Shown in pieces: positions 1 to 64,000 of a stretch of 64,000 bases of DNA; positions within the stretch are counted from its first letter, which is position 1, and each line of letters begins with the position of its first letter. The stretch is from contig CM060977.1 of NCBI GenBank assembly GCA_030765065.1, forward strand, positions 131,568,295-131,632,294. Reading direction: 5' to 3'. Position numbers and translations under genes: made by a program. The notes under the pieces were generated by a model that was not told the DNA's origin, did not search any database, and saw only the letters and a program-made list of their open reading frames with translations. This stretch comes from Deroplatys truncata (Eukaryota; Arthropoda; Insecta; Mantodea; Mantidae).

Positions 1-129
1 AATCAAACTTTTTAAGTGAATACGTTGCATAAGTGTTTACAAAAGATGACAAAAATGTCGACTTTTGACTTCGGAGCACAGTTGTTAGCGTCGTAATGAT
101 TGCCGAGTTTTTCAAAAAATACCTAGCAT

Positions 130-680
130 ATCACGAATAGCTTCAAATGCTGAAGATCCTGGCCATCAGTGCCTCTTCACTATTAACCGGCATCTCGTAC
201 ACAACAGTCTGAACGTGTCCCCAAAAGAAAAACTCCAAAGGGGTTTAATTTGTTGAACGTGCTGGCCATGATTTCGGTGCTCCTCTACCGATCCAGCGAT
301 CAGAATACGTTACACTTACAAAGTTCTTTATGTTACCGGAATAATGTCCAGAAGTTCTGGCAAAAGTATACTGTGAAAACTGCAGGTAAATGTGGGCTGT
401 CAAACGTGATGGTAGTAAATACGTTGTCATTCACAACGCCAGCCTAAATGTTCCTCACAAACCGGTGCCAGTGATTTGTTACTCTAATAGCTCTAGGGTT
501 TTCCTGTGCCCAAATATGAATGTTATGCGTGTTAACATGCTCTCTCGTGTAAAACCTTCTCGTCTGTCCACAATATGGTTACAGGAAATGTTGGTTGGTG
601 AATGCATTTATGAAGAAACCGTTGGACACACTGCAATCGGACGAGATGCTACGGATGTAATTGCTATTTATGCAGGATTC
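130..680 (-). pseudogene. Transposase catalytic-domain relic (mariner superfamily, DUF4817 type)
   Basis: Minus-strand fragments in different frames recall the DDE nuclease domain. A TDE-containing stretch near 555-575 matches the position of the first catalytic aspartate. HIWAQENPRA near 490-530 and YLLPSRLTAHIYLQF near 390-430 follow. RWIGRGAPKSWPARS lies at about 255-300 and TPLEFFFWGH at about 213-246, the segment around the third acidic residue; VYEMPVNSEEALMARI ends near 150. The QHDGAPAH-type block with the second aspartate appears to be deleted between the LPSRLT and RWIGRG segments. Several frameshifts and a stop after ARSTN show it cannot encode an active enzyme. It is the downstream half of the gene whose N-terminus is at 1870-2110. 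Confidence 0.7.
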
Positions 681-682
681 TA

Positions 683-1774
683 CTGTCCATTCCAAATCAG
701 AGTTCCCTCTGATGTAAACAGAAGCATGTGCTTTGGCTTGTCACGAACCCAAGAACACATTCTTACGCAAACGTAACTAGTTCCTTAATGCATGTATTGT
801 ATCACGAAATATTAGAGCAGGAAAGGATTAGAATTGCACATTTTATTGCGGTTATCATAAGAACTCATCGTTAAAGGTAATGGATATATACTAGCTGTTA
901 AGAGATTACAAAATATGATTTTAGTCTGCTGTTGGGCTAACACCGAGAGCACCTTGCTTGTTAATACCAACTGTATGCATGACTGCCACTCTCTTAAACA
1001 TACAAGAAATACAGCAATGAATTCCCAGAGGTGCTATCTGAGTACCGAATAAACACTTTGCGCAACACAGGAAATATGATAAACGAACAGGCATTCATAA
1101 TACGTTAGCACACTTATGCTCAGCTCAGCTCAAATCTTATGATTGGCATGACAGAGGAAGGTGCGTGTAGTGCGAATAAACTGTTCAAACACAAAAGCGG
1201 GAAACAGTTAAAAAGTGGCGAAAAACAAACAATACTTCATATATTCAACTCACTATTAGAAAAATACCCAACACTTGCATTAGTGCATATTATGAAACTA
1301 ATATAGAATTTTACAGGCGTTTCAGTGAGAAGTGTAACCAAAGCACGCAGGGAATATAAATAGACATAATAGAACATAGAAGAGGAGAATCAAATTTGGG
1401 AACTTGTTTTGTGTGCGACAGTGCTGTGGAATTATGGATAAGCTTGTCATTATTTTGGAGAGTAGTTCTGATTCCAATATGGCAGCTGAGTTATCTTCGG
1501 AGGATTCGGATTTCGGTGTTGCACTTTTGTCCAAGTTGTGATTAACGTAACTAAAATATTAATTTTCGCATACTTATAAAATTTATTGTTACCTCGGGTT
1601 GCATTTTGAACTATGATTCTCATGCAGGACGCGTTTTTATAGATCGAAACAATGTTCAACAAGCACGTGAGAGGGGAACAAGTAGCCGTTAGGGGCGGGG
1701 ATTGCGAACTACTTTCACGCGGAAATACAAAGAGTTTGTTTACAGTGAGAGATACTCTGGTTTGGAATGGACAG
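683..1774. mobile_element. Element D1: non-autonomous TIR transposon with TA duplication
   Basis: The ends are inverted repeats: the left begins CTGTCCATTCCAAA and the right, reverse-complemented, begins CTGTCCATTCCAAACCAGAG. Both are bordered by TA (681-682 and 1775-1776). The two arms stay similar for about 40 bp with mismatches. A second copy (D2, 6025-7361) shares most of the interior, so this is a repeat family. No transposase is visible; long frames inside are not conserved between copies. TA duplication suggests mobilisation by a Tc1/mariner-type enzyme. D1 interrupts the mariner-superfamily relic and is therefore younger than it. Confidence 0.65.
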
Positions 1775-1869
1775 TAGTAACCCAAGATGCATGCATGGTA
1801 TGCCCTATTGCTCTTATGCTTGCGGCGGAGGTTCATGGACCCGGTATGTACCTCCTGTTGAGACACCGT

Positions 1870-2110
1870 TCTTGCATTTCTTTGGACTTCCGAACGATAC
1901 GCTTGTTTTTGGAAGGTTCCTGTTTCTCGCAGTGACTGATATACGGCAGTAAAGGTGCTGTGATGAGGCAAATGTCTCCTTGGGTAAATTTCAGCATAAA
2001 GATCTCGTGCATTTTTGCATTTTCCAAAGGAGCACCATAAACACAATGCATGCCTGCTAGTTCTGCGCAAGTAAAGTGGAACAATTTTGCAACAGACTGT
2101 AAAACTAAAA
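1870..2110 (-). pseudogene. Transposase N-terminal helix-turn-helix relic
   Basis: Two overlapping minus frames together match the N-terminal domain that precedes the DDE nuclease in DUF4817-type transposases. One frame gives CAELAGMHCVYGAP. The next continues as ARDLYAEIYPRRHLPHHSTF and then VYQSLRETGTFQ. The frame change falls between the two blocks, within about 20 codons. The domain binds the terminal repeats in active relatives. This stretch is the upstream half of the gene whose catalytic half is at 130-680. Confidence 0.65.
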
Positions 2111-2651
2111 GTCCTTCCAGCAAACGGAACACTTTGATATATTCTGATAGCTGAAATTGATAACCTACACGTCTTGTAGGAACCTCAAAGTCACAAAGTG
2201 CTGTATTATATACTAGGAAATCCTTTACCACTTAAATAACAAAACGCAGGTTTTCGGTTAATGGTGATATAAACAATGTTAAAAGCAGAACACAAGCGAT
2301 ATTCCTAAATGCAAAGAAAAGCAATACTCCAATCCGTGTGGGAACAGGTATCTGTTTGACAGAATTTCATTTAACCCGACGCGGGTTTGAAAAACGTTAC
2401 TGTCCTCTAGCTCGATAACAAGTCGTTTAAGGACATACATTTCCGATAAAAAAATACTCAAATATAGCCCCTGAATCACACCTTAAAATCATTCGGTGTT
2501 ATTCTGAATCACCCTCTGTAAGCGGTCAATACGTTATACAGAAAGGTATTGCTCGCTGTAATAATTATTGCAATCAAAACTTTGTACTGTAGTATGTTTA
2601 TACGATATATAAATAGTTTTGACATAACCATAGTGTACGCTTTGTGTAATA

Positions 2652-3102
2652 AAAGTAAAGGTACATATTACCGAGGGGCCCGAAACCGGGGCAAAGCACC
2701 ACAAGTAGGCTACAACGGTCCCTTTTGCTTCTAATGGGAGGGAGGATGAGGGGAGAGTCCCGAAGGGTGAGAGATCCAGATGATGACGGGAGAAAGCATG
2801 GATGGGTCCTAACATTTCCAGATAGAACGCGTCCCGACGTTGCCCGACCCCACCCATGAGACCCTAACTTCCGGCGGTTCCCCCTGATGGGGCCATTTCG
2901 GAGGGTCCCAGAGGGCCGACATCACGGAAGAAAACTCTACAAAGTGTACAACCGCATCCTCCGAACACCTTGAAACAAATAACAATGAAGGAGATGACGG
3001 ATACAGGAAATATGGATCAGAATGGGCGGTCGCAGGGGATGGAACCCGCGACCTCCCGAATACAAGTCGCACAATTACCGCGACGCCACCTCGCTCGGTG
3101 CG
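2652..3102 (-). mobile_element. SINE E1 (tRNA-headed), 10-bp target duplication
   Basis: The element is flanked by TTGTGTAATA at 2642-2651 and 3103-3112. On the minus strand it starts with a tRNA-like pol III head: an A-box-like GAGGTGGCGTCGCGG segment and a B box GGTTCCATCCC. A GC-rich body of about 350 bp follows. A copy at 17051-17551 is alignable along its whole length and has its own 11-bp duplication, so the ends are secure. Frames inside it are not genes. It would depend on a LINE reverse transcriptase supplied in trans. Confidence 0.8.
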
Positions 3103-3112
3103 TTGTGTAATA

Positions 3113-3669
3113 GCTTTAAAGCAAAATAACTTTCAAGCTTTATATAGGGAAAGGGAACTTACGGCTTCACAAATTAAACACGTGAAATATAATAGCATTA
3201 TAAACGCTGTGAAAGCAACAGAGGAGAACGCCTAACATCTGCAAGCCATTATGCAATTTCATAATATTGCCATGCATCACGGAGGCAGTTTAGTAATTAC
3301 TATCATACATCTCACATTGTTGTTACGAGCTCTTTTTGTGTTTACAGATATTCTCACCTAGCAATTAACGACATAAGACAGCAACCCAAGACGCGGCTTT
3401 CTTAAAACCACCTTGCCGTCTAATATTATCCGGGAGCTACCATTTTAGAGACCATACAGGGTGTTCATTAATATCACCCCACAACATTTATTGCCTAAAG
3501 TGCAGACCAAGCCAAACCATGAATGAGAAAGAAAGAGACCAATAAATCTATGCATTCAAAATTCTTAGTTAAGCTTGAAATTGTTAAAGGATGAGCACAT
3601 TGCTATTCGGCTGGACAAGAAGACAAGCAATAAGTGAAGGAAACAGAAAGACGGCGCAGTATAAAAGAA
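3113..3669. other. Unassigned spacer
   Basis: No coding region was recognised. At about 3458 the sequence ACAGGGTGTTCATTAATATC resembles one terminal repeat of a mariner-superfamily element, but no matching inverted partner was found nearby. It may be a truncated end. Confidence 0.4.
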
Positions 3670-5600
3670 GAAATCTGATGTGTTACATTCAAATAACTTC
3701 CTCTACCCTCCATCGCTTCCTCGTGGATATACAAGTTATTTTAACGGCAGTTTCTTTTCCTATCTACTTCATTTTAATCGCGATAAGCCTTTCCGGAAAT
3801 AGCTGTATCGGAGAAATTAATAATAATTAATAAAACAAATAAAATGTATGACTTGAATCTTCTGAGAATACTCTGTGAAGTCCTCTTCTTTCAGAAAGGA
3901 TTTCGCGTAATCTTTTATAACTAGTAAACGTTAGGCGATAGACGAAAACGTACTCACAAAAAATGTAGGTGTCTTTAAAACACGCACTGTTTATTTCAAA
4001 TAACTTTTTTGTGGCATCACCCATTTCGGAGATATCTGTTATTAACGGTTCGAGTTTTTCAATTCTTAGACATTCTTTTAAAGTCCTGTCCATTTTCAGT
4101 TGTTTATCCCGTGGAGGAGAAGGACATTGGAGAGATTTTGTGAGAGATGGATGTTTGAAGGTTATTATAATGGGAGAATTTTTTTAGCTCCAATTAAAAT
4201 GGTGAATGTGAAGTGTAGGTGTGGATATAAGTGCTGTGTGTAGAAATTTTGTGTTGTGTAGTGTGCATAGAAGATAGAAGTGTATAGAAAGAAATGTGTA
4301 ATGAGTGGTGCATATGAAGAATGAAGATTTGGTTATAGATTATTTAAATTAAATGATTGTAAATTGAAGTATAAATGTTAATTTAATAATAATAGGATAT
4401 AGTGTTAGATATATAATTTTAGTTTGGATTAAATATTTTAAATGTTAACTTATTGAATGGAAATATAAATAGGATATGTGATGATTAATGAATGAAATGA
4501 TATATATATATATAATAAATTTATTGTGTCTAGATTATTAAATTAAAATGATTTGATGTAGTGTATTTGTGTTTAAATGAATATGTTTCAGCATTAAATA
4601 GTAAGTGTGAAGATAGTATGAAATGTTTTAAATAACTTTAAAGCGGAATAAATAATAGGATTTTAGGATTATTTATATAAGGGCATGTAGTTATAGATAG
4701 TAGGAATGGAAAATATAAGTTATAAAATAAATGTGTCATAAAATAATTATAAATAAATATATATATGAATATAAATAAGGTAAATGGTTCTAATTTTCTT
4801 TTGTAATTTAAAGGAAATTAATAAATAAAAATGTAAATTAAGCAAATATTGTTAATTTCTATATAATTATTTTAGTGTGAAAGCATAAATTTAAAAATAC
4901 AAGTAAATTTGTAAATTATTATTGTAATAATTTATCAAGTACGTTAAATTATATATTAATTTAACTGTATAATAGAAAGAAGAACTTATTTTAGCTAGAA
5001 GATCTTGGTAAATAGTACTGGATAGCAGTATGTAACCTCTGGATACCAGTGGAGTTTTTAGTTTTGTAGTAAGTTTTGTTAGTTAAGTAGCTGGATACCA
5101 GTTGCTTTTATGTTGGTTACCAGCATTAGTATAGATTTAGTAATTATTATTTATTTACACCTTTACTATCTATTATTCATTTTCGTTACTTATGTTTTCT
5201 ATTTTATGTTTTCTTTGTTTGTAGTTAGGCAGCAGTTATAGACTTAATCTATAAAATTAATGCATATATGAATTCAAAAAAATTTGATTCAATAAATAGA
5301 AAATTTGGATATATGCCCGGTATAGTAACCTGAATATTCAGATTTTATTTTATTTTTTTTTTATCCCGATATCATGGAAACAGTATGGAATTTTAAGGCC
5401 AGTATATAGGGTCCAGTTCTTAAACATTTGACTATCGCTGTTCCCTTGGATCTATAAGAAATGTGTATTGCAGCTATTTCCGGAAAGGTTTATCTGGATT
5501 AAAATAAAATACTCCTAGTAGGAAAATAAGGTTTTACAACAATAATTTGTATGCCCATTAATAAACGATAGGGGATAGACAAAGTCTTGTGAATTTGTTA
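3670..5600 (+). mobile_element. Family-B repeat copy B0, rearranged, interrupted by insert P
   Basis: Bases 3838-4112 and 5369-5600 are consecutive parts of the family-B consensus seen at 34467-36274, 41301-42363 and 55356-58166. Landmarks are the GATAGACGAAAACG block, the ACAGTATGGAATTTT block and the ACCCATTAATAAACGATAG-like block near the right end. Between them lies the 1.25-kb insert P. The usual left end is missing. In its place, 3672-3815 is the family's right-end sequence in inverted orientation, beginning ATCTGATGTGTTACATTC, so the copy has right-end sequence at both sides. No coding capacity. Confidence 0.7.
4113..5359. mobile_element. Insert P: 1.25-kb cytosine-poor AT-rich element with 9-bp target duplication
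   Basis: It is flanked by TTTATCCCG (4104-4112 and 5360-5368) inside a family-B copy; removing one duplicate and the insert restores the host order. It starts TGGAGGAGAAGG and ends in a T-rich run. Cytosine is nearly absent on the plus strand: 4321-4440 has none, and 4321-4980 has fewer than 20 by eye, while guanine is common. No protein was recognised. The class is unknown; a retroposed sequence is one possibility. Confidence 0.55.
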
Positions 5601-6022
5601 TGCCATTTTTAAAAGATTTTAGTTATTTTAAGCATTTTTAGGTCATCAAAATCCGGGCCCTGATTATTAGTCAATCTGGAGAGGAAAGGTGGTTTGTTCT
5701 AGTGAGCTGCAGGGATTCTCATTAGTATGCATATACAGGCTGTAATCTCTAGCCCCTATTCGTTGTGAAGTTATATATTCCTGCACATTCACAAGCAGCC
5801 CCTAATTACGAGTCGGTGCTCTTCGTGTCAGCGTGCACATCTCTTGTGGAGACTTCAGCTGATGACTTGTTCACTGCAGAAACGCGCCTATCTTCCAAAC
5901 AGCGAGTTACAGGTTCGATTCTCTGTCATCCTGTACTTTATTATGTTATCTAAACGGAAGAAAACACCTACTTCAGGACAAGCGCATTCATTTCACCTGC
6001 CATATTTGAGGATTATTAGTTC
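5601..6022. other. Unassigned spacer with a tRNA-like B-box sequence
   Basis: No gene was recognised. ACAGGTTCGATTCTCTG near 5909-5925 resembles a pol III B box and could be the remnant of a tRNA-derived SINE head, but no A box or repeat partner is clear. Confidence 0.3.
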
Positions 6023-6024
6023 TA

Positions 6025-7361
6025 CTGTCCATTTCAAACCAGAGTTCCCTCTGATGTAAACAGAAGCACGTGCTTCTGCTTGTTACGAACCCAAGAACAC
6101 ACTCTTACGCCAACGTAAATAGTTCCTTAATACGTGTATTGTATCCTGAAATGTTAGGGCAGGAAAAATATATCACTGCACAGTTTATTGCGGTTATCAT
6201 AAGAACTCATTGTTAAAGGTAATGGATATACACTAGCTGTTAAGAGATTATTGCGCTAACGGCGAGAGCATCTTGCTTGTTATAGGTCTCGCCAGGGATA
6301 TTGGCATATGACCTTCAGGGCTAGCCCAGTCAGCCAGCCCTCTGATGTTTCAATACCTCCCTTGCAAGCAGCACGTGGTTCCTTCTGTCCAGTTGTGGTC
6401 CAGTTCCTTCCACCGTATACAACTCCCGTCTCAACTTGCACCATTCTTCGAGCTGCAGCCCCGTATGTGTCATACATCTATACGGTAAATGACTCGCATC
6501 GCAGCTTTCCATTAAAATTTTCACATGCCAAAATCCGTGGTGCGACCTATAATACCAACCGTATGCATGACTGCCACTCTCTTACATATACAAGAAATGC
6601 AGCAGTGAATTCCCAGAGGTGCTATCTGAGTACCCAATAAACACTTTGCGTAACACAGGAAATATGATAAGCGAACAGTCATTCATAATACGCTAGCACA
6701 CGTATGCTCAGCTCAGGTCAAATCTTGTGATTTAGTCAGTTGGTATTAGAGTTCTCATGGCAGAGGAAGGTGCGTGTAGCGCGAACAAACTGTTCAAACA
6801 CAAAAGCGGGAAATAGTTAAAAAGTGGCGAAAAACAAACAATACTTCATATATTCAACTCATTATTAGAAAAATACGCGACACTTGCATTAGTGCATATT
6901 ACGAAACTAATATCGGATTTTACAGGCGTTTCAGTGAGAAGTGTAACCAAAGCGAGCAGTGAATATAAACAGACATACTAGAGCATAGAATAGGATAAAA
7001 TGTGGGAACTTGTTTTAAGTGCGACAGTGCTGTGGAATTGTGGATAAGCTTGTCATTATTTTGAAGCGTGTTCTGATTCCGATATGCCTGCTGAGTCATC
7101 TTCGGAGGATTCGGATTTGGATGTTGCACTTTTGCTTGAGGATTGTGATTAACCTAAGTATAATAGTCATTACCGCATACTTATAAAATCGATTGTTACC
7201 TCAGGTTGCATTTTGAACTATGATTCTCACACAGAGCGCGTTTTTATAGATTTAAATAGTGTTCAAGCACGTGGGAGGGGGGGGGGATTGCGAACTACGT
7301 TCGCGCGGATAATACAAGGAGTTTGTTTTCAGTGAAAGGCACTCTGGTTTGGAATGAACAG
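6025..7361. mobile_element. Element D2: second copy of the D family
   Basis: It is bordered by TA (6023-6024 and 7362-7363) with the same terminal sequences as D1. Most of D1 aligns to it, including the AACCCAAGAACACA block, the TGCATGACTGCCACTCTCTT block and a GGATAAGCTTGTCATTATTT block. D2 has about 260 bp near 6285-6555 that D1 lacks, so D1 may be a deletion derivative. No transposase was recognised; frames inside are short and not shared. Confidence 0.65.
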
Positions 7362-7363
7362 TA

Positions 7364-8875
7364 GGGTTGAACACATGTAATATTTCTGAACTGTGTATAG
7401 TTCCGGACACAGCGGTGCACAAATTCTTTGAAGGTCGTGGAAAGATACATAGTACTGCATTGGCTCTTTCTGTGTTCTGTTTCTTAAATATTGCCAGTAA
7501 CAATAATACACAGGATATGTATAATGCAGCTGTTTTCAAAATGCTTACAGGTAACAACAGAAATACACACACTTTCTGAAGCTGTACAGGGACGCTAGGA
7601 TGAAACAAAGCTCAGTGTTAATCTTATAAACTAGTTTGGAGTAAAACGAAGTATTTACGTCAGTTGCTGGCACAGCAAGCTCCAGTGAGTCTTCTCAGTC
7701 TGCGGATTGAGAAGTTATGCAGTTCCGGCGCTGTACAGGCTATGCCGTAAACACTGTCCACTGCATCGCGTCGTACCAATTTCGGCCAAAATGACTGCTT
7801 TGCACTCGTAGCGCACCAATGTGCGTATTGGCCGTCGGTAGTAAAGGTCGCAGGTTCAAATACTGCCACTTGAAGGTACTTTTTATGTTTAGTAAATTTA
7901 ACGAGAACTCATAGTTTGGCATGGAAGTGTCGTTTCACTTAATTAGTTTAATTGTGTAAATTTCATTAAAACACAATTTGTTACTTGTTAGAATATGCTT
8001 CAATGAACATTATAAATAAATGCAAGAAATTAATAAAAAATACTAATTTATTCGCAGGCGGGATTTGAATTTCCTTCACCATGACTTTCCAGGATGTTAA
8101 CTATTGGGCTACTAGAGCATGTTAACAACGCGCACCGCCGTAGCCCTATAATAATCAGCGGGCGTGAATGCAGTGTCAGCACCTGCATTTCGCATCGTCT
8201 GTAAAATGTAGGGTTGCCTAGTTACCAATCCGCAGGATGAGGAGACTCATGTGGTATATTTATTAGGGATGGGCAGAAAATGACTACGGTTACATTGTAA
8301 CGGTACTTTGAGATTACCCCTGGTCAAATTTAGTAATGTGGCTCCGGGGTTGAATGGATATTTGGCCTAAGCGACGTAAGCATGACTAGCACATTTCCAA
8401 AACAAGTCAGCACCCTCCAATTCATTCGGCAGCCGTTCCCCTTGAATAACGCCATACTCCCTTGCTGACGTACGCATCTGGGAAATGACTTGCCAGAATT
8501 TCTAAAGCCAATTTCATTGTTCCTCTTAAACAATTTTGTCTTAAACATCCGTGACCTTATATAAGTATAACTTTTAGTTATATATTGTACGCTTATTTAA
8601 CAGTATGCAATTAATGATATACTTGTTACACTAAACTGCATGTTTTCCAATAATGTCAATACATGCGAAGATATTAACAGCAGAAGCTAGCTTTAAAACT
8701 GAAATTTAATATAGTGATTTAAGTACTCACAGCTAATTGTGTACTTGCAATACTAAACTATATTTTCCCACTCGGTTTATTATATTTGGAGAGATATTAG
8801 AGTGAATCAAATATTAATACTGGTCTATCCTCATTTATAGTAGGTTTGAGGAAGAGACAATATCAGTGAACTACG

Positions 8876-8880
<5 letters not shown>
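7364..8880. other. Unassigned region with weak tRNA-like segments
   Basis: No gene or transposase was recognised. GGTCGCAGGTTCAAATACTG (about 7847-7866, plus) and GGCGGGATTTGAATTTCC (about 8058-8075, B-box-like on the minus strand) look like pol III B boxes of SINE heads. Neither has a second copy in this window that would fix its boundaries. Confidence 0.3.

Positions 8881-8935
<55 letters not shown>
8881..8935. repeat. (AAT)n microsatellite
   Basis: About 18 uninterrupted AAT/TAA units. Confidence 0.95.
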
Positions 8936-8936
<1 letters not shown>

Positions 8937-9081
8937 TCATTTATTACTATAACGCAGAACATAGTAATTACCCATTTAGATTTAAAGTTATCCCCTAGAA
9001 ACCGTGGAAAAGAAGAGACTCTTGCTCAGGGGGATTCCAGAACAGTACAGGCTATGTGTAGACTACATTATTCGGAAATAT

Positions 9082-9545
9082 TGTTATATACTGGGGTGAG
9101 GCCAAAAGGTTTACAGCTAGATATTAAATTTTAGTTACCCCAGCATAAACATTGGGAGGCATAGCATCAGAGGTAGTGATAGTACCAGAAACCTAACTAC
9201 ACATTCCAGAGCAGGCGTGGGATAGTTATCATAAAATACACAGCATTTCACATTAATCACATTACCTGTGGTTTATTGAATATAACACGGTGCCCCTACA
9301 TCTCACACAAAAGATAAAAAGGAAGAAATTGAATGAAGATGCTACCCACACGCGGTTACATTCCCACAAATTCACATACGACCTTCCACACCAGACACTC
9401 GACCAGAAGTGACGCTAACACTCAACACACACATAGGAATAATGCTCACTTCTCCCACTCTCCACCGCTAGTAGGGATCGCCAGCTAGACAGTGGCGAGT
9501 CGTCACGCCAGACACATTACTGCGTCGTTGACGACAGTATTGTTG
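9082..9545 (-). mobile_element. J1: LTR-like repeat, diverged copy
   Basis: It aligns in inverted orientation with 60689-61165. Shared blocks include the GGCCAAAAG segment next to the TGTTATATACTGGGG end, the CCCAGCATAAACATT segment, the GAGCAGGCGTGGGA segment and CCTGTGGTTTATT, whose complement contains AATAAA. The better copy J2 begins TGTTGG and ends CAACA, as LTRs do. J1's far end is diverged, so 9545 is approximate. No coding sequence. Confidence 0.5.
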
Positions 9546-9655
9546 GGGTAATTCTTTCGACTGGGGTTTTGAAGGTTATGTATATCGGAAACAAAATACG
9601 ATCCAGGGTAGCTCCAAATAACCGAAAGCATTTGCTAAAAACAGTATGGACGTTT

Positions 9656-9675
9656 TCTCTCTCTCTCTCTCTCTC
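9656..9675. repeat. (CT)n microsatellite
   Basis: About 10 TC units. Confidence 0.9.
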
Positions 9676-9890
9676 AACAATAAGGTTTATAACAAGGATT
9701 TTTTTCTAGAACCTTCATAAATTAAGAAATAAAACTACTTCTTTGGCCGGCATTTCTAGCACGAGTGTCATGACCGTTATCTTTGAACGCAAAGTGAATT
9801 TCGTTTTTAAAAGAGTCTCTTTTCACACTGAGTATTCACACCACTTTTCTTATTTAATATAAAATGCCTCAGCGTTGATTAAATTTATTA

Positions 9891-10052
9891 CAAGCTCCCC
9901 TTCCCTTATCATGATGCATATTTTCCCCGTCCCTTGTCATCGCCCTGTCCAAAGACTTACCAACCGGAGCGTCTGCCTCTCTACTCTACCAGCAAAGCCC
10001 TCAGCTCCAGCTTGGGGTTAAAATATGCATCAGAGTGCCAATGAGCTTGCTT
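9891..10052. repeat. Possible small foldback element
   Basis: CAAGCTC and GATGCATATTTT near 9890-9925 recur in inverted orientation near 10018-10052 (AAAATATGCATC, then GAGCTTG). The arms are imperfect and no target duplication was confirmed, so a chance or degraded palindrome is possible. Confidence 0.3.
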
Positions 10053-10349
10053 TGATATGCCTGATCTAAAGACTGGCGACCCTCATAGGGGCGTTGTTTC
10101 TAGTAACCGAGTAAAAACACAGGAAACACATCCCAATATATCTGTAATGCAAGTTTCTAAACTGACATTGCCTTAAAGATTTGGAGAATTTAAAGACCCT
10201 ATACCCGAAATGTTAAATTTACTAAATGCATGACTCATTATCTCAGAAACTATTTAAGATGTGAGACTGAAATTTTTACAGGATATAGCCGCTTGCCTTC
10301 TGAGTTCATTGATCCAGTATTATCCAATACGATTATTAAGGAATATAGG

Positions 10350-10880
10350 ACCGAACGAGATGGCTGAGCCGTAGCGCCTGTGGTCTGCATTCGAGAGATC
10401 CTGGGTTCGATTCCCGGCGACCACTCTGACTCATGTGTTTTGGGGAGTTTTCCCGGGTTGTCAGGCGAATGCTGGAGCAATTTCTCTCCACTTCGTTCAA
10501 TTAATCATTTCATTCATCCTTTACCCCGTTTGGTCTGTTTCAGAACTGAAAGTGTCGGCGACGGTTTTTCGGTGCAACGTGGCAGGGGAAAAGGATGCTC
10601 TCTGTAAACTTTCTCCGTCGGCCTTCGGCTGGTTGCCGGGGTATAAGGACCCCCTTTGGTGGTAGGAGGTGTTGGACCCTGTCAGGGGCAGGGTCCCCGG
10701 TACGCCCGTCCGACTGCTGGGGCGTCTCAATCTATAGACTGTGGGGCCCCTCTCATTGCTGTGCCGTCACTTCTGGTACCGGCCACCCGGTGTCTACCTT
10801 CACCTCATCCCTTCCGCTTCACAATCCAATTCAATCCAAGCACAGCCTTCTCCTCAATTATATTATATTTTTATTAAAAA
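10350..10880 (+). mobile_element. SINE F1 (tRNA-headed)
   Basis: The first 80 bases look like a tRNA gene with pol III promoters: A box GATGGCTGAGCCGTAG and B box GGGTTCGATTCCCGGC. A GC-rich body of about 400 bp follows, with an AT-rich tail after 10845. A diverged relative lies at 47058-47400, sharing GAGTGGGATGGCTCAGGCGG and CCAGGGTTCGATCAC heads and a CTGTTTCAG block. The 60-100 residue frames here (10380-10903) are shadows of the SINE. The tRNA of origin was not determined. Confidence 0.7.
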
Positions 10881-11811
10881 TTAAAAATCAAGCATCTGAT
10901 TAACATCAAAGTACAGTCACAGCATCACTTGGAGGTTGTTATTATCATCCTAAAATTTAAGTTAGCTATCCTCAATGCTTCTGAGAAAACGGTTCATTTA
11001 TACCAAAAAATGCAATTCTCAGAAAAATCTATTCAAAGAAAATGTGGAGAAAAAACTCACATATATTTGCAAAGAAAAAAAAAAGATATATGATCTGGGT
11101 ATTCAGAAGCTACCGTACTTAACAGTAGTGCCAATTGTGGAACAAAACATCCCCTAAAAGATGAGCTAAATTTTCCCTCTCTAATACAAGATGTGTAGCA
11201 TTTATATACTGTGCAGAACTCACAATATATGATGACAGATACAATACCGTTTTGAAAAATATATTTAGGGCACAAGTACATATATCAAATTAAAGAGCAA
11301 AATCCCAATTTATAGGACTATAGACAAACTAAAAGCCTAAGTTTTGGCAATTTTTGCGTCTCCCTTTAAGCGCAACATTCCGAAGTAATGAATAGGTAGA
11401 TATTTGCATTTGCTTTTACTTACCTTCGATTAATTCACTATTCTGCTTTATATTTAACATTTTGTATTAAAATATTACCTTCAGTTATTTACTCAGAGGT
11501 CTGTTTTCCAGGCTTGGGGTTCTGAAATAAAGTGCATCATTTGACACGGGAGCCATGAGTTTCAGTCTTATATTGATTAGATTTATTTTTTATTTTGAAA
11601 GTTTGTAGTCGCTTTAAAACATTAGTCTTATCGCGACTTTACAACTTTTAAAATAAATATTTAACTATAAAGCAATGAGGTTATTTAACATCCTGGCAGT
11701 TTTGAACCATTACAATGAACTAGTATAACATTGTGACATTATAATTAATCAAACTGATTGAACATTATAAAGTTTTATATAAATTTATGCTTTTGAAAAA
11801 AATCAACCATC
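10881..11811. other. AT-rich spacer, nothing recognised
   Basis: No transposon terminus, RNA gene or convincing coding region was seen. Confidence 0.5.
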
Positions 11812-12240
11812 TTAGGGTACATCGAATTGTTGAGTGCTGGGTATCTGGTAGTATTGTCTCCACTGATCGTATTGTGGGCATTCCACGATTATGTGTTTCG
11901 TCGTTAACAGTATGTTACACTGGTGGCAGATGGGTGGTTGGTCCTTTGAAAAACTGTGCGTGATCTTGGTATGGCCCATTCTCAGTCGGGATATTAAAAC
12001 CTGATCTTGTCTGGAAAGACAATTACTGGGAAGATGTGTCGAAAAACTCGATGTTATATCACGGAGTTTGCTTCTCGTGGAGTCAAGCCATCCTGTCTTC
12101 CATTGTTGGTGGAGATTCTTTTTAATGGTTGAGATAACATCATGGGCTGGTGTAGTTATAGTTGGGTCACTTAGGGATGCTTAGTGGCTTATTTTGCTGC
12201 CTTGTATTCCAGTGTGGGATGAATCCATACTAAGAAACCG
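11812..12240 (-). pseudogene. LINE (jockey-like) ORF2 C-terminus: RNase H tail and zinc knuckle
   Basis: A minus-strand frame from about 12180 down to the TAA at 11812-11814 is open for over 120 codons. It reads SRQDQVLISRLRMGHTKITH, then PPICHQCN, then TTKHIIVECPQY. This is the arrangement seen after the RNase H domain of jockey-group LINEs, with a C..C...H...C metal-binding motif. Just upstream (12181-12240) SSHTGIQGSKISH resembles the final RNase H motif but is followed by a stop, so the copy is dead. It retains only the 3' end of ORF2, as expected for a 5'-truncated LINE. RNase H removes the RNA template during target-primed reverse transcription. Similar tails occur at 58870-59345 and 61200-61492. 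Confidence 0.75.
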
Positions 12241-12479
12241 CCTCTCTTAACCGTGTACATTAAACTGTTCAGCAGTTTTCTTAAAAATAATCATAAATTT
12301 AACTTTCTCTATCACCTCATCTAGAGGACGCGCCGTATTCGACTCTTAATATTACTAGAAATGCATATTTTGAAGCTCTGAATAAAAAAACACATTTTTA
12401 AAAGGAACAAAGGCAGCGCATGTCTTTGTGTGTCTGTGAGCGCGTGTGTTTAAAAACAAAAATGTCAAATAAACACTAA

Positions 12480-13260
12480 GTCGGGAGTCTTTTAAGATGC
12501 AAGGCGAAGATTCTTCATCCGGATCAGTTCTCGTCGGCGTTCCTCAAGGTTCCATGCTGTTTTTATTATGTATTTATGGACACACTTTAACTACTATGGT
12601 GCTTAGCGTTCCATTCCATACTGAGCGTGAAAGACCGAACATTTTGCTCAGAGGCCTCTTTATCAGGCTTGAGGTTCTTTAACGTGCCGTAAATCTACGA
12701 CAAGGAGCCATCGGCTTTACTTCCCTTTCGAGCGAAGCCATGCTTAGGATTTTTACGCCCGAAAATAAAATCCATCTCCTGCGCGGGTTCGAATCCAACA
12801 CCTCGGGTTCCGTGCTGGGCTCTACACTTTTTGATATCTATATTTGCGATTTTCCTCCTTTGCTTTATATTACTACTTCCATTTATGGTGATTATACAGG
12901 TTTATTCATATTTGATGAAGATATTCTCGCCGATACTACTCGCCTCCAAACAGCTTTGGATTCCCTACATATTTGGTGTAAGCTTTGGCGTTCTCTCTCA
13001 ACTACAACAAATTGACATCATGATCTTCACGCTCCGCCGATCTGCACCACCCCCCACCTATTGCCCTAACGGCACCACTATACCATGGAAGCATATTGAT
13101 GAAACAGTGAAATATCTGGGATTACTCTTTGACTACCGATTTACCTGGAAGTCTCATAACAACAGCAAGCTCACTTTAGAGTATTCTCGTACTTCATGAC
13201 CTTATCCACTAATTAATCGCACATCTTTTCTACACAGTAAAAGCTGTAGAGATATTTCTG
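12480..13260 (+). pseudogene. LINE reverse transcriptase fragment (jockey-like), split by SINE S1
   Basis: The plus strand encodes SGSVLVGVPQGS just before 12548, and after the SINE it resumes with GSVLGSTLFDIYICDFP. GVPQGSVLGP.LF is the conserved RT motif B block of non-LTR retrotransposons. Downstream IYGDYTGLFIF sits where the catalytic YADD-type motif belongs; GDYT in place of ADDT means the first catalytic aspartate is lost. Then TALDSLHIWCKLWR, TVKYLGLLFDYRFTWKSH and HPLINRTSFLHSKSC follow in shifting frames. Frameshifts near 13010 and 13195 and the SINE make it inactive. The 3' continuation is probably 14850-15290. Confidence 0.78.
12560..12805 (-). mobile_element. SINE S1, inserted in the LINE RT, 12-bp target duplication
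   Basis: The flanks are GGTTCCATGCTG (12548-12559) and GGTTCCGTGCTG (12806-12817). On the minus strand it reads from a B box (GGATTCGAACCCG) through the family's ATGGC..CTTCG..GGGAAG block to the TAGTTAAAG...CATAAATA tail. The 5' tRNA-like end is shortened. It belongs to family S, with further copies at 20411, 23950, 41861, 42966, 48278, 49889, 55698 and 60190. Confidence 0.8.
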
Positions 13261-13388
13261 GCTGATTAAGACTACATAAAAGGAACTGTATAATAATTAT
13301 ACTTTAGGAATTATTAATAATTAATTAACGTTCAATTTGATAAATTTCCATAATTTTAAAGCCATAGGATTAAAAATTGTATCAATCG

Positions 13389-13913
13389 TGAGGCAGTATT
13401 TTTAACACTTAAATGATTTCAGTCTAATTATATAATACATAATTCAATAACAGCCCACCTTAAATCAATATGTGTATGTAACAATATATAAAAAGTGTAT
13501 ATTACAGTCATTGTATATGTTTATATTATTGTATACATGTAATAATGTCATCTGAATGTGTTACGTAATTTAATAATGTAGGAGCTGTGAGAATAATAGG
13601 TTAAAAGTTGCTAACAATGAGGTAACCTTTAGGCAATAATGAGTAAGAAAGTTTAATAAAGCTAATAGTCATTATTGGAGCAACAATAATGTAAACTTTG
13701 AGACAGTTTATAAAATAGCTAATCAACAACCAGAAAAAAAGCTTAAGTTAAATAAAAGTATTCTATTGGATTAGGAATAGCCAATCACAGACTTGAAATA
13801 CAGAAATTTACAAATTTAGGCAGCAGAAATATAATACAACTCTTTCAATACAACCTACTTCAAATTGACGCCCAAAACGTGGGGCAAATAACGTAAAGAT
13901 ACTATCTACTTCA
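13389..13913 (+). mobile_element. C1: solo-LTR-like repeat, internally deleted, TSD ATCG
   Basis: It begins TGAGGCAGTATTTTTAAC and ends ...CTACTTCA. It is flanked by ATCG at 13385-13388 and 13914-13917. It matches the first ~430 bp of the 0.94-kb C family, then skips to the last ~90 bp. TG...CA termini and a 4-bp duplication are typical of LTR retrotransposons. CCAAT-like boxes and AT-rich stretches are present; no coding sequence. Confidence 0.68.
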
Positions 13914-13917
13914 ATCG

Positions 13918-14848
13918 AAAGCCCTTCATAAGCTGTAAAGAGTTTTAAGTTTCAATAATATTGTTAAATAAATAAAGGCGTAATTGCATAAGAAAAACTG
14001 CAAGATTTAGGCAAGAATAAAAGTAGCTTCGTTTCAGACTGTCCATTATGCTTTCCGAGCGTGGGGCCATAAAAATCGAAACCTTCTTTTGTACTTCATG
14101 CGTATGAGGCAAGTTTTAAAGTAAACAGACGCTATGAGGCAACGGACATTCCTTACAGTTAAGTTTTAAATTTTCAACCAGAGAACCAATAAACGTAGAA
14201 AACAAGTGCGAGAACCAATGGAAACATAGGAGACGCATTGACATGTATGAAATTTTGAGATCAGTCGTTGATATGTGTGAATGCGAGCGTGGTTTTGGGA
14301 CAGTCTGCCATGATTCTTCGGTAAAGAAACACGCATGACGTTGAGTCAAAAAGAAAAGAAAAGAAAAGGATAAAAGTTCCAAAATTTACGAAGTGCCGCA
14401 CCACAGTGCAATCATAAAGTAATGCTTGTGGAATAATTATATAGCGTGTAAGATTGTCGTCGAAATTATTTTATCCGGATAATAAATAACTTAACACGCC
14501 GCAAGTAATGAATTCAAGTTCGCGGGAGTCAAAAGAACAGTGATAGAGCGCCTTAAATAATAAATAATTAACCGGAGTAAAACGTTAGTGGACCAAAGGG
14601 TAAAATATTCTTATATAAGAACCCTACGGGGTAGAAAAGAACAAGAATTTTGCAGGTTTTCTGGCAGGAGTCCGCGTTTTAGTGAGGAAGTGTCACCCCT
14701 CCCGCAATGCTAACCTGACAATAACAGTAGGAAATTTCTGACCGATTCGCCGACAGTTAACCCTGAGATGCGACGTCGATAAGTGCTTCCTGACTGATAT
14801 AGGGATCTCGAGACATGAAGACTTCACCTACGACACAGAGACGAGAAC
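13918..14848. other. Unassigned insert between LINE halves
   Basis: About 0.9 kb, together with 13261-13388, separates the two parts of the LINE. No transposase, LTR pair or repeat partner was recognised in this window. No convincing gene. Confidence 0.4.
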
Positions 14849-14849
14849 G

Positions 14850-15290
14850 ACGGCGAAGTAAGAGCAACACAACAAGTAGAGCACAAAACGCTACAAACCG
14901 CACTATATACCTATCTATCCTGCGTCCTATACTGACGTACGCTTGCCTTGTCTCCGGTTGGGATGGGTTACAGCAAAATTCAGAAGATTCAAACGTTCCA
15001 AAACAAAATCTATGCACAACAGTCCCTGCTCCTTTTTCGTCCGGAGCGAACAGCTACACCGTGAGCTTGGCATTCTCACTATTCTGGAGTTTTGTTGTCG
15101 CCAAGCACAGAAGTTCTCTCATCATCTTCGCTATGTTCCAGATATGATTTTCTATTTACTTGGCACTCGCTCACAACTTCCCACCAATCTGCAGTCGTCT
15201 GCCACAGGATCTTTTGCTTTAACTCCCTATACAATTAGCTTCGAAAGAATCCGCTTCATCTACATGCCACCAGTGTGATGAGGGGGTTGA
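14850..15290 (+). pseudogene. LINE reverse transcriptase C-terminal fragment
   Basis: The plus strand reads IYLSILRPILTYACLVSGW at about 14910-14965, the conserved block after the RT catalytic core of jockey-group LINEs. In the next frame it continues with VRSEQLHRELGIL and FCCRQAQKFSHHL to about 15150. At least one frameshift (near 14960) and no RNase H domain. It is plausibly the continuation of 12480-13260, pushed apart by C1 and other sequence. Confidence 0.7.
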
Positions 15291-15348
15291 TCTCCAATCC
15301 AGCTAGTGCCATTATTTCTTTTGCTTGTTTCAATTTTCTTGTATTGTA

Positions 15349-16197
15349 TTTTTACTTTCTCTACTACGTAGAGTAAGTAGGGGAAGTATTGTATTCTACC
15401 AAAAAATTCGATACCGAGATTTCACCTGAAATACATGTTTTGAGACCCCCTGAATCCCAAAAAAGAATTTTTGGAAACATGTCCGTGGTGTGTCTGTGTG
15501 TGTGTGTCTGTCTGTCTGTCTGTCTGTGAACAGCATAACTCAGAAACAAACAGTCGGAGAAACACCAAACTTGGTATTTAGGATCAGCATCTTCCAGAGA
15601 TGCGACACGGTTTTCAAGAAAATTCCCCTACCCCAGATTACCCTTTACATGGAACATTTTTCGATAATTTTAATTTTCTCAAAAATGGCTCTAAAGATTT
15701 TGATCAAAATATCATATGTTTAAGATATTTTCATGACAAATGAAATGTATATCTCGAATTTTCTGGGAATGTCTCCAAAGGTATTCTTCATTGTGAACGA
15801 CTTTTGCATAACTGGTAAAACATAAGAGATAGACAAAATTTTACTACACAAAAATGTAGATCGCGTTAAAATACACAATTTATGTCATATACATTTTTTT
15901 GTTGTTGGGTGAACCATTTTCGAGATATTGCTTGTTATTCCGTTAGATTTTCCAATACTTATACTTTTTCTCAAATTCGTTATTCATTTTTTTTGGTCAT
16001 GGTAATCCAAAGAGAATGGAATACTCGACATAGCAACCAGCTGTTAAAATATTTCATATCGCTTGCATCTACAAGAAAATTAGCAATAAGATTAACATTT
16101 CGATATCTCGATTAACATGAAGCATATGGAGAATAAGCGCTTGCAAAAATAGTTTGTACGAGAGTAGAGAAATTCATGTGAGTGTAACACATCAGAT
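15349..16197 (+). mobile_element. Family-A repeat A1 (Helentron-like non-autonomous element)
   Basis: It starts TTTTTACTTTCTCTACTACG and ends AGTGTAACACATCAGA before a T run. Near the left is a GT/CTGT microsatellite at 15487-15526, between ATGTCCGT and GAACAGCATAACTC, the fixed position for the family. ACTTTCTCTAC at the left end is repeated inverted about 20 bp inside the right end. No coding capacity; the short frames are shared noise. Confidence 0.8.
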
Positions 16198-17039
16198 TTT
16201 TTCTTATTTTTAACTAAATCTGTATGGCGTCAATGACGCTGATCGATTTAAATAAAAAAGGCGAAGATTTATCATGGAATTCCTCCCACAAACCGACTAA
16301 TATCGGAAACAGTTCGTTACTTACCTATATTATTTTCTCAAAAATGACTAACCACTTTGTTTAAAGTATCATGTGTTTGGAATAATTAATAAACAAACAT
16401 GTCTTTAACTGTCTGTAAAAAGGCGGTACCAACTTCTTCATTCTTGCTGCATTTTATATAACCAGTAAGCCACAAAAGACAGACAAAAATTAATATAGGA
16501 AAATGTTATTATACTTAAAATATGCAATTTATGAATAATTTGTAAATACTTTGTGAATTAGCTGTTTCCAAAACTTTACCTGTTGTATGATTGACTTTTA
16601 TACTGTTTTTGTCAGTGTACTTTTAGAAGTTGCGTCTGTTTTTTCTTATTTCTTAGCTGGTGGCCGGCATTTATTGGACTTCTTTTATTAACAGCTGATC
16701 ATTGTCTCAGCCTCGTGTAAAGTGTTTGTTACCGATATTATCTAAATCAGGCATGCCGTTTTGCAACACTCGGGGTCATCCCCCATTCTCCCTCCAACTC
16801 CGTGTGTTGGGAATGATCAGACTTCACGGCGACACGGCTATTGGAATAGAAGCTCCTTGGATGGTAAGCAAAGCGAGGAACATAACAAAGGGATGGGTTA
16901 AATTCGTGTCCCCTCGGGGGCAAACCTGATTCAAATGAAACTTTTATTTATATAAACATGCACTTATCGTAATTATAAAGTGAACAGAAAAACATAGATT
17001 TATATAAACAGCCCATGGAATCACCATGACATTTATTAC
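16198..17039. other. Unassigned spacer
   Basis: No terminal repeats, RNA genes or coding region recognised. A somewhat GC-richer patch lies at 16730-16930. Confidence 0.45.
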
Positions 17040-17050
17040 GGGTAGAGAAA

Positions 17051-17551
17051 GCAAAGGTACATATTACGGAAGGAGGCCACCAAAACCGGGCCAGAGCACT
17101 GCAAATAGGCCACAAGGGTCCTTTTTGTTCCTAATGTGGTCGCTGGGAGGGAACGATGAGGGGAGAGACCTGAAGTGCAACCAGAATCGGGATGACGGCG
17201 GGCGCAAGCATGGACAGGTTCCCTCACGTTTCCAGATAGAAGACATCCAACGCCGCCCGACCCTACCCACGAAGCCCTAACTCCCGGCGGTCCCCCTTAT
17301 GGGGTCCACTTCGGAGGCGGATCCTGACACCAGGAAAGAAATCTCTACAAAGTGCAAATCGAGCGCGCTGTCCATTCTGAAACAGATACAATAAAGGAGA
17401 TGATGGGTACAGGAAAGTCGTGGGAGAAGAGGAACCTCCCAGCATTCGCCTGCCGACCCGAGGAAATCACGAAAACCTATGGATCAGATCGAACCCGGGG
17501 CCTTCTGAATGCGAGTTACACACGTTACCGCGGCGCTACCTCGGTCGGTAT
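17051..17551 (-). mobile_element. SINE E2 (tRNA-headed), 11-bp target duplication
   Basis: Flanked by GGGTAGAGAAA at 17040-17050 and 17552-17562. The minus strand begins ACCGACCGAGGTAGCGCCG and has the B box GGGTTCGATC. Its body aligns with E1 and includes a GGAGATGATGGGTACAGGAAA-type segment, plus about 50 bp that E1 lacks near 17430-17480. Not coding. Confidence 0.82.
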
Positions 17552-17562
17552 GGGTAGAGAAA

Positions 17563-18364
17563 ATGTTCTGTTATACATACGACTTTTTTACCAGACAATT
17601 TCTAACGAAATATGAACGATTGTTTTAATTACATACACTAATACAGATTGCACCCATTTTTTTCTGAAAAGCCCCAATCATCTCTCCCGTTTACTTGTCA
17701 GAAGCGTAAAGTCTCTCTCCTGAAAGTATTTCGTGACGAGACGGAAGCGCATACATTACATTACTTCGTTGTAATAACTCTTTTGTAAGGATCACTGTTC
17801 GCGATAAAACTGGGAAGTGGATTAACAATGCCTCACTCTCCTGTAACGTGAGGGGGCGGACGGACAATACACCGCCCTACACTCAAACCTCCTGCCCTTT
17901 AATTAACAATGCAACCACAGTAAATATCCTACCAAATTACTGGTGTCCAGTGCTCCCCACGAACACCGATTTTAATGTCCAACGGCTCACTGCCTATATT
18001 TACATAGTTTATAAACCTGTAAGGTTTAACAATTAAATGTTCAATACACAAAAACGAGCCCTATACACTTTACTGATCCTAAAGATTATTATTTACGGAG
18101 GCTTATAAAGATGAGACTTTTGTTTTTTTAATACTTCAAAAGCATTTGTCTTAAGACATACACATAGCTATGGCTGTAATTCTGGCAATATGAAGTTCTA
18201 AGTTACTGATGAGGTAGATATTCCAATTTGACGTAATATTAAGTTCTAATACCGGTTTGGATATTTAATACTACGATCCAGAGTTCCACTTTAAGCCTAA
18301 AGCAATAGTAAAAATGAAAAATAGGTGGTGATAGCGAAAACTGTGCCATCTATCCACAGACAAT
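17563..18364. other. Unassigned spacer
   Basis: AT-rich sequence without recognised features. Confidence 0.45.
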
Positions 18365-18894
18365 GAAAGCAGGTAGACTGGACGGCACCCTAATGCCATC
18401 TGTACGGCACGAAGCAGAAGATCCGGTTGTTATGCACTACGGCAAGGGTGGCGAAAACGACTTCCTTCCGCGAGCCACCAAATATGCAACACGCACTGCC
18501 CTACTCAGCAGTATGTGAAAATCAAACGGACGGTTGCAGAGAGGGAACGTGCGCCTGCGAGTCAAAATGCCTCGCGAGTCACGTTTTCGCCACCTCTGCA
18601 CTACGGTCTGTGGACACGTGAAGAAGTATGATGGCATGGTTACAGGGATGAGACCTAAAAGACTAGCTGCCTTTCTATATAAAAGCGGTTAGACTGGACG
18701 GCACCCTAATGCCATCTGCAGGACACGAAGCAGAAGATCCGGTTGCTATGCACTACGGTCTCTGTGGACACGACGAAGCCAGTGGATACACGGATGAGAC
18801 CTAGAAGACTAACTACCCGCCAACCACCGTGGACACGACGAAGCCAGTGGATACACGGATGAGACCTAGAAGACTAACTACCCGCCAACCACCG
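18365..18894. repeat. Tandem duplication array (about 0.2-kb units and a 65-bp subrepeat)
   Basis: The segment beginning GTAGACTGGACGGCACCC near 18373 recurs at about 18689 (GTTAGACTGGACGGCACCC) and continues with CAGAAGATCCGGTTG and GCACTACGG. After it, a 65-bp unit starting GTGGACACGACGAAGCCAGT is present twice in perfect tandem (about 18765-18829 and 18830-18894), with a diverged version near 18610-18670. The first large unit carries the hAT MITE H1; the second does not. Confidence 0.85.
18443..18598. mobile_element. H1: hAT-type MITE, 156 bp, TSD CACTACGG
   Basis: Terminal inverted repeats are CAAGGGTGGCGAAAACG and, from the right end, CAGAGGTGGCGAAAACG. The 8-bp duplication CACTACGG is at 18435-18442 and 18599-18606. 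Eight-base duplications and CA(G/A) ends with GGTGGCGAAAACG are typical of hAT elements. A second copy of exactly 156 bp is at 38711-38866. The interior is non-coding, so a hAT transposase must have acted in trans. Confidence 0.88.
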
Positions 18895-18963
18895 ATCTAA
18901 AATTTATCTACTAACAGATCTATCGCGATATGACCATGTAGTTAAAGCGACTACAGTAAATAG

Positions 18964-18966
<3 letters not shown>

Positions 18967-18998
<32 letters not shown>
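18967..18998. repeat. (AAT)n microsatellite
   Basis: About 10 AAT units. Confidence 0.93.
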
Positions 18999-18999
<1 letters not shown>

Positions 19000-19556
19000 G
19001 CTCAAACGTCTTTGCATTACATTCTTCTAAATCATGCACTATTTAAATATAAGTAGGGGAGAGGGGGCAAGTTAGCCACAGGGGCAGGTTGGCACATGGC
19101 TCCTATTTCAGCCCTTAGTCAACAGACTGCTGAAGAACGCAGACATATCTACTACTCCTTGTCTCCAACCACATGTCCCACAGAAGGGAAAATCCCTTCT
19201 GAGAAATTCTAGGGAAATGAAGCCGTTAACTTGTGTTTCCCGCGATGTTAGTATATATTCACTTCATGGAGAACCCAGTATTAAATGGCTTATAAATATT
19301 TTGTTAGAAAGTGCATTTAAATGGCTTTATTCATTGGTATTTTAAGTATTTTAATTGCTTATTCTTGATCGCTATATCGAGCTTCTATTAAAACAAATAG
19401 ACCAGGAGCAAGTTGGCACAACAGGAAGGGGCAGGTACCCCATTACCCAAGTAGGTTGTTTATTGCTACTATAATATGAACTGCATCACTTTAGTTGTTA
19501 ATATAATATGCACATAATTAAAACTAGCTCATTAATAAACAATACTAATTAATGGA

Positions 19557-19935
19557 ATTAGTTGTTCTTCCACACACTCCGTGTGTCGCACAAGGTTGGA
19601 AAGGTTCAATCAAATGACTGAAAAATTCAATGTCGTAGCTGGGATTTGAACCATGGTCTCCGTCGGTTGATCTAATAGTGGTTGAAACTATGAAGCCTGG
19701 AACTTAAAGTACATACAACATTGTAAGTCGCCATTGGGGTATGTCATCTCAATACAATTTGAGATCTCCTTGTGGTTTACCGGGAAAATACGAATCAGTC
19801 ATGCTTGCATGTTGCCATGGTAGTTCAGTGGTTAGAGCAACCGGGCGAAGATCGGGAGTTCCGTGGCTCAAATCCCGGCTATGGAATTGATTTTTTCAGT
19901 AATCTGATTCTAGCTATCCAATACTAATTAAAGTT
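19557..19935. repeat. G1: inverted pair of tRNA-like SINE heads
   Basis: The left arm has a minus-strand B box (GGTTCAAATCCCAGC at about 19638-19652). The right arm has a plus-strand tRNA-like head (A box TGGTAGTTCAGTGGTTAGAG, B box GGCTCAAATCCCGGC). The outer flanks are also inverted: CCTTTCCAACC-like with CAGT..ATTTGATT on the left mirrors TTTTTCAGTAATCTGATTC and TATCCAAT on the right. A second copy with the same layout is at 47915-48240, so this is a repeat family and not a chance pairing. Confidence 0.6.
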
Positions 19936-20196
19936 CTCATATTTTAACTAATCTTGCTGCTACCCCTGACAACAGCAAGGATCTGGCTATTCAACGAAAA
20001 GATTTTCCGGGATATTGAGGCATGTATGCACATCAACGGATAGGCGTATTGTTGATTATACCGGGGATTCCACACTAACCACAGTAACTGAAAATGCGCA
20101 CGTGGCTATAGAACTTCCTGTGCATGTTGGAATTCCCTTCTAATGTAGTATGCAACGAAATGGAAATCGAACCCTTTGTTTCTGGGCCCTCTACTA

Positions 20197-20722
20197 CAGA
20201 GTGAGCCAAAAGACTCCGATGCCAAAAATATATGGACAACGACGGTGGCCAGTTTCAGCATCTCCTTTCATAAAGTTGGTAAGTAAAGTCTTTAAAAGTA
20301 GCTTTAAAAATGTATGGTTTTATCCGCGCCTTTCTATGATAGCAGCAGACGGCAACGAGCGCCGAGGACGCGGACAGGAAAAACACCGCGGAGGCGTTTC
20401 GGAGTCTTTTAAATTGAGTTTTATTTATGGACGCTCTTTAACTACTATGGTTCTTAGCGTCCCATTCTATATTGGGCGTGAAACACCTGTAATTTTGCTC
20501 AGAGGCCTCTTTATCAGGCTTGAGGTTCTTTTACGTGCCGTAAATCTACGACACGGGACCACCGGCTTTACTTCCCTTCCTAAGGAAGCGTGCCAACGAT
20601 TTTTACGCCCGAAAAAATCCATCGCCCTCCGCCGGGTTTGAACCCGCGACCTTGGGAACTAGAGGCTAGCACGGTACCACTAGTCCACGGAGGACGACGA
20701 CGGAGTCTTTTGGCTCACTCTG
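20197..20722. mobile_element. TIR MITE (TA-flanked) interrupted by SINE S2
   Basis: The ends are perfect inverted repeats: CAGAGTGAGCCAAAAGACTC at the left and its complement at the right. TA lies at both borders (20195-20196 and 20723-20724), and the flanking ctac/gtag extends the match. Without the SINE the element is about 225 bp. TA duplication and a CAGAGTG start fit the mariner-superfamily elements elsewhere in this window, such as 27602, which starts CAGAGTGTATC. Non-coding. Confidence 0.75.
20411..20700 (-). mobile_element. SINE S2, nearly full length, 11-bp target duplication
   Basis: Flanked by CGGAGTCTTTT at 20400-20410 and 20701-20711. The minus strand begins with a tRNA-like head: GTCGTCCTCCGTGGACTAGT, with A box TGGACTAGTGGT and B box GGGTTCAAACCCGGC. 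The body and AATAAAACTCAATTTAA tail follow. It gives the best full-length model of family S, about 290 bp. The right-hand duplicate doubles as the MITE's terminal repeat. Confidence 0.85.
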
Positions 20723-20849
20723 TAGTAGAATCACGGTTTCCTCTGAATGTTGAGGCCACTGCAAAAAGGCGGATAGGAGAACGTAAATACCAGAAGGAAA
20801 CTGTCGACTCCAGTTCTCACAGATTCTCCTGTGAAAAATGCTCTAAAAG

Positions 20850-21095
20850 AAAGGAAAGCAAAGAAGGACACTGGCCAAGAGCATCAGAAGAAGTGACCTG
20901 TTCTGCGAAAGGAATAAAAATTCAAGAAGCAGAGACAAAGGAGGAGGGACAGTGAAGACGACCACGATGACGAAACTTTCTGCTTATACTGTACAAGCCT
21001 ACCAGGTGAGGCTTAGATTCAGTATCTGGAGTGTAGATTGTGGGCATACGAGAGGTACACTGATGGCAACAGGCAGTTTGTGTATTTAAATTGTT
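20850..21095 (+). pseudogene. pogo/Tigger transposase C-terminal zinc-finger relic
   Basis: From about 20957 the plus strand reads DDHDDETFCLYC, a stop after LPGEA, then IQYLECRLWAYERY and FVYLNCFGN. Insect pogo/Tigger proteins often end in an acidic stretch followed by a C..C...C..WAH..C...F.C..C finger. Here one stop interrupts it and two cysteines appear changed to tyrosine (ERY, FVY). A basic lead-in (KERKAKKDTGQEHQKK) precedes it. The catalytic domain is absent, displaced or deleted by the MITE/SINE. Confidence 0.55.
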
Positions 21096-21485
21096 TTGGG
21101 AACATTTCTGATTAATTTGTGTACAGTGTTTCGTTTCATTAGCGACATTAAGTGTTTAAATAACTTAGGGCTTTACATATTACTTTAAATGTTTTAAAAC
21201 ATAATTATATTTCTGAAGTGTTCTTATAACTTGATCATGATATTTGTTTTTAATTAATTATTTAAAAGGCATATTTCCCATTTAAATAACATGTAGACAA
21301 CTTACCGCACATTCTATGCCAACCTGCCTCCCAATTGGGGCAAGTTCACTCACTATGCATTATTTTGAAAAGTTAAATAAATTAACTTTAAGTGGCCGTA
21401 AATTAATGACGCAATTACTAGTAAATACAGTTAAAGAAATTTATGAAAGAATACCCTGTCAGGATTAGCTGAAATGTTGCAGTAA

Positions 21486-22370
21486 TTTTTACTTTCTCTA
21501 CTACGTATAGTAAGTAGGGAAGTATTGTATTCCACTCAAAAATTCGATACGAGATTTCACTGGAAATATATGTTTTGAGACCCCCTGAATCCAAAAAGCA
21601 ATTTTGGAAACATGTCCGTGTGTGCGTCTGTGTGTGTCAGTGTGTCTGTAAACAGCATAACTCAGAAATCAAAAGTCGGATAAACACCAAACTTGGTATT
21701 TAGGTTCAGTATCTTCCAGAGATGCGACACGAAGGTTTTCAAGAAAATCCTCCCACCCCATATTACCCTTTACATGGAACATTTTTCGAAAATGTTAATT
21801 TTCTCAAAAATGGCTCTAACGATTTTGAATAAAGTATCATATATTTAAGATATTTTAATGACAAATAAAATGGTTATCTTGAATTTTTTGGGAATGTCTC
21901 CAAAGGTATTCTTCATTGTGAACGACTTTTGCATAACTGGTAAACCATAAGAGATAGACAAAATTTTACTATACAAAAAAATGTAGATCGCGTTAAAATA
22001 CACAATTTATGTCATATACATTTATTTTGTTGAGTGAACCATTTTCGAGATATTGCTTGTTATTCCCTTACATTTTCCAATACTTATACTTTTTCTCAAA
22101 TGGGAATTCGTTATTCATTTTTTTTATTTTTATTATTATTTTTTGTTTTTCCCTGGTAATACAAAGAGAATGGAATACTGCACACAGCAACCAGATCTTA
22201 AAATATTTAATTATTGCTTAAAGCCTACCAATTCCCCTGGCATCTACAAGAAAATTAGCAATAAGATTAACATCTCGATATCTCGATTAACATTAGGCAT
22301 ATGGAGAATAAGCGTTTGTAAAAATAGTTTGTACAAGAGTAGAGAAAGTCATGTGAGTGTAACACATCAA
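21486..22370 (+). mobile_element. Family-A repeat A2
   Basis: Starts TTTTTACTTTCTCTACTACG and ends AGTGTAACACATCA. The GT microsatellite is short here (about 21618-21648). It lies inside the Tigger relic near its right end and is therefore younger. Confidence 0.8.
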
Positions 22371-22418
22371 AAATTGTTTAAATAAAGTAAAACTTGTGCC
22401 AACTTGTCCTCCCCTACA

Positions 22419-22781
22419 CAAGAACTCACAGCAAGAGTTCTCTGAACTAGGACCAGCAGAATTTGTTGAGCACGTGTGGGACAAGTCAATTCTTACGTAT
22501 ACGCAAAACATTAACATTCTGAAAAGGTTTGCTGGTTTGTATGCTTGTTAAGCTTCTTTGGGACAGAGTCTTTACTGCCTCATGATTTATTATTAACATT
22601 TTAAATAAGACGTTTGAACTGCAGAAGGAGCCACAAGAACAGCAGAGGAATGTCAAGTGTTTTATAGTGTTATAAACGAGGTATTCCATGTGGATGCGCG
22701 TAACATTCGCATAAGACCTTAATTTACTGTCGCCAAATTTGTTCCAATACAAGTTTCACGTCCTATACTGAGTTCATTGTA
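22419..22781. other. Unassigned spacer
   Basis: No recognised feature; the 88-residue minus frame here matches nothing I know. Confidence 0.4.
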
Positions 22782-23033
22782 CAGTGGCCCCAAAAGGTAA
22801 AAGCGGAAATAAGATGTTAGTAGCCTATTTTATCCGATGCTGACATGTAAGAAACAATTCAATGAGAAAGGGAGGGCGAAAGGGGGATGGAGAGAATTTG
22901 TTATCGTGAAGGTCACTAACAAAAAATATCGTAAGAACAGGTTCAGTATATCGATATTGGGAAACGTATACATAGGTACTATATCTTAACTACTGAACAT
23001 TTCTCTTTTCCGTTTTTACCTTTGGGGCCACTG
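22782..23033. mobile_element. MITE L, about 252 bp
   Basis: The left terminus CAGTGGCCCCAAAAGGTAAA is matched by the inverted right terminus (CAGTGGCCCCAAAGGTAAAA), continuing for about 28 bp with one gap and one mismatch. TA precedes the left end; the right flank is CA, perhaps mutated. Non-coding. Confidence 0.75.
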
Positions 23034-23065
23034 CACAGCATACTAAATTCTCACCTAATAATAAT

Positions 23066-23385
23066 AATAAATAATAACCACGTGGCGCTACAGCCCATGG
23101 AGGATCGACTGATGGCCTCACGCCCATGTATGCACGGCAAAGTTGGGCATTCATCAATCGATACGAGATGTGTCCAGCATCACGCATCCCCCCAGACAGA
23201 ATGTTGGTCTCCGTGGCCGAGATTGCTGCCTATCTGAGCTCCTCACTTTCCTTACAATGCTGAGTGGGCACTGGTCCTATATCAGAACTTAAAATCCGCA
23301 CCGCGATGGGTAGGATCGAACTGTATCCGTGTCCGGGAACAAGAGCTCCACGCTCTAGCCCACAGCGTCATGGCGCAGGACCAAT
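23066..23385 (-). mobile_element. SINE M (tRNA-headed)
   Basis: On the minus strand it starts with GCGCCATGACGCTGTGGGCT and has a tRNA-like B box (AGTTCGATCCTACC), with a body of about 250 bp. It ends at the plus-strand left in a TTATTATT-type tail (ATAATAATAATAAATAATAA). The 71-residue plus frame over it is a shadow. Only one copy is in this window, so the ends are approximate. Confidence 0.5.
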
Positions 23386-23938
23386 TCTCACCTGCTCTGT
23401 CACTTAATTCTAACAAGGATCAAGATAGTAGCACTTTTAAGTATCTCAATACAGTTTAACAAAAAACATAGGCTTTCAGCGAACAACTCTATTGACAGAT
23501 GGCAAAACCTGGACAAAGTTGCTAAAAATGCCGTTAAAAGGATCTCCAATAATAATTGCATACTTTTATACGAAAGTTATCCACAGGACGGATAAAAACT
23601 TTTTATGTGAATGGATGTGACGATGAGAATGCTTTCAGTCTGACGTAGTTTTTAATAAAATAATAAGAACCTAACAGAAAGAATGGTGGATACAAGGGAC
23701 TGTAAAATTACTGACTTATTCTATTAAACAAATGTAACTGAATTATAATACTAAATAAACCAAGTGCCTTGTATGCGTATGGTTATGGCTATTCGAAAGA
23801 GAGCTTCGCCCACCTTCGTGATATGGGAGCAGTGCCTTATAATCAGCAATTGAGGTGATTCGCCTGAACAAAGGCTTTTGCCGGGGTTTTCCCTTATCGT
23901 GTGCGGACAGTAACTCTAAGTCTTTTTGGATTTCGGGG
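23386..23938. other. Unassigned spacer
   Basis: AT-rich; no recognised feature. Confidence 0.45.
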
Positions 23939-23949
23939 CAATTTGAGGA

Positions 23950-24246
23950 AATTGAAATTAAACTGAGTTTTATTTATGGACGCTCTTTAACTGCTGTGGT
24001 CCTTAGCGTCCCATTCCATATTGGGCTTGAAAGACCGGAAATTTTGCTCAGAGACATTTTTATCAGACTTGAGGTTCTTTTACATGCCGTAAATCTACGG
24101 GACCACCGGCTTTACTTCCCTTCCGAAGGAAGCCATGCTAAGTATTTTTACGCCCGAAAAAATCCATCGCCCTCCGCCGGGTTTGAACCCGCGACCTTGG
24201 GAATTAAGAAGCTAGCATGGTAACCACTACACCACAGAGGACGACA
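23950..24246 (-). mobile_element. SINE S3, nearly full length, 11-bp target duplication
   Basis: Flanked by CAATTTGAGGA at 23939-23949 and 24247-24257. The minus strand begins GTGTCGTCCTCTGTGGTGTA, with B box GGGTTCAAACCCGGC, and ends in the AATAAAACTCAG tail. The head is tRNA-like with a clear A box (TGTAGTGGTTACC). Confidence 0.85.
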
Positions 24247-24257
24247 CAATTTGAGGA

Positions 24258-24794
24258 TACATTTGACTACAACCATCCATTCACACTCCGATATGACTTG
24301 CCGGTTAAATGACGTTAAACCTGCCGAAAAGGTCTGACTGGAAGAATGCTTATTAATTGCATATGTGAAACATGACTATTAAAAATGTGAGTATAAGAGA
24401 CCTATGATTATCAGTCAAATAAAATCAACACGAAACCTTAAAAAGTATCCTTCAGGCTCGCTTTCATCTGAAATGGCACACCACGAACCAACTATTCATA
24501 AAACCTTCTATATTTTCATTGTTACATTACTGCAGCCTGCATGCTTAAATAGTTAATCTCCTTCGACTTTCATAAGAAACTAGATGCAAGATTCACATAG
24601 ATGGTTCTCGAACCTGAAAGTATTACAAGTGTCATAAATTAGTCCCATATTCAGGACAAGTTCTACTCTGCTAAAAACCTTGGTGAACTCAGAGTTCATG
24701 CAAAACTTTTCAATAGAGAATCGTATATTTTATTTAAAGGACAGTTAAAGACTTTTGTCTCAAAATACTCAACAAGACTCCAATAAATAAATAT
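24258..24794. other. Unassigned spacer
   Basis: AT-rich; no recognised feature. Confidence 0.4.
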
Positions 24795-24965
24795 TTTGTT
24801 TCTTAACGACGCCGTCATTGCAAGGATTATATCAGCGCCGCCGGGGTGCCGGAATTTCGTCCCGCAGGAACGTTTACAGAGGCTGTCACTTTTAAACACA
24901 CTTAAAAACCATCGGTTTCGCCCGGGTTTGAACCCGCGACCATGAGATCAGAAGGCTAGCGCTTA
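24795..24965 (-). mobile_element. SINE R fragment (tRNA-headed)
   Basis: The minus strand shows the B-box segment GGGTTTGAACCC reversed within CGCCCGGGTTTGAACCCGCG. A CACTTAAA and CCGGAATTTCGTCCCGCAGG body follows. The sequence resembles a widespread arthropod SINE type with a GCCGGAATTT..TCCCGCAGGA core, from memory. Single copy here; ends approximate. Confidence 0.5.
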
Positions 24966-25157
24966 AGATAATAGAATAATCGGTAGAAATCGTCAAAGTT
25001 TGTGAACGCCGAAACATTTTATGAAGTAAGGAAATGCCGAGAACAAAGTTAGCTACAACTTGCTGAATATGGATTTTACAGCAGGTAAGTTGTGTTTAAA
25101 GAAGGTTCAGAAAATATTCAACAACCACGCGGTGAGCCTAACAATCACAATATATTA

Positions 25158-26228
25158 CAGTCGAACTTGGCTAATTCGAAGTTGAAGGGACCAAGAAAGA
25201 AAATGGAATTATTCAAGATTTCGAATTACAAAAGTTTGATTTTTTAAAATTGTTTTTAATTAAAACAGGTCTAAATTAAATGAAATTATAGGAAGGACAA
25301 CATTACAGTGTGTACTTACAGTTTTGTGATGTTAAAACTCAGGTTCAGTTCAGATTCAAAGTTTTTTAAGGAAACTTGGTATCTTTGTTTGTTCCTTAGC
25401 ATTTAACTTTTGATTCACACAAAACACTTCTAGTTTATTGAGTGATTGGAACATTGTTTCACAAACATTTTCTTGTCTCTCAACATAACACCTCAATTGT
25501 TGTAAGTGATCCATGGCCTCAGCAATTGTAGGAATTGTTTTCACGGGCTATTCTGGTTCTTCTTCATCTGAAGATAGGGCTGCAGTTTGTGTGTTCATGA
25601 CGTCGCCCAAAATGTCTGCATCGGTTAGCTCCCCACAAATTGCCAATTCATCGTCCATGTGCACAAAATCCTCATAGGGAACACCAGTTTCAGAATTTAC
25701 ATCTTCCCAGTATTCAAGTGTAGGCGCAATCGTTTCATTTTGTACAAGACCTTCAAGTCCAATATGACAGAAGCTCACTTTACTGCACGGGAAGTTATAG
25801 GCAGGCAGAATGACCGCAGGTAGACAATGGACTGGGTGCAGTGTTCACAATGACAAGTGCCTTGTATGAGGCTGGGGGCTGGCAACAAGTTCCTAGAATT
25901 GCACAAAGAAGCTTGAGTAATCAACATTCCTTACCAGCAGGAGAGGGAATTACAATATGATGAATTTCCTGGAATTTAGCAAGGGAAGGAAATGGGACCA
26001 CAGTACAGTACATGAAGTACATTTCCTGGAATTTATCCAGCAAGTTTCACTAACTTATAATTTTTTCAGTCATTCTCGTTGACTATTATATCGAATTATC
26101 CAAAAGAAATATCGATTTACAGAAGGCGTTTTAACATGCTTTGTATAGGAATGTCAAGCGACCATGCTAAACGCTCGAATTATCCACAATTTCGAATTAA
26201 AAACGATCGAATTAATCAAGTTCAACTG
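25158..26228 (-). mobile_element. Tigger-family DNA transposon, internally deleted
   Basis: The left end CAGTCGAACTTGGCTAATTC is matched by the inverted right end (CAGTTGAACTTGATTAATTC), with TA at 25156-25157 and 26229-26230. Secondary AATTATCC/AATTCGAA motifs recur near both ends. The minus strand keeps only a C-terminal transposase piece at 25356-25778. At 1071 bp it is about half the usual Tigger length, so the HTH and DDE regions are deleted. Confidence 0.75.
25356..25778 (-). pseudogene. Tigger transposase C-terminal region with one stop
   Basis: Two minus frames in the same phase are separated only by a TAG near 25546. The upstream part has acidic blocks (YEDFVHMDDELAICGELTDA and LSSDEEEPE). 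The downstream part reads AEAMDHLQQLRCYVERQENV and FQSLNKLEVF. Tigger/pogo proteins end in this way: an acidic linker, then a leucine-rich helical tail. The reading frame is otherwise open for about 140 codons, so decay is modest. The catalytic domain is absent. Family assignment is from motif style and the Tigger-like terminal repeats around it. Confidence 0.6.
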
Positions 26229-26675
26229 TAATAATAAAAACATCTAGCAAACACTTCAATACTATGTTTACACATTCATAACAAAAACCGGTAGGATGTA
26301 ATTTATGACTCGTTTTGCGACAGAGGTCCTTTAGTACAGCCTGAATCTGCAGAAGGCCGCGGCTGGTGGGCTGCTGCCCAAAAAGAACGAGATGGCAGCT
26401 ACCATCATTTAACATCCACGTTTCAAAAAAAGCACACTATGAACTTACGAATATCACGTTTCATGTAAAATGCTGCATTATCTCTAAGAAAAGTTTATAA
26501 ATAAACTCAACATACTGTTAAAAACGGAAACATTTACGGTAAGACTTTCCAAGGCATCTTCATCAGCATAGCGAGCCGCGCTTTTTAAGGTGGACAGCCT
26601 GAGAGAAGCCGGGACAATGCGTCATGCAAGCAGAGGACTCTGCTACTCGTGAAAGTGGTCTTGGATTAAAAACAA
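26229..26675. other. Unassigned spacer
   Basis: No recognised feature. Confidence 0.4.
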
Positions 26676-27455
26676 ATCTGATGTGTTACACTCACATGAC
26701 TTTCTCTACTCTTGTAAAACTATTTTTACAAACGCTTATTCTCCATATGCTTCATATTAATCGAGATATCCAGATGTTAATCTTATTGCTAATTTTCTTG
26801 TAGATGCAAGGGGAATTGGTAAGCTTTAAGCGATAGTCAAATGTTTGAAGAGCTGGTTGCTATGTGGAGTATAGGTATTGGAAAATTTAAGGGAATAACA
26901 AGCAATATCTCGAAAATGGTTCACTCGACAAAAAAATGTATGACATAAATGGTGTATTTTAACGCGATCTACATTTTTTGTGTAGCAAAATTCTGTCTAT
27001 CTCTTATGGTTTACGAGTAATGCAAAACCTCGTTCACAATGAAGAATACTTTTGGAGACATACCCAGAAAATTCGAGATATGCAGTTCATTTGCCACAAA
27101 AATGTCTTAAATTTATGGTATTTTATTCAAAATCGTAGAGAGCCATTTTTGAGAAATTTAAAATTTTCGAAAAATGTTCCATGTAAACGGTAAACTGGGG
27201 TGGGGGAATTTCTTGAAAACCTTCGTGTCGCATCTCTGGAAGATACTAAACCTAAATACCAAGTTTGGTGTTTATGCGACTGTTCGTTTCTGAGTTATGC
27301 TGTTCACAGACACACACACGGACATGTTTCCAGAAATGCTTTATATGCATTCAGTGCACCCCAAAACATGTATTTCCTGTGAAATCTCGGTATCGAATTT
27401 TTGGGTGGAATGCAATACTTCCCCTACTTACTATACGTAGTAGAGAAAGTAAAAA
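26676..27455 (-). mobile_element. Family-A repeat A3
   Basis: On the plus strand it begins AATCTGATGTGTTACACTCA and ends TACGTAGTAGAGAAAGTAAA. The AC/GT microsatellite is short (about 27308-27322). It carries a shortened middle compared with A9. The RLFVSELCCS frame here is the recurrent antisense shadow of the family. Confidence 0.8.
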
Positions 27456-27952
27456 TGTGTGTTTACAAATTAATATTTTGTTAGTCTTCTAAAGAAAATT
27501 ATTACTATTAAAGATAAGTATATAACCTACTATTTTGACAATGACATTTATAGATTTTTGTGCAGCCTTATTAGATGTATTTTCCTCTTGAATCTAATAT
27601 ACAGAGTGTATCATAATTAATAGTGCAAACTGAAACGGTTGAAAGTATACGATAATAGAAGCAAAAACGTTCCAGTAAACATGGGACCGCAAACGAGTCA
27701 TGTGCGAGATAATTACAAATGTGTAATTACAAACCGCTACTGACTTCATTAAGCAACATCTTGCTAATTAGTACACATGGATTTGAAAAGTAGACTTCGT
27801 TAATTCTAATTTGTCTCAAAATTCACTCAAAGCATAAGTTAACAAGGAATACGATTCTACTTTAGTATGTTAAATGTTATTAACACTGTACACTCTTACT
27901 ATTCAAGGAGGTGTTCAAAGTGTCGTCCTTGCATCTGGATTCAATACTGCAC

Positions 27953-28300
27953 TTAGTTTCGAATTCTTCCAAACATTCCCGGGTCATCTCGGAATTCTTG
28001 ACAACCACGTACAATTCTCTGCTGGAGTACTTCAACTGTATCAACGGAAGTGCTATACACTGCAGTTTTGAGATGACACCATACAGAAAAATCCAAAGGA
28101 TTCAGATCAGGTGATCGTGGAGGCCAAGGTACAGACCCTCCTCGACCTATCCGCCTTGGAGCGTATCTCCACCGTAGATGTCTTCTTACAGTAGTAGCAA
28201 AATGTGCCGGTGCTTCATCATGCATGTACACATAGTTCGACGTTGTTCAAGGGAAACATCCTCAAGCAATTCACGTCATTGGCGTCTCATAACAACACAT
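27953..28300 (-). pseudogene. Transposase DDE domain fragment (mariner superfamily)
   Basis: The minus strand reads ELLEDVSLEQRR in one frame and then MYMHDEAPAHFATTVRRHL in the next. It continues RRIGRGGSVPWPPRSPDLNP, then LDFSVWCHLKTAVYSTSVDT. In this group HDGAPAHF carries the second catalytic aspartate (HDEAPAHF here keeps D), and SPDLNPLDFFLWG surrounds the third acidic residue (the D of LDF). The frame is open for 92 codons, so the C-terminal half is well kept. The first catalytic region and the DNA-binding domain are deleted, so the copy is inactive. Confidence 0.75.
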
Positions 28301-28354
28301 TCGCAATAATAAATCTCGCACACTACCTGCTTACGGATCCATCTTTACTGGAAC

Positions 28355-29299
28355 TTTTTACTTTCTCTACTACGTATAGGAAGTAGGGGAAGTATTGTAT
28401 TGCATCCAAAAATTCGATACCGAGATTTCGCCGAAAATACATGTTTTGGGACCCCCTGAATCCAAATAAAGCATTTTTGGAAACATGTCCGTGTGTGTGT
28501 GTCTTTGAACAGCATAACTCAGAAACGAACAGTCGGATAAACACCAAACTTGGTATGTAGGTTCAGTATCTTCCAGAGATGCGACACGAAGGTTTTCAAG
28601 AAAATCCCCCCACCCCAGATTACCCTTTACATGATATATTTTTCGAAAATTTTAATCTTCTCAAAAATGGCTCTAACGGTTTTGAATAAAATACCACAAG
28701 TTTAGGACATTTTTATGGCAAATAAAATGTATATCTCGAATGTTTTGGGAATGTCTCCTAAAGTATTCTTCATTGTGAATGACTTTTGCATAACTGGTAA
28801 AACCATAAGAGATAGACAAACTGTTACTACACAAAAAATGCAAATCGCGTTAAAATACACAATTTATGTAATATACATTTTTTTGTTGTTGAGTGAACCA
28901 TTTTCGAGATATTGCTTGTTATTCCCTTAAATTTTTTAATACTTATTTTCTCAAATGGGAATTCGTTATTCATTTTTTTGTCTTGGATATGCAAAGAGTA
29001 TTAATCTGTGGCAAAGAGAATGGTGTTGCACCTAGCAACCAGCTATTAAGATATCTGTCGATGCTTAAAGGCTACTTACTGTATTATTGCCCTTGCAATT
29101 ACAAATCATGGGGAACATAGTAGCGATATTAAGCGATATTCAAATATTTTTTAGAACTGTGTAAAACGTAATTGTCTTTGCAGGCCAAAAGATCGTTTCT
29201 GCAACTGTTTATCTCGATTAATATGAAATAGAGAATAAGAGTTTGTAAAAATAGTTTGTACAAGAGTAGAGAAAGTCATGTGAGTGTAACACAACAGAT
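28355..29299 (+). mobile_element. Family-A repeat A4, nested in a mariner-type element
   Basis: Starts TTTTTACTTTCTCTACTACG and ends AGTGTAACACAACAGAT, with a short GT tract at 28491-28502. The host sequence on both sides can be compared with the other terminal repeat of the host transposon. Left flank TTTACTGGAAC and right flank GATTTGTCTC join to the host order without a duplicated target. This is the clearest view of the family's integration junctions. Confidence 0.82.
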
Positions 29300-29426
29300 G
29301 ATTTGTCTCTATTATCGTATACTTTCAACAATTTCTGTTTGCGCTATTATTTATGATGCAACCTGTATATTTTATCATTATAGGCCACAATATTTTGCCA
29401 TTTTGTACCATTAATCTGTACCACTT

Positions 29427-30001
29427 TACAGAAAAAAATCTTATGTAATACATTCACATGACTTTCTCTACCACTTTCGTTTATTAATGGGTACATAAAT
29501 TATTCTTATTAAAGCTTATTTTTATTCTACCACATTTTAACCCAAATAAGCCTTTGTAGAAATAACTATATTACACATTTCGTTATATATTCAAATGTTT
29601 AAAAACTACACGCTATATGCTGGCCTTACTGTTTCCATGCAAACGCGAAAACAACTTAATGTTGACAGGATATTTAAGAGAAAGCCCAAGAAACGAACAA
29701 TGCGAACCTTTATTAACGGATATTTCAGAAATAATTTATGCCATATAAAGAATAGCTGGAGGTAAGTGATTTTCTTGAAATACTTCGTGTCGCATCTTTG
29801 GAAAGTATGAACCTAAATACCAAGTTTCGTAAACACACACACAGGCCCCACTACACACAACGGCCTTTTTCTAAAACGCTTTGTTTTGGATTCAGGGGAC
29901 CTCAAAATATATATTTCAGGTGAAATCTCGATATCGAATTCTTGGGTGAATTGCAATACGTTCTCTAGGTGTCGTGTAGTGTACAGAAAGTAAAAATCAT
30001 G
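29427..30001 (-). mobile_element. Family-B repeat B5, internally deleted
   Basis: The plus strand begins AAAATCTTATGTAATACATT and ends ACAGAAAGTAAAAAT. It has the B-specific TTTATTAATGGGTAC, ACTGTTTCCATGC and TTATTAACGGATAT blocks. The centre is shortened. The AC tract is at about 29829-29842. Confidence 0.7.
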
Positions 30002-30031
30002 ATTCCTGCACATTTAAAGATGAGAGGTATA

Positions 30032-31277
30032 CACTATGTGATCAAAAGTATCCGGACACCCCACAAACATACGTTTTTCATCTTACGTGCATTGTGCTGC
30101 CATATACTGCCTGGTACTCATTATCCGCGACCTCAGTAGTCATTAGACATCGTGAAACAGCAGAATGGGACGCTCCATGGAACTCACGGACTTCGAACTG
30201 GTCAGGTGATTGGGTGTCACTTGTGTCAGAAGTCTGTACGCGAGATTTCCGCATTCCTAAACATCCCTAGGTCCACTATTTCTGATGTGATAGTGAAGTG
30301 GAAATGTGAAGGGACATGTACAGCACAAAAGCGTACAGGCCGATCTCGTCTGTTGACTGACAGAGACCGCCGGCATTTGGAGAGGGTCGTAAAGAGTAAT
30401 AGGCAGACATCTATCCAGACCATCACACAGGAATTCCAAACTGCATCAGGATCCTCTCCAAGTACTATGACAGTTAGGCGTGAGGTGAGAAACCTTGGAT
30501 TCCATGGTCGAGCGGCTGCTCATAAGCCACACATCACGCAGGAAAATGCCAAACAACGCCTCGCTTGGTGTAAGGAGCGTCAACATTACACGATTGAACA
30601 GTGGCAAAACGTTGTGTGGAGTGAACGAATCACGGTACACAATGTGGCGATCCGAAGGCAGGGTGTGGGTATGGCGAATGCCCGGTGAACGTCATCTGCC
30701 AACGTGTGTAGTGCGAACAGTGAAATTCGGAGGTGGTGGTGTTATGGTGTGGTCGTGTTTTTCCTGGAGGTGGCTTGCACCCCTTGTTGTTACGCGTGGC
30801 ACGATCACAGTGCAGACCTACATTGATACTTGAAGCACCTTCTTGCTTCCCAGTGTTGAAGAGCAATTCGGTGATGGTGATTGCATCTTTCAACACGATC
30901 GAGCAGCTGTTCATACTCCACGGGTTGTGGCGGAGTGGTTACACGACAATAAAATCCCTGTAATGGACTGGCCTGCACAGAGTCCTGACTTGAATCCTAT
31001 AGAACACCTTTGGGATGTTTTGGAACGCCGACTTCGCGGCAGGCCTCACCGACCTACATCGATACCTCTCCTCAGTTCCGCAATCCGTGAAGAATGGGCT
31101 GTCATTCCCCAAGAAACCGTCCAGCACCTGATTGAAAGTATGCCTGCGAGAGTGAACGCTGTCATCAAGGCTAAGGGTGGGCCAACCTATATTGACTTCC
31201 AGCATTACCGATGGAGGTCGCCACGAACTTGTACGTCATTTTCAGCCAGGTATTCGGATACTTTTGATCACGTAGTG
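30032..31277 (+). mobile_element. Tc1-like transposon copy 1 (defective)
   Basis: The left end CACTATGTGATCAAAAGTAT matches the inverted right end (CACTACGTGATCAAAAGTAT). TA duplications lie at 30030-30031 and 31278-31279. Its 1246 bp align end to end with copy 2 (36858-38108). The transposase gene inside is broken. Confidence 0.9.
30165..31195 (+). pseudogene. Tc1-like transposase, frameshifted
   Basis: It aligns with the 36992-38089 gene but has four defects. A base is missing near 30195 (GAACTGGTC against GAACGTGGTC). A base is added near 30625, just before the first catalytic Asp codon. There is a TGA stop at 30831-30833, and a shift close to the C-terminus near 31180. Later motifs remain: FQHDRAAVH with the second Asp, and SPDLNPIEHLWDVLERRL with the Glu, 34 residues apart. 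The EHLWDV here is closer to the usual Tc1 motif than the EYLLDV of copy 2. The protein would cut and rejoin DNA at TA sites; this copy cannot. Confidence 0.88.
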
Positions 31278-31279
31278 TA

Positions 31280-32153
31280 TTTTAGCCCATTTTAGGGGAA
31301 GATTTGCTCTGCATATTGGTACTAGTGTTAAGTATGGCAGCTCCTATGTACTCAAGTCAAGCGGTTTCTTTCTTTCGAAACATTTGTGAGTTTGTTTTCT
31401 TTATTTTTGCGTTTAACAACTTTTTCCGTGATGACATTTTGTGGTATATAAACGAATCGTTTACTGAGAAAATATTGAAGATAGCTAAATTAAATTTAGG
31501 ATGATAAAGCAAACCTCAGTTGTGGATGTGCTTTGTTATTAATAAGAATGTAGGTTATTATTTAAATAATTGGCATAAATTTCAATCAAAAGATTATACA
31601 ATGAAGAAAATAAAGAAACATTTTGTACAAGCATTTGAATGAACTTAGAAGGCAAGAGTCTATTATCAGTCTGATATCTTAAATAAGGTTCTGAGTTAAT
31701 GTGTCATGAATTTAGTAGATTTAACAGTGGCGGGATAGGGTTTTAATCTCCCCTTAAACCTTTGCAGAACTATTTTATTTCTATGTCTTTTGACAATATC
31801 GGCAGAAGTGTTGATCATCTTCAGTAAAACTGTCATTCAGATGTATTGAAATCTCTAGCAGATACATGTATTTAACATTCAGCACTTCGGTGCATGTGAC
31901 TGCTTCCTCCCGGTTTCCTTAGACTAGAGTTGCCAAGGTTGCATAGTGATGGCAGCAGCAAGAACGCTGCCACATTAGTTTGCTAAGGGGTTTTAAGAAT
32001 CTCTGCTGTAGAGCTATAGCAATTTGTTTCGGTGGCTCAAATGGGAAGTCGAATTCTTTCCGATACCTAACTGCTGTGTTTTTTTTTAACTTTATTGCCT
32101 TACGAAAATCACTGCAAGTTATTTGCGGCGTTGAGTTTGATGCCTCTGTGATA
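31280..32153. other. Unassigned spacer
   Basis: No recognised element. An 82-codon minus frame (31919-32167) overlaps the Harbinger left end but matches no family I know. Confidence 0.4.
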
Positions 32154-33084
32154 TGCTCTATCCACACTGATTAACATTTAACAAAACTTGTATGTTAACA
32201 GTTTGCATGCTGGCCAAATTTCGATCACAGAATTGATTTAACATGTTACCAAAAGAGTTGTGCTGGACACTTTTTACATGTTGGGTGTTTTCCGCTTTTA
32301 ATTGAAAACTTGTTAAGTCAATTCACTTTCACTGTATGTGATCGGGTAAACTTTGGAAGTTTCCAGACTGTAACCATGTCAACGGAGTACATCTGATTCC
32401 TTCATGCTATTGTGTTTGGTAGTTCTGTGTTGACTTGTTCTGTGCTCGTATCCTTGATTTGGTTTGCTTCATGTGAAGTTATGGAATGGACGAAAGTAAA
32501 GACACCTTCATTAATAAAATCTTTTTGAGGCTATCATTATGTAACATTGTAATATATCTAATAAAATGATGGACAACTATACCAAACTAAGCGCAATTTA
32601 TTGTTGTTCCAGAAGCAATATCAGAAAAAAATAGCGTCTCACTTTGTTAGAGAATTGCAAAAAAGGTTCAAGTTTCGCAGCTGGGATTGCTGCTCTCAAA
32701 TGTGTGTCCTTTTTGTGAATTATAGGTTAGGAACCTTGCTCAAAACAAAGTTGAAGTTCTCAAGAAACTGAAGACAAACCTGCTCCGAAATTTAAACTCA
32801 TTCAGAATATTTTCACTCCCATGCCGATTAACAAGATAAAGCCTCATCACCTTCTACTTTTCTTTTTATTGCATACCAAGCACAGATAAAAATAGCAGTA
32901 GTCAAATCCTCATCACTGGAGTCTATTTTGGTTTTGGTTGAGAGATTTTGTTGTCCCAACAAGTGGGATAGAATGTTAAAGGTTCACAGTTACAACATGT
33001 TGAAGGCATTTGACATGTTGAATGAAACATTTTCTTAATTGTTGAATGTTAACTGTTGATATGTTGAACAGTGTGGACTCGCCT
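32154..33084 (-). mobile_element. PIF/Harbinger-like transposon, internally deleted
   Basis: The left TCCACACTGATTAACATTTA pairs with the inverted right end (GAGTCCACACTGTTCAACAT). Subterminal TGTTGAA/TTCAACA and GTTAAC motifs repeat near the right side (about 32990-33075), a common Harbinger feature. A transposase N-terminal relic lies at 32600-32935 on the minus strand. A 3-bp duplication could not be confirmed because the outermost bases differ. At about 930 bp it lacks the catalytic domain. Confidence 0.5.
32600..32935 (-). pseudogene. PIF/Harbinger transposase N-terminal relic
   Basis: The minus strand reads DSSDEDLTTAIFICAWYAIK, a stop, then NEFKFRSRFVFSFL, and later PIIHKKDTHLRAAIPAAKLE. 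Insect Harbinger transposases (DDE_Tnp_4) begin with an SSDE-type acidic start, an EFRSFLRM block and a KKDTHMRKAI.AEERL block before the nuclease core. The order here is the same, with stops near 32825 and 32730 and frame changes. The DDE core is not present. Confidence 0.55.
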
Positions 33085-33212
33085 TTAGACATACATGTTG
33101 TGACTTGAGACTAACATTCTGTTCTGATACTATGGAGAATTATCAACACTTTTATCTATTCTTAGCACTACTGTTTGTTCTGCGTTGGTATTTGTTTTAA
33201 TTGTACTAAATA

Positions 33213-33709
33213 CAGGGTTATTCAAAAAGAACGAACAGATTTTAAATATTCATCTTTAACGAACGACAATAGATAGCGACACATACGAAACATCACTGAA
33301 TAGAGGAAAGTTCAACGTTTTAGGCTCCACCGATTAGCTCCATTCAGTGCCTGCAGCGGCACTGTGTTTGTTTACGAGAAAATGGCGCCTACAAAGAAAG
33401 AGCCGTTTTGTGTGCTGCATTATGCAAAGAGTGAATCCATTTTTTCAGCGTGCGTTTCATTGTAGGTTCAACAAGGAGCCGCCTATTCATAAAAGTTTAC
33501 AATTGATACAATAAATTCGCAGAAGATGGTTGCGTATGCAACCGGTAAAGCACTGGTCGTCCTCGCATAACAAATGGTGCTCATTTTGAACACATAAAAT
33601 AAAATTGTGAACTTTTCACTATTCAGTGATGTATCGCACGTGTCGCCATCTATTATTGTTCATTAGAAATAAATATTTAAAATCTGTTCCTTCTTTTTGA
33701 ATAACCTTG
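33213..33709 (+). mobile_element. Deleted mariner-superfamily element with DUF4817-like start (497 bp)
   Basis: The left end CAGGGTTATTCAAAAAGAAC pairs with the inverted right end (CAAGGTTATTCAAAAAGAAG) and continues through AGATTTTAAATATT. TA lies at 33211-33212 and 33710-33711. Inside, the plus strand encodes MAPTKKEPFCVLHYAKSES and, after a frame change, FNKEPPIHKSL, the DUF4817 helix-turn-helix region. The rest of the gene is deleted, leaving the two ends plus part of the first domain. Confidence 0.78.
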
Positions 33710-33711
33710 TA

Positions 33712-34466
33712 TTAAAGCCCAACCATTGAAAGAAGACATATTCCTCCGCACAACGAAGCGCAAAAGTAGTATTTTTTTTAAAATTCGTTTAAATTTATTG
33801 CATAAAATATAAAAAAAATAAGGCCTAAGTTGTAACAAAACCTCTGAATAAGAAAATATCGTGTTTGGATTAAGAAGAATTGCTCAAAAATATATCTACA
33901 TAGCATAAAAATATGTAGAAAATGTAAAATCTAAAGCATTGATTTCTCAGTTGATAAAATACACATTTAGCATTGCTGAAATATCTGCCAACGTTTGGTA
34001 TATTATTATTAATATTGGAAAATTTCAAAGAGGGAGTTGATACTGCCAAACGGAGCTAGAAATCTTTCAACTGACATCAAAGAGAATGAAATGTTTCAAT
34101 TGTAAGGTTTTCAATAGTATACGTTTTCATTTATCTTTCCTAACGACTCTCTCCTTTCGCTAATAAACAGCTGCTGAATATGTGGTTTTTGCTTTTAGGT
34201 TTAATGAAATCCAGTTTTCCAACAGTGACCTTTGTCTCTGGCTCTTTAACTATTACAGCAGCCAAAAGCTTTCCAATATGTTACTAACTACTTTGTGACG
34301 AAATGTTTGGTTGCAATTGATTAAGTCTGCCTCTGGGCCACAACTTCACTAGAATGGTCAGTCACAGTCAAACAGGCAAAGTGTGTTTGGAAATTAATTC
34401 ATAGTTGTCAATCTGAAAATCCTTGTTACACGTACCAAAACAGCACAAAGTCCTCATGATGCTCTA
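33712..34466. other. AT-rich spacer, nothing recognised
   Basis: No gene, terminal repeat or SINE was identified. Confidence 0.5.
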
Positions 34467-35345
34467 CTGTTACTACCTTCTCTCCACGTACATAGTAGGT
34501 AGAGAAGGATTGCATTTTACCCAAAAATTCGATTCCGAGATTTCACTGTAACATATTTTGAGGTACCTGAACTCCCCCTTCAAAAAAATCTGATGTGTTG
34601 CAGTCACATGGCTTTCTCTACTCTTGTACAAACTATTTTTACAAGCGCTTATTCTCCATATGCTTCATGTCAATCGATATAAACATTTGCAGACTCTATC
34701 TCATTGCTAAGTTTCTTGTAGATGTAAGATGAATATATATTTACAAGGGCAACATAGAAAAACAGTAGCTTTTAAGCACATACATATCTCTTAATAGCTG
34801 GTTGCTAGGTGCAGCACTATTCCCTTTGCCACAGATTAATACTCTTTGCATATCCAAGACAAACAAATGAATAACGAATTCCCATTTGAGAAAATAAGTA
34901 TTGAACAATTTAAGGGAATAACAAGCAATATTTCGAAAATGGTTCACTCAACAAAAAAATGTATATGACATAAATTGTGTATTTTAACGCGCTCTACATT
35001 TTTTGTGTAGTAAAAGCTTGTCTATCTCTTATGGTTTACCAGTTATGCAAAAGTCGTTCACAATGAAGAATACTTTTGGAGACATTCCCAGAAAATTCAA
35101 GATATACATATTATTTGTCATAAAAATATCTTAAACATATGATATTTTAATCAAAATCGTTAGAGCCATTTTTGAGAAAATTAAAATTTTCGAAAAATGT
35201 TCCATGTAAAGGGTAATCTGGGGTAGGGGATTTTCTTGAAAACCTTCGGGTCGCATCTCTGGAAGATACTGAACCTAAATACCAAGTTTGGTGTTTATCC
35301 GACTGTTCGTTTCTGAGTTATGCTGTTCACAGACAGACAGACACA

Positions 35346-35381
<36 letters not shown>

Positions 35382-36274
35382 CATGTTTCCAAAAGTGCTT
35401 TTTTGGATTCAAGGGATCTCAAAACATGTATTTCCGGTGAAATCTCGGTATCGAATTTTTTAGTGGAATACAATACTTCCCCTACTTACTATACGTAGTA
35501 GAGAAAGTAAAAATTAGAAAAAAGGTTTGTGTGTGTGTGTGTGTGTGTCTGTCTTTGAACAGCTTAACTCAAAAACGAAAAGTGAGAAAAATACCAAATT
35601 TGGTATTTAAGTTCAGTATCTTCCAAAGATGCGACATGAAGATTTTCAAGAAAATTCCCCCCCAAACCACCCTTTACATGCAACATTTTTAGAAATACTT
35701 TATTTTCACAAAAACGGCCTTAACGATTTGATTAAAGTACCATATATTAAAGATATATACATAAATAAAATGTATATATTGAATTTTCTGGGAATAGCCT
35801 GTGAAGTCTTCTTCATTCGGAAGGAATTTGTATAATCTTGTATAACCAGTAAACGTTAAACGATAGACGAAAACGCATTACACAAAAAATGCATATAGAT
35901 CTCTTTAAATCGCACAATTTATTTCAAATAACTTTTAGTGGCAACAGCCATTCCCGAGATATCCGTTATTAATGCTTTGAATTTTTCAATTCTTTGTCAT
36001 TCTTTTCAAGTCTTGCCAACATTCAGTTGTTTCTCGCTTTGCATGGAAACAGTATGGAATTTTGAGGCCAGCATATAGCGTCTAGTTCTTATACATTTTG
36101 ACTATCGCTATTCCTTTTGCATTTATAACGAAATATGTAATGTAGCTACTTCTGCAAAAGTTTGTCTCTATTAAAACAAGTAGATAGCAAAATAAGCTTT
36201 CGTAAGAATAGTTTCTATACCCATTAATAAATGATATAGGGGTAGAGAAAGTTATGTGAATGTAAAACATCGGA
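34467..36274 (+). mobile_element. Family-B repeat B1, interrupted by A6
   Basis: The left part (34467-34587) runs from CTGTTACTACCTTCTCTCC through the ATTCGATTCCGAGATTTCAC block. The right part (35514-36274) resumes at TTAGAAAAAAGGTTTGTGTG, has a GT tract at 35527-35548, and ends GTGAATGTAAAACATCGGA. Together they follow the B order seen at 41301-42363. Landmarks are ACGATAGACGAAAACGCA, ACAGTATGGAATTTTGAGG and CCCATTAATAAATGATA. No coding capacity. Confidence 0.78.
34588..35513 (-). mobile_element. Family-A repeat A6, nested in B1
   Basis: The plus strand begins ATCTGATGTGTTGCAGTCAC and ends TAGAGAAAGTAAAAA. An (AC)n tract spans about 35337-35378 at the family's fixed position. The insertion point lies in the A/T homopolymer stretch of B1 between CTTCAAAAAA and TTAGAAAAAA. 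No duplicated target is evident beyond the homopolymer. Confidence 0.82.
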
Positions 36275-36855
36275 ATTTTTTAAAGCGTGCTCCGATTCAT
36301 GTTTTGTTGACAAAAATATGTGATATATCGCTGACAGAGATTAATATGTAGATCACGTGGAGCAATACTTGTTGCAGGTTGGCAGATCTATATATTTAAG
36401 AAAATGCATTCCCATCATTTTGGTAGTACCTTAGAACTGGACATACTCTTAAGTTTACATAAAATGTAGCAAAAAAGTTTTACAAAAAAATTATGCTGTT
36501 TGCATTTTTTTTCCCAGCTTACATAGATATGCTTAAAGAAGTATATACTTCGGAGAAATTTTCAGAATGGATTTTGCTCATGATCTTGACAATCTAATTA
36601 TTCTTCTGGAACTGTTAAAAAAATCGATTTGTTCCGCAAGCCTTAATAATTTCTACTAGAAGTACAGTCGAGTGCAAAAAAAGCGCCGATATGAGGAATC
36701 GGGTTTAAATTGACAATCAATAATTAACACACCTCTGCCGCGCCATATTTCCATTCCTCACTCGGTTACAGAGGTTCGAACCAATAGAATCGGACTCATT
36801 CAGGGTCTAGTATGGACAGTCTTTGGGAGACTTTGTTTCAACCATTCAGGTGACA
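36275..36855. other. Unassigned spacer
   Basis: No recognised feature. Confidence 0.45.
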
Positions 36856-36857
36856 TA

Positions 36858-38108
36858 CACTATGTGATCAAAAGCATCCGGACACACCCTCAAACATACG
36901 TTTTTCATCTTAGGTTCATTGTGCTGCCGCCTACTGCCTGGTACTCATTATCCGCGACCTCAGTAGTCATTAGACATGGTGAAACAGCAGAATGGGACGC
37001 TCCGCGGAACTCACGGACTTCGAACGTGGTCAGGTGTTTGGGTGTCACTTGTGTCAGAAGTCTGTATGCGAGATTTTCACACTCCTACACATCCCTAGGT
37101 CCACTGTTTCTGATGTGATACTGAAGTGGAAACGTGAAGGGACATGTACAGCACAAAAGCGTACATGTCGAACACGTCCGTTGACTGACAGAGACCGCCG
37201 ACATTTGAAGAGGATCGTAAAGAGTAATAGGCAGACACCTATCCAGACCATCACACAGGAATTCCAAACTGCATCAGGATCCACTCCAAGTACTATGATA
37301 GTTAGACGTGAGGTGAGAAACTTTGGATTCCATGGTCGAGCGGCTGCTCATAAGCCACACATCACGCAGAAAAATGCCAAACGACGCCTCGCTTGGTGTA
37401 AGGAGCGTCAACATTACACGATTGAACAGTGGCAAAACGTTGTATGGAGTGACGAATCACGGTACACAATGTGGCGATCCGATGGCAGGGTGTGGGTATG
37501 GCGAATGCCCGCTGAACTTCATCTGCCAGCGTGTGTAGTGCCAACAGTGAAATTCGGAGGTGGTGGTGGTGTTATAGTATGGCCGTGTTTTTCCTGGAGG
37601 GAGCTTGCACCCCTTGTTGTTTTGCGTGGCACGATCACAGCGCAGACCTACATTGATATTTTAAGCACCTTCTTGCTTCCCACTGACGAAGAGCAATTCG
37701 GGGATGGCGATTGCATCTTTCAACACGATCGAGCACCTGTTCATACTGCAGGGGCTGTGGCGGAGTGGTTACACGACAATAACATCCCTGTAAAGGACTG
37801 GCCTGCACAGAATCCTGACTTGAATCCTATAGAATACCTTTTGGATGTTTTGGAACGCCGACTTCGTGCCAGGCCTCACCGACTTACATCGATACCTCTC
37901 CTCAGTTCCGCACTCCGTGAAGAATGGGCTGCCATTCCCCAAGAAACCTTCCAGCACCTGATTGAAAATATGCCTGCGAGAGTGAACGCTGTGATCAAGG
38001 TTAAGGGTGGGCCAAGACCATATTGTCTTCCAGCATTACCGATGGAGGGCGGCACGAACTTGTACGTCATTTTCAGCCAGGTGTCCTGATACTTTTGATC
38101 ACGTAGTG
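36858..38108 (+). mobile_element. Tc1-like transposon copy 2 (near-intact)
   Basis: The left end CACTATGTGATCAAAAGCAT pairs with the inverted right end (CACTACGTGATCAAAAGTAT). TA lies at 36856-36857 and 38109-38110. It is 1251 bp long and aligns throughout with copy 1. It holds one open transposase gene. Compared with copy 1 it has an extra glycine codon (near 37562) and far less damage, so it is either younger or less decayed. Confidence 0.92.
36992..38089 (+). CDS. Tc1-like transposase, DD34E (365 residues as read)
   Basis: Cut-and-paste transposase that would bind the element's terminal repeats in the nucleus and integrate at TA. The start ATG follows a short leader, about 130 bp inside the left end, and gives MGRSAELTDF. 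Residues about 10-65 form the helix-turn-helix region (CEIFTLLHIPRSTVSDVILK), followed by a second DNA-binding part to about 120. The DDE triad is present: Asp154 in WSDESRY, Asp246 in FQHDRAPVH and Glu281 in LNPIEYL, the last two 34 residues apart. Known Tc1 transposases are about 340 residues. Codon 345 is TGT where copy 1 has TGA in the aligned position, so the last 21 residues may come from loss of the ancestral stop. LLDV replaces the usual LWDV after the Glu. Activity is therefore uncertain. Confidence 0.9.
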   Translation: MGRSAELTDFERGQVFGCHLCQKSVCEIFTLLHIPRSTVSDVILKWKREGTCTAQKRTCRTRPLTDRDRRHLKRIVKSNRQTPIQTITQEFQTASGSTPSTMIVRREVRNFGFHGRAAAHKPHITQKNAKRRLAWCKERQHYTIEQWQNVVWSDESRYTMWRSDGRVWVWRMPAELHLPACVVPTVKFGGGGGVIVWPCFSWRELAPLVVLRGTITAQTYIDILSTFLLPTDEEQFGDGDCIFQHDRAPVHTAGAVAEWLHDNNIPVKDWPAQNPDLNPIEYLLDVLERRLRARPHRLTSIPLLSSALREEWAAIPQETFQHLIENMPARVNAVIKVKGGPRPYCLPALPMEGGTNLYVIFSQVS

Positions 38109-38110
38109 TA

Positions 38111-38702
38111 TAACGATTTTCTACCCCTTTCAGCGCCCAGCTAGCCCTGACCTTTCTTCATAGGGTAATTCTAGCATATCGAACTTCAGCTAAAACCAAT
38201 TAGAGGATGGATCACCTAAGGCGAGCGCGGAACACAAATTATGAGATTCTGCCAACATTCAAGAATGGAAAACAATAAAAGTAACCAAAAGCATTGGCAC
38301 GAGTTTTTGTGAGAGAGGTGCCTACTAGCTAGCTTATAAATTCCAATTTGCCCTTCCAATCTTCCTTTTACATATACTGTAATGACGTATATGCAATACC
38401 CATAATTTTATTGTAATTATGTTTACATACGAACATAAATGTAATTTCCATTAACAGATTGCTTTTCTGTTAGTTAATGAAACTGAATGAGTGCTAGCAA
38501 AAATGCCTAAACCAATTAAAAAAATTAATTACCAGCTTCGATCTACTACAGACTGCAATACATCCTGAGTTCAGCTAATCTGAAGGAAATCTGTGTTTCG
38601 AGATACACAAGTTGTACTTTTGTGACAATTTACTGAAAACACACTATTTACTTTTTATAGCAAAATCAGACTCACCTACAATAGATCGCATGCACTTGTA
38701 TG
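38111..38702. other. Unassigned spacer
   Basis: No recognised feature; mostly AT-rich. Confidence 0.45.
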
Positions 38703-38710
38703 CTATAATC

Positions 38711-38866
38711 CAAGGGTGGCGAAAACGCCTTCCTTCCGCGAGTCACCGAATATGCAATACGCACTGCATCACTCAGCAGCATGTGAAAATCAAACGGACG
38801 GTTGCAGAGAGGGAACGTGCGCCTGCGAGTCAAAATAACTCGCGAGTCACGTTTTCGCCACCTCTG
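38711..38866. mobile_element. H2: hAT-type MITE, 156 bp
   Basis: The ends CAAGGGTGGCGAAAACG and inverted CAGAGGTGGCGAAAACG are identical to H1, and so is the length. The flanks CTATAATC (38703-38710) and ACATAATC (38867-38874) are an 8-bp duplication with two mismatches, so this insertion looks older than H1 or its flank has mutated. Non-coding. Confidence 0.85.
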
Positions 38867-39039
38867 ACATAATCTATGGGAGATTTATTTTATTAGCATT
38901 TGCAAACGTTGACTTTCGGCTTTTCTTTGTTCTAATAAAATACTAACTAGCCCATTTTTGCGAGCACCCCTTCAATTGGAACACAGAATAATCTAACATC
39001 AGCCACTAGGCGTTTTGTAACAAAATGAAAATGCAATTT

Positions 39040-39063
39040 ATATTAATATTATAAAGACAGAAA

Positions 39064-39097
<34 letters not shown>

Positions 39098-40160
39098 TTT
39101 TGATAGTTATTTCACAATTGAAAAGCCCTATTCTTCCAGATGGCCACAGGATATATGTTTCCAAGAATTTGAAAACTGGGGAGCTAGGGGGTATCTTTTT
39201 CATACTCATGTCATCAAATTTCAAAGGAGTGAATCGGGAGGCTTAAAATACTTTAAAATTAAGTTATTTTAGAGGAGGAATTTAGGGGGTGTTATCTTTC
39301 ATATCACATTTCCTTTATATTTCGATGAAGTATTATGAAATAATATTTTTGGTATGATTTGGACAAAACCAGTACATTTAAATTATTCTAGAAACTAAGC
39401 CACACTTACATTCTATCCCTATTTTCAACCCCCAACATACAAATGAACCTCATTTGGCCCATATACGTTTATATGATAGGACCCAACAAAAATTATAAGC
39501 TATTTTATAACTCTAAAAAAAATACCCCTTATGTATAAATCATTACTGCTTAAACTATATGGTCAGAATATTACACAATTATACAATAGGAGTTGGCAAA
39601 AATCATAGGTTACGTCTTAACTTCCAAAAACTGTCTAATACTTACCTTTAATTACATACCACACGAAATTTTTAAAAGCTACCCTTACTTTATTTTCAAT
39701 CCCTTATATATAAAAAACTATATCGATTGGCCAACCAGAGCACAAATTTGTGCACTTGAACTGTAGGACTTGGCGAAAATTATAGGATACTATACAACTC
39801 CATAAAGCTACCATCCATACCCACGTTTTTGAACACTTTATGCACAAATTGTCACTATTTGACCAATGTGAACACAACTTTGGATATTTACGCTTTAGGT
39901 ACAAGTGTAAGTTACAGATTACTTACGACATTCAAAAAACACCGCATCCTAATTTTCAACCCAGTACTTATAGAATTTACCAATGCAATTCCGTGAAAGA
40001 CAGCTACAAGGTATAAATGTGAGGATTCAACACAAAAATATTATAGGCAATTGTATAATAATTTCATAAAGAACGGGGAGAAGTAAAGAAATTAATTATA
40101 CATTGGAGTTTACAAAGCTATCCGTGCAACGTCGGACCGCCAGCTAGTATTTTATAACGT
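39040..40160. repeat. Possible interspersed repeat with (GT)n start
   Basis: ATATTAATATTATAAAGACA precedes a (GT)16 tract at about 39065-39096, and the region ends near GTCGGACCGCCAGCTAGTA. Many invertebrate repeats have this pattern: an ATTATAAAG-GTGTGT start and a GC-richer ..CAGCTAGT end. This match is from memory and there is only one copy here. The CVCVCV frames are microsatellite artefacts. Confidence 0.35.
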
Positions 40161-40180
40161 AATTTCGTGTATAAGTATTA

Positions 40181-41022
40181 TTTTTACTTTCTCTACTACG
40201 TATAGTAAGTAGGGGAAGTATTGCATTCCACCCAAAAAATCGATACCGAGATTTCACCGGAAATACATGTTTTGAGGTGAACTGAATGCATATAAAGATT
40301 TTTGGAAACATGTCCGTCTGTGTGTCTGTCTATGAACAGCATAACTCAGAAACGAACATTCGGATAAACACCAAACTTGGTATTTAGGTTCAGTATCTTC
40401 CAGAGATGCGACACGAACGTTTTCAAGAAAATCTCCCCACCCCAAATTACCTTTACTGGAACATTTTTCGAAAATTTTAATTTTCTCAAAAATGGCTCTA
40501 ACGATTTTGAATAAAATATCATAAGTTTAAGAAATTTTACAGCAAATGAAATGTATATCTCGAATTTTCTGGGAATGTCTCCAAAAGTATTCTTCATTGT
40601 GAACGACTTTTGCATAACTGGTAAACCATAAGAGATAGGCAAAATTTTACTACAGAAAAATGAAGATCGCGTAAAAATACACAATTTATGTCATATACAT
40701 TTTTCTGTTGAGTGAAATATTTTCGAGATATTACTTGTTATTCCCTTAAATTTTCCAATACTTGTAGTTTTTCTCAAATGGGAATTGGTTACTCTTTTTT
40801 TTGTCCTGGTATTGCAAAGAGAATGAAATACTCGACATATCAACCAGCTCTTAAAATATTTGACTATCGCTTAAAGCCTACCAATTCCCCTTGCATCTAC
40901 AAGAAAATTAGCAATAAGATTAACAACTCGATATCTCGATTAACATGAAGCATATGGAGAATAAGCGTTTGTAAAAATAGTTTTACAAGAGTCGAGAAAG
41001 TCATGTGAGTGTAACACATCAG
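40181..41022 (+). mobile_element. Family-A repeat A7
   Basis: Starts TTTTTACTTTCTCTACTACG and ends AGTGTAACACATCAG before a T run. The microsatellite position holds only a short GTCTGTGTGTCTGTCT. Confidence 0.82.
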
Positions 41023-41300
41023 TTTTTTTTTCAATAAATTCTTTGTTATATCCATTATTTCCCGAATTTTTGTATTTCTAATTTTATTTCTTCTTGAGAT
41101 TCGAGAAGCCCTTCGCGAAAAATTATCTCTGTTGTTAATAATGTTCTTTCTTGTTGCCTATTCATTGCCAAGTTTCTGCTTCATGGAGTAATACATTTGT
41201 ATTATTGAATTATAAATGAGCTTTTTAGTTTTACTTAAAATGTTTTTGCTCCATAATGTCGATATTAACATTCCAATTCTTTTTCTTCCTTCATTTGTTA

Positions 41301-42363
41301 TTTTTACTTACTCTACCATGTACCTAGCAGGTAGAGAGGTATCGATAACGAGTTTTCACCGGAAATACATGTTTTGAGGCACCATGAAAAAAAAAGAATT
41401 TTTAGAAAACGGTTTGTGTGTGTGTCTGTGAACAGCATTAACTCAAAAACGAAAAGTCGGATCAACACCAAACTTGATATTTAAGTTCAGTACCTTCCAA
41501 TATTGCGACACTAAGATTTTAAAGAAAATCCGTCTACCCCAATCTACCCTTTACATAGAACATTTTATGAAATTTTTTATTATCTGAAAGTGGCTCTGAC
41601 GATTTTTATTAAAATACTCCTATATTAAAGACATTTACACAAAAAATAAATTGTATATCTTGAATTTTTTGGAAATAGCCTTTGAAGTCCTTTTCATTCG
41701 GGGGAATTTTGTATAATACTTATAACTGGTAAACGTTAAGCGATAGACGAAAACGTACCACATAAAAAAATGTAGATGTCTTTAAAACACACAGTTTATT
41801 TAAAATAACTTTTTTGTAGCATCAGCCATTTCAGATATATCCGTTTTTACAGGTTAGAATGTCGTCCTCCCTGGACTAGTGGTACCGTGTTAGCCCGTGG
41901 TTTCCAAGGTCGCGGGTTCAAACCCGGCGGAGGGCGATGGATTTTTTTTCGGGCGTAAAAATCCTTAGCAAAATTACCAGTCTTTCACGCCCAATATAGA
42001 ATGGGACGCTAAGGACCATAGTAGTTAAAGAGCCTCCATAAATAAAACTCAATTTAATTTAAAGGTTTGAATTGTTCAATACTTAAGTCATTCTTTAAAA
42101 GTTCTGTTTCAGTTGTTTCTTACGATTCCATGGAAACAGTATGGAATTTTATGGTCAGCATATAGCGCCCAGTTCGTACTAAACATTTGACTGTCGCCGT
42201 TCGCTTTGTGTCTATAACGGAATGTGTAATGTAGCTATTCTGGAAAAGTTTATTTGGACTAAAGTGAAGTAGATATAATAATAAACTTTAGTAACACTAG
42301 TTTGTATACCCATTAATAAACGATAGAGAGTAGAGAGAGTCGTGTGAATGTAACAAATCAGAT
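41301..42363 (+). mobile_element. Family-B repeat B2, interrupted by SINE S4
   Basis: Starts TTTTTACTTACTCTACCATG and ends GTGAATGTAACAAATCAGA. It gives the most complete B sequence of the window: left hairpin region, GTTTGTGTGTGTGTC tract, GCGATAGACGAAAACG, ACAGTATGGAATTTTATGG and CCCATTAATAAACGATAG. Without the SINE it is about 850 bp. Confidence 0.8.
41861..42062 (+). mobile_element. SINE S4, internal deletion, 10-bp target duplication
   Basis: Flanked by AGGTTAGAAT (41851-41860) and AGGTTTGAAT (42063-42072). The tRNA-like head is intact (A box TGGACTAGTGGT, B box GGGTTCAAACCCGGC). About 90 bp of the body, from ATGGCTTCC to the CCTCTGAGC block, is missing; the tail CATAAATAAAACTCAATTTA is present. 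Confidence 0.83.
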
Positions 42364-42419
42364 GTTTTTATTTCTAATCTACTAGTTCCATTTACTTCTA
42401 TGACTGATCCCAAATAAAT

Positions 42420-42960
42420 TTATTGACCATTCTAATTTCCTCATTGATAAACTTTAATTTTTCATCCGTGTTCATTGTTGATGATGATAATTATTCTGTT
42501 ATGTTAAAGTTAATAAAGTCCCCACACTTTATATTCTTCAATTAATTTTCTCATCATCTATGAAGCGTCTTCAATATATTGTGTTATTATTAGTTGGTCG
42601 CCTGCAAAAAGTAGTTGATGTAGGTGTAATTTTAATTTATTGGAATTGTCATCGTATTGAATTTTTGAACCATTGGAGTAAACAAGCATTTTAAAAAGTG
42701 CTAGTGATAGACAACATCCTTGTAACAGTCCCTTGTGGCAAAAAATTCCCTGGATAATAATTTCCCATTTTACTTTGCACTTATTTCCCTTTTAATATTT
42801 CTACCATATCTTAACTTATGGAACACTGTCGTAATGTTTGCCATAGTAGCTTCCTGCTTTGTAAAATTTTTCCAAAATGTTCTTTCCCTGAACCTTTTTT
42901 CTTAGTTTGAACTGTGAGATTCATTTTATACTCCTCCATCTCTGTAAGATTATACTGACA
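42420..42960 (-). pseudogene. LINE reverse transcriptase fragment
   Basis: The minus strand reads CHKGLLQGCCLSLALFKM, the RT motif B (G..QGC.LSP.LF), then LHLHQLLFAGDQLIITQYIE. In active relatives that position reads LLFADDQ, so the first catalytic Asp is replaced by Gly. A stop follows at EDAS, then MMRKLIEEYKVWGL. QGCCLSP and a FADDQ box suggest a non-jockey clade, RTE- or CR1-like in style; this is inferred from memory. Frameshifts make it inactive. The upstream part is cut off by SINE S5. Confidence 0.7.
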
Positions 42961-42965
42961 ATTAA

Positions 42966-43235
42966 AAAATGTCTTCCTCCATGGTGTTGTGGTTATCACG
43001 CTAGCCTCTAGTTCCCGAGGTTGCGGGTTCAAACCCCCTCAGCATGGCTTCCTTCGGAAGGGAAGTAAAGCCGGTGGTCCCGTGTCGTAGATTTATGGCA
43101 CGTAAAAGAACCTCAAGCGTAATAAAGAGGCCTCTGAGCAAAATTACCAGTCTTTCACGACCAATATAGAATGGGACGCTAAGGGCCGCAGCAGTTAAAG
43201 AGCGTCCATAAATAAAACTCAATTTAATTTAATTT
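42966..43235 (+). mobile_element. SINE S5, internal deletion, 7-bp target duplication
   Basis: Flanked by CAATTAA (42959-42965 and 43236-43242). Head: A-box-like TGGTGTTGTGGTTATCAC and B box GGGTTCAAACCC. A deletion joins the B box almost directly to CTCAGCATGGCTTCC. Tail AATAAAACTCAATTTAATTT. Confidence 0.78.
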
Positions 43236-43242
43236 CAATTAA

Positions 43243-43782
43243 GAAGCTAGTGTATCTTTCCATAAATGTACCTGTTACGCAAGTGTTGCGAACAGTGGTA
43301 TAACTAAGACATCCAGTGACTGCGGTCATTCTTAAGGAGTCATAAAAACACGCAACCCGACCGTTCGGTAGACACTGTAGCCCACTTGGCAAGGAACGGT
43401 GATGTTCCCAATTCTGGACGTGAGATGCACGGAATACAGAATCGTGCGACCTCACGAGTGTGCGAACTACATACAGATTACAGTTAACATGTTCATTCAA
43501 CTTGATTTGTAGTAGGTCTTGTCTTCGGGCTGTTCTTAGGTCGAGAACTTCCTGCAACTTTCTAGCAGGAGGTGCTTCGTAACCTAGGATTCCTCTCAAA
43601 CTAGCAGAGGAATCTCAGCGGCTGAGCAACATTTAGAATGCTGACCGAGCCTGATGAGATCATCAAGCTTTAGGGGAATGGCTGGCTTAACTGCTCCAAA
43701 GGTTTCTGGCACATTATCGTCCTCCAGTTACAAATGTTCAAGTCTCATTTTTATTTTAAAATTAAATGTGAAGAAGCTTTAG
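43243..43782. other. Unassigned spacer
   Basis: A 126-codon minus frame (43219-43599) crosses SINE S5 and this spacer. It has no recognised motif and is judged non-coding. Confidence 0.4.
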
Positions 43783-43786
43783 ATAT

Positions 43787-44727
43787 TGAGGCAACATTTT
43801 TAACATTTAAATGATATCAGTCTGATTATATAATATAAAATATAATAACAGCCCGCCTTAAAACATGTATGTAATAATATATATAGTGTATGTAACAGTC
43901 ATTGTATTATGTTTGTATTATTATGTACATGTATAATAATGTTATGTGAATGTATTAAGTAAGTTAACAATGTAGGAGCTGTGAGAATAGAAGCCGAAAG
44001 TTGCTAACAAAGAGGTAATAATCACGTAACCTTCAGGCAACAATAAATTAGAAAGTTTAATAATGCTACCAGTAATTCTTGGAACAACAATGTAATATTT
44101 AAAATATATTTAGTAAATAGCCAATCAACAACTAGAAAAAGCTTAAGATAAATAAAAGTATTTTATTGGAGTAGGCCTAGCCATTCACAGACTTAAAATA
44201 GGGAAAAAGTGCAAATTCAAGCGGCGGACACTACTAAACAGCGTTCCCAACCAGACGCTAGAAGATAGCGTACCTGAGCAGTTCGTTCGCTCGGTACGTA
44301 TTCAGTGTGAGACATAAAAAATGCATTACGGCGTGAATAATATAAAGTTTACGTGTTAAATAGTCCAAGTAACAATAATCTCACAGCTCTACAGTAGGAT
44401 ATATCAGTGAAGCGTTATTTAATCGTGTGAAGAATTAATAAAACGAAGTTAAATACTATCAAAATTTGTGTAAGCCTTCATTCTTTAGCCGCATTACCCC
44501 CTGCTAAGAGATACGTGTTTCTGCAAATTAATACTGACGCAGCCGAGGCAAACATAAATATATAATATTTAAATAAACCTTAAAATACAAAGTTGACTTT
44601 TTTTTAAAGTGGGACGCAGGCCACCGGAAAGTGAACGTGGGGCGAAGGCCACCGGAAACTTTGTAACGTGCGTGGTCTAAACAACTTCAAGTTTCGCTTT
44701 CCAGCGGTGAGGCATTCATCTACTGCA
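43787..44727 (+). mobile_element. C2: solo-LTR-like repeat, TSD ATAT
   Basis: Begins TGAGGCAACATTTTTAAC and ends ATCTACTGCA. Flanked by ATAT at 43783-43786 and 44728-44731. At 941 bp it is the same length class as C4. Promoter-like signals in order: CCATTCAC/CCAAT-type boxes, an initiator-like TATTCAGTGTGAGAC near 44298, and AATAAA near 44437. A CGAAGGCCACCGGAAAC block lies near the right end. No coding region. Confidence 0.68.
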
Positions 44728-45197
44728 ATATAATGCAAGCTGGTAGTCGAAAGAATTTAAGACATGACAGGAAACATATAGTTTTGTAGTAAATATTTAA
44801 TCAACCGAACGAAATGCTTATTAATACGTTTCAGAATTTTATTGCAGAGCTAACTTTATTTGGGGAAAGCCAGTTAACAAACAATTAAATAGAAACAACC
44901 TTTTACGGCTTTATCACCATCATCATTAGTATCGGTGTCAGCTTCACGAAACCCACCGTTGCTGGTGCTTCCCGAAGTTGCTCATGTCAAGTCACTGAAA
45001 TACCAAACCGTTTAGTTTATACTTTCTAAATGAATTCAGATGTATTATGACAACTCTTATTTTGTGTCTGTTATTATGAGTTTTACTTTGGTTTGAATTG
45101 TTTTACTTGTCGTTTAAAGCAGCAGCGGCAGTAGTAGGAGACCCATGTTAAGATGTTTCTTTCAACAACAGGTGATTGCAGAATTTATGAAAAAAAA
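44728..45197. other. Unassigned spacer
   Basis: No recognised feature. Confidence 0.4.
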
Positions 45198-46069
45198 TCT
45201 GATGTGTTACACTCGCATGACTTTCTCTACTCTTGTACAAACTATTTTTACAAACGCTTATTCTCCATATGCTTCATGTTAATCGAGATATCGATATGTC
45301 AATCTTATTGGTAATTTTCTTGTAGATGCAAAGGGAATTGGTAGGCTTTAAGCGATAGTCAAATATTTTAAGAGCTAGTTGTTATGTGGAGTATTTCATT
45401 CTCTTTGCATTACAAAAAAAAATGAATAACGAATTCCCGTTTGAGCAAAGGTGTAAGTATTGGAAAATTTAAGGGAATAACAAGAAATATCTCGAAAATG
45501 GTTCGCTCAAAAAAAAATGTACATGACATAAATTGTGTATTTTTTCGCGATTTGCATTTTTTATGCAGTAAAATTTTGTCTATCTCTTATGGTTTACCAG
45601 TTATGCAAAAGTCGTTCACAATGAAGAATACTTTTGGAGACATTCCCAGAAAATTCGAGATATACAATTCATTTGCCATAAAAATGTCTTAAAACTTATG
45701 GAATTCTATTCAAAATCGTTAGAGCCATTTTTGAGAAAATTAAAATTTTCGAAAAATGTTCCATGTAAAGGGTAATCTGGGGTGGGGGGATTTTCTTGAA
45801 AACCTTTCTGTCGCATCCTTGGAAGATACTGAACCCAAATACCAAGTTTGGTGTTTATCCGACTGTTCGTTTCTGAGTTATGCTGTTCACAGACACACAC
45901 ACAGATAGACACACACACACAGACACACACACGGACATGTTTCCAAAAACGCTTTTTTTTGGATTCAGGGGGTCTCAAAACATGTATTTCCGGTGAAATC
46001 TCTGTATCGAAATTTTGGGTGGAATACAATACTTCCCCTACTTACTATACGTAGTAGAGAAAGTAAAAA
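45198..46069 (-). mobile_element. Family-A repeat A8
   Basis: The plus strand begins ATCTGATGTGTTACACTCGC and ends GTAGTAGAGAAAGTAAAAA. An interrupted (AC)n tract lies at about 45892-45933. Flanked by an A run on the left. Confidence 0.83.
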
Positions 46070-46599
46070 TGAACTGCATTAAAAGTGAGTATCGCAGCAA
46101 GATAAATGACAATTACCTTATCTTTTGGGACTGTACGCTACATCTTTTGCACCAAATATTGAAGACGTAAAAATAAATCGTGCCATCATGTGGATTAATC
46201 AGGAGTAAAATATGAAATGTACGCTCTTGATTTCTTGTACGTAAGAATGACACCGCAGTTCCGCCCGTCATTCTGTCGCAGCGGTTGGAAGGAGGTGATT
46301 TCACCCTCCCCTTTGCTGCTTGTACTTGAGCACCGATGGTCTAGACTGCTGATAATTGAGGTACAGAACGATTTTCTTCAGTTCACGCCTAATACTAATA
46401 CTTCCACTAGACATCCAAACTGATTCCCAGAATACATAATATGTTAGGTATAGGAATCAAAGGAGGCTACAGGCTGCAGGCAGACACGTTACAGAGACGC
46501 GCGAGAGTCCTAATGTTCCAGATTCGAAGACCCGCCCCACTGCTGCAGCTGCCTAGAGAAGGCGATGAACGACACGTCGACCATGCAGCCCTCTAGTGT
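46070..46599. other. Unassigned spacer
   Basis: No recognised element; a GC-richer patch at 46480-46600. Confidence 0.4.
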
Positions 46600-46860
46600 C
46601 CATGGGAGCACTCTTTCTTTCGAGCAAGCATCCGCGCCATGTATCCGGCACCGCCATACGCCACGAAACCTACAAGCACACCTGGAAGATGAGAAGGAAA
46701 AGGAATGAAAGGAAAATGGTGGAAAGGAAGTCGTAGTAGATGAGAAATCATCTCAACATTCGCCAGGGAAAACCTCGAAAAGCTCAAGGTCAGAGTGGGC
46801 GCTCAGCGAGAATCGAACAGGGGACCTCCTGAATGCGAGCGTCATACGTTACCGCGGAGT
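46600..46860 (-). mobile_element. SINE E3, diverged relative of E
   Basis: The minus strand has a tRNA-like head with a TACTCCGCGGTAACGTATGA segment and the B-box-like CTGTTCGATTCTCGC. The motifs CCTGAATGCGAG and TTACCGCGG (plus strand) are shared with E2. The body differs and no target duplication was found. Confidence 0.5.
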
Positions 46861-47057
46861 AGGGTACATCATGGTCATCTTGTAATTGTTCACGATGCTT
46901 CCTAGTAGATACTCTCTTTAAGCTCGCAATAGCAATAATCTAGGCGTATGTTGTACACAGTCTCCACTTCCTTAAATTCTTGGGTACCATGTGGTCTTCA
47001 TGTCGTCACACTTTTAATTTATCTTTCCCAGTTCAACTGATATGTAGCGTTAAGACT

Positions 47058-47400
47058 TTATGAAACCGAGTGGGATGGCTCAGGCGGCAATATCTGTGAC
47101 AGCTTTAGGGAGTCCAGGGTTCGATCACCGGCAACCGCCCACTCTGGTCCATGCGTTTTTCTTGGTTTACCTGGGTCAACGGACGAATCTTGGGGTGGTT
47201 CATCTTCTACCAAGACACTCCTCCTCATTTCCTGTACCGATCATCTTCCTTGTCTCTGTTTCAGGGTTGTAGGTCAAGGCAGCGGTGTTCGGTGGGTTGC
47301 GGCTGGACGGAGGCTTGCGGTGTAGAGGTTTCTTCCGTAGCGCCGCTGCGGGGACTACACACTTAGATCTCTTCCCGAGGACGCTGGAGATTGGTTGCTT
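47058..47400 (+). mobile_element. SINE F2, diverged relative of F1
   Basis: The head GAAACCGAGTGGGATGGCTC and B box CAGGGTTCGATCACCGGC correspond to F1's. The CCTGGGTCAACGGACGAAT and CTGTTTCAGGGTTG blocks match F1 only loosely. The end is uncertain. Confidence 0.5.
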
Positions 47401-47914
47401 GTGAGGAGTCGGATCCCTTCAATCTGGAGGGGAGTTCTTGAGAGTATTCTTAAAATACTTCTTGAATAAAAACTTACCTTGTGTGAAATGGTATTTGAAT
47501 ACTTTTCTACGCTCATTAGTAAAATTGTCAAAACATTACCTCTTATTTTGTGTAAAAACCTGACGTAATTGAAAAAACGGAAACTTGATTCAAGAACATC
47601 TACTTTTAAGAAATCATCTGACAAAACGTTTGAAAATGCACACTAGTGTTATAACTCAAGGATTCTTCAATACTATCAAATGTACCACCAAACCCCGCAT
47701 CCTTTAGGCGCAGTGAATTCAATTATAAGAGTAATTTGCTCAGCAGTCTGAGCAGTCTGAGAGCTTTCTGTCTAGTTTCTGGTAGATAATAAAATTGTTT
47801 TAATCGTCCTTTGCCTTCAGTGTCAATAGACGGAGCTGACCTCTTGTGTTGATCGTACACTCAAAACATCCAATAAGCGCAGATGTACACAACATGTACC
47901 GATAATTAATTGTT
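47401..47914. other. Unassigned spacer
   Basis: No recognised feature. Confidence 0.4.
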
Positions 47915-48240
47915 CTCCACACTTCGTGTGTAGGCTAAAGTTGGAAAGGTAGAATCAGAAAAACTCTGTCATAGACGATATTTGAACCACGGAACTTCGG
48001 CTTTCTGTGGCGTCTACGACTCAGTAAGCACTTAGTAAGAACGCTACATTGAAGAATGTTATCTCAAAATGAATTTGACAACGCCTCGTGGTTTACAGCA
48101 AAAATTGCGAGTCAGTTGGTCAATTTAATGACACTGGCATATTTGATCATGGTAGCTTAGTCGGTTAGAGCAATGGCTCGGAAAGCCGGAGAACTTTTCA
48201 GTCTGATTCTAGCTCTCCAATCATGTAAATTGGTGTTTGT
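47915..48240. repeat. G2: second inverted tRNA-like pair
   Basis: It has the layout of G1. The left arm carries CACTTCGTGTGTAGG, AAGTTGGAAAGGTAGAATCA and a minus-strand B box (GGTTCAAATATCG). The right arm carries GGTAGCTTAGTCGGTTAGAG and ends TTTTCAGTCTGATTCTAGCT. The right B box is deleted. The middle CCTCGTGGTTTAC segment matches G1's CCTTGTGGTTTACCG. Confidence 0.6.
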
Positions 48241-48277
48241 GAATATTAGTGATAATTTTTTTGCATATTACATCTTA

Positions 48278-48540
48278 TTCTTTTCTTATTTATAGACAAC
48301 TCTTTAACTGCTGTGGTCCTTAGCGTCCCATTCTATATTGGGCGTAAAAGACCGGTTATTTTGCTCAAAGACCTCTTTATCAGGCTTTAGGTTCTTTTTA
48401 CGTACCGTAAATCTACGACACGGGACCACCGGCTTTACTTCCCTTCCGAAGGAAACCATGTTAAGGATTTTTACGCCCGAAAAGAACCATCGCCCTCCGC
48501 CGAGTTTGAACCCGCGACTTCGGAAACTAGAAGCTAGCAG
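48278..48540 (-). mobile_element. SINE S6, 11-bp target duplication
   Basis: Flanked by ATTACATCTTA (48267-48277 and 48541-48551). The minus-strand B box is GGGTTCAAACTCGGC; the head is trimmed to CTGCTAGCTTCTAG. The body is complete through GACGCTAAGGACCACAG. Confidence 0.8.
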
Positions 48541-48551
48541 ATTACATCTTA

Positions 48552-48715
48552 CTTTTAAGGGCTTCTCCAGTCTTCAGCAGTTGCACTGTATTCCCATTCG
48601 CCATTCTTCCCGATTGAACAAGTCATCCTCCTCCAGGCACCGATCATTCATCATTCTATGAACCAGTCCTCTCCAGGTTGATCTTGGTCTACCTCGCTTT
48701 AGGCCCTTCAAAATC
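48552..48715 (-). pseudogene. LINE ORF C-terminal tail fragment
   Basis: The minus strand reads GLKRGRPRSTWRGLVHRMMN, then DRCLEEDDLFNREEWRMG, then a stop. GRPR.TW followed by a short basic-acidic tail is typical of the C-terminus of many non-LTR retrotransposon endonuclease/reverse transcriptase proteins in arthropods. Without the catalytic domain in place this is a 3' relic. It may belong to the same family as 42420-42960, but nothing here proves it. Confidence 0.5.
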
Positions 48716-49817
48716 CGACCTCTGGTTCCGCGTCCCGAGGGATGGGCAACGGGAAGTAAGGGAATGCCTGTGAGGACTTCGTGTGCCCCGGGGCCGCTAC
48801 AGTAGCCATGAAGGTCAAACAGGAACCTCGAAAACCGGCAGATGAAGCAACGGTCTGGTCCTCCAGGTTTGGGGGTTTGGCAGGGGATTAGCAGCCCACT
48901 TCTGTAAAAGAAAGCTTGCTATGTTTCCCAAGAATGAAGTTACATCCTAAGGTTTTTAATTCTACGAATAGAAACCACTCTCTAGGCGTCAGCTTTAAAT
49001 CCCAGTACCATCAAACAAGTGAAAAGATCACCAAACCCACATCTTCCTGGAAGAGGTTCTCTACCAGCAGTGGCTACGCATGGGCCTTATGCATGATGAA
49101 ACAGATCCAGTGCAAGCCTCCTCCAAATACTTGATTCTCTCACTACTCCATTATTCCAATATTTCCATACAGCTATGCAGAATCCGAGTGGTAAGTTGTA
49201 AAGTAAAAGTGACAGGCTGAGTATGTTGCAACACAGTCATAACCAGAGGGACCACTGTTGACCACGCAACATTAGGGCCTCGTGGGAGGAAATAAGCATA
49301 GCTGTTTCTCCTTTGGTGTCCCTCTTGGCTGCTAAGTACTTATTTAATTTTATTCCTCTCTTTTAGCACGACGAAGTAAAACGGAAGATAGAGACATTAT
49401 TCTTCTTAAAAGTTGATTTAGTCGATCGCATCCAAAGCGCAATGCTCTTCAGGCCAGAAGACAAGAAAATGCATTCCATAACTTCGTTTATTCGGTAGCT
49501 GTGATATAAGCCAGAATAAACTGATACTTTGAATGGCAGCAGGCCCATTATTAATTACACTTTTGCCTTGACTGGAGCTTCAATGAATTTTACGATAATA
49601 AAAGCCTTTTATTGCTGTTATATTAATGATATTCATAGATAAGTCTAAGGGATCTACTTTCATTGTAAAACCGCAATCACGTCTAGTGTGTAGTTCGGAA
49701 AGTCCCAGGTTGATTTCTAGTCGAGTGTAAAATTTAGGAAGAGAATGGCTTGTATGCGCCCCTCGTTTAATTTCAATGTCTCGAAAAGTATAGCCGTTGA
49801 CATCACTACATGTTACA
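48716..49817. other. Unassigned region
   Basis: No element boundaries were recognised. 48720-48900 is GC-richer (CCCGAGGGATGGGCAACGGG), perhaps part of the adjacent LINE or a SINE. Confidence 0.4.
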
Positions 49818-49888
49818 AAAATCTGTTGTGTTACACACACACACACACCTTTCCCTAACCTATATCATTAGTTAGTAAATGAATAAAT

Positions 49889-50036
49889 AGAGTTTATTTA
49901 TGGACGCTCTTTAAATGCTATGGTTCTTTGCGTTCCATTTTATTAATAGGCCTCCTTATCAGGCTTGAGGTTCTTTTACGACACGGCACCACCAACTTTA
50001 CTTCCCTTTCCGAAGGAAGCCATGCTAAGGAGTTTT
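49889..50036 (-). mobile_element. SINE S7, truncated
   Basis: It retains only the 3' half, from GAGTTTATTTATGGACGCTC to GAAGCCATGCTAAGGA. The tRNA-like head is missing, as expected for a 5'-truncated retroposed copy. Confidence 0.75.
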
Positions 50037-50049
50037 TTATTAGGGGTAT

Positions 50050-50965
50050 TGAGGCAGTATTTTTAACACTTAAATGATTTCAGTCTAACTATGTAATATA
50101 TAAATTCAATAACAGCCCGCCTTAAAGCAATGTGTGTATAAAATTAATATATAAAATGTATGTAACATTCATTGTATTAATGTTTATATTATTATGTATA
50201 TGTTTAATAATGTCATGTGAATGTATTATGTAATTTAATAATGTAGGAGCTGTGAGAATATAGGTCAAAAGTTACTAACAATGAGGTAACCTTGAGGCAA
50301 TAATGAATTGGAAAGTTTAATAATGCTACTAGTAATTCTTGGAGCAACAATAATGTAATTTTTAAAACAGTTTATAAATAGCCAATCAACAACCAGAAAA
50401 AGCTCAAGTTAAATAAAAGTATTCTATTGGAGTAGGATTAGCCAATCAGAAACTGAAATAGAGCAAATTGTACAAATTCAGTTGGCAGTTGCTAATAGAC
50501 AGTGTTCCTAACTGGCGTCATCGAGAAGTTTAATACGTATTCAGTGTGAGACGAAAATTCATTACGGCGAATATTATAAAGTTTACGTGTTAAAAAGTGC
50601 AGGTAATTAATAAATAATCTCACAGCTCCCTATATCAGTGAAGTGTTATTTAATCGTGTGAAGGATTAATAAAAAGGAGTGAAGTAAAAATTATAATCTG
50701 TGTAAGCCTACATTCTTTAGCCGTATCACACCCTGTTAAAAGAAACAAGTTTCTACACATTAATACTGACGCAGCCGAGGCAAACATAAATATATGTAAT
50801 ATTTAAAGAAACATTAAAATACAAAGTTGATTCCTAAAGTTGGGGCGAAGGACACCGGAAACTTTGTACAATACGTGGTTGCAACTACATCAAGTTTCTT
50901 TTCTCGGCTCCCCATCAACGGAACTACAATATTATTTCCTCCTTCAAAATAAAACCATTACATCA
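50050..50965 (+). mobile_element. C3: solo-LTR-like repeat, TSD GTAT
   Basis: Begins TGAGGCAGTATTTTTAAC and ends CCATTACATCA. Flanked by GTAT at 50046-50049 and 50966-50969. Removing it restores the family-B order ATTAGGG-GTAT-GCAAATTA. It contains the C-family GACGCAGCCGAGGCAAAC block and an AATAAA near 50668. No coding region. Confidence 0.75.
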
Positions 50966-51669
50966 GTATGCAAATTATTCCTACGTAAATTTATTTTTCT
51001 GTTTACTTCATTTTAATAGAGATAAACATTTGCAGAAATAGCTATACAACCCATTTCGTTAGGGTACACGGGGAACAGCGATAGTTAAACGTTTAAAAAT
51101 GGTATATGCTGGTCCTAAAATCCCGAACTGTTTCCTTGCAATCGCGAGAAACAACTGAAAATCTTCGGGACTTATGAAGTATTCAACAAATCGAACCATT
51201 ATTAACGGATATCTAAGAAATGGCTGATACTACAAAAAGGTTATTTGAAATAAATTGTGTGTTTGAAAGAGGCTTACATTTTTTGTGTAGTGCGTTTTCG
51301 TCTATCGCTTAATGTTTACCAGTTATACAATATTATACAACATTCCTTCCGAATAAAGAGCACTTCACAGGCTATTTATAGAAAATTCAAAATGTACATT
51401 TTGTTTGTCATGTAAATATCTTTAGTGTTCTATAAAATAAAAAAAATGTCGAAAAATGTTTCATGTAAAGGGGAGTTTGGGGTTGGGGAATTTTCTTGAA
51501 ACTCTTCGTATCGCACCTTTGGAAGGTACTGAACCTAAATACCAAGTTTAGTGTTTATCCGAATTTTCGTTTCTGAGCTATACTGTACACACATAGCGCA
51601 CACAAGGACGTTTGTCTATTTTTTTTTTTTTTTTTTTTTTATTTTTTACCTTCAGGGGGCCACAAAATA

Positions 51670-52397
51670 CGATGGCAGTCTAGAAAGTCCCAGACGTTTA
51701 GGCCTATCGTGGCGATGAGTAAGGCTAGAGCCGCCATCTTGGTGTCAGAACGTTCCTACATTCAGTACGCATCCAGCAGTGGTAGCGTGAGGAGTGTGCC
51801 TTCCTTACTGTGCTCTCTGTGAGTTGTTAAAATGTGCGCTGCAATAGAAAATCCCGCCACTTGTGAAGTGCGGTTGGCTAAAAAGAACAAACCAATTGAA
51901 ATTTATCGTCAACTTTGTGATGTTTACGGGCAGGGAATAATGAGTGAAAGCCGAGTCAGGCAATAGTGCATTGATTTTAAAAATGGCCGTACCAATGTTC
52001 ACGACGGCGATTGCAGTGGTAGGCCTAGCCTTATGACTGATGAACTGTCAATGCAAATCAATGACAAAATTCGTGAAAATCGTGGTTTCACGATTACAGA
52101 ACTTTCGGAACATTTTCCCCAACTTTCACGGAGTTTGGTGCATCAAATCGATGCTTTGATACTGACGCTGAACTGCATGCCGGTGTAAACCAGTGGTTGA
52201 AGTCGCAGGCGGCAGATTTCTACAGAGAGGGTATTGAAAAACTTGTGCTACGGTATGATAAATGCCTCAATTTGAATGGCGATTATGCAGAAAAATAGCT
52301 TAAGAGTGTACCTTTCAAATGTAGATAACAAACGTTGATATTTGCATTTTGTTAATTGTTTATTTCAAAACGTCTGGGACTTTCTGGATTACCCTCG
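51670..52397 (+). mobile_element. Mariner transposon, internally deleted (728 bp)
   Basis: The left CGATGGCAGTCTAGAAAGTC and inverted right CGAGGGTAATCCAGAAAGTC ends pair over about 30 bp through CCCAGACGTT. TA lies at 51668-51669 and 52398-52399. It sits inside B3: removing it restores CACAAAA-TA-TGTATTTCC, the family order. About 550 bp of a typical 1.28-kb mariner are missing. Confidence 0.9.
51832..52298 (+). pseudogene. Mariner transposase, N- and C-termini only
   Basis: ATG at 51832 opens with ENPATCEVRLAKKN and IEIYRQLCDVYGQG, a mariner helix-turn-helix domain. A TAG at about 51964 replaces the Trp expected in VRQWC. The frame continues RPSLMTDELSMQINDKIREN and ITELSEHFPQLSRSLVHQI to about 52150. 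After the deletion breakpoint a different frame gives NQWLKSQAADFYREGIEKLV and LRYDKCLNLNGDYAEK, the normal mariner C-terminus, ending at TAG 52296-52298. The catalytic D,D34D core is deleted. Such deletion derivatives can still be moved in trans if the ends are intact. Confidence 0.9.
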
Positions 52398-52489
52398 TAT
52401 GTATTTCCGGTGAAATATCGGTATCGAATTTTGGGGTGGAATGCAATACCTTCTCTACCTACCAGGTACGTGGTAGAGAAAGTAAAAAA

Positions 52490-52749
52490 GAACTCCCCAT
52501 TATAACAGCAGAGGTCTAGCCATAGTTAAGCGGAATGGTAGGTATGTTCCCGAACCTTTGTCAACTATAACGACGAACTTTACGCAAATTCAGACTGGTG
52601 GACTGGAATTTAATTTTTGCTTTATTAATTTCTGTAATCTGTTCGAAAGGCTGCTAAGATTTTTATTGCTGTGGGATTTAAATTGGTATTCACAGTTAAT
52701 AGAAAACAATACCCACTGGAATGTTTGTGCTATTCAAAGGCACATGCCG
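52490..52749. other. Short unassigned spacer
   Basis: No recognised feature. Confidence 0.4.
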
Positions 52750-52751
52750 TA

Positions 52752-53810
52752 ATTACGCGAATCTAATGCACACCCCATATTTGAAACTCAAAATTATGAA
52801 AAAGGGGTTTGTATCTAATGTAAAACTTATCAATGACATAAAATAGGTGATAGGTATTTCATTTAAATTTATTTATTACAACAATGGATTTATCATATAT
52901 ATGAACCATCAGATTATAGAATTGAAAGTGCCCTATTGTTAGGTGACACATTGTTACAGAACAAAATTAATGTTACGCGCTGTTTTTCGCACCCTGTTGT
53001 TTTGATGATAACTTCCTTTGTCCCTTCTCAGTAATAGTGTAGTTCCATTGCATATCAAACCAAACTGGCATCTCATCAGCCTTGCCTATTTGCCCCATGG
53101 AAATTGTTTTTTCTTCCGAAGTGAAGTGACATACCGCTGAAACTTTTGTAGTTTGTCCTTAAAATCTGCGGGAAGCTTCTGGCACGTTGTTGCACGGCGT
53201 CTTAGACAAACCCGTCCGCTGCATGAAACGATCCACCCATCAACGGTTAGCCTTATACTCTTGTTTCGGAATACCAAGAACTTCAGCCTCCTCTTTAGCT
53301 TTTTTTCGTATAGTGTTGCTAGTCACAGGTTGCCTATTCTTCCTCCTATCCCGCACAAATTCTAACACTTTTTCTTCACTTCAGGATGTCTTCCTTTGCG
53401 AGGATCCGTAAATTTCTTCCTACTAGCAAATAATGCCAATTTCTGTTTTCGCCACAAGCGAACATTGCTCTCTGATACATTGCACTACCTTCCTGCCTTT
53501 CTATTACCATTTTTTCAGCATAAAAGAGTACTTTACGCTTTAAAAAAACAACATAAGACGTTCTTCTGTTTGCCCTTGCCCTCCATATCCTAACTAAATA
53601 TGCTCAATAATAGGCCAATGATAAATGAGCGGCTAGCTTGTCGCGAGTTTCCGGATGCATGTCAACTCCAGCAATCCATTGTGACGTAATAAACGAAAAT
53701 TTGAATGGAGTTACTGGCGTTCTAGGAACGGATTTGCACTCGAATCTAATGCGCCTGGGATTTTGAGTACTACATTTGGTCAAAAAAGGTGCGCATTGGA
53801 TTCGTGTAAA
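52752..53810 (-). mobile_element. Tigger/pogo-like transposon (third Tigger relic), deleted
   Basis: The left ATTACGCGAATCTAATGCAC and inverted right TTTACACGAATCCAATGCGC ends pair; TA is at 52750-52751 and 53811-53812. Subterminal GCGCATTAGATTCG and ACTCAAAAT motifs recur at both sides. The minus strand carries the transposase N-terminal half (52973-53586). The element is 1059 bp, so the 3' half of the gene is lost. Confidence 0.75.
52973..53586 (-). pseudogene. Tigger/pogo transposase N-terminal half
   Basis: From an ATG at 53586 the minus strand gives MEGKGKQKN, stops, then VSESNVRLWRKQKLALFASR and HPEVKKKVLEFVRDRRKNRQ with VTSNTIRKKAKEEAEVLG. This is the CENP-B-type DNA-binding pair, psq-like HTH plus HTH_Tnp_Tc5. 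It continues DRFMQRTGLS, DFKDKLQKFQRYVTSLRKKK and QIGKADEMPVWFDMQWNYTI. ADEMPV carries the first catalytic Asp (usually DETP). At least three stops and several frameshifts are present. The rest of the nuclease is absent. Confidence 0.72.
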
Positions 53811-53823
53811 TACAGCACTTTCA

Positions 53824-53956
53824 TTTTTACTTTCTCTACTACGTATAGTAAGTAGGGGAAGTAATGTATTCCACCCAAAAATTCGATACCGAGATTTCAC
53901 CGGAAATACATGTTTTGAGACCCCTGAATCCAAAACAAGCATTTTTGGAAGCATGC

Positions 53957-54009
<53 letters not shown>

Positions 54010-54746
54010 CAGCATAACTCAGAAACGAACAGTCGGATAAACACCTAACTTGGTATTTGGGTTCAGTATCTTCCAGAGATGCGACACGAAGGTTTTCAAG
54101 AAAATCCCCCCACCACATATTACCCTTTACATGGAACATTTTTCGAACATATTAATTTTCTCAAAAATGGCTCTAACGATTTTGATTAAAATATCATATG
54201 TTTAAGATATTTTCATGACAAATGAAATGTATATCTCGAATTTTCTGGGAATATCTCCAAAAGTATTCTTCATTGTGAACGACTTTTGCATAACTGGTAA
54301 ACCATAAGAGATAGACAAAATTTTACTACACAAAAATGTAGATCGCGTTAAAATAAAAAAAATTAATGTCATACATTTTTTTTTGTTGAGTGAACCATTT
54401 TCGAGATATTGCTTGTTATTCCCTTAAATTTTTCAATACTTTTTTCTCAAATGGGAATTCGTTATTCATTTTTTTGTCTTGGATATGCAAAGAGTATTAA
54501 TCTGTGGGAAAGGGAATGGTGCTGCACCTAGCAACCAGCTATTAAAAGATATGTGTGTGCTTAAAGGCTACTGTATTTCGAAATTGCCCTTGTAAATATA
54601 TATTCCCCTTACATCTACAAGAAAATTAGCAATAACATAGACTCTGCAAATGTTTATCTCGATTAACATGAAGTAGATGGAGAATAAGCGTTTGTATAAA
54701 TAGTTTGTACAAGAGTAGAGAAAGTCATGTGAGTGTAACACATCAA
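53824..54746 (+). mobile_element. Family-A repeat A9 with long (GT)n
   Basis: Starts TTTTTACTTTCTCTACTACG and ends AGTGTAACACATCA. The microsatellite reaches about 24 GT units (53959-54007), the longest in the window, at the family's fixed site. A partial second right end (54755-54980) follows immediately. Confidence 0.83.
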
Positions 54747-54754
54747 AAAATTGT

Positions 54755-54980
54755 TTTGTCCTGGACATACAAAGAGAATGGAATACTCCACATAGCAACC
54801 AGCTACTAAAATATTTGACTATCGCTTAAAGCCTACCAATTCCCCTTGCATCTACAAGAAAATTAGCAATAAGACTAACATCTCGATATCTCGATTAACA
54901 TGAAGCATATGGAGAATAATCGTTTGTAAAAATAGTTTGTACAAGAGTAGAGAAAGTCATGTGAGTGTAACAAATCAGAT
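54755..54980 (+). mobile_element. Partial family-A copy in tandem (right end only)
   Basis: Begins TTGTTTTGTCCTGGACATAC, an internal A-family sequence, and runs to GTGTAACAAATCAGATG. It repeats the last ~225 bp of the family directly after A9. Confidence 0.8.
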
Positions 54981-55355
54981 GTTTGTTTACGTATTTAAGG
55001 GACACAGCTGCCAACACAGTGTTACCTGTTGGAGCGAAACGAGAATCAGGTGATGACAAGCGAAAGTAGTGCTGTAGACGCGAGAAATTATGTCAAATGA
55101 CGCTAACGAGTATTACCGTTAGGGATGGTTATCTTACATAACAAGCTGAACGTCCTTGAATATATCTGCCCATCATCCTGGAGAATGTACTATCTCGTCT
55201 CACGTTCCTCATAAAGGTTACGGTGTTCCAACTATGTAGGACAATGCATTCCATGCAACTCAAGTGCTAGACCCTTCCTTGTTCATTCGAGGAATGTTGC
55301 AGCTGTTATCACGTTGGTTCACAGCAACACAACACTTCTGTTCGCGTAATTCCAG
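54981..55355. other. Unassigned spacer
   Basis: No recognised feature. Confidence 0.4.
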
Positions 55356-55697
55356 TTTTTACTTTCTCTACCGCATTTTAGAAAAAGCAGCTCCGTATGT
55401 GCGTGAACAGCGTAACTTAAAAACAGAAAAACAAAATGGATTTAAAGTGACTGCAGCAAGGGAATTTTCCAGAAAGTTTCTGCAATCCAAACAGGAAATA
55501 ATTTTAGAAATTTTTATTTTCTAAAAAATGCTCTAAAACTTTAATTAAAATGTCATATACATGAAAATTAAAATGTATATCTTGAATTTTCTGGGAATAG
55601 ACTGTGAAGTCCTTTTAATCCGGAAGGAATTTTGTATAATTCTGTGTAACAGGTAAACAATAAGAGATGGACAAAAGCTTACTACACAGGAAATGTA

Positions 55698-56901
55698 GAT
55701 CGCGAGTTCAAACCCGGGGGAGGGCGAAGGATTTTTTTCGGGTGTAAAAATCCTCAGCATGTCTTCCTTCGGAAGGTGAGGCAGTATTTTTAACACTTAA
55801 ATGATTTCAATCTAATTATATAATATATAAATTCAATAACAGCCCGCCTTAAAGCAATATGTGTATGTAACAATATATAAAAAGTGTATATTACAGTCAT
55901 TGTATATGTTTATATTATTGTATACATGTGTAATAATGTTATGTGAATGTATTACGTAATTTAATAATGTAAGAGCTGTGAGAAGTAGGTCAAAAGTTGC
56001 TAACAATGAGGTAACCTTGAGGCAAATAATGAATTTGAAAGTTTAACAATGCTACTTGTAATTCTTGGAAGCAATAATGTAATTTTTGTGACAGTTTATA
56101 AAATAGCCAATCAACAACCAGAAAAAGCTTTAGTTAAATGAAGGTATTCTATTGGACTAGGATTAGCCAATCAGAAACTAAAATGGAGCAAAATTTACAA
56201 ATTCAGAAGTCAGTTGCTTGTAGACAGCGTTCCTAACCCGACACAAGATGCGTCCTCGAGAAATTTAATACGTATTTTGTGTGAGACAAAAAATATTTAC
56301 GTGTTAAAAAGTGCAAGTAATTAATAAAAACATTTCACAGCTCTCTCTATATGTTATATAAATCGTGTCAAGCATTAATAATAGGAGTGAAGTAAAATTA
56401 TAATCTGTGTAAGCCTACATTCTTCAGTCGCACCACTCCCTGCTAAGACATTCATGTCTCTAAAAAAATAAATACTGACGCAGCCGAGGCAAACATAAAT
56501 ATATAATATTTAAAGAAACAGTCAAAATTACAAAGTTAATATTTTTTAAACATTTTTGGGGCAAAGGCCACCGGAAAGTACATTTAGGGCAAGGCTACTG
56601 GAAACTTTTTACCATATGTGCGGTTGTAACTATTTCAAGTTCGGCTCCCCAACAGTCGAAATATAATACATCTTCTCAAACTGGCTTTCCATACGTAGCA
56701 GCAACAAACCATCTTCTTCAAAGGGAAGTAAAGCCGGTGGTTCCGTGTCGTAGATTTATGGCACGTAAAACAACCTCAAGCCTGATAAAGAGGCCTCAGC
56801 AAAATTTCCGATCTTTCACGCCCAATATAGAATGGGACGCTAAGGACCACAGCAGTTAAAGAGCGTGCATAAATAAAACTCAATTTAATTTTTTTTTCCC
56901 T
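55698..56901 (+). mobile_element. SINE S8, split by C4, TSD GAAATGTA
   Basis: GAAATGTA flanks at 55690-55697 and 56902-56909. The copy is 5'-truncated to the B box (GCGAGTTCAAACCCGGG). Its two halves, ...CTTCCTTCGGAAGG and GGAAGTAAAGCCGGTGG..., join exactly to the S consensus when C4 and one AAGG are removed. Confidence 0.8.
55777..56720 (+). mobile_element. C4: solo-LTR-like repeat, TSD AAGG
   Basis: Begins TGAGGCAGTATTTTTAAC and ends CCATCTTCTTCA. Flanked by AAGG at 55773-55776 and 56721-56724. It is 944 bp long, and its exact removal restores the SINE, so these are the best-defined ends of the C family. TG/CA termini, a 4-bp duplication, an AATAAA-like signal and no coding region fit a solo LTR. 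The superfamily (Gypsy, BEL or other) cannot be settled without an internal region. Confidence 0.78.
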
Positions 56902-57007
56902 GAAATGTATATCTTTAAAACACACAGTTTATTACAAATACATTGTTGTACATCAGCAATTTCTGAGATATCGTTGTTATTGGTTTGAATTTTTCAATGC
57001 TTTGTCA

Positions 57008-57874
57008 TTTTTACTTTCTCTACTACGTATAGTAAGTAGGGGAAGTATTGCATTCCACCCAAAAATTCGATACCGAGATTTCACCGGAAATACATGTTTT
57101 GAGACCCACTGAATCCAAAAAAAGCATTTTTGGAAACATGTCCGTGTGTGTGTGTGTGTGTGTCTGTGTGTGTGTGTCTGTGAACAGCATAACTCAAAAA
57201 CGAACAGCCGGATAAACACCAAACTTGGTATTTAGGTTCAGTATCTTCCAGAGATGCGACACGAAGGTTTTCAAGAAAATCCCCCCACCCCAGACTACCC
57301 TTTACATGGAACATTTTTCGAAAATTTTAATTTTCTCAAAAATGGCTCTAACGATTTTGATGAAAATATCATATGTTTAAGATAATGTCATGAGAAATGA
57401 AATGTATATCTCGAATTTTCTGGGAATGTCTCCAAAAGTATTCTTCATTGTGAACGACTTTTGCATAACTGGTAAACCGTAAGAGATAGACAGAATTTTA
57501 CTACACAAAAAATTTAGATCGCGTTAAAATACACAACTTATGTCATATACATTTCTTTTGTTGAGTGAACCGTTTTCGAGATATTGCTTGTTATTTCCTT
57601 AAATATTTCAATACTTATACTTTTTCTCAAATTCGTTATTCATTTTTTTTATGTCCTGGACATGCAAACAGAATGAAATGCACCACATAGCAACCAGCGT
57701 TAAAATATTTGACTATCGCTTATAACCTACCATATTCCCCTTGCATCTACAAGAAAATTACCAATAAGATTGACATCTCGATATCTCGATTAACTTGAAG
57801 CATATGGAGAATAGGCGTTTGTAAAAATAGATTGTAAAAGAGTAGAGAAAGTCATGTGAGTGTAACACATCAGA
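57008..57874 (+). mobile_element. Family-A repeat A11, nested in B4
   Basis: Starts TTTTTACTTTCTCTACTACG and ends AGTGTAACACATCAGA. The GT tract spans about 57143-57180. It sits in the T run of B4 between CTTTGTCAT and AAAGTGCTG; other B copies read CATTCTTTTAAAG there. No duplicated target besides T residues. Confidence 0.83.
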
Positions 57875-58166
57875 TTTTTTTTAAAGTGCTGTTACTATTA
57901 GCTTGTTTCTCGCGATGTTATAGAAAGAGTATGGCATTTCAAAGTCAGCACATGGCGAGCGGCTGTTAAACATCAGACTATCGATTGGGTTTCTCCATCC
58001 TCCTGGTACCTGTAACGAAATGTATAATGAAACTATTTCTGTAAAAGTTTGTTTCGGTTAACATGAGGTAGATAGAAAAATAAATTTTCGTAACAATAGT
58101 TTATGTAAGTTATATAGAAATAAACGAAAGCGTGTAGAGAAATTCATGTCATGGTAACACATTAGA

Positions 58167-58618
58167 TCTTTTTATGTTAATAGCAGAACTCGCAGCTCTG
58201 CATATTCGGTTAACAAGCGAGCTGTTTGTTTCTCTCCCTATCTTTCTCTCCATGGGCAACGTTTTCATTTGATGCTCCCAAGGTCGATAATAAAACCTGC
58301 ATACAGTTTTGGTAACCGCTGAAATAAAAGCTCTTTTTACTCGTATACTAAACACTGCTTCTATGAAAAGTTTGCATACACTAGAACTGTGGTACCTTCT
58401 TGCTAAAAAGCATCTTTCAGGAGGAAAATACAAAATAGCGAGCGTAGTTTCAACTTTTGCTTTATGAGCCCTTATGATTTCTGCCTTTTGGAAAAAAATA
58501 CTGCAATGCAGTTGGCGGAATCTATTTAAAAGAAATACACAGATTATGATTTATTTATTACATTAATGTTTGTGTGATGCTGCTCTGGACCATTTGTGCC
58601 TACTTCTTATAATCTAGA
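58167..58618. other. Unassigned spacer
   Basis: No recognised feature. Confidence 0.4.
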
Positions 58619-60150
58619 GATGGACAATTCCCCATTTTATTCCTTTGTTTAGAATCTTAGGCTTTATATATTATTCATGCATACTGGAGCAAAATATACT
58701 AGTTTTATAGCGCCCATAATTGCCTATTTTCAGTGTGCCTTTTTGTAGCTTAAAGGCCTATTTTGGCCTTTTTTTATAATCTTTATCAAAGCATTTGTCT
58801 ATCCTTATTCCATTATTTTGGTTATTGGCGGTTTACTTGTTAATATTATTTATTAATGTGATGTTAGTCTTAATATGTTGTTGTTGTTGTTCACCAATGG
58901 CACTGGGGATTAATTGAACTGCATTATTTTCCCTCTGGCTTCCCAATATAGTCTGTAAGTTATCACTTTTAAGGCCTTTGCATTTGGCGAGATGTTGTTT
59001 GTTCAGGATGACATCTTCACAGAGAGGCACTTGGGTATAGGTAGGCATCGTATCTTGTAGCGGTGTTCTGCGAGGTAATCGCGGCCAGTTGCCATCCTAA
59101 ATAAGGCCACTGCAGTTTTCCTTGGCATTTTTGTATATGAACTCTATGTTTAGTATTCTTATAATCGTTATCTTTTAATTTATCTTCATCAAGTCTCTGC
59201 TGTCTTTTGAAATGTTTAATGTTATTTAATTGTTTATTTATTTCTATTTGTTCTACTGGTTTTATTTGTTGTATTGCACCTTTCTTTGCTAATTGATCCG
59301 CATATGCATTGCCCAAAAGCCGATACGAGCTGGAATCCATTGTAGAGTAACATGATTTCTAGTTTCTTTTGGGGGGAACTACGTAGTCCGCCTCCACGTG
59401 GTGTTCCCTGGGTAACCTAAATGGACTACAACAAAGACATGCTTCCCAAGCCAAAAAAAAGTTAGCCTTAGTATTGCAGTTAATATTTCGCGCTCTGAGC
59501 CAAAAAGCCATTTTTGACAACTTGCCTGAGGAATTTGGTAACACTGACATTCCTTTCCTAACGTCAGTGTTTCATGGGGCACTATAATATTGACTACCTG
59601 GCAATATAAAGCGTATGGTAAATGACCAACTACAAAAAGCTATTGGTTTGCGACTGGAACATCGATCATTTTAGTACTAACGCATCGCTTTGTTCATTAA
59701 TAGGATGGATTTATTATTTTCTACTTCCTACGAGGGTGAAAACATACTCCTCGCCTAAAAACACTAGACTTATTTCATTGCAAACGCAACTACAGTCTGT
59801 TTAACAATAACGCCAACAGACTCAATAATAAATATATAGGAGTGCAAATCTTAGTCAAGAGAGAAATTACTTAAAAACTGATAATAGTTTTTGCCTTAAA
59901 AACTACACAGTAACTCGAGAGTACATATGTAAAGAAATAATGCATACAGTTTATATTCCATTGCGAGCAAGCAGAATGTAGTAAATTTAATATACGGCAT
60001 TTGGCTATTTGATATTCCTAAACTGTTCTGCCATGTCACAATGTGTTTTAAGTAGTAAAATAATAAATGCTATATTGTGCCTGTTTTGTATTTGCTTTAG
60101 TGCTTATTTGCCTGCCTATTTTAACTTTCGTGCCTATGACGCCGAGCTCT
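58619..60150. mobile_element. Possible hAT-like element bounds around a LINE relic
   Basis: CTAGAGATGGACAATTCC at 58613-58632 and the inverted TAGAGCTCGGCGTCATAG near 60137-60153 resemble hAT ends. The flanks CTTATAAT and CTTATCTA agree at 6 of 8 positions. Subterminal GCCTATTTT motifs occur near both ends. No transposase was found and the pairing is weak. Confidence 0.25.
58870..59345 (-). pseudogene. LINE RNase H domain relic
   Basis: The minus strand reads SYRLLGNAYADQLAKKGAIQ, matching the last RNase H motif (GN..AD.LAK.G). After a frameshift near 59050 it gives TYTQVPLCEDVILNKQHLAKCKGL, the C..C...H...C tail of LINE ORF2 proteins with one Cys lost. The intervening QRLDEDKLKDNDYK stretch is a normal-length linker. 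No RT domain is attached. Confidence 0.65.
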
Positions 60151-60170
60151 ACTTATCTATTATGCATTCA
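59360..60170. other. Unassigned region
   Basis: No recognised feature apart from the possible hAT bounds noted for 58619-60150. Confidence 0.35.
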
Positions 60171-60189
60171 TAACGACATTGTAGTCGTT

Positions 60190-60430
60190 CTCCAAAGGAT
60201 TTTTTTCGGGCGTAAAAATCCTTAGCATGGCTTCCTTCGGAAGGGAAGTAAAGCCGGCGTTCCCGTGTCGTAGACTTATGGCACGTAAAAGAACCTCAAG
60301 TCTGATAGAGGCCTCTGAGCAAAATTTCCGATCTTTTACACCCAATATAGAATGGGACGCTAAGAACCACGGTAGTTAAAGAGCGTCCATAAACAAACAA
60401 ACAAACAAACAAACAAACAAACAAACAAAT
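60190..60430 (+). mobile_element. SINE S9, head missing, with (AAAC)n tail
   Basis: It covers GGATTTTTTTCGGGCGTAAA through GAGCGTCCATAAAC and then about 9 units of AAAC at 60388-60428 instead of the usual AATTTAATTT tail. The tRNA-like head is absent. Confidence 0.78.
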
Positions 60431-60688
60431 TAAAAATTAGAACTACATTGTGTCGCATTATAACCGAAAACGACAAAATATGTAGAATAAATCAAACATT
60501 ATCTGTTTGAAAAAAGAACAACTGAAATATGTGCGTTTTCTAAAATATAAAAAGTTTGTTCCAAACTCAAAGTAACGTGGATTAACTACTGGATACACAC
60601 ATCCTCCAGTAAAGTTTATGATAGTGTGGCTTGTGTGTGTGTGTGTGTGCATTGTCACGTCGAACACATTGTTTTGTAGTGATGACAT

Positions 60689-61165
60689 TGTTGGTTATAA
60701 TTATTTCGGCTGAGGCTTTGAGTTTCGTCCGACGTGATATTTCTCCCCACCCTTTGGCCAGGGGTGCAGAGAGGAAAGGGAGGGAAGTTACTAGTTTTTC
60801 TTTGTCTGGGTGCGTGGCGTCAGTCTGTTGCCAGAGTCGGAGAGTGCCTCCTCAGGGCGAATGTTGTGTATGGTAGCGTTCGTGTTTCGTGTAAGTGTGA
60901 AACATCTCCCTCCAATGTCTGTTCTTTAATCTTTTTGTGAACGATGTAAAGGCATCAAGTTTAATATTTAATAAACCACAGGTAATGTGAAATATAAAAA
61001 CTCATGTATTTTTGTGATAATTGTCCCATGCCTGCTCTAAAATGTGCAACTAAGATGCTGGTCCTCTCGTTGCCGCTGAAGCTACCTCTCCTAATGTTTA
61101 TGCTGGGGTATCTAAATTTAATATTTTAGCTGCAAAATCTTTTGGCCTTACCCCGGTATACAACA
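60689..61165 (+). mobile_element. J2: LTR-like repeat (477 bp)
   Basis: Begins TGTTGGTTATAATTATTTC and ends GGTATACAACA, the TGTTG/CAACA inverted ends common in LTRs. AATAAA lies near 60970 and the interior is non-coding. J1 (9082-9545) is an inverted, diverged copy. A target duplication was not found, and no matching LTR with an internal region is present. Confidence 0.5.
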
Positions 61166-61199
61166 TCACATCCACAATCATCTTGTCCCATACAATAAG

Positions 61200-61492
61200 T
61201 TACAAAGAAGAGATCAAGTTAAAATATCAAGATTAAGAATAGGCGACACAAAACCAACACATTTCTACTTAATGTTAAAAGAAGAACCACCCTACTGCGA
61301 TTTTTGTATAATGTCGCAGTTAAACATTCATATTTCTTTTTCCAAAATAGTTATCCTAGTATTAAGTTCAAAATTCCAGATAATATTTCCTTAGCCCTCA
61401 CAGATATGAACAGTCTAGCTCATACATTATTGCACATAAAAGAAATCTCCAACCCATATATGATAAGATATGACTTCAATAGAGTTCGTTAA
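61200..61492 (+). pseudogene. LINE ORF2 C-terminal tail (jockey-like)
   Basis: The plus strand reads RRDQVKISRLRIGDTKPTHF, then LKEEPPYCDFC. After a frameshift near 61305 it gives NVAVKHSYFFFQNSY and KFKIPDNISLALTDMNSLAH to a stop at 61490. It is the same segment as 11812-12180 but from a diverged element. No upstream RT is adjacent. Confidence 0.7.
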
Positions 61493-62076
61493 ATTGTTAA
61501 TTTCAGGCACACATTATAAATTTATAATGATAGTTTTCAATGTATTACAATGCGTAGTATAATGTAATTTTTAGTGTGCTCATTGTATTCTTAATGTAAA
61601 ACTTCTCAGGAATAATGCTCATGGATACTGTAATTTTTGTGGATATCCTAATGTATCAGTAGATTATTCCTTAAATATGATTGACCACATTAATACGAGG
61701 TCGCTATAAGACCTAGAACTTATGCGATCACAAGAGAGTTGTAGATACCAAACAATAAAATTGTTGTTAACATCGAAACTTTCCAAGCACGTTATCCTGA
61801 TAAGTTTTTGTTGTCTAAAGTTTTCATAAAGGTCACTTAAGCTAGTTATTTCAATTTCTCGACTCCATATCCAGTGTAATCTACTCCTTGGCTAAAGTAA
61901 TTTAGAAGCCTTATGAAATACAGGCTCATTATAACGGATGGAGGAAAAGTAAAGCTTCTTTATGTTTCACTAAAATGACATACAGAAACAAAAGTGGTAT
62001 GAACTGATAGCAGAGGTTCACGAGTTCGTTTGTCTATGTTTTGAAGTAGGTTGTTTGCACCACGCTTGGGGCAATT
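61493..62076. other. Unassigned spacer
   Basis: No recognised feature. Confidence 0.4.
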
Positions 62077-63036
62077 TGAAGAAGTTTTGTTGCTGCTAGT
62101 ATGGAAAGCCAATTTGAAATAGGAGTTGTATTGTAGTTCAACTGTTGGGGAGCCGAACTTGAAGTAGTTGCAACCGCACGTATAGTACCCGGTAGCCTTC
62201 GTCCCAAATTTAAAAATATTAACTTTGTAATTTTGACTGTTTCTTTAAATATTACATATTTATGTTTGCCTCGGCTGCGTCAGTATTATTGATAGAGACA
62301 TGGATTTCTTTGCAGGGGTAGTGCGGCTAAGAATGTAGGCTTACATAGATTATAATTTTTACTTCACTACATTTATTAATCCTTGACACAATTTAAATAA
62401 CACTTCACTGATATAGAGTTGTGAGATTCTTTTATTAATTACTTGCACTTTTTAACACGTAAACTATTTTCGTCTCACACGAATACGTATTAAATTTCTC
62501 GAGGACGCATCTCGGGTCCGGTTAGGAACTGTCTATAACCAACGCGTCTAGGAGCGCTGTCTACAAGCAACTCGTCCAGCTATGAGCGCTGTCTATAAGC
62601 AACTGAACTCTAAATTTGTAAATTTTGCTATATTTCAGTTTCTGATTGACTAATTCTAGTCCAATAGAATACCTTTATTTAACTAAAGCTTTTTCTGTTT
62701 GTTGATTGGCTATTTTATAAACTGTCACAAAAATTACATTATTACTTCCAAGAATCACAAGTAGTATTAAACTTTTCAAATTCATTGTTGCCTCAAGGTT
62801 ACCTCATTGTTAGCAACTTTTGACCTATTTCTCACAGCTCCTACATTATTAAATTACGTAATACATTCAGATATCATTGTTACACATGTATTCAATAATA
62901 TAAACATATACAATGACTGCAATATACACTTTTTATATATTGTTACATACACACATTGCTTTAAGGCGGGCTGTTATTGAATTTATATATTATATAATTA
63001 GACTGAAATCATTTAAGTGTTAAAAATACTGCCTCA
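62077..63036 (-). mobile_element. C5: solo-LTR-like repeat, inverted
   Basis: On the minus strand it begins TGAGGCAGTATTTTTAAC (from 63036) and ends ...AAAACTTCTTCA at 62077. It aligns with C4 over its whole length and shares the GGGGAGCCGAACTTGAAGTA block near the end (plus strand, 62143-62165). A 4-bp duplication is not clear at these ends; using an end 12 bp further in would give GTTT on both sides. Confidence 0.7.
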
Positions 63037-63044
63037 GTTTGTAC

Positions 63045-63475
63045 CTTAGTAAAAGCCGTTAGAGGCGAACGCCAGGACGTTGGATCGCCACACCAGGAAT
63101 CAGGATTTGGCAATGCTGGTCTGGTCTCCGAGATCAACAGATCTAACATCCGGCGACTTCTTTTTGTGGGGGTTTGTGAAGGATGCCGTGTATGTTCCCC
63201 CATACAGGATCTGGATGAGTTGAAGTAAAGCATCTCCGATGCAGTGGAGCTGATAATAACTGAGGACATGTTGAGAAGCATCTGGCAAGAAATGATGTAG
63301 GTATAGTTTAGACATCTTTGATGTCACCCTGTTGCTCATATCTAACACTTGTAACGTAATGTCCACGCGAACTTAAGAATTTCTTGTATCATATCATACC
63401 ATTTTGTTTCTATATGTAATTTCAGTGAAAAATAAATAAGCTTTACTTCTGCACCAACTTTTTAATCACTCTGCA
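63045..63475 (+). pseudogene. Mariner-superfamily transposase C-terminus (DUF4817 type)
   Basis: In changing frames the plus strand gives GRRLLFVGVCEG-like remains of the DFFLWG block, then PIQDLDELK and ISDAVELIITEDMLRSIWQE to about 63300. The order PIQDL.EL..RI..AV..I...ML..VWQE is the normal end of these transposases. Several stops. A terminal repeat may lie near 63455-63475 (CAACTTTTTAATCACTCTGC). C5 interrupts or abuts its left side. Confidence 0.55.
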
Positions 63476-63479
63476 TTGC

Positions 63480-64000
63480 CTAAGAAGGATCCAACTATGC
63501 TGAGTATCAAGTTTTATTTCAATCGGTTCACTCATTTTTTAGTTACGACTTTATAGGGACGCATACACACGCGCGCGGGCGTGAAACCAATACTAATTTT
63601 GGTATATACCCATTCATTCACATTGGGTTTATTTAGGGCCTGAGTTATTTTTCATGCGCCCATTTTAATGCGTCCACTCAAGAGTGAAATTTACTGCGTA
63701 TCGAGTAGATTGGAGTGAGGCAACGCATTGGGGTGTTGTTTACCTGTGAGGCCGTGTACAATCCGCTAGCCTGTACTATTTACAGTATCAAATAAGGCAG
63801 AGCGTTGGCGTCTTTGTTTACATCAACAGTACTGTATTTACGGATCTCCATAGTACGGTTGCCCATACATTGCTTGCTAACTTTTCCCCGAACCCTTAGC
63901 CTGCTGATGATGTATGAAATTGGTAACTGGGAAAGGAAACGTTCCAGACCTCGTCATTTGACAGTTATGAAGAGTGAAGAAAACCAGAAAGAAACCTCCG
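63480..64000. other. Unassigned spacer
   Basis: No recognised feature; a GC-rich CACACGCGCGCGGGCGTG patch near 63566-63583. Confidence 0.4.

Follow-up and report, generated by a model that had tools for sequence, protein, structure and literature searches.

When considering two repeat families, A and B, that recur along a stretch of the genome of the mantis Deroplatys truncata, two questions arise: to what class of mobile element do they belong, and which enzymes could move them? A sequence-only reading of the window (the whole stretch of 64,000 nucleotides that was analysed) had described about ten A copies and six B copies between 15349 and 58166, and had taken both families for non-autonomous, Helentron-type rolling-circle elements. 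The number of A copies was confirmed: there are ten, nine of them full-length and one represented by its 3' part, and all ten are 91.8-95.7% identical to their own 868-bp consensus (Table 1). Family B proved to be real as well, but it comprises eight loci rather than six, of which four are partial and four have both ends, the 5' end being degraded in one of the latter, and two of the loci, at 3674-4111 and 5348-5590, fall outside the span that had been given for the families. A and B are about 73% identical to each other over about 500 bp.

Table 1. Copies of A and B in the window, with the inverted arms around A copy 4
Feature	Positions	Strand	Remark
A copy 1	15349..16196	+	full length
A copy 2	21486..22371	+	full length
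A copy 3	26677..27455	-	full length
A copy 4	28355..29298	+	inside right arm of element with 70-bp inverted arms
70-bp inverted arms flanking A copy 4	27596-27665 / 29302-29371		left arm is the empty site
A copy 5	34589..35513	-	nested in B element
A copy 6	40181..41023	+	full length
A copy 7	45198..46069	-	full length
A copy 8	53824..54747	+	full length
A copy 9	54751..54979	+	only the 3' part; immediately follows copy 8
A copy 10	57008..57874	+	nested in B element; empty site from B copies
B fragments	3674..4111	.	two orientations
B fragment	5348..5590	+	3' part
B copy	29439..29996	-	both ends, short form
B copy	34464..36274	+	5' end degraded; interrupted by A copy 5
B copy	41301..42362	+	both ends; contains SINE-like repeat
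B internal part	50966..51634	-	without both ends
B 5' end only	52399..52488	-	strong 5' hairpin
B copy	55356..58166	+	split by SINE-holding stretch (about 55705-56902) and A copy 10

Neither family has a coding frame: in the window, no stop-to-stop frame of at least 120 aa lies wholly inside A or B sequence, and a 146-aa frame that extends across the 5' terminus of A copy 8 reads the GT repeat. The sequence to the left of this copy is not recognisably A, and copies 8 and 9, which differ from each other by 15.8%, form tandem 3' ends that may mark a read-through. A search of the window with Rfam returned one tRNA-like match, at 19814-19886, outside A and B, and ARAGORN found no tRNA there; exact matches to the A core, sought with one pattern each, were absent from viral_contigs and genome_contigs.

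The ends of the elements are distinctive. In the window, there are 33 occurrences of the motif ACTTTCTCTAC with at most one mismatch, as compared to a mean of 1.31 and a largest value of 5 in 100 shuffles, and CATGTGAGTGTAACACATCAGA, with at most three mismatches, occurs 12 times as against 0 in shuffles. Both A and B start with ACTTTCTCTAC(T) at the 5' end, and the inverted subterminal copy of this repeat is found 22 bp inside the 3' end, within the 20-25 bp previously estimated; the motif that was said to follow the inverted 3' copy only is, indeed, so placed at the ends found in the window. The GT microsatellite, which had been assigned to a constant internal site, is GT/CTGT-rich and is found at the same relative position in those copies that were read, while varying in length. 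As for the hairpin described next to one subterminal repeat, this holds for the 5' end, where the repeat pairs with adjacent sequence, so that one arm is nested in the repeat, and where none of 200 shuffles was as good for either family (z of -3.93 for A and -4.07 for B). The 3' hairpin, in contrast, is a 5-bp stem, ATGTG...CACAT, which is no better than shuffles (z of 0.22 and -0.53), and which the majority of A and B ends possess, as do all 14 of the Helentrons described below.

Insertion into T runs, another part of the original description, is borne out on both sides of the elements. Five T residues precede the 5' end at each of the 13 ends listed in the window, with the degraded B 5' end near 34474 excluded. 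Since some copies outside the window have only TATT directly before ACTTTC, this T5 is no constant component of the element, and that notion was dropped. Behind the 3' end, the first ten bases contain 6.67 T as compared to 3.10, and TTT is found within six bases at 11 of 15 ends, as against 12% (two of the 15 are placed 8 bases short and are retained). The claim that there is no clear target duplication also stands: 24 paired A copies, from which one without a left flank drops out, show no clear excess over shuffled pairs at lengths of 2-10, the largest departure being +1.4 sd at length 2, with a duplication of T alone being indistinguishable in this comparison. In one of the 24 copies (L027 at 6056), the flanks repeat a short stretch that includes a non-T base. 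Empty sites provided by nesting, with at least 26 matches, those listed stemming from 3 queries out of 30, namely A copies 4, 5 and 10, agree with insertion into T runs but do not separate the T residues of the element from those of the target.

These observations bear on the possibility that A and B represent MITEs belonging to a cut-and-paste transposon, a reading that could invoke the inverted repeats and the Tc1-type transposase frame in the window (36983-38089). However, on the 3' side the inverted repeat is internal, not terminal, there is no target duplication, and the elements that were found with these ends carry Rep, helicase and endonuclease; no A- or B-type ends were found at the borders of the Tc1-type frame. 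In view of the lack of terminal inverted repeats with a fixed target duplication, this interpretation was rejected, and we consider it hardly credible.

Is there, then, an autonomous element with the same ends? A search of the 4.29-Gb host genome for Rep yielded at least 152 matches, at least 18 of which are listed with open frames of 2,108-2,543 aa, and the listed matches include more diverged groups. The Helentron that was traced is about 10.4 kb in length and encodes a single long protein, which was fully annotated in one element, L029, whereas the Rep motif was read in two, L029 and L030; the two elements are 99.5% alike over 9.4 kb and have different flanks. The L029 protein matches Helitron_like_N (1.2e-27), PIF1 (1.9e-28), Pif1_2B and DUF6570, and its helicase part also matches Helraiser 7lcc (1.4e-22); at the N-terminus there is a Herpes_teg_N-like domain, and the protein further contains 21-residue repeats. 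When scanned alone, the C-terminal 240 aa match the endonuclease family Exo_endo_phos_2 (1.8e-6; 28.3 bits, as compared to the curated cut-off of 27.4). In the full-length scan the endonuclease appears only as Exo_endo_phos at 0.057, below the cut-off, and no solved endonuclease was matched by the sequence of this part, which is of the AP type and contains the GDFN and SDH motifs. No RPA was found in L029, the single element searched, either as a match in the main frame or in the sequence behind it, where no frame exceeds 76 aa.

The class of these proteins can be judged from the second Rep motif. In both elements this motif, VEFQMRGSPHEH, is of the Helentron type, RGSPHEH, with the S between G and P that marks Helentrons (PMC4067079). 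A further mark in the same source is (F/Y)(w/l/y/k)R just before motif 2, where the mantis protein has YQR, the first and third residues of which fit and the second does not. Mobilization of A and B by a canonical Helitron might be suggested by another Rep locus of the same genome, L031, the one locus on which the Helitron-type comparison rests, because its motif is RGLPHAH. Nevertheless, the 9 kb of L031 contain one single-mismatch ACTTTCTCTAC match with no A sequence after it and no 3' end, and the 14 elements with these 3' ends all belong to the group with long frames, in two of which the Helentron motif was read. On this evidence, a Helitron driver was rejected as very improbable.

The ends of the sampled Helentrons, by contrast, match those of A and B, so that the autonomous Rep-helicase/endonuclease element that the sequence-only reading had proposed to look for is, indeed, present. 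All 14 sampled 3' ends consist of GTAGAGAAAGTTATGTGAATGTAACACATCAGA plus T, identical to A in 31 of 33 bases, and A-type 5' ends are found in all nine of the sampled 5' regions. Positions 1-644 of A are 94.1% identical to the Helentron 5' region (89.7% for 2-725), and over the first 100 bp of A, 99 of 101 columns agree with the Helentron's unit 2. The last 60 bp are less alike, with 45 of 65 aligned columns identical for A, and 44/66, 45/63 and 50/63 for B. Assignment to one Helentron family requires an identical subterminal repeat of at least 11 bp, and 80% identity over the last 60 bp is asked for a single subfamily, class membership being independent of it (PMC4067079); A and B have such a repeat and fall below the 80% of the subfamily rule. 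Since the last 60 bp differ, and the L029 element yielded no counterpart of the A stretch between about 740 and 835, A did not arise from the sampled Helentron by deletion only.

The same discrepancies leave room for a different Helentron subfamily, one with the full A-type 3' end, that would move A and perhaps B, the sampled Helentron being a relative of it; the more diverged groups among the listed Rep matches could harbor such a driver. However, the sampled Helentrons themselves begin with an A-type 5' end, unit 2 of the Helentron is nearly identical to the first 100 bp of A, and the subterminal repeat and last 33 bp of the two are almost the same. In general, Rep proteins are expected to act on such short ends. 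We regard this scenario as a serious possibility, albeit somewhat short of an even one.

Taken together, because A and B share their ends with elements of the same genome that encode Rep, a PIF1 helicase and an endonuclease, they can be classified as HINEs of the DINE-1 kind, which, judging from sequence comparison, are very probably moved in trans by the mantis's autonomous Helentrons; the shared ends and the lack of target duplication thus support the Helentron-type class originally proposed. By analogy to the known family, Rep would nick at the 5' end of the element (ACTTTC...), the helicase would peel off one strand, the 3' stem together with CATCAGA would terminate this strand, and the freed strand would be inserted at a T run of the matching strand. 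Family A has kept some 640-725 bp from the 5' region of the Helentron, together with the same type of 3' end, and B, whose ends are the same, is its sister family.

DINE-1-like elements occur commonly among invertebrates. As described in PMC2374699 and PMC4067079, DINE-1/INE-1 of Drosophila shares with A and B the subterminal inverted repeats, insertion into T runs and the lack of a coding frame. Also in common are a GTCY-type microsatellite within the 5' block and a partial inverted repeat adjoining the 5' repeat, one arm of which is nested in that repeat. The DINE-1 hairpin behind the 3' repeat may have its counterpart in the short 3' stem of the mantis elements. The mantis elements differ in that the repeat is 11-12 bp long and of other sequence, as compared to 13 bp, the 3' stem is 5 bp instead of 7-11, and their share of the sampled sequence is high. 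PMC4067079 also describes HINE-Mo and Helentron-Mo of the mite Metaseiulus, where, too, the non-autonomous elements have the ends of an element encoding Rep, helicase and endonuclease and enter T runs without duplication. An RPA frame is described for Helentron-Mo, whereas none was recognised in L029; the Herpes_teg_N-like domain and the 21-residue repeats also set the mantis protein apart, and A, unlike a simple deletion derivative, does not correspond throughout to the sampled Helentron. Among large insect genomes, those of grasshoppers likewise abound in rolling-circle elements, which are reported to make up 7-20% of the repeatome (PMC7486953) and 17-22% of assemblies (PMC7754599); there they are named Helitrons, with 0 occurrences of "Helentron" in the two papers, whereas here the class and the autonomous partner are resolved.

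How did the system become so abundant? In a sample of 20 pieces of 10 kb each, sequence of A and B accounts for about 20% (bootstrap 13-26%), and seven of the 14 Helentrons lie at one and the same T run within A copies, the A copy differing in most cases. The Helentron's own 5' end looks captured from A. A scenario that, in our estimation, could equally well be right or wrong holds that the Helentron inserts repeatedly at the T run near position 641 of different A copies, and that the 5' end of the intact lineage is A-derived. If so, the non-autonomous elements would offer the autonomous one both places to land and a supply of new ends, and such self-nesting would allow the system to expand to about one fifth of the genome.

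Helentron drivers of DINE-1-like elements were identified in 2014 (PMC4067079). In the mantis, one 4.29-Gb genome holds many non-autonomous copies along with intact, nearly identical autonomous ones so that a cell-based test of the pair would be feasible. Should the share of 13-26% apply genome-wide, Helentrons and their derivatives would be a main component of this genome, in which case the large "Helitron" fractions reported for other big genomes may merit a recheck for Helentrons.

The sequence-only reading had tentatively assigned A and B, two non-coding repeat families of the window, to the Helentron-type (DINE-1/HINE) elements, i.e. non-autonomous relatives of Helentrons; the repeats are real and this class is right. 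Comparison of the window with itself yields both families. A, with approximately ten copies proposed, comprises nine that are complete and a tenth reduced to its 3' part; they are 91.8–95.7% identical to an 868-bp consensus and differ pairwise by 5.1–19.3%. B, for which six copies had been counted, occurs at eight loci and retains both ends at four. The families are ~73% alike over ~500 bp and have their ends in common. The end motif ACTTTCTCTAC occurs 33 times in the window, against 1.31 expected by chance, and the 3' motif 12 times, against 0. Nesting is seen for three A copies: copy 4 lies within an element that has 70-bp inverted arms, and copies 5 and 10 lie within B.

The layout of the ends agrees with the asymmetric subterminal repeats and the internal GT microsatellite that had been described. 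At the 5' end, five T stand before ACTTTCTCTAC in all 13 window ends listed (one degraded B end left out), and the subterminal repeat can fold back onto a partner arm behind it (z = -3.93 for A and -4.07 for B; 0 of 200 shuffles as good). Inward of this fold the elements have a conserved block containing a GT/CTGT microsatellite, followed by a long non-coding core. The 3' side carries GTAGAGAAAGT, followed by 22 bp containing a 5-bp stem and CATCAGA, and then T. The hairpin claimed beside one subterminal repeat is found at the 5' end; the 3' stem is no better than in shuffled sequences.

Insertion into T runs with no clear target duplication, also proposed earlier, is seen in the flanks. The first ten bases behind 15 3' ends contain on average 6.67 T, compared to 3.10 at random places, two ends placed 8 bases short having been kept in the count. 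In 24 A copies with both ends (nine from the window and fifteen from random pieces, found by the end pattern with ends 700–1050 bp apart, degraded copies left out, and one copy at the edge of a piece having no left flank), the two flanks resemble each other no more than shuffled pairs do for lengths 2–10, the largest departure being +1.4 sd at length 2. The exception is an A copy at 6056 of locus L027, where the flanks repeat a short stretch including a non-T base, a feature absent in the four other copies without five pure T on the left. Paralogous empty sites show the host sequence resuming beyond the insertion with additional T: around A copy 10 there are 5 + 8 T, against 7 in a related B copy of locus L009; for two Helentrons inside A the counts are 6 + 7 and 5 + 8, and for a third, on the opposite strand of A, 6 + 6, against 7 in the A consensus. 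For the Helentron loci L040/L046 the count is 5 + 9, or 2 + 9 with another start chosen for the pair. Which T belong to the element is ambiguous here, as PMC4067079 likewise reports. Copy 4 fits its empty site less closely, lacking a G on the left and departing from the other arm on the right, and for copy 5 in B the comparison was not clean.

Other repeats accompany A and B in the window (see table). The dispersed repeat with a tRNA-like box (GGTTCAAACCCG...), present twice inside B, looks by eye like a SINE; open frames such as SAGFEPATLG are read from its other strand. The element with inverted arms might be a mariner/Tc-type transposon.

Features of the window and of the traced Helentron
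Feature	Location	Remarks
SINE-like repeat	12558-12807, 20409-20698, 23947-24246, ~41860-42063, 42970-43236, 48278-48539, 56720-56899, 60195-60407	
Element with 70-bp inverted arms	27596-29371	split by A copy 4
Tc1-type transposon 1	36855-38111	368-aa frame kept; HTH_Tnp_Tc3_2 and DDE_3
Tc1-type transposon 2	30029-31280	related to transposon 1
A copy 8 with second A 3' part directly behind	53824-54979	second part of another subfamily, 15.8% different; possibly read-through or truncated host copy
Herpes_teg_N-like domain	frame residues 67-212 (L029 1827-2264)	N-terminus of Helentron protein; 1.2e-8
Helitron_like_N	frame residues 959-1150	1.2e-27
PIF1	frame residues 1614-1836	1.9e-28
Pif1_2B, DUF6570	same 2,324-aa frame	domain scan
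63-bp tandem repeats	L029 2541-3464, inside Helentron frame	encode charged 21-residue repeats

Abundance was sampled in 20 10-kb pieces from round positions of five contigs (C2, C3, C6, C8 and C10). With microsatellites masked, A at ≥80% identity makes up 7.9% of the sample (bootstrap 4.8–11.5) and all A/B matches 19.8% (13.5–26.1); a reversed library gave 0.04%. Unmasked, 5 of 20 pieces are without A at 80% and 4 of 20 without any A/B. In grasshoppers, Helitrons are given as 7–20% of the repeatome and 17–22% of assemblies, in papers from which the word Helentron is absent. L006 and L007, similar stretches of C10 separated by 8.4 kb, contain very short A derivatives in which hardly any sequence lies between the 5' and 3' ends.

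The autonomous Rep-helicase/endonuclease partner that the earlier reading had suggested seeking is present. A Helitron_like_N Pfam search of the same genome (4.29 Gb, 818 contigs) returned at least 152 matches, with 150 of 291 candidates scored, and 18 of the Rep matches listed have open frames of 2,108–2,543 aa. Several listed lengths differ by multiples of 21 aa (2261, 2324, 2345, 2387, 2408). One Helentron was traced end to end over ~10.4 kb, from position 322 of L032 to position 9538 of L029, with a frame of 2,324 aa. Its C-terminal 240 aa, searched alone, match Exo_endo_phos_2 at 1.8e-6, just above the cut-off; the full-length scan gave as endonuclease only Exo_endo_phos at 0.057, and a PDB search with this part nothing useful. 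The Rep motif VEFQMRGSPHEH of L029 and L030 carries S, a Helentron mark according to PMC4067079, and L031, a Helitron-type locus in this genome too, has RGLPHAH; a second published mark, before motif 2, is only partly present (YQR). L029 showed no recognisable RPA frame.

The 3' sides sampled in 14 of the 18 long-frame loci all end in GTAGAGAAAGTTATGTGAATGTAACACATCAGA plus T. The last ~333 bp of these Helentrons (141 bp for L050) are 98.5–100% alike, and L029 and L030 are 99.5% identical over 9.4 kb, with different flanks. The system is unusually complete and, given these near-identical ends and the open frames, appears to be recent. A and the Helentron agree in 31 of the last 33 bases and in 45 of 65 columns over the last 60 bp. 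Under the rule found in PMC4067079 (an 11-bp identical repeat for a family, 80% of the last 60 bp for a subfamily), A falls into the family of the sampled Helentron but outside its subfamily. Layout and partner agree with the descriptions of DINE-1 and HINE in PMC4067079 and PMC2374699. Among the best 10 to 25 of 46 to 1,938 papers on Helentrons in general, on those of Blattodea and orthopteroid insects, and on nested or chimeric ones, none was recognised by title or abstract start as covering this case; an earlier description may exist.

In all nine sampled Helentron 5' regions, an A-type 5' unit is interrupted by the T run close to A 644, and a second A-type 5' end follows (for L039 the piece fetched does not reach the outer start but holds another such end). 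In the traced Helentron the first unit is 94.1% identical to A 1–644 and the second 89.7% to A 2–725. Stacked ends of this kind would result if a Helentron landed in this T run within A and later transposed with the A 5' end as its start; alternatively, they may stem from tandem duplication within the element. Of the 14 Helentron right flanks, 7 consist of an A copy's 3' half starting at this T run, at 641–642 in six, while L042, a diverged copy, is first aligned at 659. The right flanks of L030 and L047 lie elsewhere in A, and that of L044 gives a weaker A-like match (73%). The A-641 site accounts for 17 of the 432 T runs with at least six T in the 200 kb sampled; a choice among T runs alone would thus seldom give 7 of 14 (3.9e-7, or 2.6e-5 counting only runs of seven or more, treating the insertions as independent in loci chosen from long-frame matches and not at random). 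The seven A halves are 77.3–98.3% alike pairwise, whereas the own ends of these seven Helentrons are 98.6–100% alike. Most of the seven therefore appear to have inserted separately, each into a different A copy, although L045 and L050, whose A halves are the most similar (98.3%), may have moved together as a composite. It is this apparent self-nesting, together with the proposed capture of ends, that is worth following.
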